Below are positions 1-64,000 of a stretch of DNA of 64,000 nucleotides, piece after piece. This DNA comes from Undibacterium sp. (GTDB taxonomy: Bacteria; Pseudomonadota; Gammaproteobacteria; Burkholderiales; Burkholderiaceae_D). Location of the stretch: the NCBI GenBank assembly GCA_030645915.1, contig JAUSNO010000028.1, positions 62,001-126,000 of the forward strand, given 5' to 3'. Below the pieces are notes generated by a model. The model saw only the letters and a program-made list of their open reading frames with translations. It was not told the DNA's origin and ran no database searches. The number at the start of each line of letters is the position of its first letter. Positions within the stretch are counted from its first letter, which is position 1. The position numbers and the translations under genes were made by a program.

Positions 1-1106
<1,106 letters not shown>

Positions 1107-1146
1107 TCCTGCAATAAAATGAGGTGATAGTTAAAGAAGAAAGAGA

Positions 1147-1174
1147 AAGGGAATGGGAGACCATTCCCTTTTTA
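1147..1174 (+). terminator. Hairpin between aldehyde dehydrogenase and DUF779 genes
   Basis: A perfect 11-bp stem (AAAGGGAATGG with its complement) closes a GAGA loop and is followed by a short T run. It looks like an intrinsic terminator or attenuator that lowers read-through from the dehydrogenase gene into the DUF779 gene. It could instead stabilise the upstream mRNA 3' end. Confidence 0.6.
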
Positions 1175-1194
1175 CCTGAAGACTTGGAGGCACC

Positions 1195-1566
1195 ATGCTT
1201 GAAAAAGTCATCGCCACAGCTGCAGCGCTGGAACTGATAGAGGAATTAAAACACCAGCACGGCGCCATGATGTTTCATCAGTCCGGCGGCTGTTGCGACA
1301 ACAGCGCAGCCAATTGTTACCTGCCCGGCGAGATTACCATGGGCGCGGGCGACGTGTATCTGGGCGAGATAGGCGGCTGCGCTTTTTACATCGGCAAAGC
1401 GCAATATGAATACTGGAAGCACACCCAGCTCATCATCGATGTCATCGAAGGCACGGGCGGCACTTTCTCGCTGGAAGGCGCAACGGGCAAGGCCTTCCAT
1501 ACTCGTTCGCGGGTTTTTAGCGATGCCGAGATGGCCGAGCTGAACGAAGAACAGCAAGCGAAATAA
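1195..1566 (+). CDS. DUF779 family protein
   Basis: This is a 123-residue protein of the DUF779 family. A well-placed Shine-Dalgarno (TTGGAGG) precedes the ATG. Cysteines cluster in SGGCCDNSAANC and again in GGCAFYIG, which could bind a metal or be redox active. No signal peptide or membrane segment is visible, so it is probably cytoplasmic. Family members are almost always encoded directly after an acetaldehyde dehydrogenase of the AldB/ExaC type, as here. The biochemical role is not established, and an accessory function for the dehydrogenase is inferred only from this linkage. Strong hairpins lie on both sides, so it may be expressed at a different level from its partner. Confidence 0.88.
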   Translation: MLEKVIATAAALELIEELKHQHGAMMFHQSGGCCDNSAANCYLPGEITMGAGDVYLGEIGGCAFYIGKAQYEYWKHTQLIIDVIEGTGGTFSLEGATGKAFHTRSRVFSDAEMAELNEEQQAK

Positions 1567-1602
1567 AAAATGGCTCCCATCAAGCGATGGGAGCCATTTT
1601 TC
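1564..1602 (+). terminator. Rho-independent terminator after DUF779 gene
   Basis: A 12-bp perfect inverted repeat (ATGGCTCCCATC, loop AAGC) is flanked by an A run on the left and a T run on the right. It can terminate transcription in both directions, matching the convergent arrangement with orn. Confidence 0.85.
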
Positions 1603-1630
1603 AATCCTGAAATGTCATCAACTCTAAAAA

Positions 1631-2227
1631 CTATTCCTTGATGAAATGTTCACGGTAGTACTTCAGCTCTTCCACCGATTCAATGATATCGGCCAGCGCC
1701 GTATGTTTTTGATGCTTCTTGAAGCCGGCCAGCAATTCCGGCCTCCAGCGGCGGCACAACTCTTTCAGCGTAGATACGTCCAGATTGCGGTAGTGGAAAA
1801 ACGCTTCCAGCTTAGGCATGCCGCGCACCATAAAGCGTCGGTCCTGGCAGATGGTATTGCCGCACATAGGTGATTTGCCGGCAGGCACGAAATGCTTCAA
1901 GAAATCCACCAGGGCTTTTTCGGCATCTTCTTCCGTCACTGTCGATGCCTTGACGCGTTCGATCAGGCCTGAGCGACCATGCGTGCCCTTGTTCCAGGCA
2001 TCCATCTTGTTCAGCGTCTCGTCAGATTGGTGAATCGCGAATACCGGGCCTTCTGCCAGCACATTTAATTGCATATCCGTCACCACTACCGCCACCTCGA
2101 TGATGCGGTCGGTCTCCGGGTCCAGCCCTGTCATTTCCATATCGACCCAGACCAGGTTCATCTCGTTGGGTTTGGCTGGCTTGTTGTTTGTAGGCGGGAT
2201 CGCTTGAACTTCAGTAGCTTGTGACAT
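1631..2227 (-). CDS. orn: Oligoribonuclease
   Basis: Orn is a DEDDh-type 3'-5' exoribonuclease that degrades the very short RNAs left by other RNases and hydrolyses pGpG from c-di-GMP breakdown. The 198-residue protein has the family length plus a short N-terminal extension. The first acidic motif is visible in [11 protein letters not shown] and later conserved segments include [10 protein letters not shown] and the C-terminal HTALADI motif. The start has a good Shine-Dalgarno (AAGGAAG). It is divergent from the M48 protease gene with only about 42 bp between the starts, so the two promoters must overlap. The window also encodes a GGDEF and an EAL-HDOD protein, so pGpG clearance may matter here. 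Confidence 0.96.
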
Positions 2228-2269
2228 AATTCTTCCTTGGCTTGTTTTTGGCTATCAATTTATTTTTGA

Positions 2270-3580
2270 ATGCGGCATTTTCCCATGATTTCTTTAGCAT
2301 TTTCGGTTTTATTCGTTGCTTTTTTACTGCTGACGCTGGTCTTGCAGTTTTGGCTAGGTTCGCGCCACATCCGCCACATCCTGCAACATCGCGCCACCGT
2401 ACCGGCCGAATTTGCCGAAAAAATCCCCCTGGCTGCACACCAGAAAGCCGCCGACTACACCGTCGCCAAAACCAAACTCAACATGCTCATGCTGGTAGTG
2501 AACGCCTCCGTGTTGATCGGCTTTACCTTATTTGGCGGTTTACAATATTTATCAGAAACCTTGATCAAATTGACCGGCCCCGGCATGACGTACCAGCTTT
2601 GTCTGCTAGCCTCGTTTGCCTTCATCGGCAGCCTGATCGACCTGCCCTTTGATTATTACAAACAGTTTGTGCTCGAGCAAAAATTTGGTTTCAATAAAAT
2701 GAGTTTAGGCCTGTTCTTTGGTGACATGATCAAAGGCGCATTGCTTGGCGCCGCCATTGGCCTGCCCTTGATCTGGGTGATGCTCACCTTAATGGATAAA
2801 TCCGGCGCGCTCTGGTGGTTGTATGCCTGGCTGGTCTGGAGTGGTTTCCAGCTCTTGATGATGCTGATCTTCCCGACCTGGATCGCGCCCCTGTTCAACA
2901 AATTCACGCCCCTAAGCGACGACGCCTTGCGCAGCCGTATTGAAGACTTGATGACCCGCGTAGGTTTCGCGTCCAAAGGTTTATTCGTGATGGATGGCTC
3001 AAAACGCAGCGCGCACGGCAATGCCTACTTCTCCGGCTTTGGCGCCTCCAAACGCATCGTGTTTTTTGACACCTTATTATCGCGCCTGGCACCGGAAGAA
3101 ATTGAAGCGGTGCTGGCGCATGAACTCGGCCACTTTAAGCTCAAGCACATCGTCAAGCGCATCAGCGTCATGTTCATCGTCTCGCTGGGTTTTCTGGCCT
3201 TGCTGGGATTTTTAAAGCAGCAAGTCTGGTTTTTTACCGGCTTGGGCGTCAACCCGATGTTGCTCGCTTCCGATGACGCGATGGCGCTGATCCTGTTCAT
3301 GCTGACCTTGCCGGTGTTTACTTTTATCCTGTCGCCGCTCACTTCGATCAGCTCGCGCAAGCACGAATTTGAAGCCGACGCCTTCGCCGCCAAGCACAGC
3401 AGCGCCGACTATCTGGTCGCCGCCCTGGTCAAGCTGTACGAAGACAACGCATCCACCCTCACGCCAGATCCCTTGCACTCAGCTTTTTACGATTCGCATC
3501 CGCCGGCGTCCCTGCGCATAAGCCGCTTACAACAAGCGTCCGTGCACTTATCCCCTGCCCTGAATGGAGCAACATCATGA
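2270..3580 (+). CDS. M48 family (Ste24/HtpX-like) membrane zinc metallopeptidase
   Basis: This 436-residue integral membrane protease belongs to peptidase family M48. Hydrophobic segments occupy the first 20 residues, residues around 70-110, 150-200 and 300-350. The zinc site is HELGH with the two His near residues 284 and 288, and the third ligand is the Glu in HEFEADAF near residue 368. The layout resembles Ste24-type proteases more than the shorter HtpX. It probably cleaves membrane or membrane-associated proteins for quality control. The start could be the ATG at 2270 or the one five codons later; neither has a clear ribosome site. The stop overlaps the start of the next gene (ATGA), so this gene, the pterin dehydratase and rsgA form one operon. 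Confidence 0.92.
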   Translation: MRHFPMISLAFSVLFVAFLLLTLVLQFWLGSRHIRHILQHRATVPAEFAEKIPLAAHQKAADYTVAKTKLNMLMLVVNASVLIGFTLFGGLQYLSETLIKLTGPGMTYQLCLLASFAFIGSLIDLPFDYYKQFVLEQKFGFNKMSLGLFFGDMIKGALLGAAIGLPLIWVMLTLMDKSGALWWLYAWLVWSGFQLLMMLIFPTWIAPLFNKFTPLSDDALRSRIEDLMTRVGFASKGLFVMDGSKRSAHGNAYFSGFGASKRIVFFDTLLSRLAPEEIEAVLAHELGHFKLKHIVKRISVMFIVSLGFLALLGFLKQQVWFFTGLGVNPMLLASDDAMALILFMLTLPVFTFILSPLTSISSRKHEFEADAFAAKHSSADYLVAALVKLYEDNASTLTPDPLHSAFYDSHPPASLRISRLQQASVHLSPALNGATS

Positions 3581-3930
3581 TCAAAGCAACCGATCTACTG
3601 GCCAAAAAATCGCAACACACCACCACCGCGCTAGATGCGGCAAGTTTGCCGATCTACCTGGCGGCCACCCCGGGCTGGGCGCAAGACGGCGCAAAAATCG
3701 TCAAGACGTTTGAATTCAAAAATTATTACGAAACCCTGGCCTTCATCAACGCGATTGCGTACGTGATCCATGCCGAAGACCATCACCCGGAACTCGTCGT
3801 CACCTACAACCGTTGCGTCGTCAAGTTCGATACGCACACGGTCAATGAGGGCAAAGGCGGCATCTCGGAAAACGACTTTATCTGTGCCGCTAAAGTTAAC
3901 GGCATTTATCAGCAAAGTTTTTCCCGATGA
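3577..3930 (+). CDS. Pterin-4a-carbinolamine dehydratase family protein
   Basis: This 117-residue protein is of the PCD/DCoH family, which dehydrates 4a-hydroxytetrahydrobiopterin and recycles the cofactor of aromatic amino acid hydroxylases. The family pattern is visible in the middle: [17 protein letters not shown], with the catalytic His cluster followed by the V-x-Y-N strand. Length is typical. It overlaps by 4 bp both the preceding protease gene and the following rsgA gene, so the three are translationally coupled. No phenylalanine hydroxylase gene is present in the window, so the physiological substrate is uncertain. Many such bacterial genes are annotated phhB, but I do not assign the symbol without the partner gene. 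Confidence 0.9.
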
Positions 3931-4841
3931 CCAAGGAAAAAAATAGTTTAGGCACCGTCATTGCCGCGCATGGCCGGCATTATCTGGTACAGGCAGAAGG
4001 CATCAAACTGCATTGCGTCACACGCGGCAAAAAGAGCGACGTCGCGGTGGGCGATGTAGTTGAATACAAACTCACTTCCAAGAACCAGGGCGTGATCGAA
4101 GCGATCACGCCACGCAAGACGCTGCTGTATCGCTCGGATCAATACAAATCCAAAATGCTGGCGGCCAACCTGACGCAACTGGTCGTGGTAGTCGCCACCG
4201 AACCTAGCTTTTCAGACGACCTGATCTCGCGCGCCTTGGTCGCCTCAGAATCATCCGGCATCAAGGCCCACATTATCTTAAACAAGATCGACGTCGAAAC
4301 AAGCCTGCCGAAAGCGCGCGAACGCGTAGGCCTGTACGCCAAGTTAGGCTACCCGGTACACGAAGTCTCCGTCACCGGCATGCCAGACAGCACGCGCGAA
4401 TTACTGATGAATTTATTGCAGGGACAAAGCACTATCCTGATCGGCCAATCCGGCATGGGCAAATCCTCACTAATCAATCTGATCATCCCCGACGCCGACA
4501 TCGCCACCCGCGAAATCTCCGCCGCGCTAGACACCGGCAAACACACCACCACCTTCACCCGCCTGTTCCAGATGGATGCCTACGAGGGCCAGGCCACCTC
4601 GGTCATCGACTCGCCGGGCTTCCAGGAATTCGGCCTGCATCACCTCAGCGAAGGCATGCTGGAACGCGCCTTCCCGGAATTTCTACCCTACCTCGGCAAA
4701 TGCAAATTCTACAATTGCCACCACCATTCAGAACCCAACTGCGCCGTCACCGCAGCCATCAAGACCGGCGAGATCAGCACCATGCGCCACGACTTGTTCA
4801 AGCAACTGGTGCACGAGGCTGCGCAGACTATCGGGTATTGA
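3927..4841 (+). CDS. rsgA: Small ribosomal subunit biogenesis GTPase RsgA
   Basis: RsgA is a circularly permuted GTPase that assists late maturation of the 30S ribosomal subunit. The 304-residue protein has an N-terminal OB domain, then the permuted GTPase motifs in the order G4 (NKID, near residue 118), G1 (GQSGMGKSS, near 173-181) and G3 (DSPG). The C-terminal zinc domain follows with Cys259, Cys264, His266 and Cys272. Length and order are normal and the gene appears intact. Its start overlaps the dehydratase stop. A diverged second copy of the last roughly 63 codons lies 1.1-1.3 kb downstream at 5966-6154, and the final 45 bases including the stop are identical in both. Confidence 0.97.
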
Positions 4842-4856
4842 GTTTGTTGGAAATTT

Positions 4857-5032
4857 AACCCAGATTTTCCATTAGGATTTGCGCTGATAACGGATGCACT
4901 TTTCGAGATAGTTTTGATGCGAATGAGGCGCCAATAGCTAGCTATTGGCAACGAAGAGCAACAAAAATAGCCGAAAATGCGCCGTCAGCACGCAAATAGC
5001 ACCGCAGGTGCGCCTAATGGAAAATCTGGGTT
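4857..5032. mobile_element. MITE-like element with 20-bp terminal inverted repeats
   Basis: A 176-bp segment is bounded by the perfect inverted repeats AACCCAGATTTTCCATTAGG (4857-4876) and its complement (5013-5032). It has no coding capacity. Inside lies a perfect 20-bp palindrome, GCCAATAGCTAGCTATTGGC (4930-4949). The structure is that of a non-autonomous miniature transposable element. No obvious target-site duplication was found at the outer edges and no matching transposase is in the window. It begins about 15 bp after the rsgA stop codon. Confidence 0.65.
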
Positions 5033-5046
5033 TAACAGGTACCCCT

Positions 5047-5117
5047 GCCAGCACGCAATCCCCATGCGGGTTTGCGGGCAGATAGGCTGGTGAGGCGCAT
5101 GAATGGTGCGTGCTGGC
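5047..5117. repeat. Dispersed palindromic repeat, copy 1
   Basis: A 71-bp element beginning GCCAGCACGC and ending GCGTGCTGGC, so its ends are inverted repeats. It contains the family core CCATGCGGGTTTGCGGGCAG and the right-arm core GGCGCATGAATGGTGCG. It is closely similar along its whole length to copy 2 at 10490-10560. It directly follows the MITE-like element and precedes the pilin-like gene. Confidence 0.8.
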
Positions 5118-5199
5118 GGTGCATGATATTGAATTTCAAATGTGTGTTGATGTTGTCGCTGCGTTTTTACCCTATTACTATTTTTTGGATAAACATTTA

Positions 5200-5847
5200 A
5201 TGAGTCGATTCAACTTATTTACTTTGATTGCCTTGCTGTTAACCGTTGCCCTGGGCGGATTTTTTTTATCCAATAGCCACAAGAAACAAGATTTCACTCA
5301 AGGAAATGACAGCGCATTACCTGCTCAAACTGAAAGCGCAGAAAAGTTAGCCGCCACTGAGAAAAATATAGTACAGGCGCAGCAAGCCAAGCAGGCTCTC
5401 GATCTATCGATAAGTGCGGCGCAACAGCAAACTACGGCGCTTGACAGCGCAGTCTCAAACAGCCAGAAATACCAACAAGAGATGCTCAATAACGGTAAGC
5501 GCGTGGCACGGCTGACGCAAGGCCTGGCCGTTGCCAGTGCCATCAAAACACCGATGATGGCCTACTTTATTGAGCATAATCAATGGCCGCAGTCGAACCA
5601 GATTGCCGGCGCACCTCCTGCCGAAAGCTTTAATCGCCCGCCGCATGGATCACCTGTCATCCAAAGTGGCAACGTGCTACCGGATGGAAAAATCGTCATA
5701 CAGTTCGCACAAGAAAATGGCGTAACCGAACACCTGTGGTTGCAAGCAACGGGAAGCGAACCGAACGAGATCCGCTGGCAATGCTCCAGCCCAGACATCA
5801 GCGATATCGGCAGCATTATTTCACAATGCAAGTATCAGAAAAACTAG
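5200..5847 (+). CDS. Membrane-anchored protein with pilin-like C-terminal domain
   Basis: This 215-residue protein is not assigned to a named family. From the chosen ATG at 5200 the sequence starts with a short polar stretch and one hydrophobic helix (FTLIALLLTVALGGFFL). A Gln/Ala-rich region of coiled-coil character follows at about residues 45-90. The C-terminal part (KTPMMAYFIEHNQWP, then a WQCSS segment and a late ISQCKY) resembles type IV pilin C-terminal domains, which end in a disulfide-bonded loop. No GFTLIE-type prepilin cleavage motif precedes the helix, so it is probably a membrane-anchored pilin-like protein rather than a true pilin. The frame is open another 30 codons upstream, but that stretch reads into the palindromic repeat. 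It sits between rsgA and the displaced rsgA 3' end. Confidence 0.6.
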   Translation: MSRFNLFTLIALLLTVALGGFFLSNSHKKQDFTQGNDSALPAQTESAEKLAATEKNIVQAQQAKQALDLSISAAQQQTTALDSAVSNSQKYQQEMLNNGKRVARLTQGLAVASAIKTPMMAYFIEHNQWPQSNQIAGAPPAESFNRPPHGSPVIQSGNVLPDGKIVIQFAQENGVTEHLWLQATGSEPNEIRWQCSSPDISDIGSIISQCKYQKN

Positions 5848-5965
5848 GAATTTGATTGAGCTGCACTTTCGTCTGAAAATGAAAGCGCAGTCTATTTGAT
5901 CTCTGACATTTCGAAAATTTCTCGCTAGTAGAAGAATGGGGTCGAGGGTCGCATCGCGAGTTAGG

Positions 5966-6154
5966 CAAAAGCTGGAACGCGCCTTCCCGAAATTTCTGTC
6001 GCACCTGGGCAAGTGCAAGTTCTACAATTGCCGCCATCATTCAAGACCCAACTGCACTATCACAGCAACCATCAAGATCAGTGAGACAAGTACCATGCGC
6101 CACGACCTATTCAAGCAACTGGTGCACGAGGCTGCGCAGACTATCGGGTATTGA
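5966..6154 (+). pseudogene. Displaced duplicate of the rsgA 3' end
   Basis: The translated segment (about 62 residues) matches the C-terminal zinc domain of the RsgA encoded at 3927-4841, including the motif CKFYNC with the following His and Cys ligands. Similarity starts at the codon string for LERAF and stops exactly at the TGA stop. The last 45 bases are identical to rsgA, while the first two thirds differ by many synonymous and non-synonymous changes. The GTPase domain is absent, so it cannot act as RsgA. The frame is open from an ATG at 5936, so a 72-residue zinc-motif peptide could still be made, but no good ribosome site was seen. It is most simply a scar of duplication or of integration at the gene end. 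Confidence 0.85.
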
Positions 6155-6269
6155 TAATTGACTTGGCGTTATTATGCAAGCGTAGCCAGGACGGAGATTG
6201 GCACCCCAAAATTATTTCGCTAATGGGGTGAACAGTTACTACCCACAAGATTTTGAATCGGCTAACAGC

Positions 6270-6668
6270 TTAAACAAGCGGATGATGATATCGATACTCT
6301 TGTGTCAATCCGCCATACCCATAAGTCGCTGCACGCACATCTTGTATATAGACATAACTGGTTTCGTGAAGCTGGCCTAATATTTTTTCAAAGCCCGCAA
6401 AAGCTTCACGGATATATAGCGCTTTTTCATCCTTGGAATTGGTTTCGTCGGTAATCGTGATGTCGAAGTAGAAGCTATTGAGATGTAGTTCACTCAAAAA
6501 CTGCCCTCCTATCATCCAACTATCGTGATCCACGTAGTCAATCGTAATTGCTGTCACCTCGCGTTTTTTTCTTAAAATTCGCTCGGTGATTTCCAGCAAA
6601 AATTGTGCTATCTCGCGACTCACTTTCGGTGATTTAATGGCACTGACTTTCACATTCAAAATTGGCAT
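6270..6668 (-). CDS. Tautomerase (4-oxalocrotonate tautomerase/MIF-like) family protein
   Basis: This 132-residue protein begins Met-Pro (MPILNVKVS). After Met removal it exposes the N-terminal proline that is the catalytic base of the tautomerase superfamily. A beta strand, a helix carrying ISREIAQF-like residues and a second strand (TAITIDYVD) follow, as in this fold. It is longer than the 60-70 residue 4-oxalocrotonate tautomerases, so it probably carries two units or an extension. The substrate is unknown. The promoter region contains an inverted repeat resembling one in front of the upstream MarR-type gene, which suggests the pair is co-regulated. Confidence 0.82.
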   Translation of the reverse strand: MPILNVKVSAIKSPKVSREIAQFLLEITERILRKKREVTAITIDYVDHDSWMIGGQFLSELHLNSFYFDITITDETNSKDEKALYIREAFAGFEKILGQLHETSYVYIQDVRAATYGYGGLTQEYRYHHPLV

Positions 6669-6680
6669 ACATTCTCCATA

Positions 6681-6698
6681 TAGTTAGCTATACAACTA
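6681..6698 (-). promoter_or_regulatory. Putative MarR-type operator upstream of tautomerase gene
   Basis: An inverted repeat TAGTT-8-AACTA (TAGTTAGCTATACAACTA) lies 13-30 bp before the tautomerase start. The central part TTAGCTATaCAAC recurs in front of the adjacent MarR-type gene at 7322-7340. The size and AT-rich half-sites fit MarR-family operators. Binding by the neighbouring regulator is inferred. Confidence 0.5.
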
Positions 6699-6886
6699 AA
6701 TAACAAAAAAAACCACTTCAAAACTCACACCAAGCTATATTTTCGTCATTATCGAGCATGCAAGAATCTAGTAGCTTTTCTCGTTCGCAGCATGGCTATT
6801 TTGGCGCTGAGCGTGTTGACGGAGCTGGATTCCTGCCTGCGCAATGACCTGAATGGCATTCCAAACTCAGTATCCAATCAGGAAAA

Positions 6887-7303
6887 TTATTGTAGCTTAG
6901 ACCGAATTGTTTTAACCTTAATCACGGTGTCTTCAAAATGTTCACTGCCCAATACGCGTTTTAAACGACTGGTCGTTTCGGCACCGGCAGCATGCAAACC
7001 ATCCTTTAACGTCAAAGCAAGCGCTGTCGGATAGATTGAAGATTCCCGCCCATCGGAGGCAGAAGGCCGACGTTCAATCAAGCCCAATTTTTGCAAACCA
7101 TCTAAAGTACGCGTTGTTGTGGGACGTGAAATTACCAACATCTGTGCCAGCTCATTTTGCAAAAGGCCAGACGTAGCAAGTATGGCCCGCAACATAAAGG
7201 CTTGCGAAGGCGTTAAACCAAACGGCTTAAACGCTTTAGTCCACTCTCGCTCCAAAGTGCGCGCTAAGGCATGAGTATTAAAATATAGGCAGTGATCAAA
7301 CAT
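6887..7303 (-). CDS. MarR family transcriptional regulator
   Basis: This winged-helix regulator has about 138 residues from the chosen ATG (MFDHCLYFNTHALARTLE). The winged-helix region is clear: LTPSQAFMLRAIL, then LLQNELAQMLVISRPTTTRTLDGLQKLGLIER as helix-turn-helix, and a wing with RRPSASDGRES. The frame is open 16 codons further upstream, but that extension would cover the putative operator at 7322-7340, so the internal start is preferred. The tautomerase gene lies 218 bp downstream on the same strand with a similar operator, so the protein probably represses both itself and the enzyme. The ligand is unknown. Confidence 0.88.
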   Translation of the reverse strand: MFDHCLYFNTHALARTLEREWTKAFKPFGLTPSQAFMLRAILATSGLLQNELAQMLVISRPTTTRTLDGLQKLGLIERRPSASDGRESSIYPTALALTLKDGLHAAGAETTSRLKRVLGSEHFEDTVIKVKTIRSKLQ

Positions 7304-7321
7304 ACTGCACTGTAGCGCAAT

Positions 7322-7340
7322 ATAATTAGCTATGCAACCA
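7322..7340 (-). promoter_or_regulatory. Putative MarR autoregulatory site
   Basis: The stretch around TAATTAGCTATGCAACCA shares the block TTAGCTATxCAAC with the inverted repeat before the tautomerase gene. It lies about 20 bp upstream of the preferred MarR start. It is a weaker palindrome than the other site. Confidence 0.4.
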
Positions 7341-7539
7341 ATACTGCGCATTTATTGCCTCACTAAATTACTCGATGAACTAGATTGCGATCCCCGCATG
7401 CATTTGAAGATTAAAAGCGCCATCGGGAAAATATACTTTGGGTAGCGATTATTTTTCGTCTTCAAAGGCTCTGTTTTATGTGAGAAGTAATGTTGCTGGA
7501 ACTACCTCCCAGTCCACCAGAACGCAGGCATCAAACAAA

Positions 7540-8811
7540 TTAAACCGACCAGCGTTTATTCAGTTTCTTCGTATTTCTGACAATCGTCTTATGCAAACGC
7601 TCAAGCATGGTTTGTTCAGTTCCCGGGCTTGCAACAGGTGATAGTTCTGCCACCACACTGTCTATTCTTGACACGAGATTTTCGGCTAATTTTTCAGCGA
7701 CGCTCAACACATATTTATGTTTAAAACCCAACTGGCTTGCCATGTTCTCGATATGAGCTGTCTTGATATCACCCGCAATATATTCTCCACCAATGGCAAA
7801 AGCGAATTTTTTGGAAAGACCAGGATAAAGCGAAGTGGACATCAGGTCATAAAACGGGGCTAGCCTAACGCCATGCTCCGCGGTTTGCAGGACAGACAGG
7901 TTTTTGGCATGACTGTCGTTGTTGCCGGTATACAGATTAAAAAACACCCATTCCAGCAAGCGTTTGAGATCCATTGCAGGCACATGGTTCTGCTGTAGCA
8001 GCTCGCGGCAACGGGCCAAGCTTGGCCCGCCGTCGGCTTCGTATTTGATGATGGAAGGCTTGCCGTCCAGCTGGCAAAGATCGAGCTGATGCAGCCTGAT
8101 TAACTCGCCTCTATCGTTGAACTTGCGATCATAACGTGTCACGAGACAGGCTTTAACAATCGGCTGATAGCTTACCTCTGCAACACCCATGCCGATGGCA
8201 TCGGCCAGTGTCATGACAAAGGTTTCGTTGAGTGCAGAACACCATACGCTGGGAAGGCGAACGATATCCGGTTTAAGAATATGTGTTGACGGTGCAGAGC
8301 CTAGCGGTAGCGCGGGGGTGCCATCTGGTTTGATGACCAGCAGCATTTTATCTTGTGCGCCGGCCAGCGAGATGCGCGCGCCGTCGGCGTTTTGTGCGAT
8401 GAAAGGCGCTTGAGCAGGATCGCGCAATGACTTGGCAATAGCTTCCCATGTGCTGGCCTGATAACTACGCGGCTTGGGCCGCTCTCCGTGCGGCAACAGG
8501 CTAAGGCCGCTGGCGGTATCGCCGCCTACTGCGCTTAATAAACCAAATACTGTAGTGGCATGCAGGCTGATGCTTAGATACCGTCGCAGGTCACCTTCGG
8601 GCAAGAGATTTTCAAAGTAAGCGTAAACGCCATCACCCACATGCTCCGCCTGGTGCAGCCCCATCATGGGAGCAATCGGCTCGGCATCCGGCGCACTCAT
8701 CCATGCGTCAGCGTAACGAAATGTTAAGGGCGTTTCGTCAAACAAGGTGCCGACCAGCTGCTCGTTGCGGTAGACATCGAGCGAGCGCACAGTTGAGCGA
8801 ACGGTCACCAT
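7540..8811 (-). CDS. hipA: HipA family serine/threonine kinase toxin
   Basis: HipA toxins phosphorylate translation components such as glutamyl-tRNA synthetase and cause growth arrest and persistence. The 423-residue protein has the full HipA layout: an N-terminal subdomain (residues 1-105), the phosphate-binding loop ISLAGAQDK with Ser148 at the position of the HipA autophosphorylation site, the lysine-containing THILKP strand, the catalytic NNDSHAKN loop with Asp299, and the metal-binding FYDLMS with Asp322. No key residue is missing, so the kinase should be active. It starts immediately after the hipB stop with no gap, so the two are co-transcribed and coupled. The true target in this organism is unknown. 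Confidence 0.95.
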   Translation of the reverse strand: MVTVRSTVRSLDVYRNEQLVGTLFDETPLTFRYADAWMSAPDAEPIAPMMGLHQAEHVGDGVYAYFENLLPEGDLRRYLSISLHATTVFGLLSAVGGDTASGLSLLPHGERPKPRSYQASTWEAIAKSLRDPAQAPFIAQNADGARISLAGAQDKMLLVIKPDGTPALPLGSAPSTHILKPDIVRLPSVWCSALNETFVMTLADAIGMGVAEVSYQPIVKACLVTRYDRKFNDRGELIRLHQLDLCQLDGKPSIIKYEADGGPSLARCRELLQQNHVPAMDLKRLLEWVFFNLYTGNNDSHAKNLSVLQTAEHGVRLAPFYDLMSTSLYPGLSKKFAFAIGGEYIAGDIKTAHIENMASQLGFKHKYVLSVAEKLAENLVSRIDSVVAELSPVASPGTEQTMLERLHKTIVRNTKKLNKRWSV

Positions 8812-9108
8812 TTACTTCGCTCCTTTTCGGCGGACGATGACTTCCAGCCCGATAAGGTCTAGCACATCGAGCACTTTTTGCAGTTGCAATGTAGGCTTGC
8901 CTTTTTCCAGATCGACAATAAACCGATTGCCGGTATTAGCCAATCCCGCCATATCCGCCTGCAGAATTTTTTGGGAGGTCCGATACTGCCTGATGAACTC
9001 ACCCAGTTCCTGGGTGGTATGAATATGCCTGGACATGGCAACGCTCGTTTGTGCGTTGCCATGTCCAACTTTGCTTGGCGTTTTTACTGTTTTTGGTGTC
9101 TCTATCAT
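8812..9108 (-). CDS. hipB: HipB family antitoxin, HTH DNA-binding
   Basis: This 98-residue protein has a Cro/C1-type helix-turn-helix (residues about 33-88: ELGEFIRQYRTSQKILQADM, then VDLEKGKPTLQLQKVLDVLD). It should neutralise the adjacent HipA kinase and repress the operon. The start at 9108 has a ribosome site (GGGAG). The first 25 or so residues are an extension without a clear domain, encoded partly by a 14-bp inverted repeat (9031-9066). An alternative start at Met25 exists but lacks a ribosome site. Upstream are three identical perfect palindromes that are the likely HipB operators. Confidence 0.92.
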   Translation of the reverse strand: MIETPKTVKTPSKVGHGNAQTSVAMSRHIHTTQELGEFIRQYRTSQKILQADMAGLANTGNRFIVDLEKGKPTLQLQKVLDVLDLIGLEVIVRRKGAK

Positions 9109-9132
9109 GCTGCACTCCCAATCTAAACTACA

Positions 9133-9146
9133 TTACCGATCGGTAA
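9133..9146. promoter_or_regulatory. hipBA operator 1
   Basis: Perfect 14-bp palindrome TTACCGATCGGTAA centred about 31 bp before the hipB start codon. It is the first of three identical copies spaced exactly 49 bp apart. HipB proteins are known to bind several palindromic sites before their own operon, so this is the likely HipB site. Confidence 0.7.
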
Positions 9147-9176
9147 ATTATAATGAAATATCATCCAAATGCAATG

Positions 9177-9200
9177 ATTAATTACCGATCGGTAATTAAT
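9177..9200. promoter_or_regulatory. hipBA operator 2
   Basis: The same 14-bp palindrome (9182-9195) is here extended by ATTAA/TTAAT flanks to a perfect 24-bp palindrome. It is the most symmetrical of the three sites and may be the strongest. Confidence 0.7.
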
Positions 9201-9230
9201 CGACCATTAACAAACTAAATCATTAGTAAA

Positions 9231-9244
9231 TTACCGATCGGTAA
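9231..9244. promoter_or_regulatory. hipBA operator 3
   Basis: Third identical copy of TTACCGATCGGTAA, again 49 bp from its neighbour. It lies about 130 bp before hipB. The remaining stretch up to the TPR gene at 9459 holds nothing recognisable beyond a ribosome site for that gene. Confidence 0.68.
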
Positions 9245-9458
9245 TCAATTGGACGCGCATCTGATCATGCCGTATCGCGTAAGACGCCATGTCTTCGGTA
9301 TTTCTGCTGAAAAGGGACATCACTTACTGCCTGGATATTAAGCCGTACTTCAGCATCAATATTTAGCATATTGTCATCCTTTCTTCGCTGGCATGCGTTA
9401 AGGTCGAGGTGACAATCACATTCATTTCTTTGACGGCCATTTTCCCAGGAAGCTCCCT

Positions 9459-10466
9459 ATGATCAAACTACCTCGCCCTCTACAAAAACAGATTACCGCT
9501 CGCACTCTCGCCGGCATTATCAGCAGCTTACTCTTGAGCCAAATAGCCGGCGCACATGAATATGAAGCGCTGATCAAGGCAAAAAAATATACCGAAGTCG
9601 AACGCGCCGTAGCAACAAAATTGGCCACTGATCCGAATAACGCCGATGCGCTGATCGTGCGGACCGAACTGATACTCATCGAAGGAAAAGAGAATCGTCT
9701 TGATGAAGCCGCCAAAATTGCGGAGCAATGTATTGCCGCGCACCCGAAAAATTCAGAATGCCATGAAGCCTTAGGCAATGTATTGGGCAGCAAGGCGATG
9801 CGCGGCGGCATCATGTCGGCGATGGGCTATGTGGGGAAAATTCGTGATGCATTTCAAAAATCTGTTGAACTCGATCCTAAAAACTTCAGCGCGCGCAGCT
9901 CGTTAATGCAGTTTTACCTGCAAGCGCCCAGCATGTTTGGTGGCGGCACAGCCAAAGCGAAAGAACTCATCGTAGAGACCACCGCAGTCAACCACGCCGC
10001 TGGCGCGCTATTACAAGCGACGGCAGATCTCAGCGATGAAAAATTTGACCGCGCCGAAGCGACAGTATTGGCGGTGAATGCCAACGGTGTAGAGGCATTG
10101 GCCAGCATGCAAAGAGATGTATTGTCTAGCCTTGGGCATGCCTACGTGAACGCCAAACGTTATTCTGATGGCGAGAGGATTTTCCGCGAGTTCAGCCTGC
10201 GCTATCCGGACAAGGCTGCGGGCTTCTATGGCATGGGCAAAGCGTTGCAGGAACAAGGCAAAAATAAGGAAGCCATTCCGCATTTTGAAAAATCGATACT
10301 GCTTGAAGCAAGCGCCTTTGCCTATTATCGGGTAGCCAAAGCCTGGCAGGCGATCAGCGAAAAGGCCAAGGCAATCGCCTCATTTGAAAAAGCCCTGTCC
10401 TTGAAGCCTGAACTTTCCAAGAAAACCAAATCCGATGCCGAAGACCAGTTGAAGGCACTGCGATAG
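9459..10466 (+). CDS. Periplasmic tetratricopeptide repeat protein
   Basis: This 335-residue exported protein carries several TPR units. The N-terminus is a signal peptide (basic residues, then LAGIISSLLLSQIAGA, probable cleavage after AGA). TPR-like helices follow: residues about 35-95 (YEALIKAKKYTEVERAVATK), 100-150 (NSECHEALGNVLGSKA) and 225-330 with two clear units (AAGFYGMGKALQEQGKNKEA and FAYYRVAKAWQAISEKAKAI). It has no catalytic motif and probably serves as a protein-protein scaffold in the periplasm. It has its own ribosome site (AGGAAG) and appears monocistronic, followed by a palindromic repeat. Confidence 0.85.
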   Translation: MIKLPRPLQKQITARTLAGIISSLLLSQIAGAHEYEALIKAKKYTEVERAVATKLATDPNNADALIVRTELILIEGKENRLDEAAKIAEQCIAAHPKNSECHEALGNVLGSKAMRGGIMSAMGYVGKIRDAFQKSVELDPKNFSARSSLMQFYLQAPSMFGGGTAKAKELIVETTAVNHAAGALLQATADLSDEKFDRAEATVLAVNANGVEALASMQRDVLSSLGHAYVNAKRYSDGERIFREFSLRYPDKAAGFYGMGKALQEQGKNKEAIPHFEKSILLEASAFAYYRVAKAWQAISEKAKAIASFEKALSLKPELSKKTKSDAEDQLKALR

Positions 10467-10489
10467 CAATGATCCGAATAAACCACCCT

Positions 10490-10560
10490 GCCACCACGCA
10501 ATGCCCATGCGGGTTTGCGGGCAGGCAGGCTGGAAAGACGCATGGATGGTGCGTGCTGGC
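10490..10560. repeat. Dispersed palindromic repeat, copy 2
   Basis: A 71-bp element of the same length and layout as copy 1 (5047-5117), with the shared core CCATGCGGGTTTGCGGGCAG and the end GCGTGCTGGC. It lies just after the TPR gene, between it and the convergent Crp/Fnr-type gene. Confidence 0.8.
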
Positions 10561-10678
10561 GGTGCTTGATTATTATAGTTTTGAAAGGTTTTCCGAATGC
10601 ATACCTAGGCAATGCAGAAGGAAGCTGAATGGCGTTTTTTTTCGATCATCTACCGAGCGAAAAAATAGGCGTGTTGAT

Positions 10679-11419
10679 TCACGCTTTGCTTCGTGGATTG
10701 GGAAGCAAGCGCTCATACTCGTCATTTACCACCGCATAACACTCACACACGCGCTTTTCCAATTTGGGTCGATTCACCAGAGTGATCCGGCCGCGGGCGC
10801 GCAATATCATTCCATCTTTTTGTAACTGACCTAGCGTTTGGGTTACGCTTTCCCGGCGAACACCTAACAAATTGCCTATCATCTCTTGCGTGATCAGCAG
10901 TTCATTATTGTCCAATCTGTCCGAGCTCATCAACAGCCATCGGCACAGTTGCTGATCCAATGTGTGGTGTTGGTTGCATACCGCTGTTTGCGAAGTCTGA
11001 CAAATCATTGCCTGCGTGAATAACAACGCAATATGCTGCAATTGACCACCCAGCGCAAATTCCCGTTTCATCACTTTCCGGCTGAGCCGATAGGCGTAAC
11101 CGGCGCTTTGCACTTCGGTGCTGCTTGGCATGCTCTCGCCTCCCATGAAAATAGAGATGCCGACCATACCTTCATGGCCAACTAATGCAGTTTCACTCGA
11201 CGAGCCGTCTTCTAGCGCATAGATCAGCGAGACGATGCCAGTAGTGGGAAAATGCAAGAAATTTACATGGTCGCCTGACTCGGACATCGTCCATCCGACT
11301 GGCATTTCGACCAGTTCGAGATCCGGCAAAATGCGCGCATAGTCCTGCGCAGGTAGAGCTGCAAGTATGCGATTCAACTTCGGATCAGGAGGTAATGCTT
11401 TTGCGATTATTTTTGACAT
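10679..11419 (-). CDS. Crp/Fnr family transcriptional regulator
   Basis: This regulator of about 246 residues has an N-terminal cyclic-nucleotide-binding-like beta barrel (residues about 20-145, with FPTTGIVSLIYALEDGSS and the VGHEGMVGISIFMG turn). A C-terminal winged helix follows, with ITQEMIGNLLGVRRESVTQT as recognition region. The FNR-type N-terminal cysteine cluster is absent, so it is not an oxygen-sensing Fe-S protein, and the residues contacting cAMP in CRP are not evident. This subtype is common in Burkholderiales, and its ligand is unknown. The ATG at 11419 was chosen; an in-frame TTG seven codons upstream is an alternative. Its targets cannot be read from the sequence. Confidence 0.88.
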   Translation of the reverse strand: MSKIIAKALPPDPKLNRILAALPAQDYARILPDLELVEMPVGWTMSESGDHVNFLHFPTTGIVSLIYALEDGSSSETALVGHEGMVGISIFMGGESMPSSTEVQSAGYAYRLSRKVMKREFALGGQLQHIALLFTQAMICQTSQTAVCNQHHTLDQQLCRWLLMSSDRLDNNELLITQEMIGNLLGVRRESVTQTLGQLQKDGMILRARGRITLVNRPKLEKRVCECYAVVNDEYERLLPNPRSKA

Positions 11420-11656
11420 GGCAGGTGTTGAAGTATGCAATTCGTCGGATTGGAGCTAGTCCAAATGTGCGTGCATTTTGTTTCTTAATTTGACTGGAGC
11501 AGAACAGCGTACCTTCGCCATCTGAATAGAATCTGATTCTCAGCGAAATCAGGTAAGGAGCAAATATAAAAGGAAACTGATATTCAGAGTTGCCCGTAGC
11601 ATACACGAATTATTTGAATGCTCGTTTCCGACCGGATATAAGAGAATTGCAGTCCA

Positions 11657-11687
11657 GCCAGGCAGTCTGGAAAGGCGCATGGATAGT
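11657..11687. repeat. Dispersed palindromic repeat, partial copy 3
   Basis: Only the right half of the family is present: GGCAGTCTGGAAAGGCGCAT followed by GGATAGT. It matches the corresponding part of copy 2. The left arm is missing. Confidence 0.55.
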
Positions 11688-11781
11688 TATTTCGACGGTC
11701 ACGATACCAGTCGACACCGCCAAGACACCCCCAACCCATCAGCATCATCGAATACGCTGCTAAAAATGCACTTCATTTTTG

Positions 11782-11886
11782 TCCACGAAAAGCACGAAAA
11801 AATGCAAGGCGCGACCTTTTTGATTCATTTTCTAACGTTATTTTCCCTATTTGTTGTCCGTTCGTGTCTTTCGTGCTTTTCGTGGA
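11782..11886. repeat. 18-bp inverted repeat pair with 69-bp spacer
   Basis: TCCACGAAAAGCACGAAA at 11782-11799 is perfectly complementary to 11869-11886. The sequence type (alternating CGTG and TTTC words) is one I associate with widely scattered intergenic repeats in environmental bacteria. No transposase is linked. Confidence 0.65.
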
Positions 11887-12184
11887 GAAGGTTTTTCTTT
11901 TATGCGATTGCCCCGCAGGCTTGTACAGCATTCGCCTATTTTTTCACCACACACCAGGCGTATGAGCTGGCATTTTTATCGGAGGCCCCGGGCTTTTCTC
12001 TTTGTGAGGAAACTATATTTAGTGGCTGCATTTGAGAAAATTTCTTAATTTTCTCTTGGTAAATAGTGCTTTTATTGATTTACCTACGCTTGTACTTAAA
12101 ATTCGGATATTTCCTTCCCAACTGTGTAAAAATTATTAATTGCCTCCCATCATTCATCTCAAGACGCTTACCCAAGGGTTTCCC

Positions 12185-15100
12185 ATGAAAATATCCCCAC
12201 TGCTTGTTTGCCTTTCGCTCAGCGGCATGATTTCTTCCGCGTATGCCGCGCCCGCTTACACCCGCTTCCCGTCGATCCGCGCCGACTCTGTGGTGTTCAC
12301 CGCCGAAGGTGATTTGTGGAAGGTGGCGGCCACTGGCGGGCAGGCGCAAAGGCTGACTACGCACCCCTCCGCCGAGACCAATTCGGCTATTTCTCACGAT
12401 GGCAAATGGATCGCTTTTTCAGCCTCGTATGAAGGGGGGCAGGAAGCGTATGTGATGCCGATCGCGGGCGGCGTACCAAAAAGAATCAGTTTTGAAAACG
12501 ATGCGGTGAATGTATTGGGCTGGACCGCGCAGGGCGAAGTGTTGATCAGCGCGCAACATAGCACCGGCCCATCGGCGCACCGGATTATTGCGGCGATCCA
12601 TCCGCAATCGATGCTGCGCAAGGTGTTCCCGGTGGCGGACGCGAACGAGGCGGTGCTGGACGATAGCGGTAATACGCTGTATTTCACGCGTCTCGGTCCG
12701 CACATGAGAAACGACAATCTAAAAAAATATCGCGGCGGTGCGTACGCACAATTGTGGCGCTATGAGCTGCAAGGCAAAGGGGAAGCGGTGAACTTATTGG
12801 CGGCAGACCAGGCCAATAACAAGCGCCCCATGTGGTGGAAAAATCGCCTCTACTTCGTCAGTGATAAGGACGGCGCTAGCAATATCTATTCGATGAATGC
12901 CGACGGCAGCGGTCAAAGCATGCTCACCAGACACAAGGATTGGGAGGTACGTAACGCATCCATGGGCGATGGCAAAATCGTCTATCAGCTGGGGGCAGAT
13001 CTGCATGTGCTGGATCTCGCCTCACAGGGCGATAGCACCTTAAGCATTGATCTGGTGTCAGATTTTGATCAGCAACGCCAGCGCCAGATCAAGTCGCCGC
13101 TAGAACAGCTGACCAATGTACAGCTGGCGGGCAAGGAGGAGAAACTGATCTTCACCGCACGGGGCCATATTTCGATTGGTGGCACCGGTATGCAAAGACG
13201 CGTGGATATCGCGATACCGGATGGTGCGCGCGCACGCGAGGCGGTGTTCTCGCATGACGATAAATCCATTTACGCCTTTGTCGATAGCACGGGTGAAAAC
13301 GAAATCTGGCGGTTTCCTGCCAACGGCAGCGGCAAGGCAGAGCAACTGACCAGCAATGGTGACATGCACCGCTGGCAGATCTACCCTTCGCCTGATGGCA
13401 AGTACCTGGCGCATACCGATAAGCGCGGCCGCTTGTGGCTGCTCGATCTGGCCAGCAAAGCAAATACCGTGATTGACGATGCGGGCAAGATCGGCATCAA
13501 TAAACATGAGGATATCGTCTGGTCGGCAGACAGCAAGACACTGGCGATAGTGCGTGACAACGGCAAGCAACAACGTGAGCAAATCGGCCTCTACCAACTG
13601 GCGTCGAAACAATTGACGTTTGTCACCAGCGACAAATATGAATCGAGTTCTCCGGTGTTTTCTGCGGACGGACGCTGGTTGTACTTTATGTCGAACCGCC
13701 ACTTCCAGGCCACCAATCGCGCGCCTTGGGGTGACCGTAACATGGGCGCATTTTTCGACAAGCGCAGCGGCTTGTATGCGCTGGCACTGCAGCCCGGCAA
13801 CCGTTTTCCGTTCAAACCGGATGATGAGTTGAGCAAGACGCCGGATAAAAACGAAACTAAAACTGAAATCAAAACCGAGACGAGCACCGATAGCAAAACA
13901 GAAACCAAGACAGAGATCAAAACAGAAGATAAAAAACCTGCTGAAGCCAGTAAAAAACCTTTGCCGGCGATCGTGCTTGCGGGCTTGGCCGATAGACTGT
14001 ACGAACTGCCTGTCGCGCCGGGTAATTATCATGCCTTGTCAGCCGACGACAAACGTCTGTATTTTTTGGAAAGGGATACCAGCAATGTCAGCGAAGGTAA
14101 CAAATCCAATCTGAGAACTCTGGCCATCAGCAAAACCTCACCGCAGCCAGAGTTGTTTGTCGCAGGCGTGCGCAGCTACGAGCTGGCCAGCGACAAGAAA
14201 CATGTGTTTTACCGTACCGCCAGCAACTCGGGCAGCGGTGATTTCTATATCGTCGAAGCTGGCGCCAAGCAACCTACCGACATCAGCAAGGCCAAGGTAA
14301 AGATAGATGACTGGAGCTTCCGTTCCAGCCCGAAACAAGAATGGCAACAGATGTTTGTGGATGCCTGGCGCATGCACAGGGATTTTCTGTTTGATGACAA
14401 GATGCGCGGCGTAGAGTGGACAAAAATGCGCAGCAAGTATGCCCCGCTGGTCGAGCGCATCAGTGACCGTGCCGAGCTGAACGACCTTCTGGGCATGATG
14501 GTGAGCGAAGTAAGCACCCTGCATTCGCAGGTAGCGCCGGGCGATATTCGCAAGGCCGCGCCAGATGGTCAGGCCGCTGGCTTAGGGGCAATTCTTTCGC
14601 GCACATCTACCGGCTATCGGATCGACCATATTTATCAGAGCGAGGCAGAATTGCCCGGCCTGCGCTCGCCCCTGCAGCAACCCGAACTCGACATCCTGGA
14701 AGGCGATGTGATTACCGCGGTCAATGGCCAGCCCGTGTTGGGCGCCAGGGACATTTCTGACCTCTTGCTCGATCAGGCCGACAAACAGGTTCTGCTGAAT
14801 GTCAAGCGTGGCACTTTACCGGCGAAGGCAGTACTGGTCTCACCGGTCAGCATGCTCAAACAAAATAATCTGCGCTACACCGACTGGGAGCAAAGCCGCA
14901 GCACACGCGTCAATACTGCCTCCAAAGGCAATATCGGTTACCTGCACTTACGGGCGATGGGGGCGCAGGACATCGCCAGTTTTGCGCGTGAATTTTATGC
15001 CAACGTCAACCGTGACGGCCTGATCATCGATGTGCGGCGTAATAATGGCGGCAATATCGACAGCTGGATCATCGAAAAACTCTTGCGCAAGGCATGGGCT

Positions 15101-15532
15101 TTCTGGGCTTCGCCAAACAACTACCCTAGCGTCAACATGCAGCAGACTTTCCGCGGCCATCTGGTGGTCTTGATTGATGAGCTGACCTACTCCGACGGCG
15201 AGACATTTGCTGCCGGCATCAAGGCTTTGAATCTGGCGCCGCTGGTCGGCAAACGCACCGCCGGTGCGGGTGTCTGGTTATCGGACAATAATCGCCTGAC
15301 TGACAATGGCATGGTCCGTGTGGCGGAAAACGGCCAGTTCGCGGTCAGCGACGGGCGCTGGCTGGTGGAAGGCGTCGGGGTGGCACCAGACGTTGAGGTC
15401 GACAACCTGCCGCACGCCAGTTTCATGGGAGAAGATCAGCAGCTCGAAGTCGCCTTGAGCATGCTGCAGAAAAAACTCCAGGAGCAGCCGATTAAAGCCT
15501 TGGTGCCGCAGGCGATACCTGCCATCAGGTAA
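12185..15532 (+). CDS. Tricorn-type S41 family peptidase with signal peptide
   Basis: This protease homologue of about 1115 residues is exported: the N-terminus MKISPLLVCLSLSGMISSAYA is a signal peptide. The N-terminal half is a series of PD40/beta-propeller repeats (TRFPSIRADSVVFTAEGDLW, then repeated SHDGKWIAFSAS-like blades). The middle carries a low-complexity Lys/Thr/Glu run near residues 555-590. The C-terminal half has a tricorn core segment, a PDZ domain (LDILEGDVITAVNGQPV) and the S41 protease domain. Its nucleophile is probably the Ser in LTYSDGETF, followed by Asp as in tricorn; a His in STLHSQV may be the base. It likely degrades peptides in the periplasm. ATG 12185 was chosen because it has AAGGG upstream and begins the signal peptide. 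Confidence 0.9.
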   Translation: MKISPLLVCLSLSGMISSAYAAPAYTRFPSIRADSVVFTAEGDLWKVAATGGQAQRLTTHPSAETNSAISHDGKWIAFSASYEGGQEAYVMPIAGGVPKRISFENDAVNVLGWTAQGEVLISAQHSTGPSAHRIIAAIHPQSMLRKVFPVADANEAVLDDSGNTLYFTRLGPHMRNDNLKKYRGGAYAQLWRYELQGKGEAVNLLAADQANNKRPMWWKNRLYFVSDKDGASNIYSMNADGSGQSMLTRHKDWEVRNASMGDGKIVYQLGADLHVLDLASQGDSTLSIDLVSDFDQQRQRQIKSPLEQLTNVQLAGKEEKLIFTARGHISIGGTGMQRRVDIAIPDGARAREAVFSHDDKSIYAFVDSTGENEIWRFPANGSGKAEQLTSNGDMHRWQIYPSPDGKYLAHTDKRGRLWLLDLASKANTVIDDAGKIGINKHEDIVWSADSKTLAIVRDNGKQQREQIGLYQLASKQLTFVTSDKYESSSPVFSADGRWLYFMSNRHFQATNRAPWGDRNMGAFFDKRSGLYALALQPGNRFPFKPDDELSKTPDKNETKTEIKTETSTDSKTETKTEIKTEDKKPAEASKKPLPAIVLAGLADRLYELPVAPGNYHALSADDKRLYFLERDTSNVSEGNKSNLRTLAISKTSPQPELFVAGVRSYELASDKKHVFYRTASNSGSGDFYIVEAGAKQPTDISKAKVKIDDWSFRSSPKQEWQQMFVDAWRMHRDFLFDDKMRGVEWTKMRSKYAPLVERISDRAELNDLLGMMVSEVSTLHSQVAPGDIRKAAPDGQAAGLGAILSRTSTGYRIDHIYQSEAELPGLRSPLQQPELDILEGDVITAVNGQPVLGARDISDLLLDQADKQVLLNVKRGTLPAKAVLVSPVSMLKQNNLRYTDWEQSRSTRVNTASKGNIGYLHLRAMGAQDIASFAREFYANVNRDGLIIDVRRNNGGNIDSWIIEKLLRKAWAFWASPNNYPSVNMQQTFRGHLVVLIDELTYSDGETFAAGIKALNLAPLVGKRTAGAGVWLSDNNRLTDNGMVRVAENGQFAVSDGRWLVEGVGVAPDVEVDNLPHASFMGEDQQLEVALSMLQKKLQEQPIKALVPQAIPAIR

Positions 15533-15539
15533 TGTGACC

Positions 15540-15570
15540 GGGTGTTCATGCATTCAAGCCATGAACACCC
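15540..15570. terminator. Stem-loop after tricorn-like gene
   Basis: Perfect 11-bp inverted repeat GGGTGTTCATG with a 9-base loop, just after the stop codon. The T run after it is weak, so termination is plausible but not certain. It sits between convergent genes. Confidence 0.55.
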
Positions 15571-15604
15571 ATTACTTATTTGAAGCAACTCTAGCCGCCT
15601 GACC

Positions 15605-16444
15605 CTAGCTTGCCTTAGATTCAGATCGATCCTCGTGCCGCCCGACAACCTCGCGGTAGGCGTGCCAGGTGGCATGGCCAACCAGAGGCATGGCGACGAT
15701 CAAGCCAAGATTCCAGGTCGAAAACCCGATCACCACTAAACCGACTATCGTCAATGCCCATACTATCGTCACAGGCACATTGACGAACAAGGCTACCGTG
15801 CTGATGATCATGGCGGTAATGGCATCGGTGTCCCTGTCGAGCATCAACGGTATCGAAACCCAGCTGATGGCAAACACGACACTGGCAAAAATAAAACCGA
15901 CGCAACAATACACGGCGATGAATTCCAGATTACTGAAGGAAAATAGCTGTGATAAAAAGCCCTGCATGGTCGGCATGCCCTTGTTGTAAAACAGCGCAAA
16001 CACCACCAGCGAGGCGCGCGCCCACACCAGCATGATGACAGCCAGCACCAGGGCGAGTATGCCGATGTTGCTCCAGCGGCCGCGCATGGAAAACAAGCTA
16101 CCCAGCATGCCCGATTTTTCATTTTCAAGCCGGCGGCTGATGTCATACAAACCGAGCGAGAGCAAAGGGCCAAGCAGCAAAAATCCACAGGACAAGGCGG
16201 ATAAATATTGTGGTGCGTTCGCCAGCACGATCTTGAGTACAAACCCCATTCCGGCAAAACAAAGGCCGTAAAACAAACTGGCCTGCGGCGATGCCCACAT
16301 ATCGCGCCACCCCAGTTGCAACCACACAAAGGCTTTCAATGCGCCTACCCGGCGTATCGGCGGAAAAGGGGATTCGTCATCGATGAGGGTTTTAATGTCC
16401 GGTGCGGCACTATCGCCAGACCTGCCGCCTGTCTGTCCTTGCAT
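15605..16444 (-). CDS. DUF2189 family integral membrane protein
   Basis: This 279-residue multi-spanning membrane protein is of the DUF2189 family. After a polar N-terminus of about 50 residues there are six hydrophobic segments (for example ASLFYGLCFAGMGFVLKIVL, LSCGFLLLGPLLSLGLYD and the closing TIVWALTIVGLVVIGFSTW). Typical family features are the ARRLENEK-like loop (ISRRLENEKSG) and the MPLVGHATWHAYRE end. The function of the family is unknown. It has a good ribosome site (AAGGAAA) and no co-directional neighbour, so it is probably expressed alone. Confidence 0.85.
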   Translation of the reverse strand: MQGQTGGRSGDSAAPDIKTLIDDESPFPPIRRVGALKAFVWLQLGWRDMWASPQASLFYGLCFAGMGFVLKIVLANAPQYLSALSCGFLLLGPLLSLGLYDISRRLENEKSGMLGSLFSMRGRWSNIGILALVLAVIMLVWARASLVVFALFYNKGMPTMQGFLSQLFSFSNLEFIAVYCCVGFIFASVVFAISWVSIPLMLDRDTDAITAMIISTVALFVNVPVTIVWALTIVGLVVIGFSTWNLGLIVAMPLVGHATWHAYREVVGRHEDRSESKAS

Positions 16445-16781
16445 ACGTATTTCCTTGTTTTGTCAATTTAAAGATATGGCAAGATTGTTTTTCCTGATTT
16501 GCATCAACGTTATGCTAAGTCACTTCGCATGGTTTAGGCAATCTCTGCGGCCACATTTGATGATCGTGAATCAACAAACATATACTCCCCATAAATTTTA
16601 TAAAAAACACCTCATTACGCACGAATATAAAGCGATCTTTAAATATACTGGGGCATAGTATATGCAAAGGATAGGCGATTCGGATGGCATAGTTCGAATG
16701 GCTATTGTTCCAATGGGTGATTGCCTCAAAGAAACATGCTCAGTACGATCTGCTTCACTCTGATCACACTCTGGGATGCAC
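16445..16781. other. Intergenic region between divergent genes
   Basis: About 330 bp separate the DUF2189 gene and the PilJ-domain gene, which diverge from here. No conserved RNA, operator palindrome or coding frame was recognised. Overlapping frames here are short and unlike proteins. Confidence 0.5.
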
Positions 16782-17576
16782 ATGAAACGCAGAACCTTTC
16801 TGACTGCTGGTTTAATACTCAGCAGCCATCTGGCATGGATGCCAATCGCCCGGGCACAGGTAAGCAATGTGGTTGATGCCATCAATAAATCGGGTCGCCA
16901 ACGCATGCTTTCTCAGCGCCTGGCCAAGAGTTACCTGCAGATAGGCTTGGGCATTGACGTCGACCATTCCCGAAAAATACTGGATGCCTCACTTGCCGCT
17001 TTCGACCGGCAATTAGTGGAACTGCGCGCCTTCGCGCCGACGGCGGAAATCAAAACCGAATTTACCGAGATAGAAAAAACCTGGTTAGCCTACAAACAGC
17101 TGCTGGTGGGCAAACTGCCCAATAAAACGGATGGAAAAACCGTGCTTGCCATGAGTGAAGAACTCTTGAAAATGTCAGATACGGCAACCAATAAATTAGA
17201 AAAATATGCCGGCAACCCAGCTGGACAATTAGTAAATTTATCGGGCCGCCAGCGCATGCTATCGCAAAGAATGGCGAAGTTCTACCAGGCGGCGCAATGG
17301 GACATCATGCCGCCGGAAAGCAACGGCAAGCTAGAAGCCACGCGCAAGGAGTTTATTGCAGGCTTATCGACACTCAACGCCGCGCCTGGCAACAGCGCCA
17401 AAATCAAGGAAGAACTGGCGATGGCGCAACAGCAATGGGTATTTTTTGAGAGTGCCATCAAACAGACGGAAGAGTCGAAAGGCCGCCGTACAGCGGCGAT
17501 GAATGTGGCCACCACCAGCGAGCGTCTGCTGGAAATCATGGATAAAATTACTGGCCTGTATCAACAAGCGCAGTAA
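16782..17576 (+). CDS. Exported PilJ/NarX-type sensor domain protein
   Basis: This 264-residue protein consists of a signal sequence and two copies of the type IV pili methyl-accepting chemotaxis transducer N-terminal domain (PilJ-type, four-helix sensor). The signature recurs twice: SGRQRMLSQRLAKSYLQ near residue 40 and SGRQRMLSQRMAKFYQA near residue 160. The N-terminus MKRRTFLTAG has a twin-arginine-like start followed by a hydrophobic stretch. No HAMP, kinase or methyl-accepting signalling domain follows, so it is a stand-alone periplasmic sensor or binding protein. NarX relatives bind nitrate through this fold, but the ligand here is unknown. The second Met was chosen as start. Confidence 0.83.
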   Translation: MKRRTFLTAGLILSSHLAWMPIARAQVSNVVDAINKSGRQRMLSQRLAKSYLQIGLGIDVDHSRKILDASLAAFDRQLVELRAFAPTAEIKTEFTEIEKTWLAYKQLLVGKLPNKTDGKTVLAMSEELLKMSDTATNKLEKYAGNPAGQLVNLSGRQRMLSQRMAKFYQAAQWDIMPPESNGKLEATRKEFIAGLSTLNAAPGNSAKIKEELAMAQQQWVFFESAIKQTEESKGRRTAAMNVATTSERLLEIMDKITGLYQQAQ

Positions 17577-17588
17577 CTATCTTCACTT

Positions 17589-18467
17589 TCAGAACGATCG
17601 CAGTGCTTCTTTGGCGACATAATAGGCGCCCCAAATCCCGATGTCTGCGTGCTGTTTTGTTTTGAGAAAGACAGGCAAGGGACGATTGGTGGTAAACGCC
17701 GCCAACTCTTTTGCATCGGGAATGATTTTGTCAAATTGCTGCAAGCCTAGCGAGCCCATGATGACGATGGCAGCGGGGTCATAAGCGTTGACGATGGTAC
17801 CGAAACCTTGTGCGTTATAGCGGCGCAACTGAGCGATATCATCGTCGCTCAGCACGGTAGCAAAAATCTCTTCTGTCGACGTGGCGCCAGGCTTGCCAAA
17901 ACGTGCTGCGATGCCACTGCCAGACGCCAGGGCGACCCAGCAATTGGCGTGATTGGTGCAGCGTAAGGCAGGCGACAAATCGGGCGCCAATACCTGATGC
18001 CCCAACTCCAGCTTACCCTCCAGCAACTGACCGTTCAGGACTGGCGCAACGCCAATACCGGTACTTAAGCTGACCAGACAAAAATTTTGGTACTCACGCC
18101 CATAACCGCGAAACATTTCACTGTAGCCAGCCATCTGCAAATCGTTCTTGACGATAATCGGCACCTCGCCGACCAAACCCATTGCCCGAATATACAGGGC
18201 AAAGTCGATATCATCCTGGGTTCCCAAAGGCGCGCTGCCATGCATCACATTATTTGCCACAGGGCCTGGCACACCGATGGCGATCGCGGCTATTTTTTTG
18301 CCATCGATCAATTGCGCGCCAGCTTGCACAATCGTCTGCTGCAGCTGTTCGATCAATGCAGATAAAGTGTGTGAAGCGGTTTTTTCGGTCACGCTCCACG
18401 TCATCTCATCTTGATGAAATAACGCCGCCTGCACCTTAGTCCCGCCCAAATCAATTGCCAGTATCAT
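17589..18467 (-). CDS. ROK family sugar kinase
   Basis: This kinase of about 292 residues belongs to the ROK family, whose bacterial members phosphorylate glucose, N-acetylglucosamine or related sugars with ATP. The N-terminal phosphate-binding motif is AIDLGGTKVQAALF. GVPGPV and the catalytic-loop segment VKNDLQMAGYSE follow, then STGIGVAPVLNGQLLEGKLELGH. The cysteine-containing zinc segment of many ROK proteins is represented by LRCTNHANCW. No DNA-binding domain is attached, so it is an enzyme rather than a ROK repressor. The start at 18467 has an AGGGA site; upstream in-frame TTG and ATG codons are alternatives. It sits just after the diguanylate cyclase gene on the same strand with a small gap. 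Substrate is not determined. Confidence 0.88.
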   Translation of the reverse strand: MILAIDLGGTKVQAALFHQDEMTWSVTEKTASHTLSALIEQLQQTIVQAGAQLIDGKKIAAIAIGVPGPVANNVMHGSAPLGTQDDIDFALYIRAMGLVGEVPIIVKNDLQMAGYSEMFRGYGREYQNFCLVSLSTGIGVAPVLNGQLLEGKLELGHQVLAPDLSPALRCTNHANCWVALASGSGIAARFGKPGATSTEEIFATVLSDDDIAQLRRYNAQGFGTIVNAYDPAAIVIMGSLGLQQFDKIIPDAKELAAFTTNRPLPVFLKTKQHADIGIWGAYYVAKEALRSF

Positions 18468-18497
18468 TTCTTTATCCCTGTTATTCACCATCAAAAA

Positions 18498-19460
18498 TCA
18501 TGTTGCCATGCGCACTGTATTTCTTCCCGACTGTTTTGCCTCATACAGCATGGCATCGGCACGCTTGACCCAGGTATCAGCGCTATCAGCCTCAGTCAAT
18601 TTTGCGACGCCGATGGAGACCGTTACCTGGTAATCGGGAATTAACACGCTTCGTTCAATCAAGGCACGCAATTCTTCGGCAAAATTGTTGGCGGCAGCCA
18701 TATCGGAACCAACGGTAATGAGCACGAACTCTTCGCCACCGTAGCGAAAAAAACCGTCAACTGCACGGATTCTGGAGCGTATCAAATGACAAAACTGAAC
18801 CAGCACCTGATCTCCTACTGCATGGCCAAGCCGGTCATTGATACTCTTAAAATGGTCAAGATCAAGCAAGAACAGGCAAGCGCTGGTTTGTACATTGCCG
18901 GTCTGACAAATTTCTGCAAGTTTGCGATCAAAAGCGCGCCGATTACCAATACCGGTCAAAAAATCGTTATCTGCCTGGTGGTGCAATTCAGTGTGCTGCA
19001 AACTGGTGCTGTGCGAAAAAATATAGGAAAACAAATTAATCAGGATCAGCGTCACCACCACACTGGACAAGTCCAGCAGGGCCATCTGCTGACTCAGGAT
19101 CACGATCAACAACAAGACAGAAACAGTATTGATGAATAAGGCTTCGCGCGCTTTCAGTATGAAAAATGCAGCGATCATGGTGGGGTAAACCCAGTAGACG
19201 ATGGGTTGTCCCTTGACGTAGATGGAGGCAAGCATTCCCACGGAATAAAATATGGTGACCGCGATACCGGCAAATCGCACCTTGCGGGTACGCCAGACAA
19301 AAACCCAAATACCCATCATCCCGAGCACGATCGCCATATCGACTGCAGCGAGCAGCCAATTGCGCTGGACCAGCCGAATGATCCCGAAAGGAAGAATGCT
19401 GGGAATGCTCAAGCCGGAAAGCATGAGCAGTATCACCTCTTCTTTTGAGCGTTTCAGCAT
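18498..19460 (-). CDS. Membrane-bound diguanylate cyclase (GGDEF domain)
   Basis: This 320-residue protein makes the second messenger c-di-GMP from two GTP. The N-terminal half has about five or six membrane segments (for example WLLAAVDMAIVLGMMGIWVF and LVVTLILINLFSYIF-like) and no recognised sensor motif. The GGDEF domain begins at DNDFLTGIGNRRAFD, and the active site is intact as GGEEF at residues 241-245. An inhibitory I-site RAVD is present at residues 232-235, the standard five residues before GGEEF, so product feedback is likely. The ROK kinase gene follows on the same strand. Confidence 0.95.
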   Translation of the reverse strand: MLKRSKEEVILLMLSGLSIPSILPFGIIRLVQRNWLLAAVDMAIVLGMMGIWVFVWRTRKVRFAGIAVTIFYSVGMLASIYVKGQPIVYWVYPTMIAAFFILKAREALFINTVSVLLLIVILSQQMALLDLSSVVVTLILINLFSYIFSHSTSLQHTELHHQADNDFLTGIGNRRAFDRKLAEICQTGNVQTSACLFLLDLDHFKSINDRLGHAVGDQVLVQFCHLIRSRIRAVDGFFRYGGEEFVLITVGSDMAAANNFAEELRALIERSVLIPDYQVTVSIGVAKLTEADSADTWVKRADAMLYEAKQSGRNTVRMAT

Positions 19461-19524
19461 GGTTTTATCATTTCCATTTCAGGTCTGTCGTGCGCGGAGC
19501 ATGCCGATAGCGGCCATGGGGACT

Positions 19525-19560
19525 CGCTAGGGAATAAGCTGAACTTTTTATTCCCTAACG
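19525..19560. other. Stem-loop between diguanylate cyclase and upstream gene
   Basis: CGCTAGGGAATAA pairs with TTATTCCCTAACG (one mismatch) around a 10-base loop. It lies downstream of the 19565-20017 gene on the minus strand. There is no T run after it in that direction, so it may be a weak terminator or an mRNA-stabilising hairpin. Confidence 0.45.
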
Positions 19561-19564
19561 TGCC

Positions 19565-20017
19565 CTAAGGCGCAGAAGCAGCAGAAGATGCCGCCGCCGA
19601 TGCCGGAACCTCTACCGGATTAGGATGAATGACGACGCCGGGAGACAAGGAAATGTCGTTAGAAACCGTGACCTTGGTCACATAGTGGCGGGTCTCGCCA
19701 AAACAGGAAGTGGGCAAACCCACCTTCTCTTCGTAATGCAGCGTTACGCGCTTGCCCATGACTTCGCTCAGCGCGGCGGCGACTTTTTCATCCTGCACAG
19801 TGAAGAGAAATTTTTCTACCGTTGCACTACCAGGCAAAGAAACCAGAGCCAATTCACCTTCCCAGGTCTTGCAGACCCAGCCCTTATTGGATAATTTCTG
19901 TATCCATCCGGCGCGTTCGCCCGATGAATAACTCCAGTTAAGCGCCAATGCAAAATACCCGATCACCAATAAAATCAGTCCCAGAAAAAAAAGGATGGCA
20001 GCGCGTTTGTAATTCAT
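19565..20017 (-). CDS. Hypothetical membrane-anchored protein
   Basis: This 150-residue protein is not assigned to a named family. The N-terminus has one long hydrophobic segment (ILFFLGLILLVIGYFALAL) right after MNYKRAA, which should anchor it in the inner membrane with the rest outside. The soluble part has two cysteines, in GWVCKTWEGE and LPTSCFGETRHY, that could form a disulfide. The C-terminus is a low-complexity Ala/Ser/Pro tail. Similar short proteins occur in related betaproteobacteria to my recollection, but no function is known. Confidence 0.75.
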   Translation of the reverse strand: MNYKRAAILFFLGLILLVIGYFALALNWSYSSGERAGWIQKLSNKGWVCKTWEGELALVSLPGSATVEKFLFTVQDEKVAAALSEVMGKRVTLHYEEKVGLPTSCFGETRHYVTKVTVSNDISLSPGVVIHPNPVEVPASAAASSAASAP

Positions 20018-20103
20018 AAAAGATCCGTTCGGTTAATTCAAAAAATGTGACTGATGTCGCCATAGTGTAGTGACGCGCTGCAAAGATAGTCAATCATTTA
20101 GTG

Positions 20104-20790
20104 TTAATCCGCGCAATCGGCATCGGGCCTGTGCATTGGTGAAGACGAGGCACGCTGTGACAAGGCATCTGCCTGGCCATTCCTGTGGCGCGGTATCCAG
20201 CGCAAAGAGACTTCACTTATCTGCCCGATCAAGACCAACGCGCGTGCGCGACTTGTGCCCAGACTCGGCGCAGCGGCACTGGCAGATCCCGTAACATCAT
20301 CAATGACGACCTGACTATCACCGTGAATAAGCAAGGGAGTTGCCTGTACCTTGACAGCAACCTCCAGCAGCGCGATCAAGGCAAGGTATTCGGCTTCGCT
20401 GCTGTTGCCATATCCAGCGTCCTGGCAGATTTCAAACCGTTCTCCATTGGGCCCTGCGAGCAAGCCACCGACGCCACATCGGCCAGGGTTTGGACGTGCC
20501 GAGCCATCAAACCATGCTTGCCATGACCCGGCTGGCACTCGACTTTGATTCAGCTTCAAAGCCCGCTCATCTCGCTTACCTTGACGTCTGGTGGCAAGCC
20601 GCGCAAGGTTCGCCTGCGCTTGCGCCTTGCGCTGGCTCAGCAATTGCTGCAAGCCCGCCGAACCGGCCGCCAGTTCCATTATTTGCCGTAGCGCCTGCTC
20701 TGCAGAAAGTGATTCTTGCATAGCGAGACGACGGCTCGCTACTTTTTCCGCATGAAAGGCGGCGGCGTTAAGCTGATCGAAATCGGTCAT
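20104..20790 (-). CDS. RNase H-like protein with N-terminal helical extension
   Basis: This 228-residue protein has an RNase HI-type domain in its C-terminal half. The four acidic active-site positions are visible in order: Asp in WFDGSARPNPG, Glu in SSEAEYLAL, Asp in IHGDSQVVID and Asp in RHRNGQADALS. These should bind two metal ions and cleave RNA in RNA-DNA hybrids. The first 85 residues are an Ala/Gln-rich helical extension not found in classical RnhA. The domain lacks the basic handle helix of E. coli RNase HI and resembles the plant-type/YpeP-like subgroup. It is probably not the main RnhA of the cell. Confidence 0.82.
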   Translation of the reverse strand: MTDFDQLNAAAFHAEKVASRRLAMQESLSAEQALRQIMELAAGSAGLQQLLSQRKAQAQANLARLATRRQGKRDERALKLNQSRVPAGSWQAWFDGSARPNPGRCGVGGLLAGPNGERFEICQDAGYGNSSEAEYLALIALLEVAVKVQATPLLIHGDSQVVIDDVTGSASAAAPSLGTSRARALVLIGQISEVSLRWIPRHRNGQADALSQRASSSPMHRPDADCAD

Positions 20791-20848
20791 GAAGCATTGT
20801 CTATGCGTTTGATTGAATAAATGATTTTTTTACAGGGCAAAAGCATTC

Positions 20849-22123
20849 TCAAGCAGCCGATTGTGAAATGCTGTCGCTCCACTCAAATGCCTGCACTTCC
20901 ATCGCGTACAGTTCCTCCCTGCTTAGACCCAGGCTGTCCAGTCGTGGCATGAAGATTGACGCATCAGATTCTGTTTTTTCAACACACTCGACCAAAGACA
21001 GCATTTCTCCATAGATGCCATTTCTGCCCATGAGCGCGAGCTTGACTTCATCGACCACCGATATCTGCTGAAGAATCTGATCCATAGGGGAACTGAATAA
21101 GGCATCCATCAGCGACATGATGCCGACTGTGAACGCGATATCTGCGGCAGACTGATTACGCGGCATCATTTTTTGCGTCATCAATTCGAGCAATTTGCCA
21201 CGCGTGGTCGCCAGCATCAACAAAGGCGACATGAAACTATCGCCCTTGCCCGATGCCGCATACAACAAAATCTGCAGCCAGCGCTGCAACTGGCGGCGGC
21301 CTAATACAGCCAGCGCCTGCCTGAGTGATTCTATGCGCTGCGAAGTCATGAAAGCCGGCGTGTTCACCAGCCGTAGCAAATTCAAGCCCAAGGCGGCGTC
21401 ATGCTTGATGGTGCGCTCGATCTCCTCTGTCTCTGCATCGGCAATAATCAGATTGATCAATTGCATGATCGCCAGATGTGAGGGCGACAGTTTTTTGCCT
21501 GTCAGAATCACCGGCTTGGCGAAGTAATAACCTTGAAAGTAATCGAATCCGAGCTCGAAACAAAATTTAAATTCGTCAATATTTTCAACTTTTTCTGCCA
21601 GAATTTTTTTATTCATCCCGGCAAACTGATTGAATAATGTGGTCAAATCGACTTGTGTCATGCCCATGATATCGATCTTGATAATCTCGATTAACGGCAG
21701 CAACCTGCGCAAATTAGTCGAATCGACAATCACATCATCGAGTGCAAATCGATATCCTTCCTTGACCAACTCTGTCACGCGCGCTACCACTTCATCCGTG
21801 ACCTCAACGGTCTCAAGAATTTCCAGTACCACTTTCTCTCGCGGCAGAAATTGCACGAAGTCACTCATCAAGACAGCTGCGTCAATATTCACAAAGCCCA
21901 GTGAGGTACCGATGACGTTTTCCAGACCGAGTTCTGACGCATGCGCAATCACAGTGGCTGTGGCGGCACCATCATCAGTGACACCCGCCGGCCCGACCGC
22001 AGTGCTACGAAATAATAATTCGTACGCGACCAGTCGCTGATCGCGGTTCAGTATCGGTTGTCTGGCCAGGAAAAAATCCTTAGCGCTCTGACTGTGTGTC
22101 GGGGATGAAACATCGTTCTTCAT
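20849..22123 (-). CDS. EAL-HDOD domain signalling protein
   Basis: This protein of about 424 residues has an N-terminal EAL domain (residues about 15-210) and a C-terminal HDOD domain (about 215-410), the YuxH-type architecture. The EAL motif reads YELLFR instead of E-A-L. Other positions of the c-di-GMP phosphodiesterase site are partly kept: FVNID, LEILE, LDDVIVD, KIDI and FQGYYFAKP. The loop-6 FGTG segment is missing, so catalysis is doubtful and c-di-GMP sensing is possible. The start at 22123 is the first ATG; a GTG three codons upstream is an alternative. It belongs with the GGDEF protein of this window in the same signalling theme but is not in its operon. Confidence 0.9.
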   Translation of the reverse strand: MKNDVSSPTHSQSAKDFFLARQPILNRDQRLVAYELLFRSTAVGPAGVTDDGAATATVIAHASELGLENVIGTSLGFVNIDAAVLMSDFVQFLPREKVVLEILETVEVTDEVVARVTELVKEGYRFALDDVIVDSTNLRRLLPLIEIIKIDIMGMTQVDLTTLFNQFAGMNKKILAEKVENIDEFKFCFELGFDYFQGYYFAKPVILTGKKLSPSHLAIMQLINLIIADAETEEIERTIKHDAALGLNLLRLVNTPAFMTSQRIESLRQALAVLGRRQLQRWLQILLYAASGKGDSFMSPLLMLATTRGKLLELMTQKMMPRNQSAADIAFTVGIMSLMDALFSSPMDQILQQISVVDEVKLALMGRNGIYGEMLSLVECVEKTESDASIFMPRLDSLGLSREELYAMEVQAFEWSDSISQSAA

Positions 22124-22132
22124 ATTTACCAC

Positions 22133-22601
22133 GGTCAGCTGGATGTTTTACGGGAGAATTTATCGCTTGCAGAAACGCTGGCATTGTACAGCTCAGGCAT
22201 CAAAAATTGCCTTAAATCAATACAAGCTGAGCCGGGCGAACAGCATCCGAACAGCATCGTTACAAGCTGCAAATGATTATACAAATACGGTACGCTGATG
22301 GTTTACCGATTGCAAGACCGTTATTGAAATTTTACGATAGCAACAGGAATATAAATATTCCATAACGGCAAAAACACCATGCCCGACACGCACTATCCAT
22401 GCGCCTTTCCAGCCTGGCATGCCTGCAAGCCGCGCCGGTATTGCGTGATGGCCGTGCCATCATTTTATTTTCTATGCTGAGCTGACAATAAAGAAGTGGG
22501 CGCAACACCACGATGCATTCGCTACCTAAGGGCGCTGGCCACACTTTGTTGAATACGCTTATTTGATGAATAGCAGAGCACCATTCAAGGCAAGAATCCA
22601 T
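22133..22601. other. Intergenic region containing palindromic repeat
   Basis: About 470 bp between ftsH (3' side) and the EAL-HDOD gene promoter. The only structure seen is palindromic repeat copy 4. An 89-codon frame on the minus strand reads through the repeat and is not protein-like. Confidence 0.5.
22381..22458. repeat. Dispersed palindromic repeat, copy 4
   Basis: The left arm CACGCACTATCCATGCGCC is clear. The right arm is diverged and ends GCGTGATGGCCGTGCC. It lies downstream of ftsH and resembles copy 5, which lies upstream of ftsH, so the gene is bracketed by two members. Confidence 0.7.
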
Positions 22602-24467
22602 TCACGCTAATTCATTTGCCGGCAGGATCAGGTGAAGCGTGTGCTCGGCATCGTCCCAATGCAGATCGAGCGCCAGAGCATGGATGGCGGCTTCATCGAG
22701 TGTTTCTTTTTCCAGCAGTGCACGCGCACCGCGTTCGAGGACGGCGCGGTTGGCTTTCAGGATAGCGAGCGCACGCTCAAACCCATCCATCACAATCCCC
22801 CTGATGGCATCGTCAATGCGCCGCAAGGTGTCTTCCGATGCGCGGATATTGTTTGGCGCCATGACGTTGTTCAGATCAAGCATCTGCTGGCGTTGCGGAT
22901 CGAAGGCAACGTAACCCAGATCTTCGTTCATGCCATACCGTACCACCATGTCGCGTGCCAGATCGGAGGCTTTGGCCAGGTCGTCAGCCGCACCGGTAGA
23001 GAGTACATTGAAGGCCAATTTCTCGGCCGCGCGGCCGGCCAGCAGTACGGCAATTTTTTGTTCAAGCTCGGGCCGCGTCATCAGATAACGGTCTTCGCTG
23101 GGGCGCTGTATGGTGTAGCCCAGAGCGCCTATGCCACGCGGAATGATCGAGACCTTGTGCACCGGATCAGCCCCTTTCTGCGCCAGCGCGACCAGCGCAT
23201 GCCCCATCTCATGAAACGCAACCGCCTCACGCTCTTTGGTATTGAGTACGCGTGTCTTATGCTCCAGGCCGGCGACGATACGCTCCACCGCGGCAGTAAA
23301 GTCCGGCAATGTCACCAGATCTGCCTTGCGCCGCGTGGCGACCAGCGTGGCCTCGTTGACCAGATTGGCCAGGTCGGCGCCGCTAAAACCCGGCGTCAGC
23401 CCCGCCACCTCATCAAGCTTGAGTGCGGCATCGAGTTTGATCTTGCGCACATGCACTTTCAGGATGTCGATGCGCCCTTTTCGATCAGGCCTGTCGACCA
23501 GCACCTGCCGGTCAAACCGGCCTGCGCGTAGCAGCGCAGGATCAAGAATTTCGGGGCGATTGGTGGCAGACAAGATGATCAGGCCGACGGAAGAATCAAA
23601 ACCATCCATCTCCGAGAGCAGTTGATTTAAGGTTTGCTCCTTCTCGTCATGCCCGCCAAAATGAGAGAACGCACCGCGCGCCCGGCCCAGCGCATCGAGT
23701 TCGTCGATGAAGATAATGGCCGGGGCGCGTTGCCTGGCTTGCTCGAACAGGTCGCGCACCCGCGCTGCGCCAACGCCGACAAACATTTCGACAAATTCGC
23801 TGCCGGACATGGAGAAAAACGGCACGCCTGCTTCGCCAGCGACGGCCTTGGCCAATAACGTTTTACCGGTACCTGGCGGGCCAACCAGCAACACGCCTTT
23901 GGGAATATGTGCGCCAAGACGGCTGTATTCCTGCGGGTGTTTAAGAAAATCGACTACCTCTTCGAGTTCATAGCGCGCTTCATCCACCCCCGCCACGTCG
24001 GCAAACGTGACGCCGGTATCGGTCTGTACATAAATTTTGGCGTTGCTTTTGCCTATGGACATGAAGCCGCCCATGCCCTGTTTTTCGGCAAAGCTGCGAA
24101 ACAGAAAAAACCATAATCCGAAGATCACCAAAGCCGGCAAGATCCAGGAAAAAAGATCTCTGAGCAAGGTGCTTTCCACCACCCGCGTATAGGGAACGTC
24201 GTATTTATCCAGCCTTGCCGCCAGGCCGGGCTCGATTAAGGTCGCGACCAGAATGGTCTTGGTTCCGACCGGCGCCTTCAATTTGCCGGTGATGGTGCGG
24301 TCGCTCACGGTCACACTGTCCACGTTACCTTTGGCCAGGGCTTTCTCAAACTCGCTGTAAGGAACAATCTGCGCCTGGCTAGCGTTCTGCCACACATCCT
24401 GCAAGTACAGCAGCAACATCAGCGCCACTATCCAGTAGACCATGTTCCAGGTGTGTTTCTTGTCCAA
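22602..24467 (-). CDS. ftsH: ATP-dependent zinc metalloprotease FtsH
   Basis: FtsH is a membrane-anchored hexameric AAA+ protease that extracts and degrades membrane and regulatory proteins. The 621-residue protein has two N-terminal membrane segments (residues 7-25 and about 107-130) and a Walker A GPPGTGKT at residues 196-203. A Walker [10 protein letters not shown] follows, with the pore motif region FVEMFVG, a second-region-of-homology [20 protein letters not shown], and the zinc site HEMGH at residues 419-423. All catalytic residues are present. The start is a TTG preceded by GGGAG at good spacing. It stands alone, not beside rlmE/ftsJ as the main ftsH usually does, so it may be a second paralogue. 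Repeats lie on both sides. Confidence 0.95.
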
Positions 24468-24890
24468 ATCCGCTCCCTTGCCTTAGGACTCATTAGTTTA
24501 TTAAGCCTACAGAGGAAAGATTAAATGTGATTGCGAATTCTCAACATTCAGTGACAGCGAATGTACTGCGGATGGACTTGGACATATCGTTAAAAAATCC
24601 GCCATAGCATGCCTGATGACGCACTATCCATGCGGGTTCCAGGCTTGCCTGGCCTGCAGGCCGCACGGGGATTGCGTGGTGGGCCATGCCATTTTTTTGC
24701 ATTTAGCTACGATTTGCCTTTACTCATGTTGAACTGGGTATCAAATCCATCTCATCTCTGCCCTTCAATTCTGCGCATAAACCGGATAATCGGTCACGCT
24801 ATCTGCCTCATGAAACACAGCAGATTTCACGTCCTGTCACTGAAGTCTGACGGCGATCATGTGTGAATACGGATAATAAAAGGAAGCGCG
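24468..24890. other. Intergenic region between divergent ftsH and methyltransferase genes
   Basis: About 420 bp containing palindromic repeat copy 5. The remainder presumably holds the two promoters, but no distinctive regulatory motif was recognised. Confidence 0.45.
24609..24690. repeat. Dispersed palindromic repeat, copy 5
   Basis: Left arm GACGCACTATCCATGCGGGT is followed by a GC-rich middle with CCAGGCTTGCCTGG and a diverged right part ending TTGCGTGGTGGGCCATGCC. The closest relative is copy 4. It lies in the divergent promoter region upstream of ftsH. Confidence 0.7.
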
Positions 24891-25814
24891 ATGTTAATCG
24901 ACCGTGAAGCAGAGAGTCGTTTTTTGGGGCAAGCGATTCCCATGCAAGACCATCAGCCTATCTTGATGGATACCGATCGCATGGAGAGCTTCAAGGCGGC
25001 GATACAGCAGCAAGTATTTACCGGTGCGAAGGTACTCGAACTTGGTGGCGGCACCGGTGTCTTGTCATGGTTTGCGGCGCAAACGGCGTCTAAAGTCTAT
25101 TGTGTAGAAATGAATCCAGAGATGGTCGCTGAGGCACGACGTTTGCTGGCGAGAAACCATTTGGGCGAACGCGTTGAAATGATTCATGCCGATGCCTTTG
25201 ACTATCTGCCGCCAGAACCGGTGGATATCGTGATATGCGACATGCTCCACGTCGCCTTGCTGCGCGAAAAACAGCTAGCATTGATAGAGGATTTCAAGCG
25301 ACGCTATACCGCAAAATTTGCTGTTCCATTGCCGATTTTTCTTCCGGAAGCCGTCGTCATGGCGGTACAGCCGCTGCAACAGAAATATGATTTCTGCGGC
25401 TATCAGGCGCCGATTATCCAATTTCAAGTACCGGCCACATACTCCAGCGACACGCTGGAACTGGCTCAACCTGCGGTGTATAAAATCATCGATTTCAGTG
25501 AGTCCAATGACACGCTGATCCAGTGGAAAGGACAATTTACGATAGAAGAATCAGGCAGCTTGAGTGCCTTACGTTTTATTAACAAAAACGTGCTGGCGGT
25601 TCTCATGAAAAAATCTTCCACGATAGACTGGCTCAGTCAATATATGGTGCTGCCATTACCAGAGCCCGTAAAAGTAACTGCGGGTGATATCGTGCACGTC
25701 AGCTTTGCATACCATGCCGGTGGCTCGCTTGAGTCTTTACAGAACGCGATCCGTGTCACCGTCAAACCGGCAGCGCGGGTGCGTGCCAGACATTTATCTC
25801 TCGTAGTTGGCTAA
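24891..25814 (+). CDS. PRMT-like SAM-dependent methyltransferase
   Basis: This 307-residue protein has a Rossmann methyltransferase domain and a beta-barrel domain arranged as in protein arginine methyltransferases. The pre-core helix reads LMDTDRMESFKAAI, comparable to the PRMT D-x-x-R-x-x-x-Y motif. Motif I is VLELGGGTGVLSWFAA, and the acidic ribose-binding residue is in VYCVEMNPEM. The C-terminal part (IDWLSQYMVLPLPEPVKV, then TAGDIVHVSF) resembles the PRMT barrel around the THW loop. The double-Glu loop is altered: CDMLHVALLRE keeps only the second Glu, and the THW His is Asp. It may therefore methylate something other than arginine. It has a strong ribosome site (AAGGAAG) and is monocistronic. 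Confidence 0.75.
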   Translation: MLIDREAESRFLGQAIPMQDHQPILMDTDRMESFKAAIQQQVFTGAKVLELGGGTGVLSWFAAQTASKVYCVEMNPEMVAEARRLLARNHLGERVEMIHADAFDYLPPEPVDIVICDMLHVALLREKQLALIEDFKRRYTAKFAVPLPIFLPEAVVMAVQPLQQKYDFCGYQAPIIQFQVPATYSSDTLELAQPAVYKIIDFSESNDTLIQWKGQFTIEESGSLSALRFINKNVLAVLMKKSSTIDWLSQYMVLPLPEPVKVTAGDIVHVSFAYHAGGSLESLQNAIRVTVKPAARVRARHLSLVVG

Positions 25815-25836
25815 GTTCGCGTGGTGACATGCAATA

Positions 25837-25878
25837 AAAAAGCACGGAATAAAATTTCAATTTTATTCCGTGCTTTTT
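25837..25878. terminator. Strong bidirectional terminator
   Basis: A perfect 20-bp stem (left arm AAAAAGCACGGAATAAAATT) with a two-base loop has A and T runs at its ends. It separates the convergent methyltransferase gene and pyruvate dehydrogenase operon and can terminate both. Confidence 0.92.
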
Positions 25879-25938
25879 AACGATATCGCATAGGCACTCA
25901 GACCCGCCTACGCGTTTTTCTTCCGAATTACTTCTTGC

Positions 25939-27714
25939 CTATTTTTTTCGATGCGGTGGCAAATCAGTACAGACGCCCTTGTACACTTCTGCCGCCATGC
26001 CAATTGACTCACCCAAGGTCGGATGCGGATGGATGGTCTTGCCGATATCGACGGCATCTGCGCCCATCTCGATTGCCAGTGCGATTTCACCTATCATGTC
26101 ACCGGCGTGCGTGCCGACCATGCCGCCACCGACGATGCGCTTGGTTTCTGCATCGAACAACAACTTGGTGAAGCCTTCATCACGACCATTCGCCACTGCG
26201 CGGCCAGAGGCTGCCCATGGGAAGTGACCTTTTTCCAACTTAATGCCCTTGACCTTGGCCTCGTCTTCAGTGATACCGACCCATGCCACTTCCGGATCGG
26301 TGTAAGCCACTGAGGGAATGACCTTGGCGTCAAAGTAAGCTTTCTCGCCGACCGCCGCTTCGGCCGCCACATGCGCTTCATGTACGGCCTTATGCGCCAG
26401 CATCGGTTGACCGACTAGATCGCCGATGGCGAAGATGTGCGGGACATTGGTACGCATTTGCTTATCGACTTCGATGAAACCGCGATCAGTCACCGTAACG
26501 CCAGCCTTGTCGGCGGCAATCTTCTTGCCGTTAGGGCTACGGCCGACAGCCACCAACACCAAATCGTAGAGCTGAGGTGCGGGTGCAGTGCCACCTGCTT
26601 CGGCGGCTTCAAACGTCACCTTGATACCTTCAGGCAGCGCTTCTACGCCGACTGTTTTGGTCTTCAACATGATGTTGTCGAAACGTTTTTCATTGAACTT
26701 TTGCCAGACCTTGACCATGTCGCGGTCTGCGCCTTGCATCAGACCATCCATCATCTCGACCACATCGATGCGCGCGCCTAAAGTCGAATACACGGTGGCC
26801 ATTTCCAGACCGATGATGCCGCCGCCGATGACCAGCATGCGTTTAGGAATCTGGCGCAATTCCAGCGCGCCGGTACTGTCCACAATGCGCGGGTCAACAG
26901 GCACGAAAGGTAGATTCACAACAGAGGAACCGGCCGCGATAATCGCTTGCTTGAACTGGATAGTTTTCTTAGTACCGTCCGCCGCCGTCACTTCAATATG
27001 ATGCGGGCTGACGAACTGGCCGACGCCCTGTACGACATTGACCTTGCGTGCCTTGGCCATGCCAGACAAACCGGTGGTCATCTTTTTGATGACGCCTTCC
27101 TTGTAGCCACGCAAGGCATCGATGTCGATGGCCGGTGCGGCGAATGTCACGCCGTGCTTGGCCATAGAGGCTGTTTCGTCAATTACTGCAGCCACGTGCA
27201 ACAGGGCTTTGGACGGAATGCAACCGACGTTCAGACAGACACCGCCGAGTGTCGAATACTTCTCGACCAGCACGGTGTTGACACCAAGATCGGCAGAGCG
27301 GAAAGCCGCCGAATAGCCGCCTGGGCCAGCGCCCAATACCATCATGTCGCATTCGATATCGACCTTGCCTGCGTAACTGGAGGCGGCTGGCGCTGGAGTA
27401 GCAGCGACTGCTACAGGAGCGGCAGCAACCGGTGCCGCTGCGGCTGGCGCAACAGCAGCTGGCGCGGCCACATCACCGCTCGCCGTGACAACGGCCAGTA
27501 ATGAACCTTCGGCAATCTTGTCACCTATCTTGACTTTCAGTTCGGTGATGACGCCGGCATGGCTGGATGGAATTTCCATGCTGGCCTTGTCGGACTCGAC
27601 CGTGATCAGCGACTGATCAACTTTAACAGTGTCACCGACCTTGACCAGCAACTCGATCACTTCGACTTCTTTAAAATCGCCGATATCCGGGACTTTGATT
27701 TCAATTGCACTCAT
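25939..27714 (-). CDS. lpdA: Dihydrolipoamide dehydrogenase (E3) with N-terminal lipoyl domain
   Basis: E3 of the pyruvate dehydrogenase complex reoxidises dihydrolipoamide with NAD+. The 591-residue protein starts with a lipoyl domain (lipoylated Lys43 in ESDKASME) joined by an Ala/Pro linker (about residues 80-110) to the FAD-dependent reductase. The reductase shows the FAD motif [11 protein letters not shown], the redox-active disulfide in [13 protein letters not shown], the NAD motif IGGGIIGLE and the C-terminal HPHPTLGE catalytic His-Glu pair. Lipoyl-fused E3 is known from Neisseria and Ralstonia-type complexes. It is the last gene of aceE-aceF-lpdA, 14 bp after aceF, with ribosome site GGAG. 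Confidence 0.97.
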
Positions 27715-27728
27715 CGTATCCGCTCCGC

Positions 27729-29051
27729 TTACAGTAAGGTTTTACGCAAATCGGACAAGACATCGCCCAGATAAGCAGAGAATTTGGCTGCCATCGCGCC
27801 GTCGATCACGCGGTGATCATAAGACAGCGACATAGGCAGAATCAGGCGCGGCACGAATTGTTTGCCGTCCCACACTGGTTTCATGGAGGATTTGGACAAG
27901 CCCATGATCGCCACTTCAGGCGCGTTGATGATAGGCGTAAATGCCGTACCACCGATGCCACCCAAGGATGAGATCGTGAAAGTCGCGCCTTGCATATCGG
28001 CAGGCTTCAATTTGCCGTCGCGTGCCTGTGCCGAGAGTTCGCCCATTTCTACGGCGATTTGCGACAAGGTTTTTTGGTCGGCGTTTTTGATCACCGGCAC
28101 CATCAGACCATTCGGCGTATCGGCGGCAAAACCGATGTTGTAGTAAGACTTGAGGATCAGGTTTTCACCGGTGGCGTCGAGCGAGGCATTAAAGGCTTTG
28201 AATTTCTTCAGTGCGGCGACGCTGGCTTTGATGACAAAGGCCAGCATGGTCAATTTAACGCCGGACTTGACCAGCGCATCGTTCGACGATTTGCGGAACT
28301 CTTCCAGGCCAGTGATATCGGCTTCATCAAAATGTGTGACGTGCGGAATCATGACCCAGTTGCGGTGCAGATTCGGGCCGCTGAGTTTTTTGATGCGTGA
28401 CAGAGGCAGCAATTCAGTCGTGCCGAACTTGCTGAAATCGAGCGAAGGCCATGCCAGTAAATTCAAGCCCGCACCGCTGCCGTTGGTCGCTGCAGCCAGC
28501 GCAGGCGCAGCAGTGCTGCCAGCCATGATGCCTTTGACGAAATTCTGTACGTCTTCTTGCGAGATACGGCCTTTGGCTGCCGTGCCTTGCACACGTCCTA
28601 AATCGACACCGAGTTCACGGGCAAATTTACGGATGGAAGGAGACGCATGCGCACTAGCGCTAGTAACTACGGAGCTTGCTGATGCGGCTACCGCTACCGC
28701 TAACGGAGCAGGGGCAGATGAAGCTGCAACTGCGGCAGTAGCAACCGGCGCGACAACCGCTGCTGGTGCGCTGGCAACGACGGCTGGTTCGGCCGCTGGT
28801 GCAGCTGCAGCGCCGGATGCCTCAATGATCACCAGCAAAGAACCTTCGGCGATTTTATCGCCGATCTTGACTTTAATTTCCTTAACGACGCCGGCATGAC
28901 TGGAAGGAATTTCCATGCTGGCCTTATCCGATTCCACGGTCACCAGCGACTGATCGACCTTGACTGTATCGCCTACTTTCACCATCAACTCGATGACTTC
29001 AACTTCTTTGAAATCGCCGATATCCGGGACTTTGACTTCAATTGCACTCAT
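27729..29051 (-). CDS. aceF: Pyruvate dehydrogenase complex dihydrolipoamide acetyltransferase (E2)
   Basis: E2 forms the core of the pyruvate dehydrogenase complex and transfers acetyl groups to CoA. The 440-residue protein has one lipoyl domain (Lys43 in ESDKASME), a long Ala-rich linker, a peripheral subunit-binding domain ([20 protein letters not shown], about residues 133-170) and the catalytic domain. The acyltransferase motif DHRVIDGA has its His at about residue 413. E. coli AceF has three lipoyl domains, while here there is one; another is on E3. The lipoyl domain is nearly the same as that of E3 in this operon. A Shine-Dalgarno (GGAGAAA) precedes the ATG. Confidence 0.97.
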
Positions 29052-29110
29052 AGTTTTTCTCCATGACCGCCCTGCGTTCTAAGCAGATGAGCGGTGATTT
29101 TTGGGTGTGT

Positions 29111-29141
29111 GCCGGGTTACGCTGCGCTAACCCAGCCTACG
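29111..29141. repeat. Intergenic palindrome between aceE and aceF
   Basis: GGGTTA and TAACCC flank CGCTGCGC in the 103-bp gap, in the wording GGGTTACGCTGCGCTAACCC. This resembles a widespread intergenic repeat word of proteobacteria. In the mRNA it would form a small hairpin that may affect the E1:E2 ratio. Confidence 0.5.
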
Positions 29142-29154
29142 ATTCACGTTATTT

Positions 29155-31851
29155 TTACACTGTCACCGGATTTGGTTTCTCTGCATCGATACCGTATTTG
29201 GCAATGGCCTGCGCCACTACGGATGCCGACAAGGCACCTTCATCAGCCAGCGACTTCAATGCGGCAATCACGACAAAGTAGCGATTCACTTCAAAGAATT
29301 CACGCAGCTTGGCACGTGAATCAGAGCGACCAAAACCATCGGTACCCAAAACCTTGTAGCTACGGCCCTTAGGAACAAAGGCACGTACCTGCTCGGCAAA
29401 AGTGCGCATGTAATCGGTAGAGACCACGATAGGACCCTGAGTATCTTTCAGACAGTCGGTGATGTAAGGCAGACGCGCTTCATCGGTAGGATGCAGCATA
29501 TTCCAGCGTTCCGCTTCCTGACCATCACGCGCCAGCAAAGTGAACGATGGTGCCGACCAAACGTCAGCGGCAATGCCCCAGTCAGCAAACAGCAGATCGG
29601 CAGCGGCGATCACTTCACGCAAGATCGTGCCTGAACCCATCAGTTGCACACGGTGCTTGGTCGTTTCAGGCGATTTTTGCAACTGGTACAGACCTTTGAT
29701 GATGCCCTCTTCCTGCCCTGCTTTCAGACCAGGATGGCTGTAGTTTTCGTTCATGATGGTGATGTAATAGAACACATCTTCCTGATTGGTGACCATGCGG
29801 CGCAGACCATCGTGGATGATGACGGCCACTTCATGCGCAAAGGTCGGATCGTAAGGAACGCAGTTAGGGATCGTCGATGCCAATACGTGGCTATGACCAT
29901 CTTCATGTTGCAAACCTTCACCGTTCAGCGTGGTCCGTCCGGCAGTGCCTGCCATCAGGAAGCCGCGTGAGCGCATGTCGCCGGCAGCCCAGGCCAGATC
30001 GCCAACGCGCTGCAGGCCGAACATCGAGTAGTAGGTGTAAAACGGAATCATCACGCGGTTATTGGTCGAGTAGGATGTCGCCGCAGCGATCCATGAACTC
30101 ATACCGCCCGCTTCATTGATACCCTCTTGCAAAATCTGGCCAGCCTTGTCTTCACGGTAGTACATGACCTGGTCTTTATCGACCGGTTCGTACAATTGCC
30201 CTACCTGACTGAAAATACCGATCTGACGGAACAGACCTTCCATACCAAAAGTACGAGACTCATCGACCATGATAGGCACGATACGCTGACCCAGGCTGGC
30301 ATCGCGCAGCAAGGCTGTCAGTACACGCACATAGGCGGCGGTAGTCGAGATTTCACGACCTTCGGCGGTCGGCTCCAGCATGGCCTGAAATGCGGTCAAC
30401 TCTGGCACCACCAATTGTTCATCGGCTTTCTGGCGACGCTGCGGCAAGTAACCACCCAAAGCGGCACGGCGCTCTTGCAGGTATTTCATCTCTGGCGTGT
30501 CATCGGCCGGCTTGAAGAAAGGGATCGCTGGCAATTGCTCATCCGAGATCGGCAACTGGAAGCGGTCACGCAAAGCCTTGATGGCTTCATCATCGAGTTT
30601 CTTGGTGTTGTGTGCGGTGTTGCGTGCTTCACCCGATTTACCGAAACCAAAGCCTTTGACGCTCTTGACTAACAAGACGGTTGGCTGACCTTTGTGTTCC
30701 TGCGCCACTTTAAAGGCGGCGTAAATCTTGTGCGGATCATGACCACCGCGGGTCAGGCGCCAGATATCGTCGTCCGACATCTTGCTGACCATTTCCAGCA
30801 ATTTAGGGTGCTTGCCAAAGAAGTTGGCGCGCACAAATGCACCATCCTTGGCTTTGTAATTCTGGTACTCGCCATCAACGGTTTCCATCATGACTTTTTG
30901 CAGAATGCCGTCTTTATCCTTGGCCAGCAACTCATCCCAACCCGCGCCCCAGATGACTTTAACCACATTCCAGCCAGCACCGCGGAAATCGGATTCCAGT
31001 TCCTGAATGATCTTGCCGTTGCCGCGTACCGGGCCGTCCAGACGTTGCAGATTACAGTTGACGACGATGATCAGATTGTCGAGTTGTTCGCGTCCAGCCA
31101 TGCCGATCGCGCCCATCGATTCAGGCTCATCCATCTCGCCATCGCCACAGAATGCCCAGACTTTACGGTTGGCTGTATCCGCTATACCGCGAGCGTGCAG
31201 GTATTTCAGGAAACGCGCCTGGTAGATCGACATCAGTGGACCCAGACCCATCGATACGGTAGGGAACTGCCAGAAATCAGGCATCAATTTTGGATGCGGA
31301 TAAGAAGACAGACCCTTGCCATCGACTTCACGGCGGAAGTGCAGCAACTGCTCTTCAGTCAAGCGACCTTCGAGGAAAGCGCGGGCATATACGCCCGGTG
31401 AAGAGTGCCCCTGGATGTACAGCAAATCGCCGCCATGATCTTCGGTCGGTGCGTGCCAGAAGTGATTAAAACCTATGCCAAGCATGTTCGCCAGCGACGC
31501 AAAACTGGACAGGTGACCGCCCAGATCGCCATCGAGACGATTGGCCTTGACCACCATCGCCATCGCGTTCCAGCGCATCATCGAACGCAGTTTTTCTTCG
31601 ATTTCCAGATTGCCAGGGCAATGCGCACCGACATCGGCCGGTATCGTATTCACGTACGCCGTATTGCTGGAAAACGGAATATGCGAACCGCGGCGGCGTG
31701 CCAGATCGACCATGCGCTCCATCAGATAATGCGCGCGCTCAGGGCCCTCATTCTCGATCACTGATTCCAGTGCAGCCAGCCACTCATTGGTTTCTACAAC
31801 ATCGGGATCGTTCACGGCTTGCGCCAAAACTTGGTCTATCTGGGGTGACAT
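29155..31851 (-). CDS. aceE: Pyruvate dehydrogenase E1 component, homodimeric type
   Basis: E1 decarboxylates pyruvate using thiamine diphosphate and acetylates the lipoyl groups of E2. The 898-residue protein has the length of the homodimeric AceE. Recognisable are the His-containing SSPGVYARAFLEGRL, the ThDP-binding motif beginning FCGDGEMDEPESMGA and continuing to VVNCNLQRLDGPVRGN, and the transketolase-like central and C-terminal domains ending DGFGRSDSRAKLREFFEV. A strong ribosome site (AAGGAGA) precedes the ATG. It is first of three genes, with the 460-bp promoter region shared with the divergent folD gene. No PdhR operator was recognised. Confidence 0.98.
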   Translation of the reverse strand: MSPQIDQVLAQAVNDPDVVETNEWLAALESVIENEGPERAHYLMERMVDLARRRGSHIPFSSNTAYVNTIPADVGAHCPGNLEIEEKLRSMMRWNAMAMVVKANRLDGDLGGHLSSFASLANMLGIGFNHFWHAPTEDHGGDLLYIQGHSSPGVYARAFLEGRLTEEQLLHFRREVDGKGLSSYPHPKLMPDFWQFPTVSMGLGPLMSIYQARFLKYLHARGIADTANRKVWAFCGDGEMDEPESMGAIGMAGREQLDNLIIVVNCNLQRLDGPVRGNGKIIQELESDFRGAGWNVVKVIWGAGWDELLAKDKDGILQKVMMETVDGEYQNYKAKDGAFVRANFFGKHPKLLEMVSKMSDDDIWRLTRGGHDPHKIYAAFKVAQEHKGQPTVLLVKSVKGFGFGKSGEARNTAHNTKKLDDEAIKALRDRFQLPISDEQLPAIPFFKPADDTPEMKYLQERRAALGGYLPQRRQKADEQLVVPELTAFQAMLEPTAEGREISTTAAYVRVLTALLRDASLGQRIVPIMVDESRTFGMEGLFRQIGIFSQVGQLYEPVDKDQVMYYREDKAGQILQEGINEAGGMSSWIAAATSYSTNNRVMIPFYTYYSMFGLQRVGDLAWAAGDMRSRGFLMAGTAGRTTLNGEGLQHEDGHSHVLASTIPNCVPYDPTFAHEVAVIIHDGLRRMVTNQEDVFYYITIMNENYSHPGLKAGQEEGIIKGLYQLQKSPETTKHRVQLMGSGTILREVIAAADLLFADWGIAADVWSAPSFTLLARDGQEAERWNMLHPTDEARLPYITDCLKDTQGPIVVSTDYMRTFAEQVRAFVPKGRSYKVLGTDGFGRSDSRAKLREFFEVNRYFVVIAALKSLADEGALSASVVAQAIAKYGIDAEKPNPVTV

Positions 31852-32313
31852 AGAGTGGGTCTCCTTTTTCCGGTTATGTGCGCTTTTGATATCGCGCGTT
31901 GGGGCGTAACGACAAATTAAAGCCTGAGCTTTATTAGTGCAAGCATTCTAACAGGAGTTTTAAATTTTTCAAATAGCGATATTCAATTTCATAATGTGGC
32001 ATTTACATTGCAGTGCAAAATATTTTCTTTGCTTTTATCCAATAACTACAACGTCATTGAATAATTCATTTCTTGCGACGCAACATTTTTTAGTAATTCC
32101 AATACATAATTATCAAAATAACACTCTTATACTCCGCCAGATAAGCATTCACTCTCTTCGGAAATGCAGTAAGAATTGCACGGCACATTTCCAGGAGGAT
32201 TAGCACGTCCCCGCTGTCACCTTCGCTACGCATCCTTTATAATCGCAGCTTAGCGCGGATTCGCTCAGCTCAAATATTGCCTTTCTTCCTCATTTACTTC
32301 ATATAAGCCCACA
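31852..32313. other. Divergent promoter region of aceE and folD
   Basis: About 460 bp, AT-rich, without a credible gene. A 69-codon frame at 31994-32203 has no ribosome site or protein-like composition. Promoters of the pyruvate dehydrogenase operon and of folD must lie here, but no clear operator or riboswitch was identified. Confidence 0.5.
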
Positions 32314-33159
32314 ATGACAGCCCACATCATCAGCGGAACCCAACTATCCCAACAAATACGTGCCGACGTAGCGCAACGCGCCGCTGCACTGACAGCCAAA
32401 GGAAAGCAGCCGGGCCTGGCAGTGATCCTGGTGGGTGAAAATCCGGCATCGCAGGTTTATGTACGCAATAAGGTAAAAGCGTGTGAAGACTGCGGCTTTT
32501 ATTCCGTACTTGAAAAGTATGAAGCTGATTTGAGTGAGTCAGCATTGCTGGCACACATAGACAGGCTGAACAAGGACCCGAAAATCAACGGTATCCTGGT
32601 GCAATTACCTTTGCCTGCACATATCGATGCCAATAAAGTGATTGAGGCAATTGCGGCAGAAAAAGATGTCGACGGCTTTCATATCAGCAACGCCGGCCTG
32701 CTGATGACCGGCCAGCCTTTGTTCCGCCCTTGCACGCCTTACGGCGTCATGAAGATGCTGGAATCGATCGATTACCCAGTACGAGGTGCCAATGCCGTGG
32801 TGGTCGGTGCGTCGAATATTGTCGGCAAGCCGCAAGCCATGTTGCTCTTGCAAGCGGGCGCCACCGTCACCATCTGCAATTCCAAGACGCGCGATTTGGG
32901 TTACCACACCCGCAATGCCGATATTCTTGTCGTTGCCACGGGCAAACGCAATATCGTCACTGCCGATATGGTGAAACCAGGCGCAGTCGTACTGGACGTA
33001 GGCATGAATCGTGATGACGAAGGCAAATTGTGTGGCGATGTGGATTACGCCAATGTCAAGGAAGTCGCTGGATATATCACTCCCGTACCAGGCGGCGTCG
33101 GCCCGATGACTATCACTATGCTGCTCGTCAACACGATAGAAGCGGCGGAAAGAAACTAA
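32314..33159 (+). CDS. folD: Bifunctional methylenetetrahydrofolate dehydrogenase/cyclohydrolase
   Basis: FolD interconverts 5,10-methylene-, methenyl- and 10-formyl-tetrahydrofolate with NADP, supplying one-carbon units for purines and formyl-Met. The 281-residue protein has normal length. Visible signatures are the cyclohydrolase/dehydrogenase segment with [14 protein letters not shown] (containing the catalytic Lys), [15 protein letters not shown], the NADP site [11 protein letters not shown] and the PGGVGPMT end. The stop is followed after one base by the start of prlC, so the two genes are transcribed together. Confidence 0.97.
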
Positions 33160-33160
33160 G

Positions 33161-35233
33161 ATGACCCAAGATAATCTACAAAATCCTTTACTGGACTTTA
33201 GTGACCTGCCGAAATTCGATGCCATCAAGCCAGAGCATATTACGCCAGCCATTGATGCCTTACTCGAGCTAAATCGAAACGTCATCACGCAACTGGAACA
33301 AACCACGGCGCAGGTTACGTGGGAAAATTTTGTCGAGCCGCTGGAAAACTCCACCGAGCAATTGGGCCGGGCCTGGGGCGTGGTTGGTCACCTCAATGCG
33401 GTCATCGACACGCCCGAACTACGCGCTGTATACAATGAAAATCAACCGAAAATCACCGAATTCTGGACCGAGCTAGGGCAAAATCTGGCATTGTTCGACA
33501 AATATAAAGCCTTGTATGCCAAGGCCGACTTTGCCAGCTTGCCACCGGCCAGAAAAACCATCATCACCAACGCCATACGCGATTTCCGCCTTAGCGGTGC
33601 AGAGTTGGCCGACGACAAGAAAAAACGTTATGCCGAGATACAAGAAAAACACGCGGCACTCTCTACCAAATTTTCAGAAAATGTTCTTGACGCCACGAAT
33701 GCGTACAGTCTGCTAATAGAAAATAGCGACGAGTTGGTGGGTCTGCCAGAAGAAGTTTTACAGGCAGCAAGAAGCGCCGCAGAAAAAGACAACGAACCAG
33801 GTTACAAGTTCACATTGCATTTCCCTTCTTACTTCCCGATCTTGCAATATGCGGACAACCGCGCCTTGCGCGAAACGATTTATCGAGCCAATGCCACCAA
33901 GGCTTCTGAATTAGGTGCCAAGCCAGAATGGGATAACACGACGATCATTAATGCGCTGTTGGAATTACGCAAGGAAGAAGCTGTCCTGCTTGGATATGAG
34001 AATTTTGCCGAAGTGTCGTTAGTCGCCAAGATGGCAGAGACGCCAAAACAAGTCAGTCAGTTTTTGCTTGATCTGGCCAATCGTGCCAAGCCCTTTGGCG
34101 AAAAAGATCTGGCAGAATTGCGCGCCTTTGCCAAAGAGCATTTAGGCATAGACGATCTGCAGTCCTGGGACACCACCTATGCATCCGAAAAACTGCGCGA
34201 ACAGCGTTATGCATTTTCAGAGCAGGAAGTAAAACAATACTTCCCTGAACACAAGGTAATGGCCGGCTTATTTCGCGTTATTCAAAGTCTATTTGCGGTA
34301 GAGGTAAAACTTGACAGTGCGGAAGTCTGGCACCCTGACGTCAAGTTTTACCGGCTGGAAAAAGACGGCAAGCTGGTCGGCCAGTTTTACCTCGACCTGT
34401 ATGCACGCAATGGCAAACGCGGCGGAGCATGGATGGATGACGTGCGCGGTCGCCGCCTGACACACAATGGAATACAAACTCCGGTTGCCTATCTGACCTG
34501 CAATTTCAATGAACCAGTGACAGTCAATGGCGTCACTAAGCCCGCGACCTTCACCCACGATGAAGTGATCACCATATTCCATGAATTCGGTCATGGACTG
34601 CATCATCTGCTGACCAAGGTAGAAGATTTATCGGTCTCTGGCATTTCAGGCGTGGAATGGGATGCGGTTGAATTACCTTCGCAATTCATGGAAAATTTTT
34701 GCTGGGAATGGGATGTCTTGCAGCATATGACCGCCCATGCAGAAACCAGTGCACCATTACCACGAGCACTGTTCGACAAGATGATCGCTGCCAAGAATTT
34801 TCAGTCTGGCCTGCAAACCTTGCGACAAGTGGAGTTCTCCTTGTTTGACATTAATCTGCATGACGACTCTCATCCCGGTGGCATCAATCAGGTGCAAGAC
34901 ATACTGAACACCGTCAGGGAACAGGTTTCCGTATTTACGCCGCCCGATTTCAATCGTTTTCAGCATTCGTTCAGCCACATCTTCGCCGGAGGCTATGCTG
35001 CCGGTTACTTCAGCTATAAATGGGCGGAAGTATTATCGGCAGATGCCTATGGCGCTTTCGAAGAAGCGGCCAAGATCGAAGGGAGTACACTGTCACGCAA
35101 CGCTGGAAGAAAATTTCAGGAAGAGGTGCTGGAAATGGGTGGTTCCCGGCCTGCCATTGAATCGTTCAGAGCGTTTCGCGGGCGCGATCCATCCATCGAC
35201 GCGCTGCTACGCCACAGTGGCATGAATACCTGA
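33161..35233 (+). CDS. prlC: Oligopeptidase A, M3 family metallopeptidase
   Basis: This cytoplasmic zinc endopeptidase degrades short peptides, including cleaved signal peptides. The 690-residue protein has the length and organisation of family M3A, a long helical N-terminal part and the zinc motif HEFGHGLHH with His474, Glu475 and His478. The third ligand Glu lies in the following GVEWDAVELPSQFMENF segment. The C-terminus (SFSHIFAGGYAAGYFSY) includes the conserved Tyr-rich substrate-binding loop. It starts one base after folD, which suggests translational coupling. Confidence 0.96.
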   Translation: MTQDNLQNPLLDFSDLPKFDAIKPEHITPAIDALLELNRNVITQLEQTTAQVTWENFVEPLENSTEQLGRAWGVVGHLNAVIDTPELRAVYNENQPKITEFWTELGQNLALFDKYKALYAKADFASLPPARKTIITNAIRDFRLSGAELADDKKKRYAEIQEKHAALSTKFSENVLDATNAYSLLIENSDELVGLPEEVLQAARSAAEKDNEPGYKFTLHFPSYFPILQYADNRALRETIYRANATKASELGAKPEWDNTTIINALLELRKEEAVLLGYENFAEVSLVAKMAETPKQVSQFLLDLANRAKPFGEKDLAELRAFAKEHLGIDDLQSWDTTYASEKLREQRYAFSEQEVKQYFPEHKVMAGLFRVIQSLFAVEVKLDSAEVWHPDVKFYRLEKDGKLVGQFYLDLYARNGKRGGAWMDDVRGRRLTHNGIQTPVAYLTCNFNEPVTVNGVTKPATFTHDEVITIFHEFGHGLHHLLTKVEDLSVSGISGVEWDAVELPSQFMENFCWEWDVLQHMTAHAETSAPLPRALFDKMIAAKNFQSGLQTLRQVEFSLFDINLHDDSHPGGINQVQDILNTVREQVSVFTPPDFNRFQHSFSHIFAGGYAAGYFSYKWAEVLSADAYGAFEEAAKIEGSTLSRNAGRKFQEEVLEMGGSRPAIESFRAFRGRDPSIDALLRHSGMNT

Positions 35234-35278
35234 AATAGGTAATTAAAATAAGTAAAGAATTTATTGGAGAACTTGTTT

Positions 35279-35905
35279 ATGAACATCCGCAGCTTATTTG
35301 GCAGCACTTTTAACATGTCATTTGCATTCACTTGTCTGGCAATGGCTTGTCTGTTACCGAACAGTGCCCATGCCCAGTTATATAAATGGGTTGGACCAGA
35401 TGGCAAAGTCACCTACAGTGACATACCCCCTCCTCCAGGCGCAAAACAATTGGGTACAAAAGCGAGCAGCAGTGAAACTGGCGGAGTTCCACTCCCGCCG
35501 GAGTTAGCCGCTGCTGTCGCCCAAAATCCCGTCACCCTATATACGGCGGCGTCATGCGTTCCATGCAACGAAGGGCGTAGTTTACTGAAACAACTCGGCA
35601 TTCCCTTCGCCGAAAAAACGGTAAAGAGCAATGAAGATCTCGACAAGCTCAAACAAGTAAGCGGAGAAACGCAATTACCCTTGCTAGTCATTAGTAGAAG
35701 TAAGTTTCGCGGTTTTGATAGCGCTGAATGGCGCGTAGCCCTAAGCAGCGCGGGTTATCCAGAAATGAACAAGCTTCCTAGAGATTACCGCTATCCAACG
35801 CCAGAATCAGCTGCACCGCCACCAGCGCCCGTCAAAAAAGAGGGCGAAGACAATACCGGGCTGCCAAAACTAAAACCATCGTCTGAATCAGGCATTCGTT
35901 TTTAA
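35279..35905 (+). CDS. Exported DUF4124 and glutaredoxin-like protein
   Basis: This protein of about 208 residues has a signal peptide (hydrophobic CLAMACLLPNSAHA). A DUF4124 segment follows (LYKWVGPDGKVTYSDIPPPP), then a glutaredoxin-like domain with the redox motif in YTAASCVPCNEGRSLL (CVPC). The C-terminus is a Pro/Lys-rich tail. It probably works in the periplasm in thiol chemistry. The ATG at 35279 was chosen over an upstream TTG because GGAGA lies eight bases before it. It is likely part of a run with prlC upstream and holC two bases downstream. Confidence 0.85.
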   Translation: MNIRSLFGSTFNMSFAFTCLAMACLLPNSAHAQLYKWVGPDGKVTYSDIPPPPGAKQLGTKASSSETGGVPLPPELAAAVAQNPVTLYTAASCVPCNEGRSLLKQLGIPFAEKTVKSNEDLDKLKQVSGETQLPLLVISRSKFRGFDSAEWRVALSSAGYPEMNKLPRDYRYPTPESAAPPPAPVKKEGEDNTGLPKLKPSSESGIRF

Positions 35906-35906
35906 A

Positions 35907-36344
35907 ATGACGAGGATCGATTTTCATAGCAATGTGCCGGACAAGATCCACTACACCTGCCGTCTGATTCGCAAAGCCAGGGCGGCAAATTGCCGCGTTA
36001 TTGTTTTTGAGAGTAATCGTGCTCAACTGGACATGCTCAATGAGGCATTATGGACTTTTTCAGCGTCCGATTTTTTGCCACATGTCATGCTTAACGACCC
36101 GCTGATGGCACAAACTCCGATCATTCTCACCGAGGATGATCGTGCCAATTTTCCTTATCACGATCTACTCATCAATCTGACCCAAAGCGTCCCTGATGAC
36201 TTGTCGCGTTTTGAGCGCATCATAGAAGTCATTTCCAGCGATCCGCAAGACACTCTGGCCGGACGCGAACGCTACCGTCATTATCAGCAACAGAGTCTGC
36301 AACAAGGCTTGACGCTTACCCATATCATCGCCAAACCATCATGA
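35907..36344 (+). CDS. holC: DNA polymerase III chi subunit
   Basis: Chi is a clamp-loader-associated subunit that links the replisome to single-strand binding protein. The 145-residue protein is of normal length. The family pattern includes the N-terminal IDFHSNVPDKIHYTCRLIRK, the helix beginning CRVIVFES, LDMLNEALWTF, and FLPHVM followed by the PIILTEDD strand. It overlaps the next gene by four bases (ATGA). The position directly before a DUF2486-like gene is typical for Burkholderiales. Confidence 0.93.
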   Translation: MTRIDFHSNVPDKIHYTCRLIRKARAANCRVIVFESNRAQLDMLNEALWTFSASDFLPHVMLNDPLMAQTPIILTEDDRANFPYHDLLINLTQSVPDDLSRFERIIEVISSDPQDTLAGRERYRHYQQQSLQQGLTLTHIIAKPS

Positions 36345-36724
36345 GTAATCAAATAGATTCCAGCATTCCCGTTCTAACCGAAATCATCCCGCCCAGCAGT
36401 TTCTTAACGCCCCCTTCCTCGGCGACCAATACGTTTTCATCCTCATCGAACGACGAAGTAAATGAAGAGAATGGAAAGAACAGCATCAGTGCGGAAGAGT
36501 GGCAACAATTGGAGCAGACCGTGCGTGAAAACGTTTTACGGCAGGTATTGTCGAGAGTCGATTTTGTACTGGAGCATCGTGTCCGGGACAGTCTTGCCGA
36601 CGTATTGCAAACAGCAGTCGAAAATCTGGCAGTGGAAATCCGCGCAGGTTTGCACAAGACGATGGAAGAAGTAATCACACGCGCTGTAACGCAAGAAATA
36701 TCCAAAGCAAAAATATTAAAATAA
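36341..36724 (+). CDS. DUF2486-like protein downstream of holC
   Basis: This 127-residue protein has a disordered Ser/Pro/Asn-rich first half and a helical second half (EEWQQLEQTVRENVLRQVLS, then VRDSLADVLQTAVENLAVEI). No membrane segment or catalytic motif is visible. Proteins of this type follow holC in related genomes and are labelled DUF2486; the function is unknown. The start overlaps the holC stop, so it is translated from the same message. Confidence 0.72.
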   Translation: MSNQIDSSIPVLTEIIPPSSFLTPPSSATNTFSSSSNDEVNEENGKNSISAEEWQQLEQTVRENVLRQVLSRVDFVLEHRVRDSLADVLQTAVENLAVEIRAGLHKTMEEVITRAVTQEISKAKILK

Positions 36725-36868
36725 TACATAAATAAGAACATTTGTTTTATTTTCAAATAAATTCATCACGATTTCTTTTAAAAATAAAATTTATTTACGC
36801 AGTATTGATTACATAAAAAACCAATTACTTTCTACAATCTCGCTATACAAAAAGTGGAGATTACCCGT

Positions 36869-38173
36869 ATGAAAGTCATTGTCTTAGGTTCCGGAATTAT
36901 TGGCACGTCTTCTGCCTGGTTTTTACATAAAGCGGGTCACGATGTCACTGTCATTGAACGTCAACCGGGCGCCGCGCAAGAAACCAGTTTCGCTAATGGC
37001 GGTCAAATTTCAGTATCCCATGCCGAGCCTTGGGCGAACCCTTCGGCGCCATTGAAGGTACTGAAGTGGATTGGCAAGGACGATGCGCCTTTGCTTTTTC
37101 GACCTCGTGCCGAATTATTGCAATGGCTTTGGGGCATGAGTTTTTTGCGTGAATGCACACAAAAACGCACCGATGACAATATCCGCCAGATAGTCGCGAT
37201 ATCGGAATACAGTCGTAGGACGCTACAAGCCTTACGCGCGGAAACGGGCATTCACTATGATTGCCTCACAAAAGGTATCTTGCACTTTTACACCGACCAA
37301 AAAGAATTTGACATCTCACTTCCTGCTGCCAAACTCATGCGCGATCTTGGCTGCCCACGTCACTCTATCAGCGCAGAAGAAGTGATTAAACTAGAGCCGG
37401 CTCTGGCTAGCATTCGCGACAAAATCGTTGGTGGCGATTTCACTGCAACCGATGAATCTGGTGACGTCTACCAATTCACTCATGGCCTTGCACAAAAATC
37501 GATTGATGCCGGTGTGGATTTTCAATTCAATACCACGGTTACGCGACTACTCACAGAAGGCAGCGGTACGTCTGCCAAGATCACTGGCGTTGAAGTCATC
37601 GACGGAGCAGGTCGACATAAAGTCTTGCATGCGGATGCATTTATCATGGCGATGGGAAGTTTCTCGCAGCCTTTATTAAAGCCTCTGGGCATTAATTTGA
37701 TGGTCTATCCTGGCAAGGGCTATTCTGCCACCTACGACATTACCAACCCGGGTGCAGCACCAACAATATCGTTAACAGATGATGGCTATAAGCTGGTGGT
37801 ATCACGTTTTGGCAATCGCCTGCGCGTGGCCGGCACCTGTGAGATCAACGGCTATTCGCGCGAATTGAATACAGCGCGCTGCGCAGCAATCACGCGGCGC
37901 ACCCGTGAACTATTTCCCGATGCATGTAATTACGATACGCCAACGTATTGGGCTGGTTTGCGGCCACTTACGCCATCGAACGTGCCCTACATAGGAAAAA
38001 CAAAATACAACAATCTTTTCCTCAATACCGGCCATGGCACCTTGGGCTGGACCATGGGAGCAGGTTCTGGTCGAGCAATTGCGGAGATTGTGTCAGGCCG
38101 TTTGCCTGAGGTGGATTTCAAATTTACCGGCATTGAATCAGGTTTTCATCGCGGCGTTTTGCTGACGACCTAA
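36869..38173 (+). CDS. dadA: D-amino acid dehydrogenase small subunit
   Basis: DadA is a membrane-associated FAD enzyme that deaminates D-amino acids, chiefly D-alanine, to 2-oxo acids and feeds electrons to the respiratory chain. From the ATG at 36869 (GGAGA upstream) it has about 434 residues. It shows the dinucleotide motif VIVLGSGIIGTSSAWFL at the N-terminus, ETSFANGGQISVSHAEPWANP, and the C-terminal GHGTLGWTMGAGSGRAIAE. The neighbouring convergent Lrp/AsnC-type gene is a likely regulator. The stop codon TAA forms the loop of a 15-bp perfect hairpin (38156-38188). Confidence 0.95.
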   Translation: MKVIVLGSGIIGTSSAWFLHKAGHDVTVIERQPGAAQETSFANGGQISVSHAEPWANPSAPLKVLKWIGKDDAPLLFRPRAELLQWLWGMSFLRECTQKRTDDNIRQIVAISEYSRRTLQALRAETGIHYDCLTKGILHFYTDQKEFDISLPAAKLMRDLGCPRHSISAEEVIKLEPALASIRDKIVGGDFTATDESGDVYQFTHGLAQKSIDAGVDFQFNTTVTRLLTEGSGTSAKITGVEVIDGAGRHKVLHADAFIMAMGSFSQPLLKPLGINLMVYPGKGYSATYDITNPGAAPTISLTDDGYKLVVSRFGNRLRVAGTCEINGYSRELNTARCAAITRRTRELFPDACNYDTPTYWAGLRPLTPSNVPYIGKTKYNNLFLNTGHGTLGWTMGAGSGRAIAEIVSGRLPEVDFKFTGIESGFHRGVLLTT

Positions 38174-38188
38174 GGTCGTCAGCAAAAC
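38156..38188. terminator. Hairpin with the dadA stop codon as its loop
   Basis: GTTTTGCTGACGACC (38156-38170) and its perfect complement (38174-38188) enclose exactly the three bases TAA that end dadA. It lacks an immediate T run. It could terminate transcription, protect the mRNA end, or affect translation termination. Confidence 0.7.
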
Positions 38189-38205
38189 AAAGTTTTACAA
38201 CATCA

Positions 38206-38271
38206 ACGCAATACACATGCGGGTTTCAACAGCATTTCGATTGAAAACCCGCATAGATAGTGCATTACGCC
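38206..38271. repeat. Dispersed palindromic repeat, copy 6
   Basis: Left arm ACATGCGGGTTTCAA and right arm TTGAAAACCCGCATAGATAG surround a short spacer, with ACGCAATA and TGCATTACGCC at the ends. It lies between the convergent dadA and Lrp-type genes. Confidence 0.75.
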
Positions 38272-38304
38272 AAGCAACTTTGTCGCGTCAAAACCACAAG
38301 AAAC

Positions 38305-38814
38305 CTACTTCGCCACTCGTACTGACAGTTCTTCAGCCTTCTCATCGAAGACAATACGCGTGGAAAATTTTGCTCGCTTCATCGGGAATCGGGAGTGAAA
38401 ATGTCGCACATTGCCCGAACCGGAAATCACTCTGCGCACAAATTGGTAGTAAGCATCCATATCAATGACATGGATCGCCAGAAAATAGTCGTACTCACCA
38501 GAAACAAAATAACATTGCATGACCTCCGCCTCTTTGTTCATGCGCGCCTCAAATTCGCGCATGTGCTCATCCGACTGATTAGTCAGCGATATCTCCAGAA
38601 AAGCCAGCATGCCATAGCCAAGAGCGAATGGATCAACCATCGCCACTTCGGCACTGATTACCCCTGCTTCACGCAATTCTTTTATGCGACGCAAACAGGT
38701 CGGTTGCGAAATATGCAGTTTGTCCGCCAGGATTCTGGTCGAGATCTGATTGTCTTTTTGTAGCAAGTTCAAAAGCTTGCGATCAAGCTTGTCAAGTGTT
38801 CGATATTGGGGCAT
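38305..38814 (-). CDS. Lrp/AsnC family transcriptional regulator
   Basis: This 169-residue regulator is of the feast/famine family. It begins with the winged helix typical of the family (LDKLDRKLLNLLQKDNQIST, then ISQPTCLRRIKELREAGVI). The C-terminal RAM domain follows (MLAFLEISLTNQ... CYFVSGEYDYFLAIHVIDMD). It probably senses an amino acid. It converges with dadA and diverges from the branched-chain amino acid binding protein gene, so either or both may be its targets. Confidence 0.92.
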   Translation of the reverse strand: MPQYRTLDKLDRKLLNLLQKDNQISTRILADKLHISQPTCLRRIKELREAGVISAEVAMVDPFALGYGMLAFLEISLTNQSDEHMREFEARMNKEAEVMQCYFVSGEYDYFLAIHVIDMDAYYQFVRRVISGSGNVRHFHSRFPMKRAKFSTRIVFDEKAEELSVRVAK

Positions 38815-38960
38815 ATAAAAAACGTCAAATTAGTAAAAAAAACAGACAAAATAGCTTTGAAAAAGATTTTTTATGTTGTACCTTCTTGCTGTTCAGTTAT
38901 CTGAATAAGTCAGAGATGCTAAAGCTTGTTCTACTTTTTTTAACCCTTAGGAGTATGTTC

Positions 38961-40106
38961 ATGTCGTTCAAAATTAAAATGATTCCACTGGCTGGCGCAA
39001 TCGCTTTCGCTTTCGCTGGTACTGCGGCGGCTCAAGAAATGGTCGTCAAAATCGGTCACGTTGGTCCAGTCTCAGGTGCGATTGCTCATCTGGGTAAGGA
39101 TAACGAAAATGGCGCCAAAATGGCGATCGAAGAATTAAACGCTAAAGGCGTCATGATCGGCGGCAAAAAAGTTAAATTCGAACTGCTGGCCGAAGATGAT
39201 GCAGGCGATCCAAAACAAGGTACAACCGTAGCACAAAAATTAGTTGATGCAAAAGTAAATGGCGTTATTGGTCACTTAAATTCTGGCACAACCATCCCAG
39301 CTTCCAGCATCTATAACTCTGCTGGTATCGTACAAATTTCCCCATCTGCGACTAACCCTAAATATACGCAACAGGGCTTCAAGGGCGCGTTCCGTGTCGT
39401 TGCCAATGATGGTCAACTGGGTGGCACACTAGGCCGTTATGCAGTCCAAATCAACAAAGCAAAAAAAGTGGCAGTAATCGATGATAAGACTGCCTATGGT
39501 GAAGGTGTTGCTGCCGAGTTCATGAAAGGTGCCAAAGGCAAAGGCGCGGAAGTTGTTGTGCAAGAACATACAACAGACAAATCGACAGACTTCAGCGCGA
39601 TCCTGACCACCATTAAGGCCAAGAAGCCTGACGTAATTTTCTTCGGTGGTATGGATGCGGTTGCAGGCCCGATGCTGCGCCAGATGAAAGCACTCGGCAT
39701 CACTGCCAAGTTCATGGGCGGTGATGGCTTGTGTACAGGCGAATTGCCAAAACTGGCAGGTGATGGCATCGGTGAAGGCCAAGTTGTTTGCGCGGAAGCC
39801 GGCGGTGTTGTTGATGCCCAGAAAAAAGGCATGGATGACTTCAAAGTGGCCTACAAGAAAAAATTCGGCATCGACGTCCAGATTTATGCACCTTACGTTT
39901 ATGATTCAGTCATGGTCATGGTAGAGGCGATGAAGCAGGCAAATTCTGCTGAATCTGCAAAATATCTGCCTATGCTGAAGAAAATTAAATACAAAGGTGT
40001 TACTGGTGATATCGCGTTTGATGACAAGGGCGATATTAAAGATGGCGCACTGACTTTGTACACTTACAAAGGCGGCAAACGCGAACTGGTTTCTGTAGTT
40101 AAGTAA
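38961..40106 (+). CDS. livK: Branched-chain amino acid ABC transporter substrate-binding protein
   Basis: This periplasmic binding protein of about 381 residues is of the Leu/Ile/Val type (type I fold). From the ATG at 38961 there is a signal peptide (KMIPLAGAIAFAFAGTAAA). The mature part opens with VVKIGHVGPVSGAIAHLGKD and carries GHLNSGTTIPAS and VAVIDDKTAYGEGVAAEF. The frame is open 55 codons upstream, but AGGAG at 38949-38953 sets the start. No permease or ATPase gene is adjacent, so it is an orphan binding protein or uses a transporter encoded elsewhere. The divergent Lrp-type gene may regulate it. Confidence 0.93.
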   Translation: MSFKIKMIPLAGAIAFAFAGTAAAQEMVVKIGHVGPVSGAIAHLGKDNENGAKMAIEELNAKGVMIGGKKVKFELLAEDDAGDPKQGTTVAQKLVDAKVNGVIGHLNSGTTIPASSIYNSAGIVQISPSATNPKYTQQGFKGAFRVVANDGQLGGTLGRYAVQINKAKKVAVIDDKTAYGEGVAAEFMKGAKGKGAEVVVQEHTTDKSTDFSAILTTIKAKKPDVIFFGGMDAVAGPMLRQMKALGITAKFMGGDGLCTGELPKLAGDGIGEGQVVCAEAGGVVDAQKKGMDDFKVAYKKKFGIDVQIYAPYVYDSVMVMVEAMKQANSAESAKYLPMLKKIKYKGVTGDIAFDDKGDIKDGALTLYTYKGGKRELVSVVK

Positions 40107-40132
40107 CCTGTCGACGTAGTACTTAATCAAAT

Positions 40133-40168
40133 AAAATGCGACTTGCCTTCTGGCAGGTCGCATTTTTT
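40133..40168 (+). terminator. Terminator after livK-like gene
   Basis: AAAATGCGACTTGCC pairs with GGCAGGTCGCATTTT (one G-T pair) around TTCT, followed by a T run. Confidence 0.85.
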
Positions 40169-40186
40169 ATGTGTGCGGTGATTTAA

Positions 40187-40212
40187 AAAAACTCGGTAAA
40201 TACCGAGTTTTT
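40187..40212 (-). terminator. Terminator after cytochrome c gene
   Basis: AAAAACTCGGTA and its perfect complement are separated by AA, with A/T runs at both ends. It lies just after the cytochrome c gene on the minus strand. Confidence 0.8.
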
Positions 40213-40236
40213 ATATTTAAAACAATTACTTTGCAA

Positions 40237-40554
40237 TTACTTTGTTGCCAATATCCATTTAACTAAGATGCGTGCGTCAGCTTCGGTCACTTGCGGATTG
40301 GCAGGCATAGGAATCGCGCCCCAAACACCACTACCACCCTTAATGACCTTTGCAACGAGTTTGTCTTCTGCAGTCTTATCTCCAGCGTATTTCTTTGCAA
40401 CGTCTTTATAAGCAGGGCCAACTACTTTATTTGCCACTGCGTGACATGCCATACAATTTTTTGCTTTTGCCAAATCGGCATTTGCCATTGCTGAGCCAGA
40501 CGCGAAAAGTACTGAAGCTGATAAAGTTACACCGATCAATAATGAATGTTTCAT
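40237..40554 (-). CDS. Periplasmic class I cytochrome c (c551/c552 type)
   Basis: This small electron carrier has about 105 residues. From the ATG at 40554 (site GGAGAGA) it has a signal peptide ending AMANA, then the mature N-terminus ADLAKAKNCMACHAV. The haem is attached at Cys34 and Cys37 with His38 as ligand. The distal Met is in WGAIPMPANP, the usual c551/c552 motif, and the protein ends in a typical helix (EADARILVKWILATK). It probably donates electrons to a terminal oxidase or a nitrite-type reductase in the periplasm. Confidence 0.94.
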   Translation of the reverse strand: MKHSLLIGVTLSASVLFASGSAMANADLAKAKNCMACHAVANKVVGPAYKDVAKKYAGDKTAEDKLVAKVIKGGSGVWGAIPMPANPQVTEADARILVKWILATK

Positions 40555-40690
40555 GTTCTCTCTCCAAGTTAAAAAAAGTTGCATCGCATTTTACCGCTTT
40601 TCCGTACAATATAAACAGAACGTCTCAGATCTGACTGCGGTTGACCTGAGGTAAGATTACTTCTATGATTTATCCAAAGGAAACTCAAAC

Positions 40691-40915
40691 ATGCCACTCA
40701 TCATCGTCATCGCCGTACTGACCTTATTAAAATATTTAGAGGTCGCGTTTCTTGACTCGCTCTCTTGGTGGTGGATTGTTGGTTTGATGCTATTGGCGTT
40801 CTTATGGTTTGAATTTTTTGAACGCATGCTAGGCCTGGACAAACATAAGGCAGATACGCAAACTGAAATAATGAAAAAAAACAGGCTCAAACGATCATTC
40901 GACAAAAAAAAATAA
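40691..40915 (+). CDS. Small Trp-rich membrane protein
   Basis: This 74-residue protein has two close hydrophobic segments (LIIVIAVLTLLKYLEVAFL and WWWIVGLMLLAFLWFEFF) and a basic tail rich in Lys and Arg. It matches what I know as the small Trp-rich protein family (TIGR04438), whose function is unknown. It has a good ribosome site (AAGGAAA). Because of its shortness the assignment is moderately certain. Confidence 0.7.
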   Translation: MPLIIVIAVLTLLKYLEVAFLDSLSWWWIVGLMLLAFLWFEFFERMLGLDKHKADTQTEIMKKNRLKRSFDKKK

Positions 40916-41122
40916 ATTTTCTCCGGCATTCCAATTCAGTTACAAGCAGCACTATCTTTTATATGTAGTCATGTTAGCCGCATATATCGATAGCTTTATT
41001 GTTTGATGCCATATGGTTTACTGCAAAGATTGCCATCCATTATTGTGCCTTAAGAGCAGTCGTTTCTGACCTTTTAAAAACAGCAGTTCCTTTCCCAGGC
41101 AAGATTTATTTGATCTCACAAA

Positions 41123-42040
41123 ATGACTATAGAACTGCGTCAGCTCCGGTATTTTTTAGCAGTTGCTGAAGAAATGCATTTTGGCCGTGCTGCAAAAAAA
41201 CTGCACATGACACAGCCGCCCCTTTCTCAGGCGATACAGATTTTAGAGGCGAACTTAGGAACACCGTTGTTCACGCGTAGTACACGCAGTATTGCATTGA
41301 CCTCTGCAGGACTGGCACTTATTCCTGAAGCGAGCAGACTATTGGCGCAAGCGGATTCATTGCCACGACTGGTACAACGTGCAGCATCTGGAGAAACCGG
41401 GCATTTGTCTCTGGCTTTTGTTTCGATCGCAGACTACAGCGTTCTGCCACCGTATTTACGTCAATTCCGTCAACATCATCATGAAGTGAGCATCGAATTG
41501 CGCGAGGCAACAAGCGACCTTCAACTCAGCTTACTGGAAAATTCAGAAATTGATGCAGGCCTGCTGATTCCCCCGATACCAGATAAATTATCGGAGATAC
41601 TTGAGTATCAAAAAGTGCTATCAGAGCCCTTGATTCTGGCATTGCCCGACGCGTATACCAAACGCAAAAATCCTGACTCTTTGATCACCTACAAGGATCT
41701 CCCCCTGATTATTTTTCCGCGCAAGATTGCGCCGGCGTTATACGACACCATTTTCGCCTGCTTTAGAGAGGCAGGGATCACGCCGGAAATTAGCCAGGAG
41801 GCGATACAAATGCAAACCATCATCGGCCTGGTATCCGCTGGCATGGGCATCGCACTTGTGCCACAATCTGTCTCTAATTTAAAGCGCCCTGGTGTGGTAT
41901 ATCAAGTGTTACCAGAGCTAAACGCCACTGTGGAAATCGGCATAGCCTGGCGCAGGGAGAACACCTCAACAGTGCTAAAGACATTTTTAGCACTGTTACA
42001 AATCAAACCCCATACTCCGAAAATAAGAAAGATTTACTGA
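41123..42040 (+). CDS. LysR family transcriptional regulator
   Basis: This 305-residue LysR-type regulator has an N-terminal winged helix (ELRQLRYFLAVAEEMHFGRA, then LHMTQPPLSQAIQILEANLG). The C-terminal substrate-binding domain is of the periplasmic-binding-protein type (from about residue 90). It ends one base before lgt, sharing TGATG, so lgt is translated from its message or is coupled to it. LysR genes often control a divergent operon, but none lies directly opposite here, so its target is not evident. Confidence 0.93.
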   Translation: MTIELRQLRYFLAVAEEMHFGRAAKKLHMTQPPLSQAIQILEANLGTPLFTRSTRSIALTSAGLALIPEASRLLAQADSLPRLVQRAASGETGHLSLAFVSIADYSVLPPYLRQFRQHHHEVSIELREATSDLQLSLLENSEIDAGLLIPPIPDKLSEILEYQKVLSEPLILALPDAYTKRKNPDSLITYKDLPLIIFPRKIAPALYDTIFACFREAGITPEISQEAIQMQTIIGLVSAGMGIALVPQSVSNLKRPGVVYQVLPELNATVEIGIAWRRENTSTVLKTFLALLQIKPHTPKIRKIY

Positions 42041-42870
42041 TGCTGATTCACCCCAACCCAGATCCGGTCGCCATTCATCTCGGTTTTATTTCGATACACT
42101 GGTATGGACTCATGTATCTTGCCGCTTTCATGCAATTTATAGCCTTGGGAAGAGTCAGGATTCGGCAGCCACATATTGCTGCCATTGGCTGGAAAAAAGA
42201 GGATATTGATGACATGCTGTTCTACGGAGTGCTCGGCGTCATCATTGGCGGACGCATGGGTGAAGTCGTGTTTTATCAGTTACCCTATTTTCTATCCCAT
42301 CCACTGGAAATTTTCGCCGTCTGGAAAGGCGGCATGTCTTTTCATGGTGGCCTGATCGGTGTTATGTTTGCGATGTTTATATGGGCGCGTAAAACTAAAC
42401 GTCATCTTGCCAATGTCTACGACTTCATCGCCCCGTTGGTACCGCTTGGGTATGCTGCCGGACGTATTGGCAATTTCATCAATCACGAATTGCCCGGACG
42501 CCTTGCCTCTAGCGATTTACCCTGGGCCATGATGTGGCCAGGACTTGATCATCCGGTACATCCTTCACCAATTTATCAAGCCTTGGTCGATGGCCTTCTT
42601 CTGTTTGTCATTTTGTGGATATATGCCCGCAAAGCGAGACCGCCGCTCGCGGTGGGCGCGATGTTTGTCATGCTGTATGGCTGCGCACGCTTTTTTACTG
42701 AATTTTTCCGCACGCCTGATTTTGAAGTCAGTTTTGCAGGCATCACCATTTCGGCTGGCCAAATGTATTCCCTGCCGATGGTCATTGGTGGAGGCATGTT
42801 ACTTTTTTTCGCTTATAAAAAAGCACCGAAAGCTGCCATGAGTACAAAGAAAAACAAGCTCGGAAAGTAA
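42040..42870 (+). CDS. lgt: Prolipoprotein diacylglyceryl transferase
   Basis: Lgt transfers diacylglycerol from phosphatidylglycerol to the cysteine of prolipoproteins at the inner membrane. The 276-residue protein has several membrane segments and the family motifs HWYGLMYLAAF, GGRMGEVVFYQ, the catalytic HGGLIG with its His, and the signature GRIGNFINHELPGR. The start overlaps the LysR stop. The enoyl-CoA hydratase gene starts six bases after its stop, so it lies in the middle of a run. Confidence 0.96.
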   Translation: MLIHPNPDPVAIHLGFISIHWYGLMYLAAFMQFIALGRVRIRQPHIAAIGWKKEDIDDMLFYGVLGVIIGGRMGEVVFYQLPYFLSHPLEIFAVWKGGMSFHGGLIGVMFAMFIWARKTKRHLANVYDFIAPLVPLGYAAGRIGNFINHELPGRLASSDLPWAMMWPGLDHPVHPSPIYQALVDGLLLFVILWIYARKARPPLAVGAMFVMLYGCARFFTEFFRTPDFEVSFAGITISAGQMYSLPMVIGGGMLLFFAYKKAPKAAMSTKKNKLGK

Positions 42871-42876
42871 TCGACC

Positions 42877-43650
42877 ATGTCCAACATTTTTTGTAAAGTG
42901 ACAGATCAGATTGCTTTCGTTACGCTGTCGAATCCGGGCAAACTTAATGCCCTCGATGTGTCGATGTGGACAGAATTGCGTGAACAATTCAACATATTGT
43001 CGCTCAATGAAGATTTGCGTTGCATCATTCTCAATGGAGCAGATGGTAATTTTGCAGCGGGGGCGGACATCGAAGAATTTGCGACCGTTCGCAATAACAT
43101 CAGCAATGGCATGTTCTACCATAACAATACGGTAGCGCTGGCATTACAGGCAATCAGCGATTGTCGTCATCCGGTGATCGCCGCTATCGAAGGCATATGT
43201 GTGGGAGGTGGATTGGAGATCGCCTGTTCTTGCGATATTCGAATTTCCACCCCAACGGCACGCTTTGGCATTCCGGTCAATCGACTCGGTTTTCCACTCG
43301 CCCCTGAAGAATTACGCGGTTTGATTGAATTGACAGGCAAGGCTGTTGCGTTAGAAATCGTTCTCGAAGGCCGGGTGTTCGACGCCTTGGAAGCCAAAGA
43401 TAAAGGTTTGCTACATCGACTGTCTGATAACGTACCAGATGAAGCACTGACAACAGCGTTGCGCATAGCGAAAGGCGCACCTATGGCGGCGCGTATCAAC
43501 AAGCAGCTGGTAAAACGATTGACCGCATCTTCTGCGCCGTTATCCGAAGATGAAGCACATCAGGTTTTCGCGTTCCTTGAGTCCAACGACTACCGGGAAG
43601 GTGTCGCCAGTTTTCTCGGCAAACGCTCGCCACAATTTACCGGAAAATGA
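42877..43650 (+). CDS. Enoyl-CoA hydratase/isomerase family protein
   Basis: This 257-residue crotonase-fold protein has the oxyanion-hole segments FAAGADIEEF and ICVGGGLEIACSCDIRI. The usual second acidic residue of hydratases is represented by the LGFPLAPEELRG region. The substrate cannot be told from sequence. It lies six bases after lgt and about 30 bp before malonyl-CoA synthetase in the same direction, suggesting a shared message and a role in short-chain acyl-CoA metabolism. Confidence 0.9.
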   Translation: MSNIFCKVTDQIAFVTLSNPGKLNALDVSMWTELREQFNILSLNEDLRCIILNGADGNFAAGADIEEFATVRNNISNGMFYHNNTVALALQAISDCRHPVIAAIEGICVGGGLEIACSCDIRISTPTARFGIPVNRLGFPLAPEELRGLIELTGKAVALEIVLEGRVFDALEAKDKGLLHRLSDNVPDEALTTALRIAKGAPMAARINKQLVKRLTASSAPLSEDEAHQVFAFLESNDYREGVASFLGKRSPQFTGK

Positions 43651-43678
43651 ATCCGGGATAAATTCAAAAATATCCACA

Positions 43679-45211
43679 ATGAATACGAACAACGCTAATC
43701 TGTATGCGCTTTTTGCAGCCAATTTCCCCACTGATTTATCAAGCTGTTGTATTGAAACCGAAGACCGTCGTTACTTTAGCTGGAGCGACGTAGAGCGTGC
43801 CAGCGCCAAGCTGGCCAATCTGCTAACCAGCCTGAATCTTCAAGTTGGAGCAAGGGTCGCAGTACAGGTAGAAAAATCAGCTGAGGCCTTGATTCTGTAT
43901 CTGGCGACCATTCGTGCCGGCTATGTTTACTTGCCTCTCAACACCGCATATCGCGATGCCGAGGTCGATTATTTCATTCGCGATGCACAACCGGAAGTGG
44001 TGATCTGTTCACCGCAGCAATTTGGCTGGGTGTCTCAACTGGCATTCAAGGTTGGTAGCCGCCATGTATTCACATTAGATGCGCCCGCGGAAGGAAATAA
44101 CTCAGGTAGCCTTTTGCAACGCGCCCTGTCCCAATCAGATCAATTCGAGACAGCTCAAAGCCTCCCGCATGACTTGGCGGCGATACTTTATACATCCGGC
44201 ACCACTGGCCGTAGTAAGGGTGCCATGCTCACGCATGCCAATCTCGCCTCCAATGCAAAAGTGTTGAAGCAGGCCTGGGGCTGGAATAAGGATGATGTAC
44301 TGCTGCACGCCCTGCCTCTTTTTCATGTGCACGGCTTGTTTGTCGCATCGCACGGCGCATTGTTAAATGGAACGAAGATAATTTTTCTGCCGAAATTCAA
44401 TGCCCGGCAAGTTATTCACTATTTGCCGCGCACGACAGTATTTATGGGCGTGCCAACCTATTATGTTCGTCTATTGCAAGAATCAGGTTTCACGCAAGAT
44501 ATCTGTAAAAACATGCGCCTGTTTATCTCAGGTTCAGCACCATTGCTGTTAGATACTTTCGCTGAATTTTCTCAACGGCTTCACCATACGATACTAGAGC
44601 GTTACGGCATGAGTGAAACGACCATGCTGACATCCAATCCTTATGTTGGCCAGCGTCTAGGCGGCACGGTTGGCAAACCCTTAGCTGGCGTAGATGTGCG
44701 TGTGGTGACGGCGAATATGGGTATGTGTGGCGTCGATGAAATTGGTGATATTCAAGTCAGAGGCGCTAACGTTTTCCAAGGTTACTGGCGCATGCCTGAA
44801 AAAACAGCTGAGGAGTTTACTGACGATGGCTACTTCCGGACCGGTGACGTCGGCAAGTTTGATAGTGAGGGGTATTTGAGTATAGTTGGACGCAGTAAAG
44901 ATTTGATTATTTCTGGCGGCTACAATGTCTATCCCAAAGAGATCGAGTCTTTTATCGACGATATGCCTGAGGTGCTGGAGTCTGCAGTGATAGGTTTGCC
45001 GCATGCCGAATTTGGCGAAGCCGTCGCTGCGATCATTATTTTAAAACCAAAGGAAGTACTGACTGAGCAAGCCCTGATTAACCGGCTGAAGGGCATGATC
45101 GCCAATTTCAAGGTGCCGAAGAAGGTCTTTTTCCTGGATGAGTTGCCGCGCAATGCGATGGGAAAAGTTCAGAAAAATCTTCTTCGAACGCAATACCAAG
45201 GCAACGAATAA
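43679..45211 (+). CDS. matB: Malonyl-CoA synthetase (AMP-forming acyl-CoA ligase)
   Basis: From the ATG at 43679 this is an ANL-superfamily ligase of about 510 residues that activates a carboxylic acid with ATP and CoA. The ATP loop is LYTSGTTGRSKGAML, followed by the Tyr-rich ERYGMSETTML, the adenine-binding Asp in YFRTGDVGKF, and the C-terminal catalytic Lys in NAMGKVQKNLL. ERYGMSETTMLTSNPY with GTVGKPL is close to the pattern I associate with malonyl-CoA synthetase. The frame is open 43 codons upstream within the preceding gene, but the internal ATG is preferred. Malonate specificity is inferred. Confidence 0.85.
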   Translation: MNTNNANLYALFAANFPTDLSSCCIETEDRRYFSWSDVERASAKLANLLTSLNLQVGARVAVQVEKSAEALILYLATIRAGYVYLPLNTAYRDAEVDYFIRDAQPEVVICSPQQFGWVSQLAFKVGSRHVFTLDAPAEGNNSGSLLQRALSQSDQFETAQSLPHDLAAILYTSGTTGRSKGAMLTHANLASNAKVLKQAWGWNKDDVLLHALPLFHVHGLFVASHGALLNGTKIIFLPKFNARQVIHYLPRTTVFMGVPTYYVRLLQESGFTQDICKNMRLFISGSAPLLLDTFAEFSQRLHHTILERYGMSETTMLTSNPYVGQRLGGTVGKPLAGVDVRVVTANMGMCGVDEIGDIQVRGANVFQGYWRMPEKTAEEFTDDGYFRTGDVGKFDSEGYLSIVGRSKDLIISGGYNVYPKEIESFIDDMPEVLESAVIGLPHAEFGEAVAAIIILKPKEVLTEQALINRLKGMIANFKVPKKVFFLDELPRNAMGKVQKNLLRTQYQGNE

Positions 45212-45213
45212 AT

Positions 45214-45669
45214 CTACTGATCCAGCAGACGCATTACCTCTGCCCATTCATCCGAAGTCACCGGGGTAATGGAAAGCCGACTGCCCTTTTTTAATACCAG
45301 CATGTCCGACAAAGCATCGCAAGTGCGCATCTCAGCCAGACCGAGCAGGCGCGTCTTGCGTAATGCTTTAATGTCGACCAGCATCCAGCGCGGAGTTTCT
45401 GGCGTTGATTTAGCATCAAAATACTTACTGGCTGAATCAAATTGAGTGTCATCAGGATACGCCGTGCTGGCAACCTCAGCGACACCGGCAATGCTTGGCT
45501 CTGCACAACTAGAATGATAAAACAAGACGCCGTCGCCGACACGCATGGCGTCGCGCATGAAATTGCGCGCCTGGTAGTTACGCACACCAAACCAGGGAAT
45601 GGCAGGCATCGCCAGCGCATCATCAATGCTGACTTCTTCAGGCTCAGATTTCATTAACCAGTAGGACAT
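45214..45669 (-). CDS. EVE domain protein
   Basis: This protein of about 151 residues begins MSYWLMKSEPEEVSIDDA, a typical EVE-domain start, followed by WFGVRNYQARNFMRDAMRVG and a VLFYHSSCAEPSI turn. The EVE domain belongs to the PUA-like group and in eukaryotic relatives recognises modified DNA bases; in bacteria it may bind modified nucleotides in DNA or RNA. The ORF extends 23 codons further upstream, but this would cross palindromic repeat copy 7, so the ATG at 45669 was chosen. Confidence 0.88.
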   Translation of the reverse strand: MSYWLMKSEPEEVSIDDALAMPAIPWFGVRNYQARNFMRDAMRVGDGVLFYHSSCAEPSIAGVAEVASTAYPDDTQFDSASKYFDAKSTPETPRWMLVDIKALRKTRLLGLAEMRTCDALSDMLVLKKGSRLSITPVTSDEWAEVMRLLDQ

Positions 45670-45719
45670 AGCGAATAAAAGAATCAATACGAATAGTTTG
45701 ATAGTTAAAAATCGGCAAC

Positions 45720-45791
45720 GCCAACACGCACTATCCATGCGGGTTTGCGGCTGACTGCCTCTGCAACCCGCATGGATAGTGCGTGCCGGGC
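45720..45791. repeat. Dispersed palindromic repeat, copy 7 (best palindrome)
   Basis: The 72-bp element has perfect 21-bp arms: positions 45725-45745, starting CACGCACTATCCATGCGGG, pair with 45765-45785. The spacer contains TGCGGCTGACTGCCTCTGC. This is the clearest copy and serves as reference for the family. Confidence 0.9.
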
Positions 45792-45880
45792 TTGCCTATA
45801 TTTTATTTTTACAAATATGCTCATCTGGTAAGCAATACATTTCGTATTACTCAAAAAGATGAATGCAAAATCTTACTATG

Positions 45881-45917
45881 AAAAAGAAAAAGCATTTGCA
45901 ACGCGGGTTGCAAATGC
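45881..45917 (-). terminator. Intrinsic terminator of 6S RNA
   Basis: Stem GCATTTGCAAC/GTTGCAAATGC with a 4-base loop is followed on the minus strand by TTTTTCTTTTT. It directly follows the putative 6S RNA 3' end. Confidence 0.85.
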
Positions 45918-45924
45918 TTTGAAA

Positions 45925-46106
45925 TAAGTCCCCACCGATGCCGCTATGCCGGCATCCTGAACCAGAAGGTTCAAGTTGGCCACAGTCCGTCCAACTTCGG
46001 GTTCATCGAACTAGCGACGCTCACACCTGTCGAACAATTTCCGCAGCCTGTGCACATAAATGGTTCAAGGAATATATGGCACTGGCGAACACGGTAGGGA
46101 ATTTAA
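45925..46106 (-). ncRNA. ssrS: 6S RNA
   Basis: On the minus strand directly downstream of zapA, about 180 nt long, with a closing stem: CCCTACCG near the 5' end pairs with CGGTGGGG near the 3' end. 6S-like words include TGTTCGCC near the 5' end, a CTTGAACC/GGTTCA hairpin near the 3' side and GCCGGCATAGCGGCAT. 6S RNA binds the housekeeping RNA polymerase in stationary phase, and the position after zapA is the usual one. The ends are estimated to within about ten bases from the stem and the terminator at 45881. Confidence 0.82.
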
Positions 46107-46180
46107 GTTTACTCCCAACCGCTATTTCTCACTAGTCTTTTCTTAATTAAATTAATTAAATTTAACAATAAAGACGCTGT

Positions 46181-46507
46181 TTAAAATAGATTTTCTTGCG
46201 GAGTCAATGCCTGATCTATCGATTCGTGCATACCTAGTATTTTTTGCTTCACTTCAGCCATAGTCAGCCCCGCCAAAGGGCCTTCGGGTGACTTTGTTGC
46301 CAGTAATTCTGCCGTTAAACTCAAGGCAGCCATGACGGCAATTCTGTCTGTTCCCTTAATTTTTGCGGCATCACGGATAGCGCACATTTTTTCGTTCAGA
46401 TAAGACACAGCGTCTAACAATGCGGCGTCTTCGCCTTCTTTGCAGGCGAGTTTGTATGGCTGACCCATGATAGTAACATCTAACTGAATCGTGCTTTTTT
46501 CACTCAT
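46181..46507 (-). CDS. zapA: Cell division protein ZapA
   Basis: ZapA bundles FtsZ filaments at the division ring. The 108-residue protein starts with the family signature IQLDVTIMGQPYKLACKEGE, followed by LLDAVSYLNEKMCAIRDA, and it ends in a coiled-coil C-terminal helix with MAEVKQKILGMHESIDQAL. It overlaps the upstream ZapB-like gene by four bases. It is followed by the 6S RNA gene, the normal order. Confidence 0.95.
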   Translation of the reverse strand: MSEKSTIQLDVTIMGQPYKLACKEGEDAALLDAVSYLNEKMCAIRDAAKIKGTDRIAVMAALSLTAELLATKSPEGPLAGLTMAEVKQKILGMHESIDQALTPQENLF

Positions 46508-46731
46508 GCTGCCTCCCCCTCTACATCATCATCGGCATTTTCGTCAGGCAATTGTGCCAACAACGCGGCAACACGCTGATGGGCTTCCTGCATACGTTGT
46601 TGCATGTCTTTATTCTCTGCGGCAAGTCCAACGGCATTGCGTCGCAATTGCGCGTTTTCCAGTCTCAAGGCTTGTGTCAGGCTAGCCAGGCGATCGACTT
46701 TTTCAGCAAGTAATTCGAATTCAGAAATCAT
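46504..46731 (-). CDS. ZapB-like small coiled-coil protein
   Basis: This 75-residue protein is predicted coiled coil over most of its length (EFELLAEKVDRLASLTQALR, then LENAQLRRNAVGLAAENKDM), with an acidic tail (DENADDDVEGEAA). It overlaps zapA, so the two are co-translated. Such genes directly upstream of zapA are typically labelled TIGR02449 and may be a functional counterpart of ZapB at the divisome; this is inferred from position and size. Confidence 0.8.
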   Translation of the reverse strand: MISEFELLAEKVDRLASLTQALRLENAQLRRNAVGLAAENKDMQQRMQEAHQRVAALLAQLPDENADDDVEGEAA

Positions 46732-46877
46732 CTTGGTAACTTATTAAAAAATCGGTGGTTGGTCGATGTCCAGAACGTTTTTTATATCTCGATCGCAACA
46801 TCCTGAAGATATCGTGGTTCTTCCGTTGGCAAAGTCGACCGATAAAATGAATTCTCATTATAAGGCTAAATTTTTGC

Positions 46878-49800
46878 TTACAGCATCTCTATCAATTGCC
46901 CGTCAGTCAGAATGAGCGCCGTTCGAATTTTCTTATCTGAAAATATCGTCATTAATGCATCACTGTAAGCTTTCAGCTGTGCCTGATAATCGTTCTTCTC
47001 ACTTGCCAGCATTTGTCGCTTATAGTCCAGCACCCAGACTTCTTCACCCCGCACGACCAGCCTATCCAAGCGGAGTATTTGCTGCTGATACAGAACATCC
47101 ATTTCATTGCGCGCATAGTTAAACCTGGCAGGATTAAAATATTGTTCCAGATCTTTATTACTCAGGATATTGATTGCTTGCTGTCGAATGATCGTTGCGA
47201 TCACACTGGCACATGGCAACCACGATGCAATTGTTTCGACATCAGGAACCTGCACAGGCCAACTTTGCACCTGATTGGTCAAACGCTCCATGAGCGCATG
47301 TAAAGCAATGCCTTCTATTTGTTCTGGAGAAGTTTCGGGAATCGGTTCGATCGCTGGCAGGCAGAGATTGGGTGGATTAAACAGCGGCATAACGAAACCA
47401 TCTTCGCGATGGTTGAGTTGATCCGAAAGTGCATCTGGCACCAAAAACTCATCGAGCATACTGAAGCGACCATACCAGCCCTCCTTGCTCACGCCGCCAA
47501 TATCCGCCACTTTGTCACTAGCGACGCCACTAACAATCAATAATTGCTTGGCGCGTGTCACAGCAACATACAACATATTCCAGTTTTCTTGCTTTGCCTG
47601 CGCTTCTTCCAGCGCGAACAAGGCGTCTCGCGCGGCGCCACGTTGATCTTTGCGCGCAAAGACAGAGAAATGTTTTTTCTCACCCGTTTGATTTTCATCC
47701 AATGGCCATTGGCAAAGTATGCCAATCTGGTCTTTGGCCGCCTCGCTGTGATTGCTATCCAACATCACGACAACCTCAGCCTCCAAACCTTTGGCGCTAT
47801 GAATGGTGAGTATGCGCACCGCATCGGTAGCACTATCAACGGTCGATTCATCAGGCGCATCGGCATCGACACCTTGCTTGAATATGGATAGCGCGGCGAT
47901 AAATTTCGGCAAGCTAGGATAGCGACCGGCATCCATATTTAAAGCCAGTTCCGTAAAAGCAGTGAGATTGCCTGTCACCTGCGCGCGGTCTGATGCGCTG
48001 GAAAATTGAGCATATCTAGCGGGCAATGCGCCTTGATGAAGTATGGTGTCGATCAGGTCATGCACAGGAAGCTCGTGCGCCGCTTGCATCCATACTTGCA
48101 GCAGCGTGGCGGCACGCGTCAATGCATCGTTGGCAGCAACATGCTCAACCGATGCGAGCAGACGCTTCCACCAAGATGCCTCGTTCCGTTGAGCAAGCAT
48201 GATCAAATCATCATCATCGGCACCCATGATCGGCGACTTCAGTATATGTGCCAACGCGCGATTGTCGCCCGGCGTAATCAGGAATGTCAGCAAAGCGATC
48301 AGATCAGCGACCTCTAAGGCATCAAGCAACCCGCCGCGACGGCTAGAAACGAAAGGAATGCCAGCTTCGCGCAAGGCTTTTTCATACGAGGCTAAATGAC
48401 TGCGTCGCCTTACCAGCAACATGACATCTGACCATTTCAGTTCCTTGTTTGATGGCTGCTGTCTACACTGATTTTTTGCACTGAACAAAGCCTTGGCGAC
48501 CAAACGTCCTTCCTCCAATCTGCGACTATCCTCAGCTTCTTCCATAGGCGTGATGAGCGGATTTCTTAATGGAAAAAAATCCTGTGTCACATTTTCGATC
48601 CCGCCCTCAGTTTGAACCAAGGGCAAACGCCAGACTTCGCCCTCAACCTGAGTTGCCGTTGTCTGTGCAGCATAGATGGGGTTGCCCAGCATTGACTGAT
48701 TCAGGACATCCACAATTTCCAAAGAGTTTCTGCGGGTTTGATTCGTACGCAAAACCTGCGCCCCTTGTCTTGACAGCATTGCGCTGGCTGCCATAAAGAC
48801 ACGTGGTTCGGCACGCCGGAATCGATAAATGGATTGCTTGGGGTCACCTACAACAAATACGCTAGGGCGTGAAGCATCTTCACCATAGGCATCCAGCCAG
48901 GCGCTGACTATATTCCACTGCAAGGGATTGGTGTCCTGGAACTCGTCGAGCAAAATATGTTTGTAACGCGCGTCGAGACGCGCATGCAAATAAGCCGCGA
49001 ATTCATCGTTGCTTAACAGGCGATAGGCCTGCCATTCAAGATCAGCAAAGTCGAAGACGCGCTGATCCGTCTTGAGATTCTGGTAGCATTCCAGATAGGC
49101 GACACCAACCGTAAACAAGGCCTGATTAAGACTCAGAACCAGTTTTTCGTTACTGCGTCTGATCATGAGCTTCAGGGCTTCGGCAATTGCATTGCATTCA
49201 TCATCAAATGCCAGGACATTGTCTGGCCCTAGCCATTTTTCGATCGAGACCAACAGATTTTTGGTTTTCAGATTTGATCTATTTTTACCATCGGTACCAA
49301 AAAATTCGTGCGCCAATGCAAAAAAATTCTCCAGACTGCTGCCAGCGCTCAGTGCTGTTTCAATAGCGACGGCGCGCTTCTGATTCGTCGCTGTACCTTG
49401 CCCCAGACAAACAGCAATTGCCTGTATGCGTTGGCACAATGCCTGATCTTGCCAGACACTCAGCCTGGCATCGAATTCGGCATCTGCACCGCATAAATCT
49501 CGCAACCAATCGATAGGATTACCTTCTGATCGATTTTGGTTCGATGCCCACCATTCGGCCCGCTTATCCAGAAAAGCATCCAGCATTTTTTTGGCGTTAA
49601 AATCGCCCACTTCATGATACAGGTGCAGCAAGGCGTCCTTGATTTCTGCGTTGCCCGGATCTTTCAATGATTGCATTAATTGGCCATAGGCTTCTCTTTG
49701 CAATTCTGCTGTCGCTTCCAATAAATTAAATCCATGCGGCACACCAGAGCTGAGCGGAGCAAGCTGTATCAGGCGCCCGAACCAACTATGAAACGTATCC

Positions 49801-50207
49801 ATCGCCAAGCCCTGGGTGCTCGATAGTAGCTTGTCATACAGACGTTGTGCCCTGGGAACCAGCAGCGTTAACTCATCTTCCTTTACACCACGCTCACGCA
49901 GCAGATTACCCGCGGTCGCGGCATCCGCCAATGCCAATTCATGCAGCAGCTCCATCAAGCGCCAGCGCATCTCCTGTGCAGCTTTACGCGTAAAAGTAAT
50001 TGCCAACAGCTCTGCCGGTTCGGCGCCATTCAGCAACAGTCTTAACATGCGCGCCACCAGTAACCATGTCTTACCGCTACCTGCGCAAGCTTCTACCACC
50101 ACCGAATGCGCGGGGTCGCAAGCGGCCGCAGTAAAACGCATGGCGTCGGCAGGCTGTCCATTAACTTCATAGGCTTCCGGACGCGATGTCACTTTCATGT
50201 CGTTCAT
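46878..50207 (-). CDS. addA: AddA-type UvrD helicase-nuclease
   Basis: This protein of about 1109 residues combines a superfamily 1 helicase with a C-terminal PD-(D/E)XK nuclease. Walker A is VVEACAGSGKTWLL, followed by ITFTRKAAQEM, the Walker B DEFQDTNPLQW, the Q-loop FVVGDPKQSIYRFRRAEP and the VTRAKQLLIVSG helicase motif. The nuclease has Asp in LDRLVV and the LDYKRQ motif, with the Q in YQAQLKAY. The architecture resembles AddA, the helicase-nuclease that resects double-strand breaks. The start at 50207 overlaps the stop of the upstream AddB-like gene by one base, consistent with stoichiometric production. Confidence 0.92.
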   Translation of the reverse strand: MNDMKVTSRPEAYEVNGQPADAMRFTAAACDPAHSVVVEACAGSGKTWLLVARMLRLLLNGAEPAELLAITFTRKAAQEMRWRLMELLHELALADAATAGNLLRERGVKEDELTLLVPRAQRLYDKLLSSTQGLAMDTFHSWFGRLIQLAPLSSGVPHGFNLLEATAELQREAYGQLMQSLKDPGNAEIKDALLHLYHEVGDFNAKKMLDAFLDKRAEWWASNQNRSEGNPIDWLRDLCGADAEFDARLSVWQDQALCQRIQAIAVCLGQGTATNQKRAVAIETALSAGSSLENFFALAHEFFGTDGKNRSNLKTKNLLVSIEKWLGPDNVLAFDDECNAIAEALKLMIRRSNEKLVLSLNQALFTVGVAYLECYQNLKTDQRVFDFADLEWQAYRLLSNDEFAAYLHARLDARYKHILLDEFQDTNPLQWNIVSAWLDAYGEDASRPSVFVVGDPKQSIYRFRRAEPRVFMAASAMLSRQGAQVLRTNQTRRNSLEIVDVLNQSMLGNPIYAAQTTATQVEGEVWRLPLVQTEGGIENVTQDFFPLRNPLITPMEEAEDSRRLEEGRLVAKALFSAKNQCRQQPSNKELKWSDVMLLVRRRSHLASYEKALREAGIPFVSSRRGGLLDALEVADLIALLTFLITPGDNRALAHILKSPIMGADDDDLIMLAQRNEASWWKRLLASVEHVAANDALTRAATLLQVWMQAAHELPVHDLIDTILHQGALPARYAQFSSASDRAQVTGNLTAFTELALNMDAGRYPSLPKFIAALSIFKQGVDADAPDESTVDSATDAVRILTIHSAKGLEAEVVVMLDSNHSEAAKDQIGILCQWPLDENQTGEKKHFSVFARKDQRGAARDALFALEEAQAKQENWNMLYVAVTRAKQLLIVSGVASDKVADIGGVSKEGWYGRFSMLDEFLVPDALSDQLNHREDGFVMPLFNPPNLCLPAIEPIPETSPEQIEGIALHALMERLTNQVQSWPVQVPDVETIASWLPCASVIATIIRQQAINILSNKDLEQYFNPARFNYARNEMDVLYQQQILRLDRLVVRGEEVWVLDYKRQMLASEKNDYQAQLKAYSDALMTIFSDKKIRTALILTDGQLIEML

Positions 50208-52930
50208 TACCAGGCTCCCTTGCGGCACAGACCACGCATATCGCAATACTGGCAAACAGATTCGACACCTTGTGCCGGCATTGCTGCGCCTAGTTTAATT
50301 GCCTGCATGTTATGAATAATCGACTGCTTCAAAGCTAGCGTCCACTGCGCAAAATCCTTTGCTGCTACATCACCAGTTTTTTCTCTATCCAGTTCAAGTG
50401 CGACGTAACTGGCTGCGTTAGCCGGATGCTCTGAGAGTAATCCGTAAAATGCCAATTGGTGATCTTCCGCTTCTTTCAATCGTTTATTTAATGCGGTAGC
50501 GGTTTTAGTTTTATAGTCAAGCACAGCTCTTTCGCCCTCGGCATTGTGGTCGATCCTGTCTATACGTCCGCGTAACAAAATTTCGCCGTTGTCCCAACTA
50601 AGCTGATGCTCGCGCCACACTTCGCCAATTTCAAACTTCCATCCGGCGGCCTCTCGCTCATTGGCCCATTTCACGTAAGCAGGAATGACTTTATCCCAGC
50701 GCACGCTATAGCCCAGTGCCGCAGGGCTTTTTTCCAGTACCTGATCAAACAAGGTCTGCGACACTTCTCGCAATAACTGTTCTCTGTCATGGGCTGGCTC
50801 GGCCTGCAAACTGTCATGGTAGGTCTTGAGTATGGCGTGCAGCCAGTCGCCGTAGTCACGCTTTTCCGGCATATCGGATAATTCATCGATAGCGCTCAGT
50901 TTCAACATCCTGCCGGCAAAAAATTGGTAGGGGCAGGCAACCAGACTGCTGTAGCCACTAGCGGACAGATTCACCGGAGTGAGCTCAGGCGCGCTAGGTG
51001 CAGGCCTAAGGGCAAGATGTGATTGCAGTGTGTGCTGCGGAATACTGACATCGTGCAAGGTCAATTTTTTCAGCCCATTGCGTTCCAGTGTCAAATTCAG
51101 TTGTGCTATCCATGGGCTAACGGAATTGTGTTCGCCGTCGTGCTGGCCTTGCCATGAAATGACAACTTCAGAATTTGATAGCAACACTTCTGCAAAGTCG
51201 CGCAATTGCTGCCGCTGCCTGGTTTCTCTGGTGACCAGTCCACATTCACGCCGCACGGCGTTAGTAAAAAATAGCACTTCTTTTGCGCGGGATGGCAAAT
51301 GCGTCGCATCTGCACCGACGATAAATACTGCATCGAAACACCTCAAATGCGCGCCATTCAACGGTAGCATCACGACGCGCTTATCCATTCTGATCGAAAT
51401 GAATGGCGCACTCTCCAGCTGAAGATTGACAAAAGCACGCCACTCGGCAAAAGAGAAGGAGGCATCCATGTGCTGACAATCGCCGTTTAATGCCTGCAGC
51501 ATCTGGAGGATTTGATTTCCGGCGCTCTCTTCTTGCATGCTCGCTTGCAAACCGAGTTCAGCCATCAGTTGCAAACTCACCGCAGTCCATTCTTTCAGGC
51601 TTTTACGCGCGGTAAATTTTCCTGCCTGGCGTGCTATTGTCGCCACCCAATGCTTTTCTGCCGGCAGATGATCGAGTGCCGCAAGCACCGCGTCCCAACC
51701 GCCGAGTACGTTGGATTTGCGCAGTGCAAGTTCAATTGCCATGACATGGTCCGCCTTGATCATGGCAGCAGCATGTTGACTGCCGGCGTCTGGCAGATTG
51801 ATGTGGAGGTAAGGGGATTTCAGCAGGTCCAGCAATGCAATAGTGTCAGCCCGGGTCGCGACAACTTCAAACCAGGCGGCGAGTGCGGCAGCGGCGCGCG
51901 TTGTCGATAATTTCCACCCGGTTTCGTCGGCAACATGGACGCTTGCCCGCTCAAGCAAAGCGCGGATGCGCCTCGCCACGACGCGATCTTGCGCGATCAC
52001 GGCTATTTTTTGCTTTCCTTCTTGCAGCCATTCAATGATCGTCTGCGCCGCAGTTTGCGCCTCATCCTCTAACGAACCGGCCTCGTATAGCCGAACGTTC
52101 GACATATCCGCATGTGCAGAATCAGTTACTTCAATACGCTTCTGTTCTGCGTCCATCAAATCGGGCCAGGCAGATGCGTATGTTGACGGCAAGCTTGCGT
52201 AGTGCCAGTCAATATTCATTGCCAGAACCGGCTGCAGCAGTTGATAGGTATCGAGAAAAGCCTGCTCCATCGCATCAGGTGCGGAGGGTGTAATCCACAG
52301 CAACGGCCCCTGCGCTGACTTCGCTATCTGCATCATTTTTTGATAACGCTGAACGATTGCATCCTGTGAGTCAAGCTGACTTTGCCAGATACTCCAGACC
52401 AGCTGTGTCTCGTCAGAGACTATTTTTTGTACTGGCAAAGGCAACTGCGCTAACGCCAAGTGCCAGCGTTTTTCCAATTCAAGTTTGTCTGAATTCACGG
52501 TTGGCAATAAGGCTAGCGTCAATTCGTCGGCCAAGTTCAATAAAGTTTGTGCCAGAGGCAATAGGTCAGTATTTCGCTTAGCGCCAAATAAGGTTTTTAA
52601 CCACGCCTGTTCTCGCAACTGCGCATACAGGCTCATCAGGCGTTCGCTATTGGCACTGACCCGTGGCAGATCCGGTAACGGTGGAGACATCTCCAGCCAC
52701 GCGAACATGGTATTGATGCGCGGCGGAATAAAGTTGCCAGGTATTTCTTTAGTCAATGCCTGAAGAAATAATTGCGCATGCTCAAAGGTTGGCACAACCA
52801 CCCTGATGGCGGAATAATCCTTCCCTGTGTTTGCTGACCATGCCGGTATTTTGCTCAATTCGGCAAATCTGTGAGCTACTTGCTTCCAAAACTGGGCGGA
52901 TGCTGCAACTAACTCTGGAGGATGGCGCAT
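50207..52930 (-). CDS. addB: AddB-type nuclease with Fe-S cluster motif
   Basis: This protein of about 907 residues is the partner of the downstream helicase-nuclease. The C-terminal nuclease domain has GRIDRIDH, LDYKTKT and the QLAFYGLL motif. The cysteines that bind the 4Fe-4S cluster of AddB appear as a single Cys in SLVACPYQFF and a C-terminal CQYCDMRGLC. The N-terminal helicase-like part (about 500 residues) has lost its ATP-binding motif, as usual. The start at 52930 is tentative: the frame is open 35 codons further, and no good ribosome site precedes either. Confidence 0.88.
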   Translation of the reverse strand: MRHPPELVAASAQFWKQVAHRFAELSKIPAWSANTGKDYSAIRVVVPTFEHAQLFLQALTKEIPGNFIPPRINTMFAWLEMSPPLPDLPRVSANSERLMSLYAQLREQAWLKTLFGAKRNTDLLPLAQTLLNLADELTLALLPTVNSDKLELEKRWHLALAQLPLPVQKIVSDETQLVWSIWQSQLDSQDAIVQRYQKMMQIAKSAQGPLLWITPSAPDAMEQAFLDTYQLLQPVLAMNIDWHYASLPSTYASAWPDLMDAEQKRIEVTDSAHADMSNVRLYEAGSLEDEAQTAAQTIIEWLQEGKQKIAVIAQDRVVARRIRALLERASVHVADETGWKLSTTRAAAALAAWFEVVATRADTIALLDLLKSPYLHINLPDAGSQHAAAMIKADHVMAIELALRKSNVLGGWDAVLAALDHLPAEKHWVATIARQAGKFTARKSLKEWTAVSLQLMAELGLQASMQEESAGNQILQMLQALNGDCQHMDASFSFAEWRAFVNLQLESAPFISIRMDKRVVMLPLNGAHLRCFDAVFIVGADATHLPSRAKEVLFFTNAVRRECGLVTRETRQRQQLRDFAEVLLSNSEVVISWQGQHDGEHNSVSPWIAQLNLTLERNGLKKLTLHDVSIPQHTLQSHLALRPAPSAPELTPVNLSASGYSSLVACPYQFFAGRMLKLSAIDELSDMPEKRDYGDWLHAILKTYHDSLQAEPAHDREQLLREVSQTLFDQVLEKSPAALGYSVRWDKVIPAYVKWANEREAAGWKFEIGEVWREHQLSWDNGEILLRGRIDRIDHNAEGERAVLDYKTKTATALNKRLKEAEDHQLAFYGLLSEHPANAASYVALELDREKTGDVAAKDFAQWTLALKQSIIHNMQAIKLGAAMPAQGVESVCQYCDMRGLCRKGAW

Positions 52931-53270
52931 GAGGAGAAATTTGAAGAGTGAGATTGCACTACAACGGCGATGAATTTGCCGAACGAATAAACATTTTATG
53001 CGACAGTGAATCCAAATTAATAGTGATTGACGCACTTTTTCGAAAAATAGGTTATTATTTGAACGATACTTTGCCGCTTAACATGACCAATAGCAATGTT
53101 GCTCGAATAAGATTCGTTGATCAGCACCATTGAATTGCCACAGATTGCCTACAGATAAAAAGCTGTTGGCCCCTGTTGAAGCCTATTATGTCAGGCAGGT
53201 CCTTGAACCGGAAGTGCTGCAGTCTTGTAGCGCTATTACCCTTTAAATTATCCCTCTCACCGAGAAATCC
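52931..53270. other. Divergent promoter region of addB and trxA
   Basis: About 340 bp separate the AddB-like gene and trxA. A 61-codon frame at 52948-53133 lacks a ribosome site and recognisable protein features. No operator was recognised. Confidence 0.45.
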
Positions 53271-53597
53271 ATGAGCGAAAACATCAAATACGTAAGCGAC
53301 GCTTCTTTTGAAGCTGACGTTTTAAAATCCGACAAACCTGTATTAGTCGATTTCTGGGCTGAATGGTGTGGTCCATGCAAGATGATCGCGCCTATTCTTG
53401 AAGAAGTTGCCAAGGAATATGATGGTAAAGTTATCATTGCCAAATTAGATGTGGATGCCAATCAGGCTGTCCCTGCCAAATTCGGCATTCGTGGCATTCC
53501 TACTCTTATTCTGTTCAAGAACGGTGTAGCTGCAGCGCAAAAAGTAGGCGCGCTTTCAAAAGGTCAACTGACATCCTTTATCGATAGTAATATTTAA
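53271..53597 (+). CDS. trxA: Thioredoxin 1
   Basis: Thioredoxin keeps cytoplasmic protein thiols reduced and donates electrons to ribonucleotide reductase and other enzymes. The 108-residue protein has the active site WCGPCK (Cys33, Cys36), the buried Asp in LVDFWAEW, the cis-Pro in [10 protein letters not shown] and normal length. It is followed about 190 bp later by rho, a frequent gene neighbour. Confidence 0.97.
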
Positions 53598-53785
53598 GGT
53601 AAGATGCGGCTCTAGACATCAAGCGATGCGTATGTGTCGCTTGAAAAAATATTGAAGACGTAGACACTTAAAGACATTTTTGAGAATACAATCCTGATAA
53701 ATAGTCGGGAATATTCATAAACACCATCCTGTAGTTCACTTCTGTTCACTCCCCCACCTCTACCTCCCGTCTCGGGACACTCAAC
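53598..53785 (+). promoter_or_regulatory. rho leader region
   Basis: About 190 bp separate trxA and rho. rho mRNA leaders are known sites of Rho-dependent autoregulation in enterobacteria. Here the leader has a T-rich/CT-rich stretch (CTCCCCCACCTCTACCTCCC) before the ATG that could be a rut-like loading site. This is inference. Confidence 0.4.
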
Positions 53786-55048
53786 ATGCACTTATCAGAA
53801 TTAAAGGCGTTACACGTCTCAGCCTTGCTAGAAATGGCCGTCAGCTTAGACATAGACAACGCCGCACGGATGCGCAAACAAGAACTCATGTTCGCGATCC
53901 TTAAAAAACGCGCCAAATCCGGCGAACAAATTTTTGGCGATGGCGCCCTCGAAGTATTGCCTGACGGCTTTGGCTTCCTGCGCTCGCCCGATGCCAGTTA
54001 CATGGCATCCACCGACGATATTTATATCTCGCCCTCGCAGATCCGCCGCTTTAATCTGCACACCGGCGATTCGATCGAAGGTGAAGTACGTACTCCCAAA
54101 GACGGTGAGCGCTACTTTGCCCTGGTCAAAGTCGACAAGGTCAATGGCGAAGCGCCAGAAGCCTCGAAACACCGCATCCTGTTTGAAAACTTAACGCCAC
54201 TGCACCCGAACAAGGTCTTGCAACTGGAACGTGATATGCGTGGTGAAGAAAACACCACCGGCCGTATCATCGACCTGATCGCGCCTATCGGCAAAGGCCA
54301 ACGCGGCTTGCTGGTGGCGTCACCAAAATCCGGTAAATCGGTCATGCTGCAACACATTGCGCATGCGATTACGACGAATCATCCTGATGTCACCATGATC
54401 GTCTTACTGATCGACGAGCGTCCGGAAGAAGTGACCGAGATGCAGCGTTCGGTACGCGGTGAAGTCGTGGCGTCGACCTTTGATGAACCGGCAACGCGTC
54501 ACGTGCAAGTCGCCGAGATGGTCTTGGAAAAAGCCAAGCGCCTGGTCGAAATGAAGAAAGACGTCGTCATTCTGCTTGACTCGATTACCCGTCTGGCACG
54601 TGCCTACAATACGGTGATCCCTGCCTCTGGCAAAGTGCTGACCGGTGGTGTCGATGCGAATGCATTGCAACGTCCTAAGCGTTTCTTCGGTGCGGCACGT
54701 AATGTCGAAGAAGGCGGCTCACTCACCATCATCGCCACTGCCCTGATCGAAACCGGTAGCCGCATGGATGACGTGATTTATGAAGAGTTCAAGGGTACCG
54801 GTAACATGGAAGTCCATCTGGAACGCCGCCTCGCCGAGAAGCGCGTGTACCCAGCGATCAACCTGAACAAATCCGGTACGCGTCGTGAAGAATTGCTGAT
54901 CAAGCCTGATCAACTACAAAAAATCTGGATCTTGCGCAAGCTGCTGTATAGCATGGACGAGATCGAAGCGATGGAGTTCATCCTCGACAAGATGAAGGCG
55001 ACTAAAAACAATGCAGAGTTTTTCGAAATGATGCGGCGCGGCGGGTAA
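53786..55048 (+). CDS. rho: Transcription termination factor Rho
   Basis: Rho is the hexameric RNA helicase that ends transcription of untranslated RNAs. The 420-residue protein has an N-terminal helical domain ([14 protein letters not shown]), the RNA-binding OB fold ([12 protein letters not shown]), the Walker A segment ([16 protein letters not shown]), Walker [16 protein letters not shown] and the R-loop/Q-loop region ending [18 protein letters not shown]-like. The length is normal. A terminator lies 22 bp after the stop. Confidence 0.98.
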
Positions 55049-55069
55049 TTCCGCCTAGTCAGCTGGAAT

Positions 55070-55106
55070 AAAAAAAGCCGCAACCAATCTGGTCGCGGCT
55101 TTTTTT
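55070..55106. terminator. Terminator after rho
   Basis: An A run, GCCGCAACCA, ATC, TGGTCGCGGC and a T run form a hairpin with one mismatch and A/T runs on both sides. It can act in both directions between rho and the efflux operon. Confidence 0.85.
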
Positions 55107-55144
55107 ATTCTGATGCATCATGTAAAAATTAAAATACGGCAGGC

Positions 55145-55228
55145 CTGCAGCGCACTAGGCGGCGCGCACTATCCATGCGCCTTTCCAAGGCATTGCCTCG
55201 GTAAGGCGCATGAACAGTGCTTGCTGGC
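55145..55228. repeat. Dispersed palindromic repeat, copy 8
   Basis: Contains CGCACTATCCATGCGCC and a right arm GGCGCATGAACAGTGC. A first CGCACTAGGCGGCG precedes the arm, resembling the tandem unit of copy 9. It lies between rho and the convergent efflux operon. Confidence 0.75.
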
Positions 55229-55311
55229 GATGCAACAGAATGAACTTTCTAGCTCATGTCATGCCTTTTAGCTCTGATCCCAGCGAATACGCAACGAATA
55301 CGCAACATTAA

Positions 55312-56769
55312 TTACTTTGCAGCCAAACTCGACGGTTTATCCCAACCGCCACCTACCGCTTTATAGATACTCACCACCGCGCTCAAATGCGCGCGTTTGG
55401 TATCGATCAGACTCGCTTCTGCCTGCAATAAATCGCGTTGCGCGCTCAGCACTTCAAGATAGCTGCTATAGCCGTTTTTATAACGCAGATCGGCCAGACG
55501 CAATGAATCTTTCAATGCGATAACCCGACGATTGCTGGCAGCGTAAATCTGCTGGTTGGCGCTGGTATTCGTCAAAGCATCATGCACATCACGGAAAGCG
55601 CCCTGCACGGTCTGTACATACTGTGCCAGCGCTTGTGTCTTACGTGCTTCGGCAGCCGACACTACCGCACCGATGGCACCGGCACGGAACACGGGCTGCA
55701 CCAGGTTTGCACCAATGTTCCACAATAAAGAAGCCGGATTAAACAAATCCTGAAACACACGAGATTCATCGCCGATACCCGTGGTCAATTTCACGCTAGG
55801 GAAATACTGCGCCTTGGCCTGCCCCACGTCCGCATTCGCCGCGACCAAACCCTGCTCAGCCACAATGATATCCGGGCGGCGATTGAGTAAATCCGACGGC
55901 AAATCTGATGGCAGAGTTAACTGCTGATATAGCGCATCTATACTGCTACCGCGGACGATAAGCGGCTGGGCAATCGCACTTGGCGAACGACCTAACAAAA
56001 CCGCCAATGCAGACTCGGTATTGGCAAGCGCCTGTTTTGCCTGTGCCAGACTGATCTCGGCGGCAGCGGCTTCTGATTCCGCCAGATGCAGATCAAGTTC
56101 GCCCACTGATCCGGCAGAAAACCGTTTTTGCTGCAAACGCAGATTTTCCTGGCGCGTGGTCAAGGCGGATTCTGACAATGCAGCCTGAGCATCATAAGCA
56201 CGCAGAGCGAAATAATTTTGCGCCAGAGCCGAATACAAACTGCTTTGCACCAGACCGCGATTCGCTTCCTGCGCCAATAAACGCGCCCTGGAAGCCTCAT
56301 CGGCACGCGCCAATTTTCCCCAAAAATCGATTTCATACGAGGCGTTCAAGCCGACTTGAAAATCCTTGCTGACAGGATTGGCACCAGCGGCCAACTTACC
56401 GGCGTTCTCGCTGGTGCGACTTTTATTGCCACTCAACGTCGCATCAACAACCGGAAAACGGTTCGAACGCGTGCCAGTTGCGGTTGCTCTGGCTTCTTCT
56501 ATCCTGCCTGCGGCCAATACCAGATCCTGATTATTGGCGACAGCCTCATCGAGCAGGCTATTGAGCACAGGGTCTTGAAAGCTCTTCCACCAAGACAATA
56601 AATTGACGTTGGCAGCAGCCTTATCCTGCGCTGGCAGGGCTACCCAAGTCTTGGGCGTTTCCAGTACCGGCCGCTGATAATCAGGCCCCACCGCAATACC
56701 GAGAGAACCACAGCCTGCCAACGTCAGGCTGGCAGCAAGAACGCTTAACACTAATTTTGATCTAGACAT
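55312..56769 (-). CDS. RND efflux outer membrane lipoprotein channel (NodT/OprM family)
   Basis: This 485-residue outer membrane factor forms the trimeric exit duct of a tripartite pump. It has a lipoprotein signal with lipobox LAGC (Cys20), followed by GIAVGPDYQRPVLETPKTW. The two coiled-coil/outer membrane factor repeats (residues about 70-260 and 290-470) include the family motif DLLNRRPDIIVAEQGLVAAN. It is the last gene of the operon, with its start 2 bp after the pump stop codon and its own site (AAGGAAT). Confidence 0.94.
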   Translation of the reverse strand: MSRSKLVLSVLAASLTLAGCGSLGIAVGPDYQRPVLETPKTWVALPAQDKAAANVNLLSWWKSFQDPVLNSLLDEAVANNQDLVLAAGRIEEARATATGTRSNRFPVVDATLSGNKSRTSENAGKLAAGANPVSKDFQVGLNASYEIDFWGKLARADEASRARLLAQEANRGLVQSSLYSALAQNYFALRAYDAQAALSESALTTRQENLRLQQKRFSAGSVGELDLHLAESEAAAAEISLAQAKQALANTESALAVLLGRSPSAIAQPLIVRGSSIDALYQQLTLPSDLPSDLLNRRPDIIVAEQGLVAANADVGQAKAQYFPSVKLTTGIGDESRVFQDLFNPASLLWNIGANLVQPVFRAGAIGAVVSAAEARKTQALAQYVQTVQGAFRDVHDALTNTSANQQIYAASNRRVIALKDSLRLADLRYKNGYSSYLEVLSAQRDLLQAEASLIDTKRAHLSAVVSIYKAVGGGWDKPSSLAAK

Positions 56770-56771
56770 TG

Positions 56772-59700
56772 TTATTCCTTCACAACGATGACAGGCGCGT
56801 TGTGCAATATGTGAACCGGGTGATCGAAATCTTCTTCTGTCGTTTTGAACCGCCTATCGTTAATCAGTTTAAAGAACAGAGGTACAAAGAATATCGCCAG
56901 GAAGGTCGCCGCCAACATTCCGCCCAGCACACCAGTTCCAAGCGACATCCTTGCCGCGGCACCTGCACCGTGAGAAAAAGCCAAGGGAACCACCCCTAGA
57001 ATGAACGCCAGCGAGGTCATCAAGATGGGACGGAAACGCAAGCGTGCCGACTCTAATACCGCAGCTACTGGCGCATAGCCTTCATGCACTTTCATCACGG
57101 CAAACTCAACAATCAAAATCGCATTTTTTGCCGATAAACCGAGCAAAGTCACTAAGCCGATCTGGAAATAGACGTCATTGTTAAAGTGACGCAAGTACAC
57201 CGCCAGCAACGCACCGAAGATACCAAACGGCATCGCCAGTAAGACCGAGAACGGTAATGACCATTTTTCATATTGTGCCGCCAGAATCAAAAAGATCATC
57301 AAGACACCAGCGCCAATGGCGATACCTGCGGCATTGCTGGTACGTTTTTCCTGAAACGAAGCGCCGCCCCAGTCGTAACCCATATCCGTCGGCAAGACCG
57401 TTTTAGCGACGCGCTCCATTGCAGCAATTGCTTGCCCTGAGCTATAGCCGGGTTTCGCACCACCCAGAATTTTGATCGATGGCAAAGCATTAAAATGCTG
57501 TACCGAATCTGGCCCGGCAATAAAGCGTATCGTCGTAAATGCACGCACCGGTATCATTTGACCTGTAGCGGATCGCACATACATGCTACCAATATCATCC
57601 GGTTTCGCACGGAACTGGCCTTCAGCCTGCAGCTGCACGGTGTAAGTGCGGCCGTTCTTATTAAAGTCATTCACATAATAGCTTCCCATGGTTGCAGACA
57701 GGGTGTTGTAAATATCGGAAAGTGCAACCCCCATGGAGCGTGCTTTTTCATTATCGACATCGACAAATAACTGCGGCGAATTGGCTTGCCATAAGGTTTG
57801 CACGCCAGCCAGTTCAGGCTGTTTATTGGCTTCGGCAAGCAATGCGGGCAAGAGTTCGGCCAATCGCTTGACGCCACCTTCACCTTTATTTTGCAGGTAA
57901 AACTCAAACCCGCCTGTTTGCCCCAAGCCCTGAATCGCCGGTGGGCTAAAAAACAATGGCATACCTTCTTTGATGCCACCTGTTTTCATATAGGCTTCGC
58001 CAACCATCTGCTGGGCTGATTGGTTACGCTCGTCCCAAGGTTTCAAAGGAAAGAACATGGTTGCTGCGGAAGATTTCAAACCGCCACCACCCAGGAAATC
58101 CAAACCAACCAACGCAAAGGTGGTATCAATATTTTTATTGGTTTTCATGATGTCTTCGACTTGTCGCACCATCGCATCTGTACGCGCCAGTGACGCACCA
58201 TCAGGCATGATCGCAGCACCGATGAAATAACCCTGATCTTCATCTGGTACCAATCCACCCGGCACAGCTTTCCACAGTACGCCGGTTACCACCAGCATGC
58301 CACCGAACAGCAGGACACCTAATACGGAACGTCTCAGGAAAAACGTGACGCCGTTGGTGTAGCGTTTGGTCAGACGTAAAAAAGCGCCATTGAACCAGGT
58401 GAAAAAACGATTATGCTGTTCTGCGCCCGGCTTAAGCAAGAGCGCGCACAAAGCCGGTGTCAGCGTTAACGCGACTACGCCGGACAACACTACCGCAATC
58501 GATATCGTCACTGAGAATTGGCGATACAACTCACCTGCCAAACCACCCAGAAAAGCAATCGGACCAAAGGCCGCAACCAGCACCAGCACAATCGCAATGA
58601 CCGGGCCAGTCACTTCATGCATCGCCTCAATCGCTGCTTCTTTTGGTGACATTCCTTCTTCGTTCATTAGACGTTCGACGTTTTCCAGCACCACAATCGC
58701 ATCATCGACCACGATACCAATTGCCAGCACCATACCGAATAAAGTGAGGGTATTGATACTGTAGCCGAGCAGGTGCAAGCCAGCCATCGTACCAATCAAA
58801 GATACCGGTACCGCCAGCGTTGGAATGATGGTAGCGCGCCAGCTTTGCAAGAAGACATACACAACGATGAACACCAGGATCATCGCCTCACCCAAGGTTT
58901 TTAATACCTCGGCGATCGATTCCGTCACAAATGGTGTGGTGTCGTAAGGAGTCGCGTATTCCATCCCCTCAGGAAACTTCGCTTTAAGTTCTTGCAACGT
59001 AGTTTCAATCGCTTTGCGTGTATCTAATGCATTCGCTCCGGTCTGCAAGAAGACACCAATGTTGGCAGATGGATGGCCATTGACGCGGCCATTCAGATTG
59101 TAATCCTTGGAGCCGAGTTCTATCCGTGCCACATCTTTGACACGAATCGTCGCGCCGCCTTTGGCCGTCTTCACGATGATATTGGCAAATTCCGATGGCT
59201 CCAGCAAGCGACCTTTCGCAGTGACGGTCATCGTCAATTCTTCGGTATTATTTGGCGGAGCACCCACTTTACCTGCCGCGTACTGCGCATTTTGCTCGGT
59301 AATCGCGTTCGAAATATCACCGACTGTCACGCCCAATTGCGCCATACGATCAGGACGCATCCAGATGCGCATTGCGTAATCTTTCGCGCCGAAAATTTGA
59401 ATATTGGTGGTGCCTGGCACCCGCTTTAAAGCATCCAGCACGTGTTGTGTCGCATAGTTCGACAGGTACAAGGCATCGTATCGGTTGTCAGGTGAGAATA
59501 AGGCCGCAACCACCAGGAAATTCGATGAACTCTTCGACACTGTCACACCCTGGCGGCGAACTTCTTGCGGTAATTTAGCATCCGCTTGGCGCACCCGATT
59601 GTTGACATTGACAGCAGCTATATCAAGATCAGTACCGACTTCAAAAGTCACGTTGATCGATACCCGGCCATCAGCGGAGGAAGTCGAATCCATAAATAGC

Positions 59701-59927
59701 ATGTGTTCGACGCCGTTGATCTGTTCTTCAATCGGTGCGGCAACGGTGCGTTCGACCACTTCAGCAGAAGCGCCAGGATAAACGGCAGTCACATTGACGA
59801 CCGGCGGAGAAATTTCAGGGTAGCGTGAGATCGGCAGGACGCGCAAGGCGGCCAAACCGGTGAGTACGATAATCAGCGACAACACCGTCGCAAAAATCGG
59901 TCGGTTAATAAAAAATTTAGAGAACAT
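56772..59927 (-). CDS. RND multidrug efflux pump permease (HAE1, AcrB/MexB-like)
   Basis: This 1051-residue inner membrane proton-drug antiporter has normal HAE1 length with 12 expected membrane segments and two large periplasmic loops. It begins MFSKFFINRPIFATVLSLII. Proton-relay aspartates lie in the GIVVDDAIVVLENVER helix, and it carries the classical GAFGPIAFLGG-like and LAIFFVPLFF ends. It operates with the adaptor encoded upstream and the channel encoded downstream to expel hydrophobic drugs. Which drugs it exports cannot be told from sequence. Confidence 0.96.
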   Translation of the reverse strand: MFSKFFINRPIFATVLSLIIVLTGLAALRVLPISRYPEISPPVVNVTAVYPGASAEVVERTVAAPIEEQINGVEHMLFMDSTSSADGRVSINVTFEVGTDLDIAAVNVNNRVRQADAKLPQEVRRQGVTVSKSSSNFLVVAALFSPDNRYDALYLSNYATQHVLDALKRVPGTTNIQIFGAKDYAMRIWMRPDRMAQLGVTVGDISNAITEQNAQYAAGKVGAPPNNTEELTMTVTAKGRLLEPSEFANIIVKTAKGGATIRVKDVARIELGSKDYNLNGRVNGHPSANIGVFLQTGANALDTRKAIETTLQELKAKFPEGMEYATPYDTTPFVTESIAEVLKTLGEAMILVFIVVYVFLQSWRATIIPTLAVPVSLIGTMAGLHLLGYSINTLTLFGMVLAIGIVVDDAIVVLENVERLMNEEGMSPKEAAIEAMHEVTGPVIAIVLVLVAAFGPIAFLGGLAGELYRQFSVTISIAVVLSGVVALTLTPALCALLLKPGAEQHNRFFTWFNGAFLRLTKRYTNGVTFFLRRSVLGVLLFGGMLVVTGVLWKAVPGGLVPDEDQGYFIGAAIMPDGASLARTDAMVRQVEDIMKTNKNIDTTFALVGLDFLGGGGLKSSAATMFFPLKPWDERNQSAQQMVGEAYMKTGGIKEGMPLFFSPPAIQGLGQTGGFEFYLQNKGEGGVKRLAELLPALLAEANKQPELAGVQTLWQANSPQLFVDVDNEKARSMGVALSDIYNTLSATMGSYYVNDFNKNGRTYTVQLQAEGQFRAKPDDIGSMYVRSATGQMIPVRAFTTIRFIAGPDSVQHFNALPSIKILGGAKPGYSSGQAIAAMERVAKTVLPTDMGYDWGGASFQEKRTSNAAGIAIGAGVLMIFLILAAQYEKWSLPFSVLLAMPFGIFGALLAVYLRHFNNDVYFQIGLVTLLGLSAKNAILIVEFAVMKVHEGYAPVAAVLESARLRFRPILMTSLAFILGVVPLAFSHGAGAAARMSLGTGVLGGMLAATFLAIFFVPLFFKLINDRRFKTTEEDFDHPVHILHNAPVIVVKE

Positions 59928-59962
59928 GTTTGATTCCTGGTAGCTTGAGCGTAGGGGTCAGC

Positions 59963-61288
59963 TTAGTGAGCCGCTTTTGGGCTGGCAGCGTCGACAGCAG
60001 GCTTGTTATTCGATGTTGCCGGTGCAGCTGGCGCACCAGCCGTGACTTCTGCGCCCTGCCCGGCTTTAACTACCAGGGCAACCGGCGTTACCGTCATGCC
60101 CGGGGTATGCGCTTTGATGAAGCCGTCAACCAATACCCGGTCGCCACTTTGCAAGCCTTTAGTCACGATCCATTCGCCATTTGACCAGCCATCCAGTTCA
60201 ACCGGTCTGGGCGCCAGCTTGTTGTCGGGCGACACGGTAAATACCATCTTGCCCATCGGCCCGTCGATCACGGCACGCTGTGGCACAGCGGTCGCCGCTG
60301 TACGCGTGGCACCATTCAAGAGAACGCGGACAAATTGGCCGGGGCGCAAATTTCCATCCGGATTAGGAATCTGGGCGCGCGCATCAAAACCGCCAGTGGC
60401 AGGATTAACCCTCTCGCTGACAAAATTCATCTTGCCATTAGTTGGGTAAACGCTGCCGTCAGCGAGCTTGAGTTTGACGTCGAACGCCAGGCTGCCGTTA
60501 TTCGCACGCTTGCCAGGCAATGCCAGCTTGCCGCTGCCCAGTTCTTGGCTCACCTTCAAAAAGTCAGTTTCAGGTATGCTGAAATTGACGTAGACCGGAT
60601 CAGTTTGCACGATGGTCGTGAGCAAACTATCTGCCGGCGTCACCAAACTGCCGTTGGATTTGCTGGCAATCCCGGTCACGCCGGAGATAGGTGCAACCAC
60701 TTTGGTGTAGCCAAGATTGAGCTTGGCTTCGTTCACTTGTGCGCGAACCTGTTTATAACCGGCCTCAGCGCTTTCCAGGACAGATTTGGCGTCGTCAAAT
60801 TCTTTTTGACTGATGGCTTTCTCTGCTACCAGAGGCGCCAGTCGCGCGAATTCGCGTTTTGCCTGATTAAGTTTCGCTTCGCTCACACCTGCCGCAGCTT
60901 CCGCCGATGCCAGCTGGGTTTGATAAGTGCCCGGATCGATCTGGAACAATACCGCTCCGGCTTTTACTTTTGAGCCCTCTTCGTAAAGGCGGCTCTCCAA
61001 AATGCCTGAAATACGCGCACGCACTTCGGTCTCACTCGATCCGGCGGTTTGCCCCACATATTCAAAATTCATGGCCAGATTTCTGGCCTGCACCGTGACG
61101 ATGTTCACTTCTGGTGGCGGCATATTTCCTGGTGCAGCATTGGCTGCGCCGTCTTGTTTGCCACATGCGGACAATAATAGTAATGGCAAGCTAATGGAAG
61201 CCACCCCAAGAACCCGGTAAAGGGAAAAGTGAGCGGCATTGTGAGTGAAGGAGGTACGGGGCGATGGAATGTTGCTAGAAGCGCGCAT
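59963..61288 (-). CDS. RND efflux periplasmic adaptor lipoprotein (AcrA/MexA-like)
   Basis: This 441-residue membrane fusion protein links pump and channel. The N-terminus is a lipoprotein signal with lipobox LSAC (Cys42). After a flexible Pro-rich piece come the beta-barrel/lipoyl segments (PPEVNIVTVQARNLAMNFEY), a coiled-coil hairpin (EAAAGVSEAKLNQAKREFAR) and the membrane-proximal domain. A low-complexity Ala/Pro tail ends the protein. It is the first gene of the three-gene operon and is divergent from an AcrR-type repressor gene. Confidence 0.95.
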   Translation of the reverse strand: MRASSNIPSPRTSFTHNAAHFSLYRVLGVASISLPLLLLSACGKQDGAANAAPGNMPPPEVNIVTVQARNLAMNFEYVGQTAGSSETEVRARISGILESRLYEEGSKVKAGAVLFQIDPGTYQTQLASAEAAAGVSEAKLNQAKREFARLAPLVAEKAISQKEFDDAKSVLESAEAGYKQVRAQVNEAKLNLGYTKVVAPISGVTGIASKSNGSLVTPADSLLTTIVQTDPVYVNFSIPETDFLKVSQELGSGKLALPGKRANNGSLAFDVKLKLADGSVYPTNGKMNFVSERVNPATGGFDARAQIPNPDGNLRPGQFVRVLLNGATRTAATAVPQRAVIDGPMGKMVFTVSPDNKLAPRPVELDGWSNGEWIVTKGLQSGDRVLVDGFIKAHTPGMTVTPVALVVKAGQGAEVTAGAPAAPATSNNKPAVDAASPKAAH

Positions 61289-61336
61289 GACAGATTCTTT
61301 CTTCTAAATGGCTGCAAATGAGGGACGGTGTGCTAT

Positions 61337-61360
61337 TATATACATTCATGGATGTTTGTA
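61337..61360. promoter_or_regulatory. AcrR-like operator of the efflux operon
   Basis: A 24-bp imperfect palindrome with core TACATTCATGGATGTTTGTA. By my recollection it agrees with the E. coli AcrR operator at 20 of 24 positions. It lies about 50 bp upstream of the adaptor start, in the intergenic region shared with the divergent TetR/AcrR-type gene. Confidence 0.65.
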
Positions 61361-61529
61361 AATAAATTTACGAATATTTTTTATTATTTTTCATAACAGA
61401 ATAAGTGAGTTTCACGTCAAAGCAAGATTCTTATGGCTACCCCATCAATCTTTGTATTGCACTTGAATCTGATTCAACAGCAAGAAGCGCCTTGCATGGC
61501 ATGATCATCAAGAATTTCTTGCTACGCAT

Positions 61530-61631
61530 GCCTCAACACGCACTAGGCGGAGCGCACTAGGCGGAGCGCACTATCCATGCGGGTTACAGAGCATATAGGC
61601 TGGAAACCCGCATGGACAGTGCGTGCTGGGC
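61530..61631. repeat. Dispersed palindromic repeat, copy 9, with tandem 14-bp units
   Basis: Arms CGCACTATCCATGCGGGTT and AACCCGCATGGACAGTGCG flank ACAGAGCATATAGGCTGG-like spacer sequence. Before the left arm the 14-bp unit CGCACTAGGCGGAG occurs twice in tandem. It lies just upstream of the AcrR-type gene in the 450-bp divergent region. Confidence 0.8.
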
Positions 61632-61741
61632 GTGCCACTTCTCAGAAAGAAAGCATTGCTCATTTTTGCGGGACAGACCATCATCGCGCATTCATAGAAA
61701 ATAAGGGGCTCACGTCGAAGCGCCAACCAAGGAAACATAGC

Positions 61742-62374
61742 ATGGCCCGAAAAACCAAAGAAGAAGCGCAGGAAACATACATCTCGCTGTTAGATGCCGC
61801 CGAACAAGTTTTCAGCGAAAAAGGCGTCACCAGAACCACGCTTAACGATGTTGCACTTGCTGCCGGCATGACGCGCGGCGCCATTTACTGGCACTTCAAG
61901 GATAAAACCGCCCTGTTCCAGGCCATGTGCGATCGTGCTTTTTTGCCGATGGATGCCTTGCTCAAGGAGATCATCAATGCACCGGACAAGGAGCCATTGA
62001 TAGCGCTCAGGCAAATGACCATTCACTTTCTCAAGCATGTCGCCAGCAATCAACGCCAAAGAAAAGTATTCGACATTATTTTCCATCGCTGTGAAAAAAC
62101 TGAAGATATGGTGTTTTTCACGCTTGAACAGGAAAAACGCGCAGAATGCCTGTCGCAGATGGAATCGATTTTGCTCGATGCCGTAACGCAAGGCAAATTG
62201 CCACAGGCCACCGATACCTTCATCGCCATGCAAGCCATACACTCGTATCTGATAGGGTTGATACATGAATGGCTGATCGACACCAATGGTTATGACCTGG
62301 AAAAGCATGCGGAAGGCATGATCGACATGTTTCTAGCGGGGTTAGTGGCGCGCCCACCGCTAAAAAAATCCTGA
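61742..62374 (+). CDS. TetR/AcrR family repressor of the efflux operon
   Basis: This regulator of about 210 residues begins MARKTKEEAQETYISLLDAA, like AcrR of enterobacteria. The helix-turn-helix is GVTRTTLNDVALAAGMTRGAIYWHFKDK. The C-terminal ligand domain contains YLIGLIHEWL. The frame is open 55 codons upstream through the palindromic repeat, so the ATG at 61742 (site AAGGA) was chosen. Its position opposite the efflux operon and the AcrR-like site at 61337 indicate that it represses the pump. Confidence 0.93.
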   Translation: MARKTKEEAQETYISLLDAAEQVFSEKGVTRTTLNDVALAAGMTRGAIYWHFKDKTALFQAMCDRAFLPMDALLKEIINAPDKEPLIALRQMTIHFLKHVASNQRQRKVFDIIFHRCEKTEDMVFFTLEQEKRAECLSQMESILLDAVTQGKLPQATDTFIAMQAIHSYLIGLIHEWLIDTNGYDLEKHAEGMIDMFLAGLVARPPLKKS

Positions 62375-62387
62375 CGTGATAAAAATA

Positions 62388-62486
62388 GGACTTGCGCAAA
62401 ACCGCCCCAGCGTTGTTGTGCCGACTTGTCGTACAGGTGTACTGCCTGCGTCAGCACGCCTAGCCGGGACAATTTTGCGTAAGCTC
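62388..62486. repeat. Possible MITE-like repeat with CTTGCGCAAAA ends
   Basis: A 99-bp stretch starts GGACTTGCGCAAAA and ends TTTTGCGTAAGCTC, imperfect inverted copies. The middle can fold back on itself around GTACAGGTGTAC. No gene is inside. It follows directly after the AcrR-type gene. Confidence 0.45.
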
Positions 62487-62656
62487 TAAAACTAAGCGCA
62501 ATATAAGGGAAATCCAAAACAATATTATGTTGCCGTACGGAATTTTTATTGTTAAGATGCGCGCCTACTCGCTGATCGGAAAGTTGTTACAGGTGTCGAC
62601 TTCCCACTTCCATCAAAGCGAATCACCTATTCAGACGGCTCTATATTGGGATTTTT

Positions 62657-62998
62657 ATGAAAATGACGAAATTAGTAATTGCCTTACTTTTGGCTAGCAG
62701 CGCAACGATAGTCATCGCGGCCGACAAAGCGCCGGTACTTGAAAGAAGTACATGTGGCAAATTCGAATACCCAAAAGCCGCATTAATCAATGAAGAAGCT
62801 GGCGTGGTTTCGCTCTCATTACTGGTTGCTGCAGATGGCACAGTCGCAGATTCAAAATTAGAGAAATCCAGCGGCTCCAAGACTTTAGACAAGGCAGCGG
62901 TCAAGATTTACAGCGCCTGCAAATATTCTCCCGCAACAAAAGATGGCAAGTCAGAACAAGCCTGGACCAAAATCGAGCATGTCTGGAGCCTAACTTAA
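62657..62998 (+). CDS. Periplasmic TonB C-terminal domain protein
   Basis: This 113-residue protein has a signal peptide (KLVIALLLASSATIVIA) followed by a single TonB-C-type domain. The domain is recognised from CGKFEYPKAALINEEAGVVS, LSLLVAADGTVADSKLEKSSG and LDKAAVKIYSACKYSPATKDG. It lacks the transmembrane anchor and Pro-rich spacer of true TonB, so it cannot energise receptors by itself. A terminator lies downstream at 63079. Confidence 0.83.
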   Translation: MKMTKLVIALLLASSATIVIAADKAPVLERSTCGKFEYPKAALINEEAGVVSLSLLVAADGTVADSKLEKSSGSKTLDKAAVKIYSACKYSPATKDGKSEQAWTKIEHVWSLT

Positions 62999-63312
62999 GT
63001 TGTAATAAGCGGCGAAAACGCAGCGGAAACACAAGAAAAATCACACTTCTGCCCACCATCGCAAAGGTGATTCTGAATAAAAAGGCTTCCTGCGGGAAGC
63101 CTTTTTCATTCGCATAAAAAACAGTCAAGATGCTTAATGCATCATTCAACATGCGTAGTCTTACCCCGCAAGCAATTGATTTTATTGTATAATCCGCGAC
63201 TGGCATTAAGCCACAGGTATTTTTTAACCAGGCAAGTGGTACACAATCGGGTCAAGAAGCTAGGCGACCGACGAAGTGAGTATTGGCTACCGATCTTTTT
63301 TTCGAGGCAAGC
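62999..63312. other. Intergenic region with terminator and L31 promoter
   Basis: About 310 bp. It contains the terminator at 63079-63106 and then AT-rich sequence that should hold the promoter of rpmE2. No L31 leader motif or zinc-uptake-regulator box was identified with confidence. Confidence 0.45.
63079..63106 (+). terminator. Terminator after TonB-C domain gene
   Basis: AAAAAGGCTTCC and its perfect complement enclose a TGCG loop, with A/T runs at both sides. Confidence 0.85.
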
Positions 63313-63579
63313 ATGAGAGATGGCATACACCCAAACTATCGTGAAGTTCTGTTCCACGATGTTTCCAACGATTTCAAATTCATTACACGTTCGACAATCA
63401 ACACACGTGACAAAATGGAATTTGAAGGTAAAGAATATCCGTTAGTCAAGATCGAGGTTTCATCTGAATCTCATCCTTTCTACACTGGTAAACACAAAAT
63501 TGTTGATACCGCTGGTCGTGTTGATAAATTCCGTAAGAAGTTCGGTTCCGTTGGTTCCAAAACTTCCGTTGCAGAATAA
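63313..63579 (+). CDS. rpmE2: 50S ribosomal protein L31 type B
   Basis: This 88-residue protein is the zinc-independent type of L31. It begins [20 protein letters not shown] and contains [20 protein letters not shown] and [18 protein letters not shown]. The Cys pairs that bind zinc in type A L31 are absent, as expected for type B. The ATG at 63313 has GAGG upstream; ten further open codons upstream are not family-like. Type B genes are often turned on in zinc shortage in other bacteria. Confidence 0.95.
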
Positions 63580-63604
63580 GATTCATCAGATCTGTTGTGT
63601 GAAT

Positions 63605-63632
63605 AAAAAAGGCAGCCTGGGCTGCCTTTTTT
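63605..63632 (+). terminator. Terminator after rpmE2
   Basis: GGCAGCC, TG, GGCTGCC flanked by six A and six T residues. Confidence 0.85.
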
Positions 63633-63662
63633 ACATAAATTAGTCACTCATTTCCGGAAGAT

Positions 63663-64000
63663 ATGAAGCCAGTCCGCCTTCCCGCCGCTGCAACCAATGC
63701 ACTCCCGCGCTGGAGCATTCTTGCTTTATGCATGCTCTACATCCTGCCTGGTCTGATCGGCCGTGATCCCTGGAAAGGCGAAAATGACGCCGCCAGTTTT
63801 GGCATCATGTGGACAATGGCGCATGGCAACCTGAACGACTGGCTCTGGCCACATATTGTTGGCATGCCCATGCCGGAAGAAGGCCCCTTGGCATTCTGGT
63901 GCGGTGCGCTCTGCATCAAATTATTCGGCTGGTTGCTCGGCGACCCCATGGCGGCACGCCTGTCAACCGGATTTTTTTTCATACTGGGCGCGGTATCGGT
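63663..64000 (+). CDS. Membrane glycosyltransferase (ArnT/GT39-like), truncated by window end
   Basis: Only the first 112 codons are in the window and no stop is reached. The start is the ATG at 63663. Two hydrophobic segments are visible (WSILALCMLYILPGLIG and the late RLSTGFFFILGAVS). Between them is an acidic motif (GRDPWKGENDAASFGI) of the kind found in the first periplasmic loop of ArnT/PMT-like transferases, where Asp-Glu residues form the active site. This suggests a polyprenyl-linked sugar transferase of family GT39 type. The assignment rests on a short N-terminal part. Confidence 0.65.
   Translation, partial: MKPVRLPAAATNALPRWSILALCMLYILPGLIGRDPWKGENDAASFGIMWTMAHGNLNDWLWPHIVGMPMPEEGPLAFWCGALCIKLFGWLLGDPMAARLSTGFFFILGAVS

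Follow-up and report, generated by a model that had tools for sequence, protein, structure and literature searches.

The stretch of Undibacterium DNA analysed here (64 kb in length, hereafter the window) contains an intergenic repeat in eight complete copies and a ninth that is truncated. All nine places reported in the initial annotation thus hold the repeat, the copy at 11657 being the truncated one. The complete units begin at 5054, 10497, 22389, 24620, 38207, 45727, 55165 and 61567, and they occur in two forms, the abundant type I and the scarcer type II. At the gathering score, a search of the whole window against Rfam recovered 6S RNA only, the repeats being without a match. The elements are the following (unstranded unless a strand is given):

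5041..5123: type I element, spacing 38, in a tandem-gene gap; arms of 34.6 and 24.9 bits
10484..10566: type I element in a convergent-gene gap
11657..11687, minus strand: truncated element, i.e. the core and the inner part of one arm; 25-nt repeat pair, 96%
22376..22458: type I element in a tandem-gene gap
24607..24689: type I element in a divergent-gene gap
38207..38264: type II element, spacing 39, with an A/T-rich core and without outer arms, in a convergent-gene gap
45714..45796: type I element, the best copy, with perfect 21-bp arms; adjoins the 6S RNA gene
55151..55234: type I element with one left extension unit, CGCACTAGGCGGCG, at 55151-55164
61539..61636: type I element with two tandem 14-nt left extension units, CGCACTAGGCGGAG, at 61539-61566

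The repeat unit consists of two inverted 19-nt arms with starts separated by 38 nt (by 39 nt in a single window copy), so that the arm-core-arm unit measures 57 or 58 bp in the complete window copies. The arms are conserved, as had been claimed, and their similarity goes well beyond composition: the 19-mer arm has 12 matches in the window (at most 3 mismatches) where 0.02 are expected, a number reached in 0 of 100 shuffles. The perfect arms of the best copy likewise proved to be exactly 21 complementary bp (45725-45745 with 45765-45785). The core, described initially as variable, has a nearly fixed length (19 nt, but 20 nt at 38207) and a weak, asymmetric consensus of its own, GCAGGCCAGATAGGCTGGA. 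Among 59 complete copies from the same genome (see below) the arm starts are 38 nt apart in 50, 39 in 7 and 37 in 2. Type I combines the 19-nt core and spacing 38 with extra outer arms (about GGCA..GCC), and type II has the 20-nt core and spacing 39 and lacks outer arms. In the 16 nt outside the arm, GTAG/CTAC occurs at 3 of the 118 element ends and CGTC/GACG at 1 of 118. The initial designation as REP/BIME-like is apt for the architecture (an inverted doublet, intergenic, in an estimated 310 copies and with few solo arms), but the repeat is neither a GTAG nor a CGTC REP, as nearly all ends lack these tags.

The window copies are by no means the only ones in their genome (G000), which holds 216 arm matches at up to 2 mismatches (control: 0). 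A sample of 792,878 bp contains 59 complete copies, with nothing above 8 bits in the reversed control, from which we estimate some 310 copies per genome. The contigs are 78-84% coding, yet overlap with a called gene exceeds 30 bp in none of the 59. Solo arms are rare: against 59 doublets, 9 score above 12 bits, and the control gives 2. A strand bias relative to GC skew is unconvincing among copies of clear orientation (28/50 in G000, 15/25 in G016 and 7/10 in G014). According to the simple custom gene caller on which all placement counts are based, the eight complete window copies lie in a mixture of contexts (3 convergent, 3 tandem and 2 divergent) rather than mainly between convergent genes.

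With a covariance model the family was found in 16 of 43 Undibacterium genomes, 27 being without a match, and the dominant arm variant differs from genome to genome. The two arms of an element agree at positions 4-9 more than re-paired arms do, both in G016 (121 vs 102 over 26 copies, p 0.0003) and in G014 (43 vs 32 over 11 copies, p 0.0065); with G000 included, 111 copies give 486 vs 391 (sd 12), in line with the doublet as the unit. For four window sites the corresponding gap could be compared in relatives, and an element was present in 4 and absent in 13 of the 17 comparisons (counted after dropping one duplicate G016 row); the gap at 38207 also holds a diverged copy in the relative G011, and the one at 55165 is empty in the relatives compared. 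A second synteny query returned no collinear region. Among 392 genomes of the bacterial family, the perfect-arm pattern matches 3, all Undibacterium; beyond the genus one plasmid record matches, and two patterns searched for phage carriers hit 0 viral contigs. A palindrome on a plasmid of Polaromonas JS666, which shares TATCCATGCGGGTT and has genes for a KfrA_N protein and for a tyrosine recombinase nearby, was rejected as a lead (E 0.004, one record), as was the KfrA_N protein as mover, since it is without a match in 42 of the 43 Undibacterium genomes and has a weak one (1.6e-4) in the remaining genome. The literature matches listed include, judging by titles and the starts of abstracts, no publication on this repeat family; a 13-mer turned up among them in one paper, on Yersinia rovA, as far as its text was available. 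From their sequences the repeats look like small mobile elements, the spread of which would fit the patchy occurrence and lineage-specific sites. Gene conversion between elements was considered as well, and these data do not separate it from re-insertion.

Candidates for a mover are the RAYT genes (TnpA-REP, Y1/HUH transposases); the initial annotation had suggested mobilisation in trans and, as a check, a search for a RAYT gene with these arms in its flanks. PF01797 has 3 matches in G000 and matches in 32 of 32 genome entries (two of which, G060 and G061, repeat the matches of G006 and G018). An early scan of 30 fetched PF01797 loci and the three of G000 yielded a clear element at one locus only (L011, 600 bp from a degenerate RAYT), and twenty further stretches added elements near three RAYT-like genes in G006. 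The conclusion drawn from these Pfam scans, that there is no RAYT link at all, was withdrawn for type II after a search with a sharper model, NF047646 (cut-off 80 bits). The intact-looking RAYT of G000 (L231) scores 199 bits with this model and matches the solved TnpA-REP 4er8 at 8e-47, with the HUH and tyrosine regions aligned. Five high-copy genomes contain 12 RAYT genes or gene remnants that score above 95 bits, and type II lies within 1 kb of 5 of these, versus 0.59 expected (P 1.5e-4, or 0.002 if two orthologous loci count once), a subgroup that was picked after the loci had been seen. Any element is found within 500 bp of 4 of the 12, versus 1.8 (P 0.09, not significant). Type I stands within 1 kb of 2 of them, where 2.3 are expected for any element and 0.6 for type II, and this nearness is at about the level of random genes; at none of the 12 loci do type I arms occur on both sides, over some 1.5 kb searched on each. 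A RAYT flanked by the same arms was thus not found for the form that dominates the window, and was found in part for type II, which sits in the 5' leader.

This leader position is homologous among similar RAYTs of G011, G029 and, where the gene is broken, G027; the type II copy is decayed in G006 and G000 and missing in G016. The leader copies are homologous by descent and therefore reflect one ancestral event, possibly an old insertion. The covariance model finds no family match in G029 or G027, and BLAST with the leader unit hits 2 places in G029 and 1 in G027, all at the RAYT, and none in G016 or G014. In the case of G011 (L240), where the leader unit was located using the arms and fell short of the first threshold, its ten best ungapped matches in 1.59 Mb are type II (eight different elements). 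Its core alone resembles type II modestly (8.7/20 vs 6.1, p 0.016); taken whole, the unit is about equally near both forms (55.6% for type II vs 54.8% for type I). The RAYTs with flanks examined also carry GTAG REPs of their own, e.g. GTAGGGTGCGCCATGCGCACC at L231 in G000. None of the 59 elements of G000 or the 16 of G014 has this GTAG REP within 200 bp, and in G016 4 of 38 do, of which three are type II; the G016 RAYT has three type II copies beside its GTAG REP. The REP tails at L224 and L230 that resemble the arms (GCATGG) were discarded, the arm-model score of L230 being reached at 8e-5 of background positions, and loci L226 and L228, at contig ends, were left out of judgement. RAYT presence and copy number do not go together: G018, a genome 89% complete, has 45 model matches and no RAYT above the NF047646 cut-off, whereas G029, G030 and G012 have RAYTs yet 0, 0 and 3 family matches. 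The patchy occurrence and lineage-specific sites would fit mobilisation in trans.

The reading that we tentatively favour, at a little under an even chance, is that the repeats are REPIN-like non-autonomous elements, with type II as an old component of the RAYT locus, type I as its amplified derivative and an enzyme of the RAYT class as mover. Under this scheme the doublet of inverted arms and fixed-length core would spread as one unit into intergenic DNA. Type II, probably the older of the two forms, would be an ancestral part of the 5' leader in similar RAYT genes, and type I, which we infer to derive from it, would have multiplied independently in a few species, the arm variant differing from one to the next. 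In the most likely mechanism the arms, folded into hairpins as single strands, would be recognised by a RAYT-class enzyme, the presumed mover, which would act in trans to copy or move the doublet. A more specific version, to which we give rather less than even credence, holds that a palindrome of the RAYT leader, one different from the GTAG REP of the same RAYT, escaped and founded a second, GTAG-less REPIN-like population; this population would then have altered the length of its core, acquired outer arms and grown to hundreds of copies with arms specific to each species. If so, either one kind of RAYT serves two unlike repeat families or the tagless family uses another enzyme.

It is quite possible, although we would not presume it, that the element is REPIN-like with a different mover, and that its nearness to RAYTs merely reflects repeats gathering in shared permissive intergenic clusters. 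The surroundings of RAYTs are indeed rich in repeats and may simply tolerate insertions, and the near-random position of type I, the abundant form, the separate GTAG REPs, nearly always apart from the elements, and the many elements of G018, in which no RAYT passes the cut-off, all suit this explanation. It does not readily account for the constant leader position of type II across several genomes, nor for G029 and G027, where the only copies, detected by BLAST, are those at the RAYT; moreover, solo arms are too scarce in the 793 kb read to flank another transposase.

That host selection maintains the repeats at gene ends, as functional RNA or as terminator hairpins, is improbable. In its favour, seven of the eight window copies fold at z <= -2 as RNA (the best, 45707-45803, at -61 kcal/mol and z -9.5), while one, 22376..22458, folds no better than shuffles (z -0.13). 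The outer arms covary in G000 (302 vs 274, p 0.0025), but not significantly in G016 or G014; covariation of the inner arms is absent in G000 (p 0.22), and compensatory change is absent at arm positions 15-18 in every set and in ten G016 type II copies. The flanks, A-rich on the left and T-rich on the right, suit a terminator, but they are as A+T-rich towards gene starts (0.73 and 0.77) as towards gene ends (0.71 and 0.77; 84 flanks), and this indifference to gene direction is therefore evidence against terminators. Similarly, occupancy is highest in convergent gaps (19 elements in 94 gaps, compared with 13 in 94 divergent and 26 in 420 tandem gaps), but divergent gaps still hold 13 of the 59 elements, the 55165 copy adjoins a separate terminator-like hairpin, and most congeners give no match to the model.

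Very unlikely, too, is a role as binding sites for a chromosome-organising or regulatory protein with each arm as a half-site: in G000 conservation of the arms falls at fixed positions and the variants of the inner arm are freely combined, as half-sites might be, but copy numbers in congeners range from none to estimated hundreds, the arms change jointly between species, and most compared sites are unshared. A classical DDE MITE, i.e. the terminal inverted repeats of an insertion sequence that lost its middle, is hardly credible in spite of the inverted ends, small size and intergenic copies, as no offset of direct flank duplication is prominent in 37 type I copies without extension and 7 type II copies (best z 3.4 over all offsets and lengths; longest direct flank repeat in the type I copies 4.97 on average vs 5.28 expected) and the sampled DNA showed no parent element with these ends.

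How REP-type repeats arise and acquire their transposase is an open question, and a survey of GTAG and CGTC repeats asks, in the part available, whether de-novo REP formation still occurs (PMC3733652). Three forms coexist in Undibacterium, one bound to the leader, one dispersed but scarce and one highly amplified, and the genus spans genomes with no, low and high copy number as well as RAYT genes that could be expressed. Origin and mobilisation would therefore be directly testable within this one genus.

Several families of short intergenic palindromes or hairpins, such as ERIC, BOX and Correia, have an unclear mover, and the Undibacterium repeat resembles them, by description only, as a short intergenic hairpin. 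CGTC REPs are similar as a palindromic family said in the accessible text to be without a dedicated transposase (PMC3733652), but the present repeat lacks the CGTC tag and has a much longer stem. With the GTAG REP/RAYT system, in which the tag is essential in E. coli according to the excerpt available (PMC8266576), it shares RAYT genes in the same genomes and type II copies that adjoin GTAG REPs in the 5' leader of RAYTs, as compared with the REPtrons described in the available parts of PMC3733652 and PMC8266576; it differs in that its own ends are without GTAG and the GTAG REPs of the RAYTs are separate. The strongest likeness is to REPINs, REP doublets that form hairpins (Bertels and Rainey 2011, PMC3116915, as far as available): both are inverted doublets of conserved arms with a fixed spacer, intergenic and in high copy, the doublet and not the singlet is the unit, and populations differ between related genomes. 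Differences are the distance between arm starts (38-39 nt here, 71 bp for the group I 16-mers of SBW25 in the same source), the missing GTAG tag, the lack of a RAYT with type I arms on both sides and the asymmetric core.

The window (C36:62001-126000 in the 4.17-Mb, 39-contig Undibacterium genome G000) contains the repeat, a palindrome of two inverted 19-nt arms around a core, in eight complete copies and a truncated one, and 12 matches to the 19-mer arm with at most three mismatches against 0.02 expected. Throughout G000 the arm occurs, at up to two mismatches, at 108 forward and 108 reverse sites, and the backwards-read control pattern at none. An arm-pair model recovered 59 complete elements from 792,878 bp of G000, each with a score of more than 40 bits, and the reversed-sequence control gave no score over 8 bits; scaled from this sample, the genome contains about 310 elements. 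Nine solo arms exceeded 12 bits in the sampled DNA (control: two). The arm starts are spaced 38 nt apart in 50 elements (type I), 39 in seven (type II) and 37 in two.

By our own gene caller, none of the 59 elements shares more than 30 bp with a called gene; 26 lie between tandem, 19 between convergent and 13 between divergent genes and one at a contig edge, so that elements per gap amount to 19/94 for convergent, 13/94 for divergent and 26/420 for tandem gaps. The best copy adjoins a 6S RNA gene (Rfam RF00013, 80.2 bits; window 45925-46103, minus strand). At window 9120-9244, between two ORFs, ATTACCGATCGGTAA occurs three times at an exact 49-nt spacing and resembles an operator array.

Type I consists of an outer arm (approximately GGCA.GCC), the arm CGCACTATCCATGCGGGTT with variants, an asymmetric 19-nt core and then the arm in mirror image; type II encloses a 20-nt A/T-rich core between arms of the same kind and lacks the outer arms, and in its seven copies the TT..AAA flank pattern lies about 8 nt nearer to the arm. 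A subset of type I elements is extended at one or both ends by 14-nt units (CGCACTAGGCGGAG); at window 61539-61566 and several other loci, one or more such units adjoin one or both arms. In 84 flanks without these extensions, A+T at -27..-15 is 0.71-0.77, compared with 0.56 in intergenic DNA, and is equal toward gene starts and gene ends, which argues against selection for terminators.

Folded as RNA, seven of eight window copies reach z <= -2, and the copy at 22375-22459 (z -0.13) has no advantage over shuffles. Inner-arm pairing in G000 type I (n=74) is 1151 versus 1143 after re-pairing of the arms (p 0.22), and at outer positions -8..-1 it is 302 versus 274 (60 copies without extension, p 0.0025). 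A within-element match at arm positions 4-9 was found in two other Undibacterium genomes, G016 (26 copies, p 0.0003) and G014 (11 copies, p 0.0065), and none at their outer positions (p 0.36 and 0.21, respectively); type I pooled over three genomes gives 486 versus 391 at positions 4-9, a figure that includes the between-species difference. Positions 15-18 match in no set, the ten type II copies of G016 show no significant within-element pairing, and RNAalifold on 40 copies (five of type II) detects nearly nil covariation (-0.13 kcal/mol). From these mixed results it follows that arm pairing is only partially constrained.

With a covariance model, the repeat was found in 16 of 43 Undibacterium genomes: seven (G000, G006, G016, G014, G011, G018 and G021) have at least 11 matches and another nine have 1 to 4, any count near 105 being a lower bound; one palindrome can score on both strands. 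The arm pattern is absent from 24 genomes of other genera, and a search of 392 genomes from the family for the perfect-arm pattern hit three, all Undibacterium. Per 400 kb sampled, G016 has 38 elements (two overlapping) and G014 has 16. As arm consensus, G000 shows CGCACTATCC, G016 CGCATATTCC and G014 CGCAATATCC. One copy lies inside a stretch of 8.6 kb or more that is 100% identical between G014 (4068750-4077370) and G016 (3700001-3708621), with neighbouring blocks at about 67-91%, so either recent transfer can carry copies along or the two assemblies have sequence in common. Plasmid 2 of Polaromonas sp. JS666 (NC_007950.1, 308941-308992) carries one palindrome that shares the 14-bp arms TATCCATGCGGGTT; it precedes a KfrA_N protein and a tyrosine recombinase that sits beside a Tn3-family transposase.

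Homologous flanks in relatives allowed the positions of four window elements to be compared, 17 comparisons in all, and four of these show an element in the relative's corresponding gap (38207 in G011, 45727 in G016, 61567 in G006 and G016); the 55165 gap is empty in the four relatives compared. Conversely, four of six relatives' elements placed into sampled G000 DNA fall in a gap holding a G000 element. At shared sites both arms change together between species, which is compatible with common ancestry and compensatory change or with re-insertion into a favoured gap. A search for target duplications at elements revealed none.

Pfam Y1_Tnp identifies three genes in G000, and among the Y1_Tnp loci fetched a clear element lies near only one, a degenerate RAYT (L011), at 600 bp. 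NF047646, which is more sensitive for REP transposases, adds an intact RAYT in G000 (L231, C29:26319-26768, 199 bits; E 8e-47 to the solved TnpA-REP structure 4er8) and, over five high-copy genomes, yields 12 RAYT genes or remnants above 95 bits. A broken Y1 transposase in G000 (L009, C13:1932-2258) has inverted repeats containing GGGGTCAGC, which fits the published TIRYT motif GGGGWSAS. Every RAYT whose flanks were read has GTAG REPs of its own, and none of the 12 loci has type I arms on both sides. For G006 and G011 the calculation used the densities of G016 and G014. Type II, a subgroup picked after the loci were seen, lies within 1 kb of five of the 12 RAYT genes or remnants, where random genes predict 0.59 (P 1.5e-4; P 0.002 with the orthologous L241 and L242 counted once), and any element within 1 kb of seven (2.3 expected, P 0.003) or within 500 bp of four (1.8 expected, P 0.09).

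In G011 (L240) and G029 (L232), a lowered threshold revealed a diverged type II element roughly 70 bp ahead of the RAYT start; it abuts a GTAG REP there and is tandemly repeated together with it. BLAST of this leader unit against eight genomes gave matches at a RAYT in two places each in G029 (its only ones) and G011, one in G027 before a broken RAYT, weak matches elsewhere in G000, G006, G011 and G033, and none in G016 or G014. Across six aligned leaders, G011, G029 and G027 have the element, G006 and G000 retain it in decayed form and G016 lacks it; judged from their sequences, these RAYTs probably belong together. In sampled G000, G016 and G014 DNA, the ten ungapped matches that score highest against the L240 unit are type II (eight different elements, of which three lie at the RAYT locus of G016), and the 11th is not an element. 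The L240 core alone matches type II at 8.7 of 20 positions versus 6.1 for shuffles (p 0.016); the whole unit is 55.6% identical to type II, compared with 54.8% for type I and 28% for shuffles.

Type II is linked by descent to a RAYT locus, and the simplest view makes type I an amplified derivative of type II. A RAYT would move the elements, the best available mechanism, to which we nevertheless give a little less than an even chance because GTAG is missing, type I is absent at RAYTs and RAYT presence matches copy number poorly: G018 has 45 matches and no RAYT above the NF047646 cut-off, and for G029 and G030, which do have RAYTs, the covariance model gives no match; this counts against the link. 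Taken as a population, the repeats are REPIN-like in behaviour.
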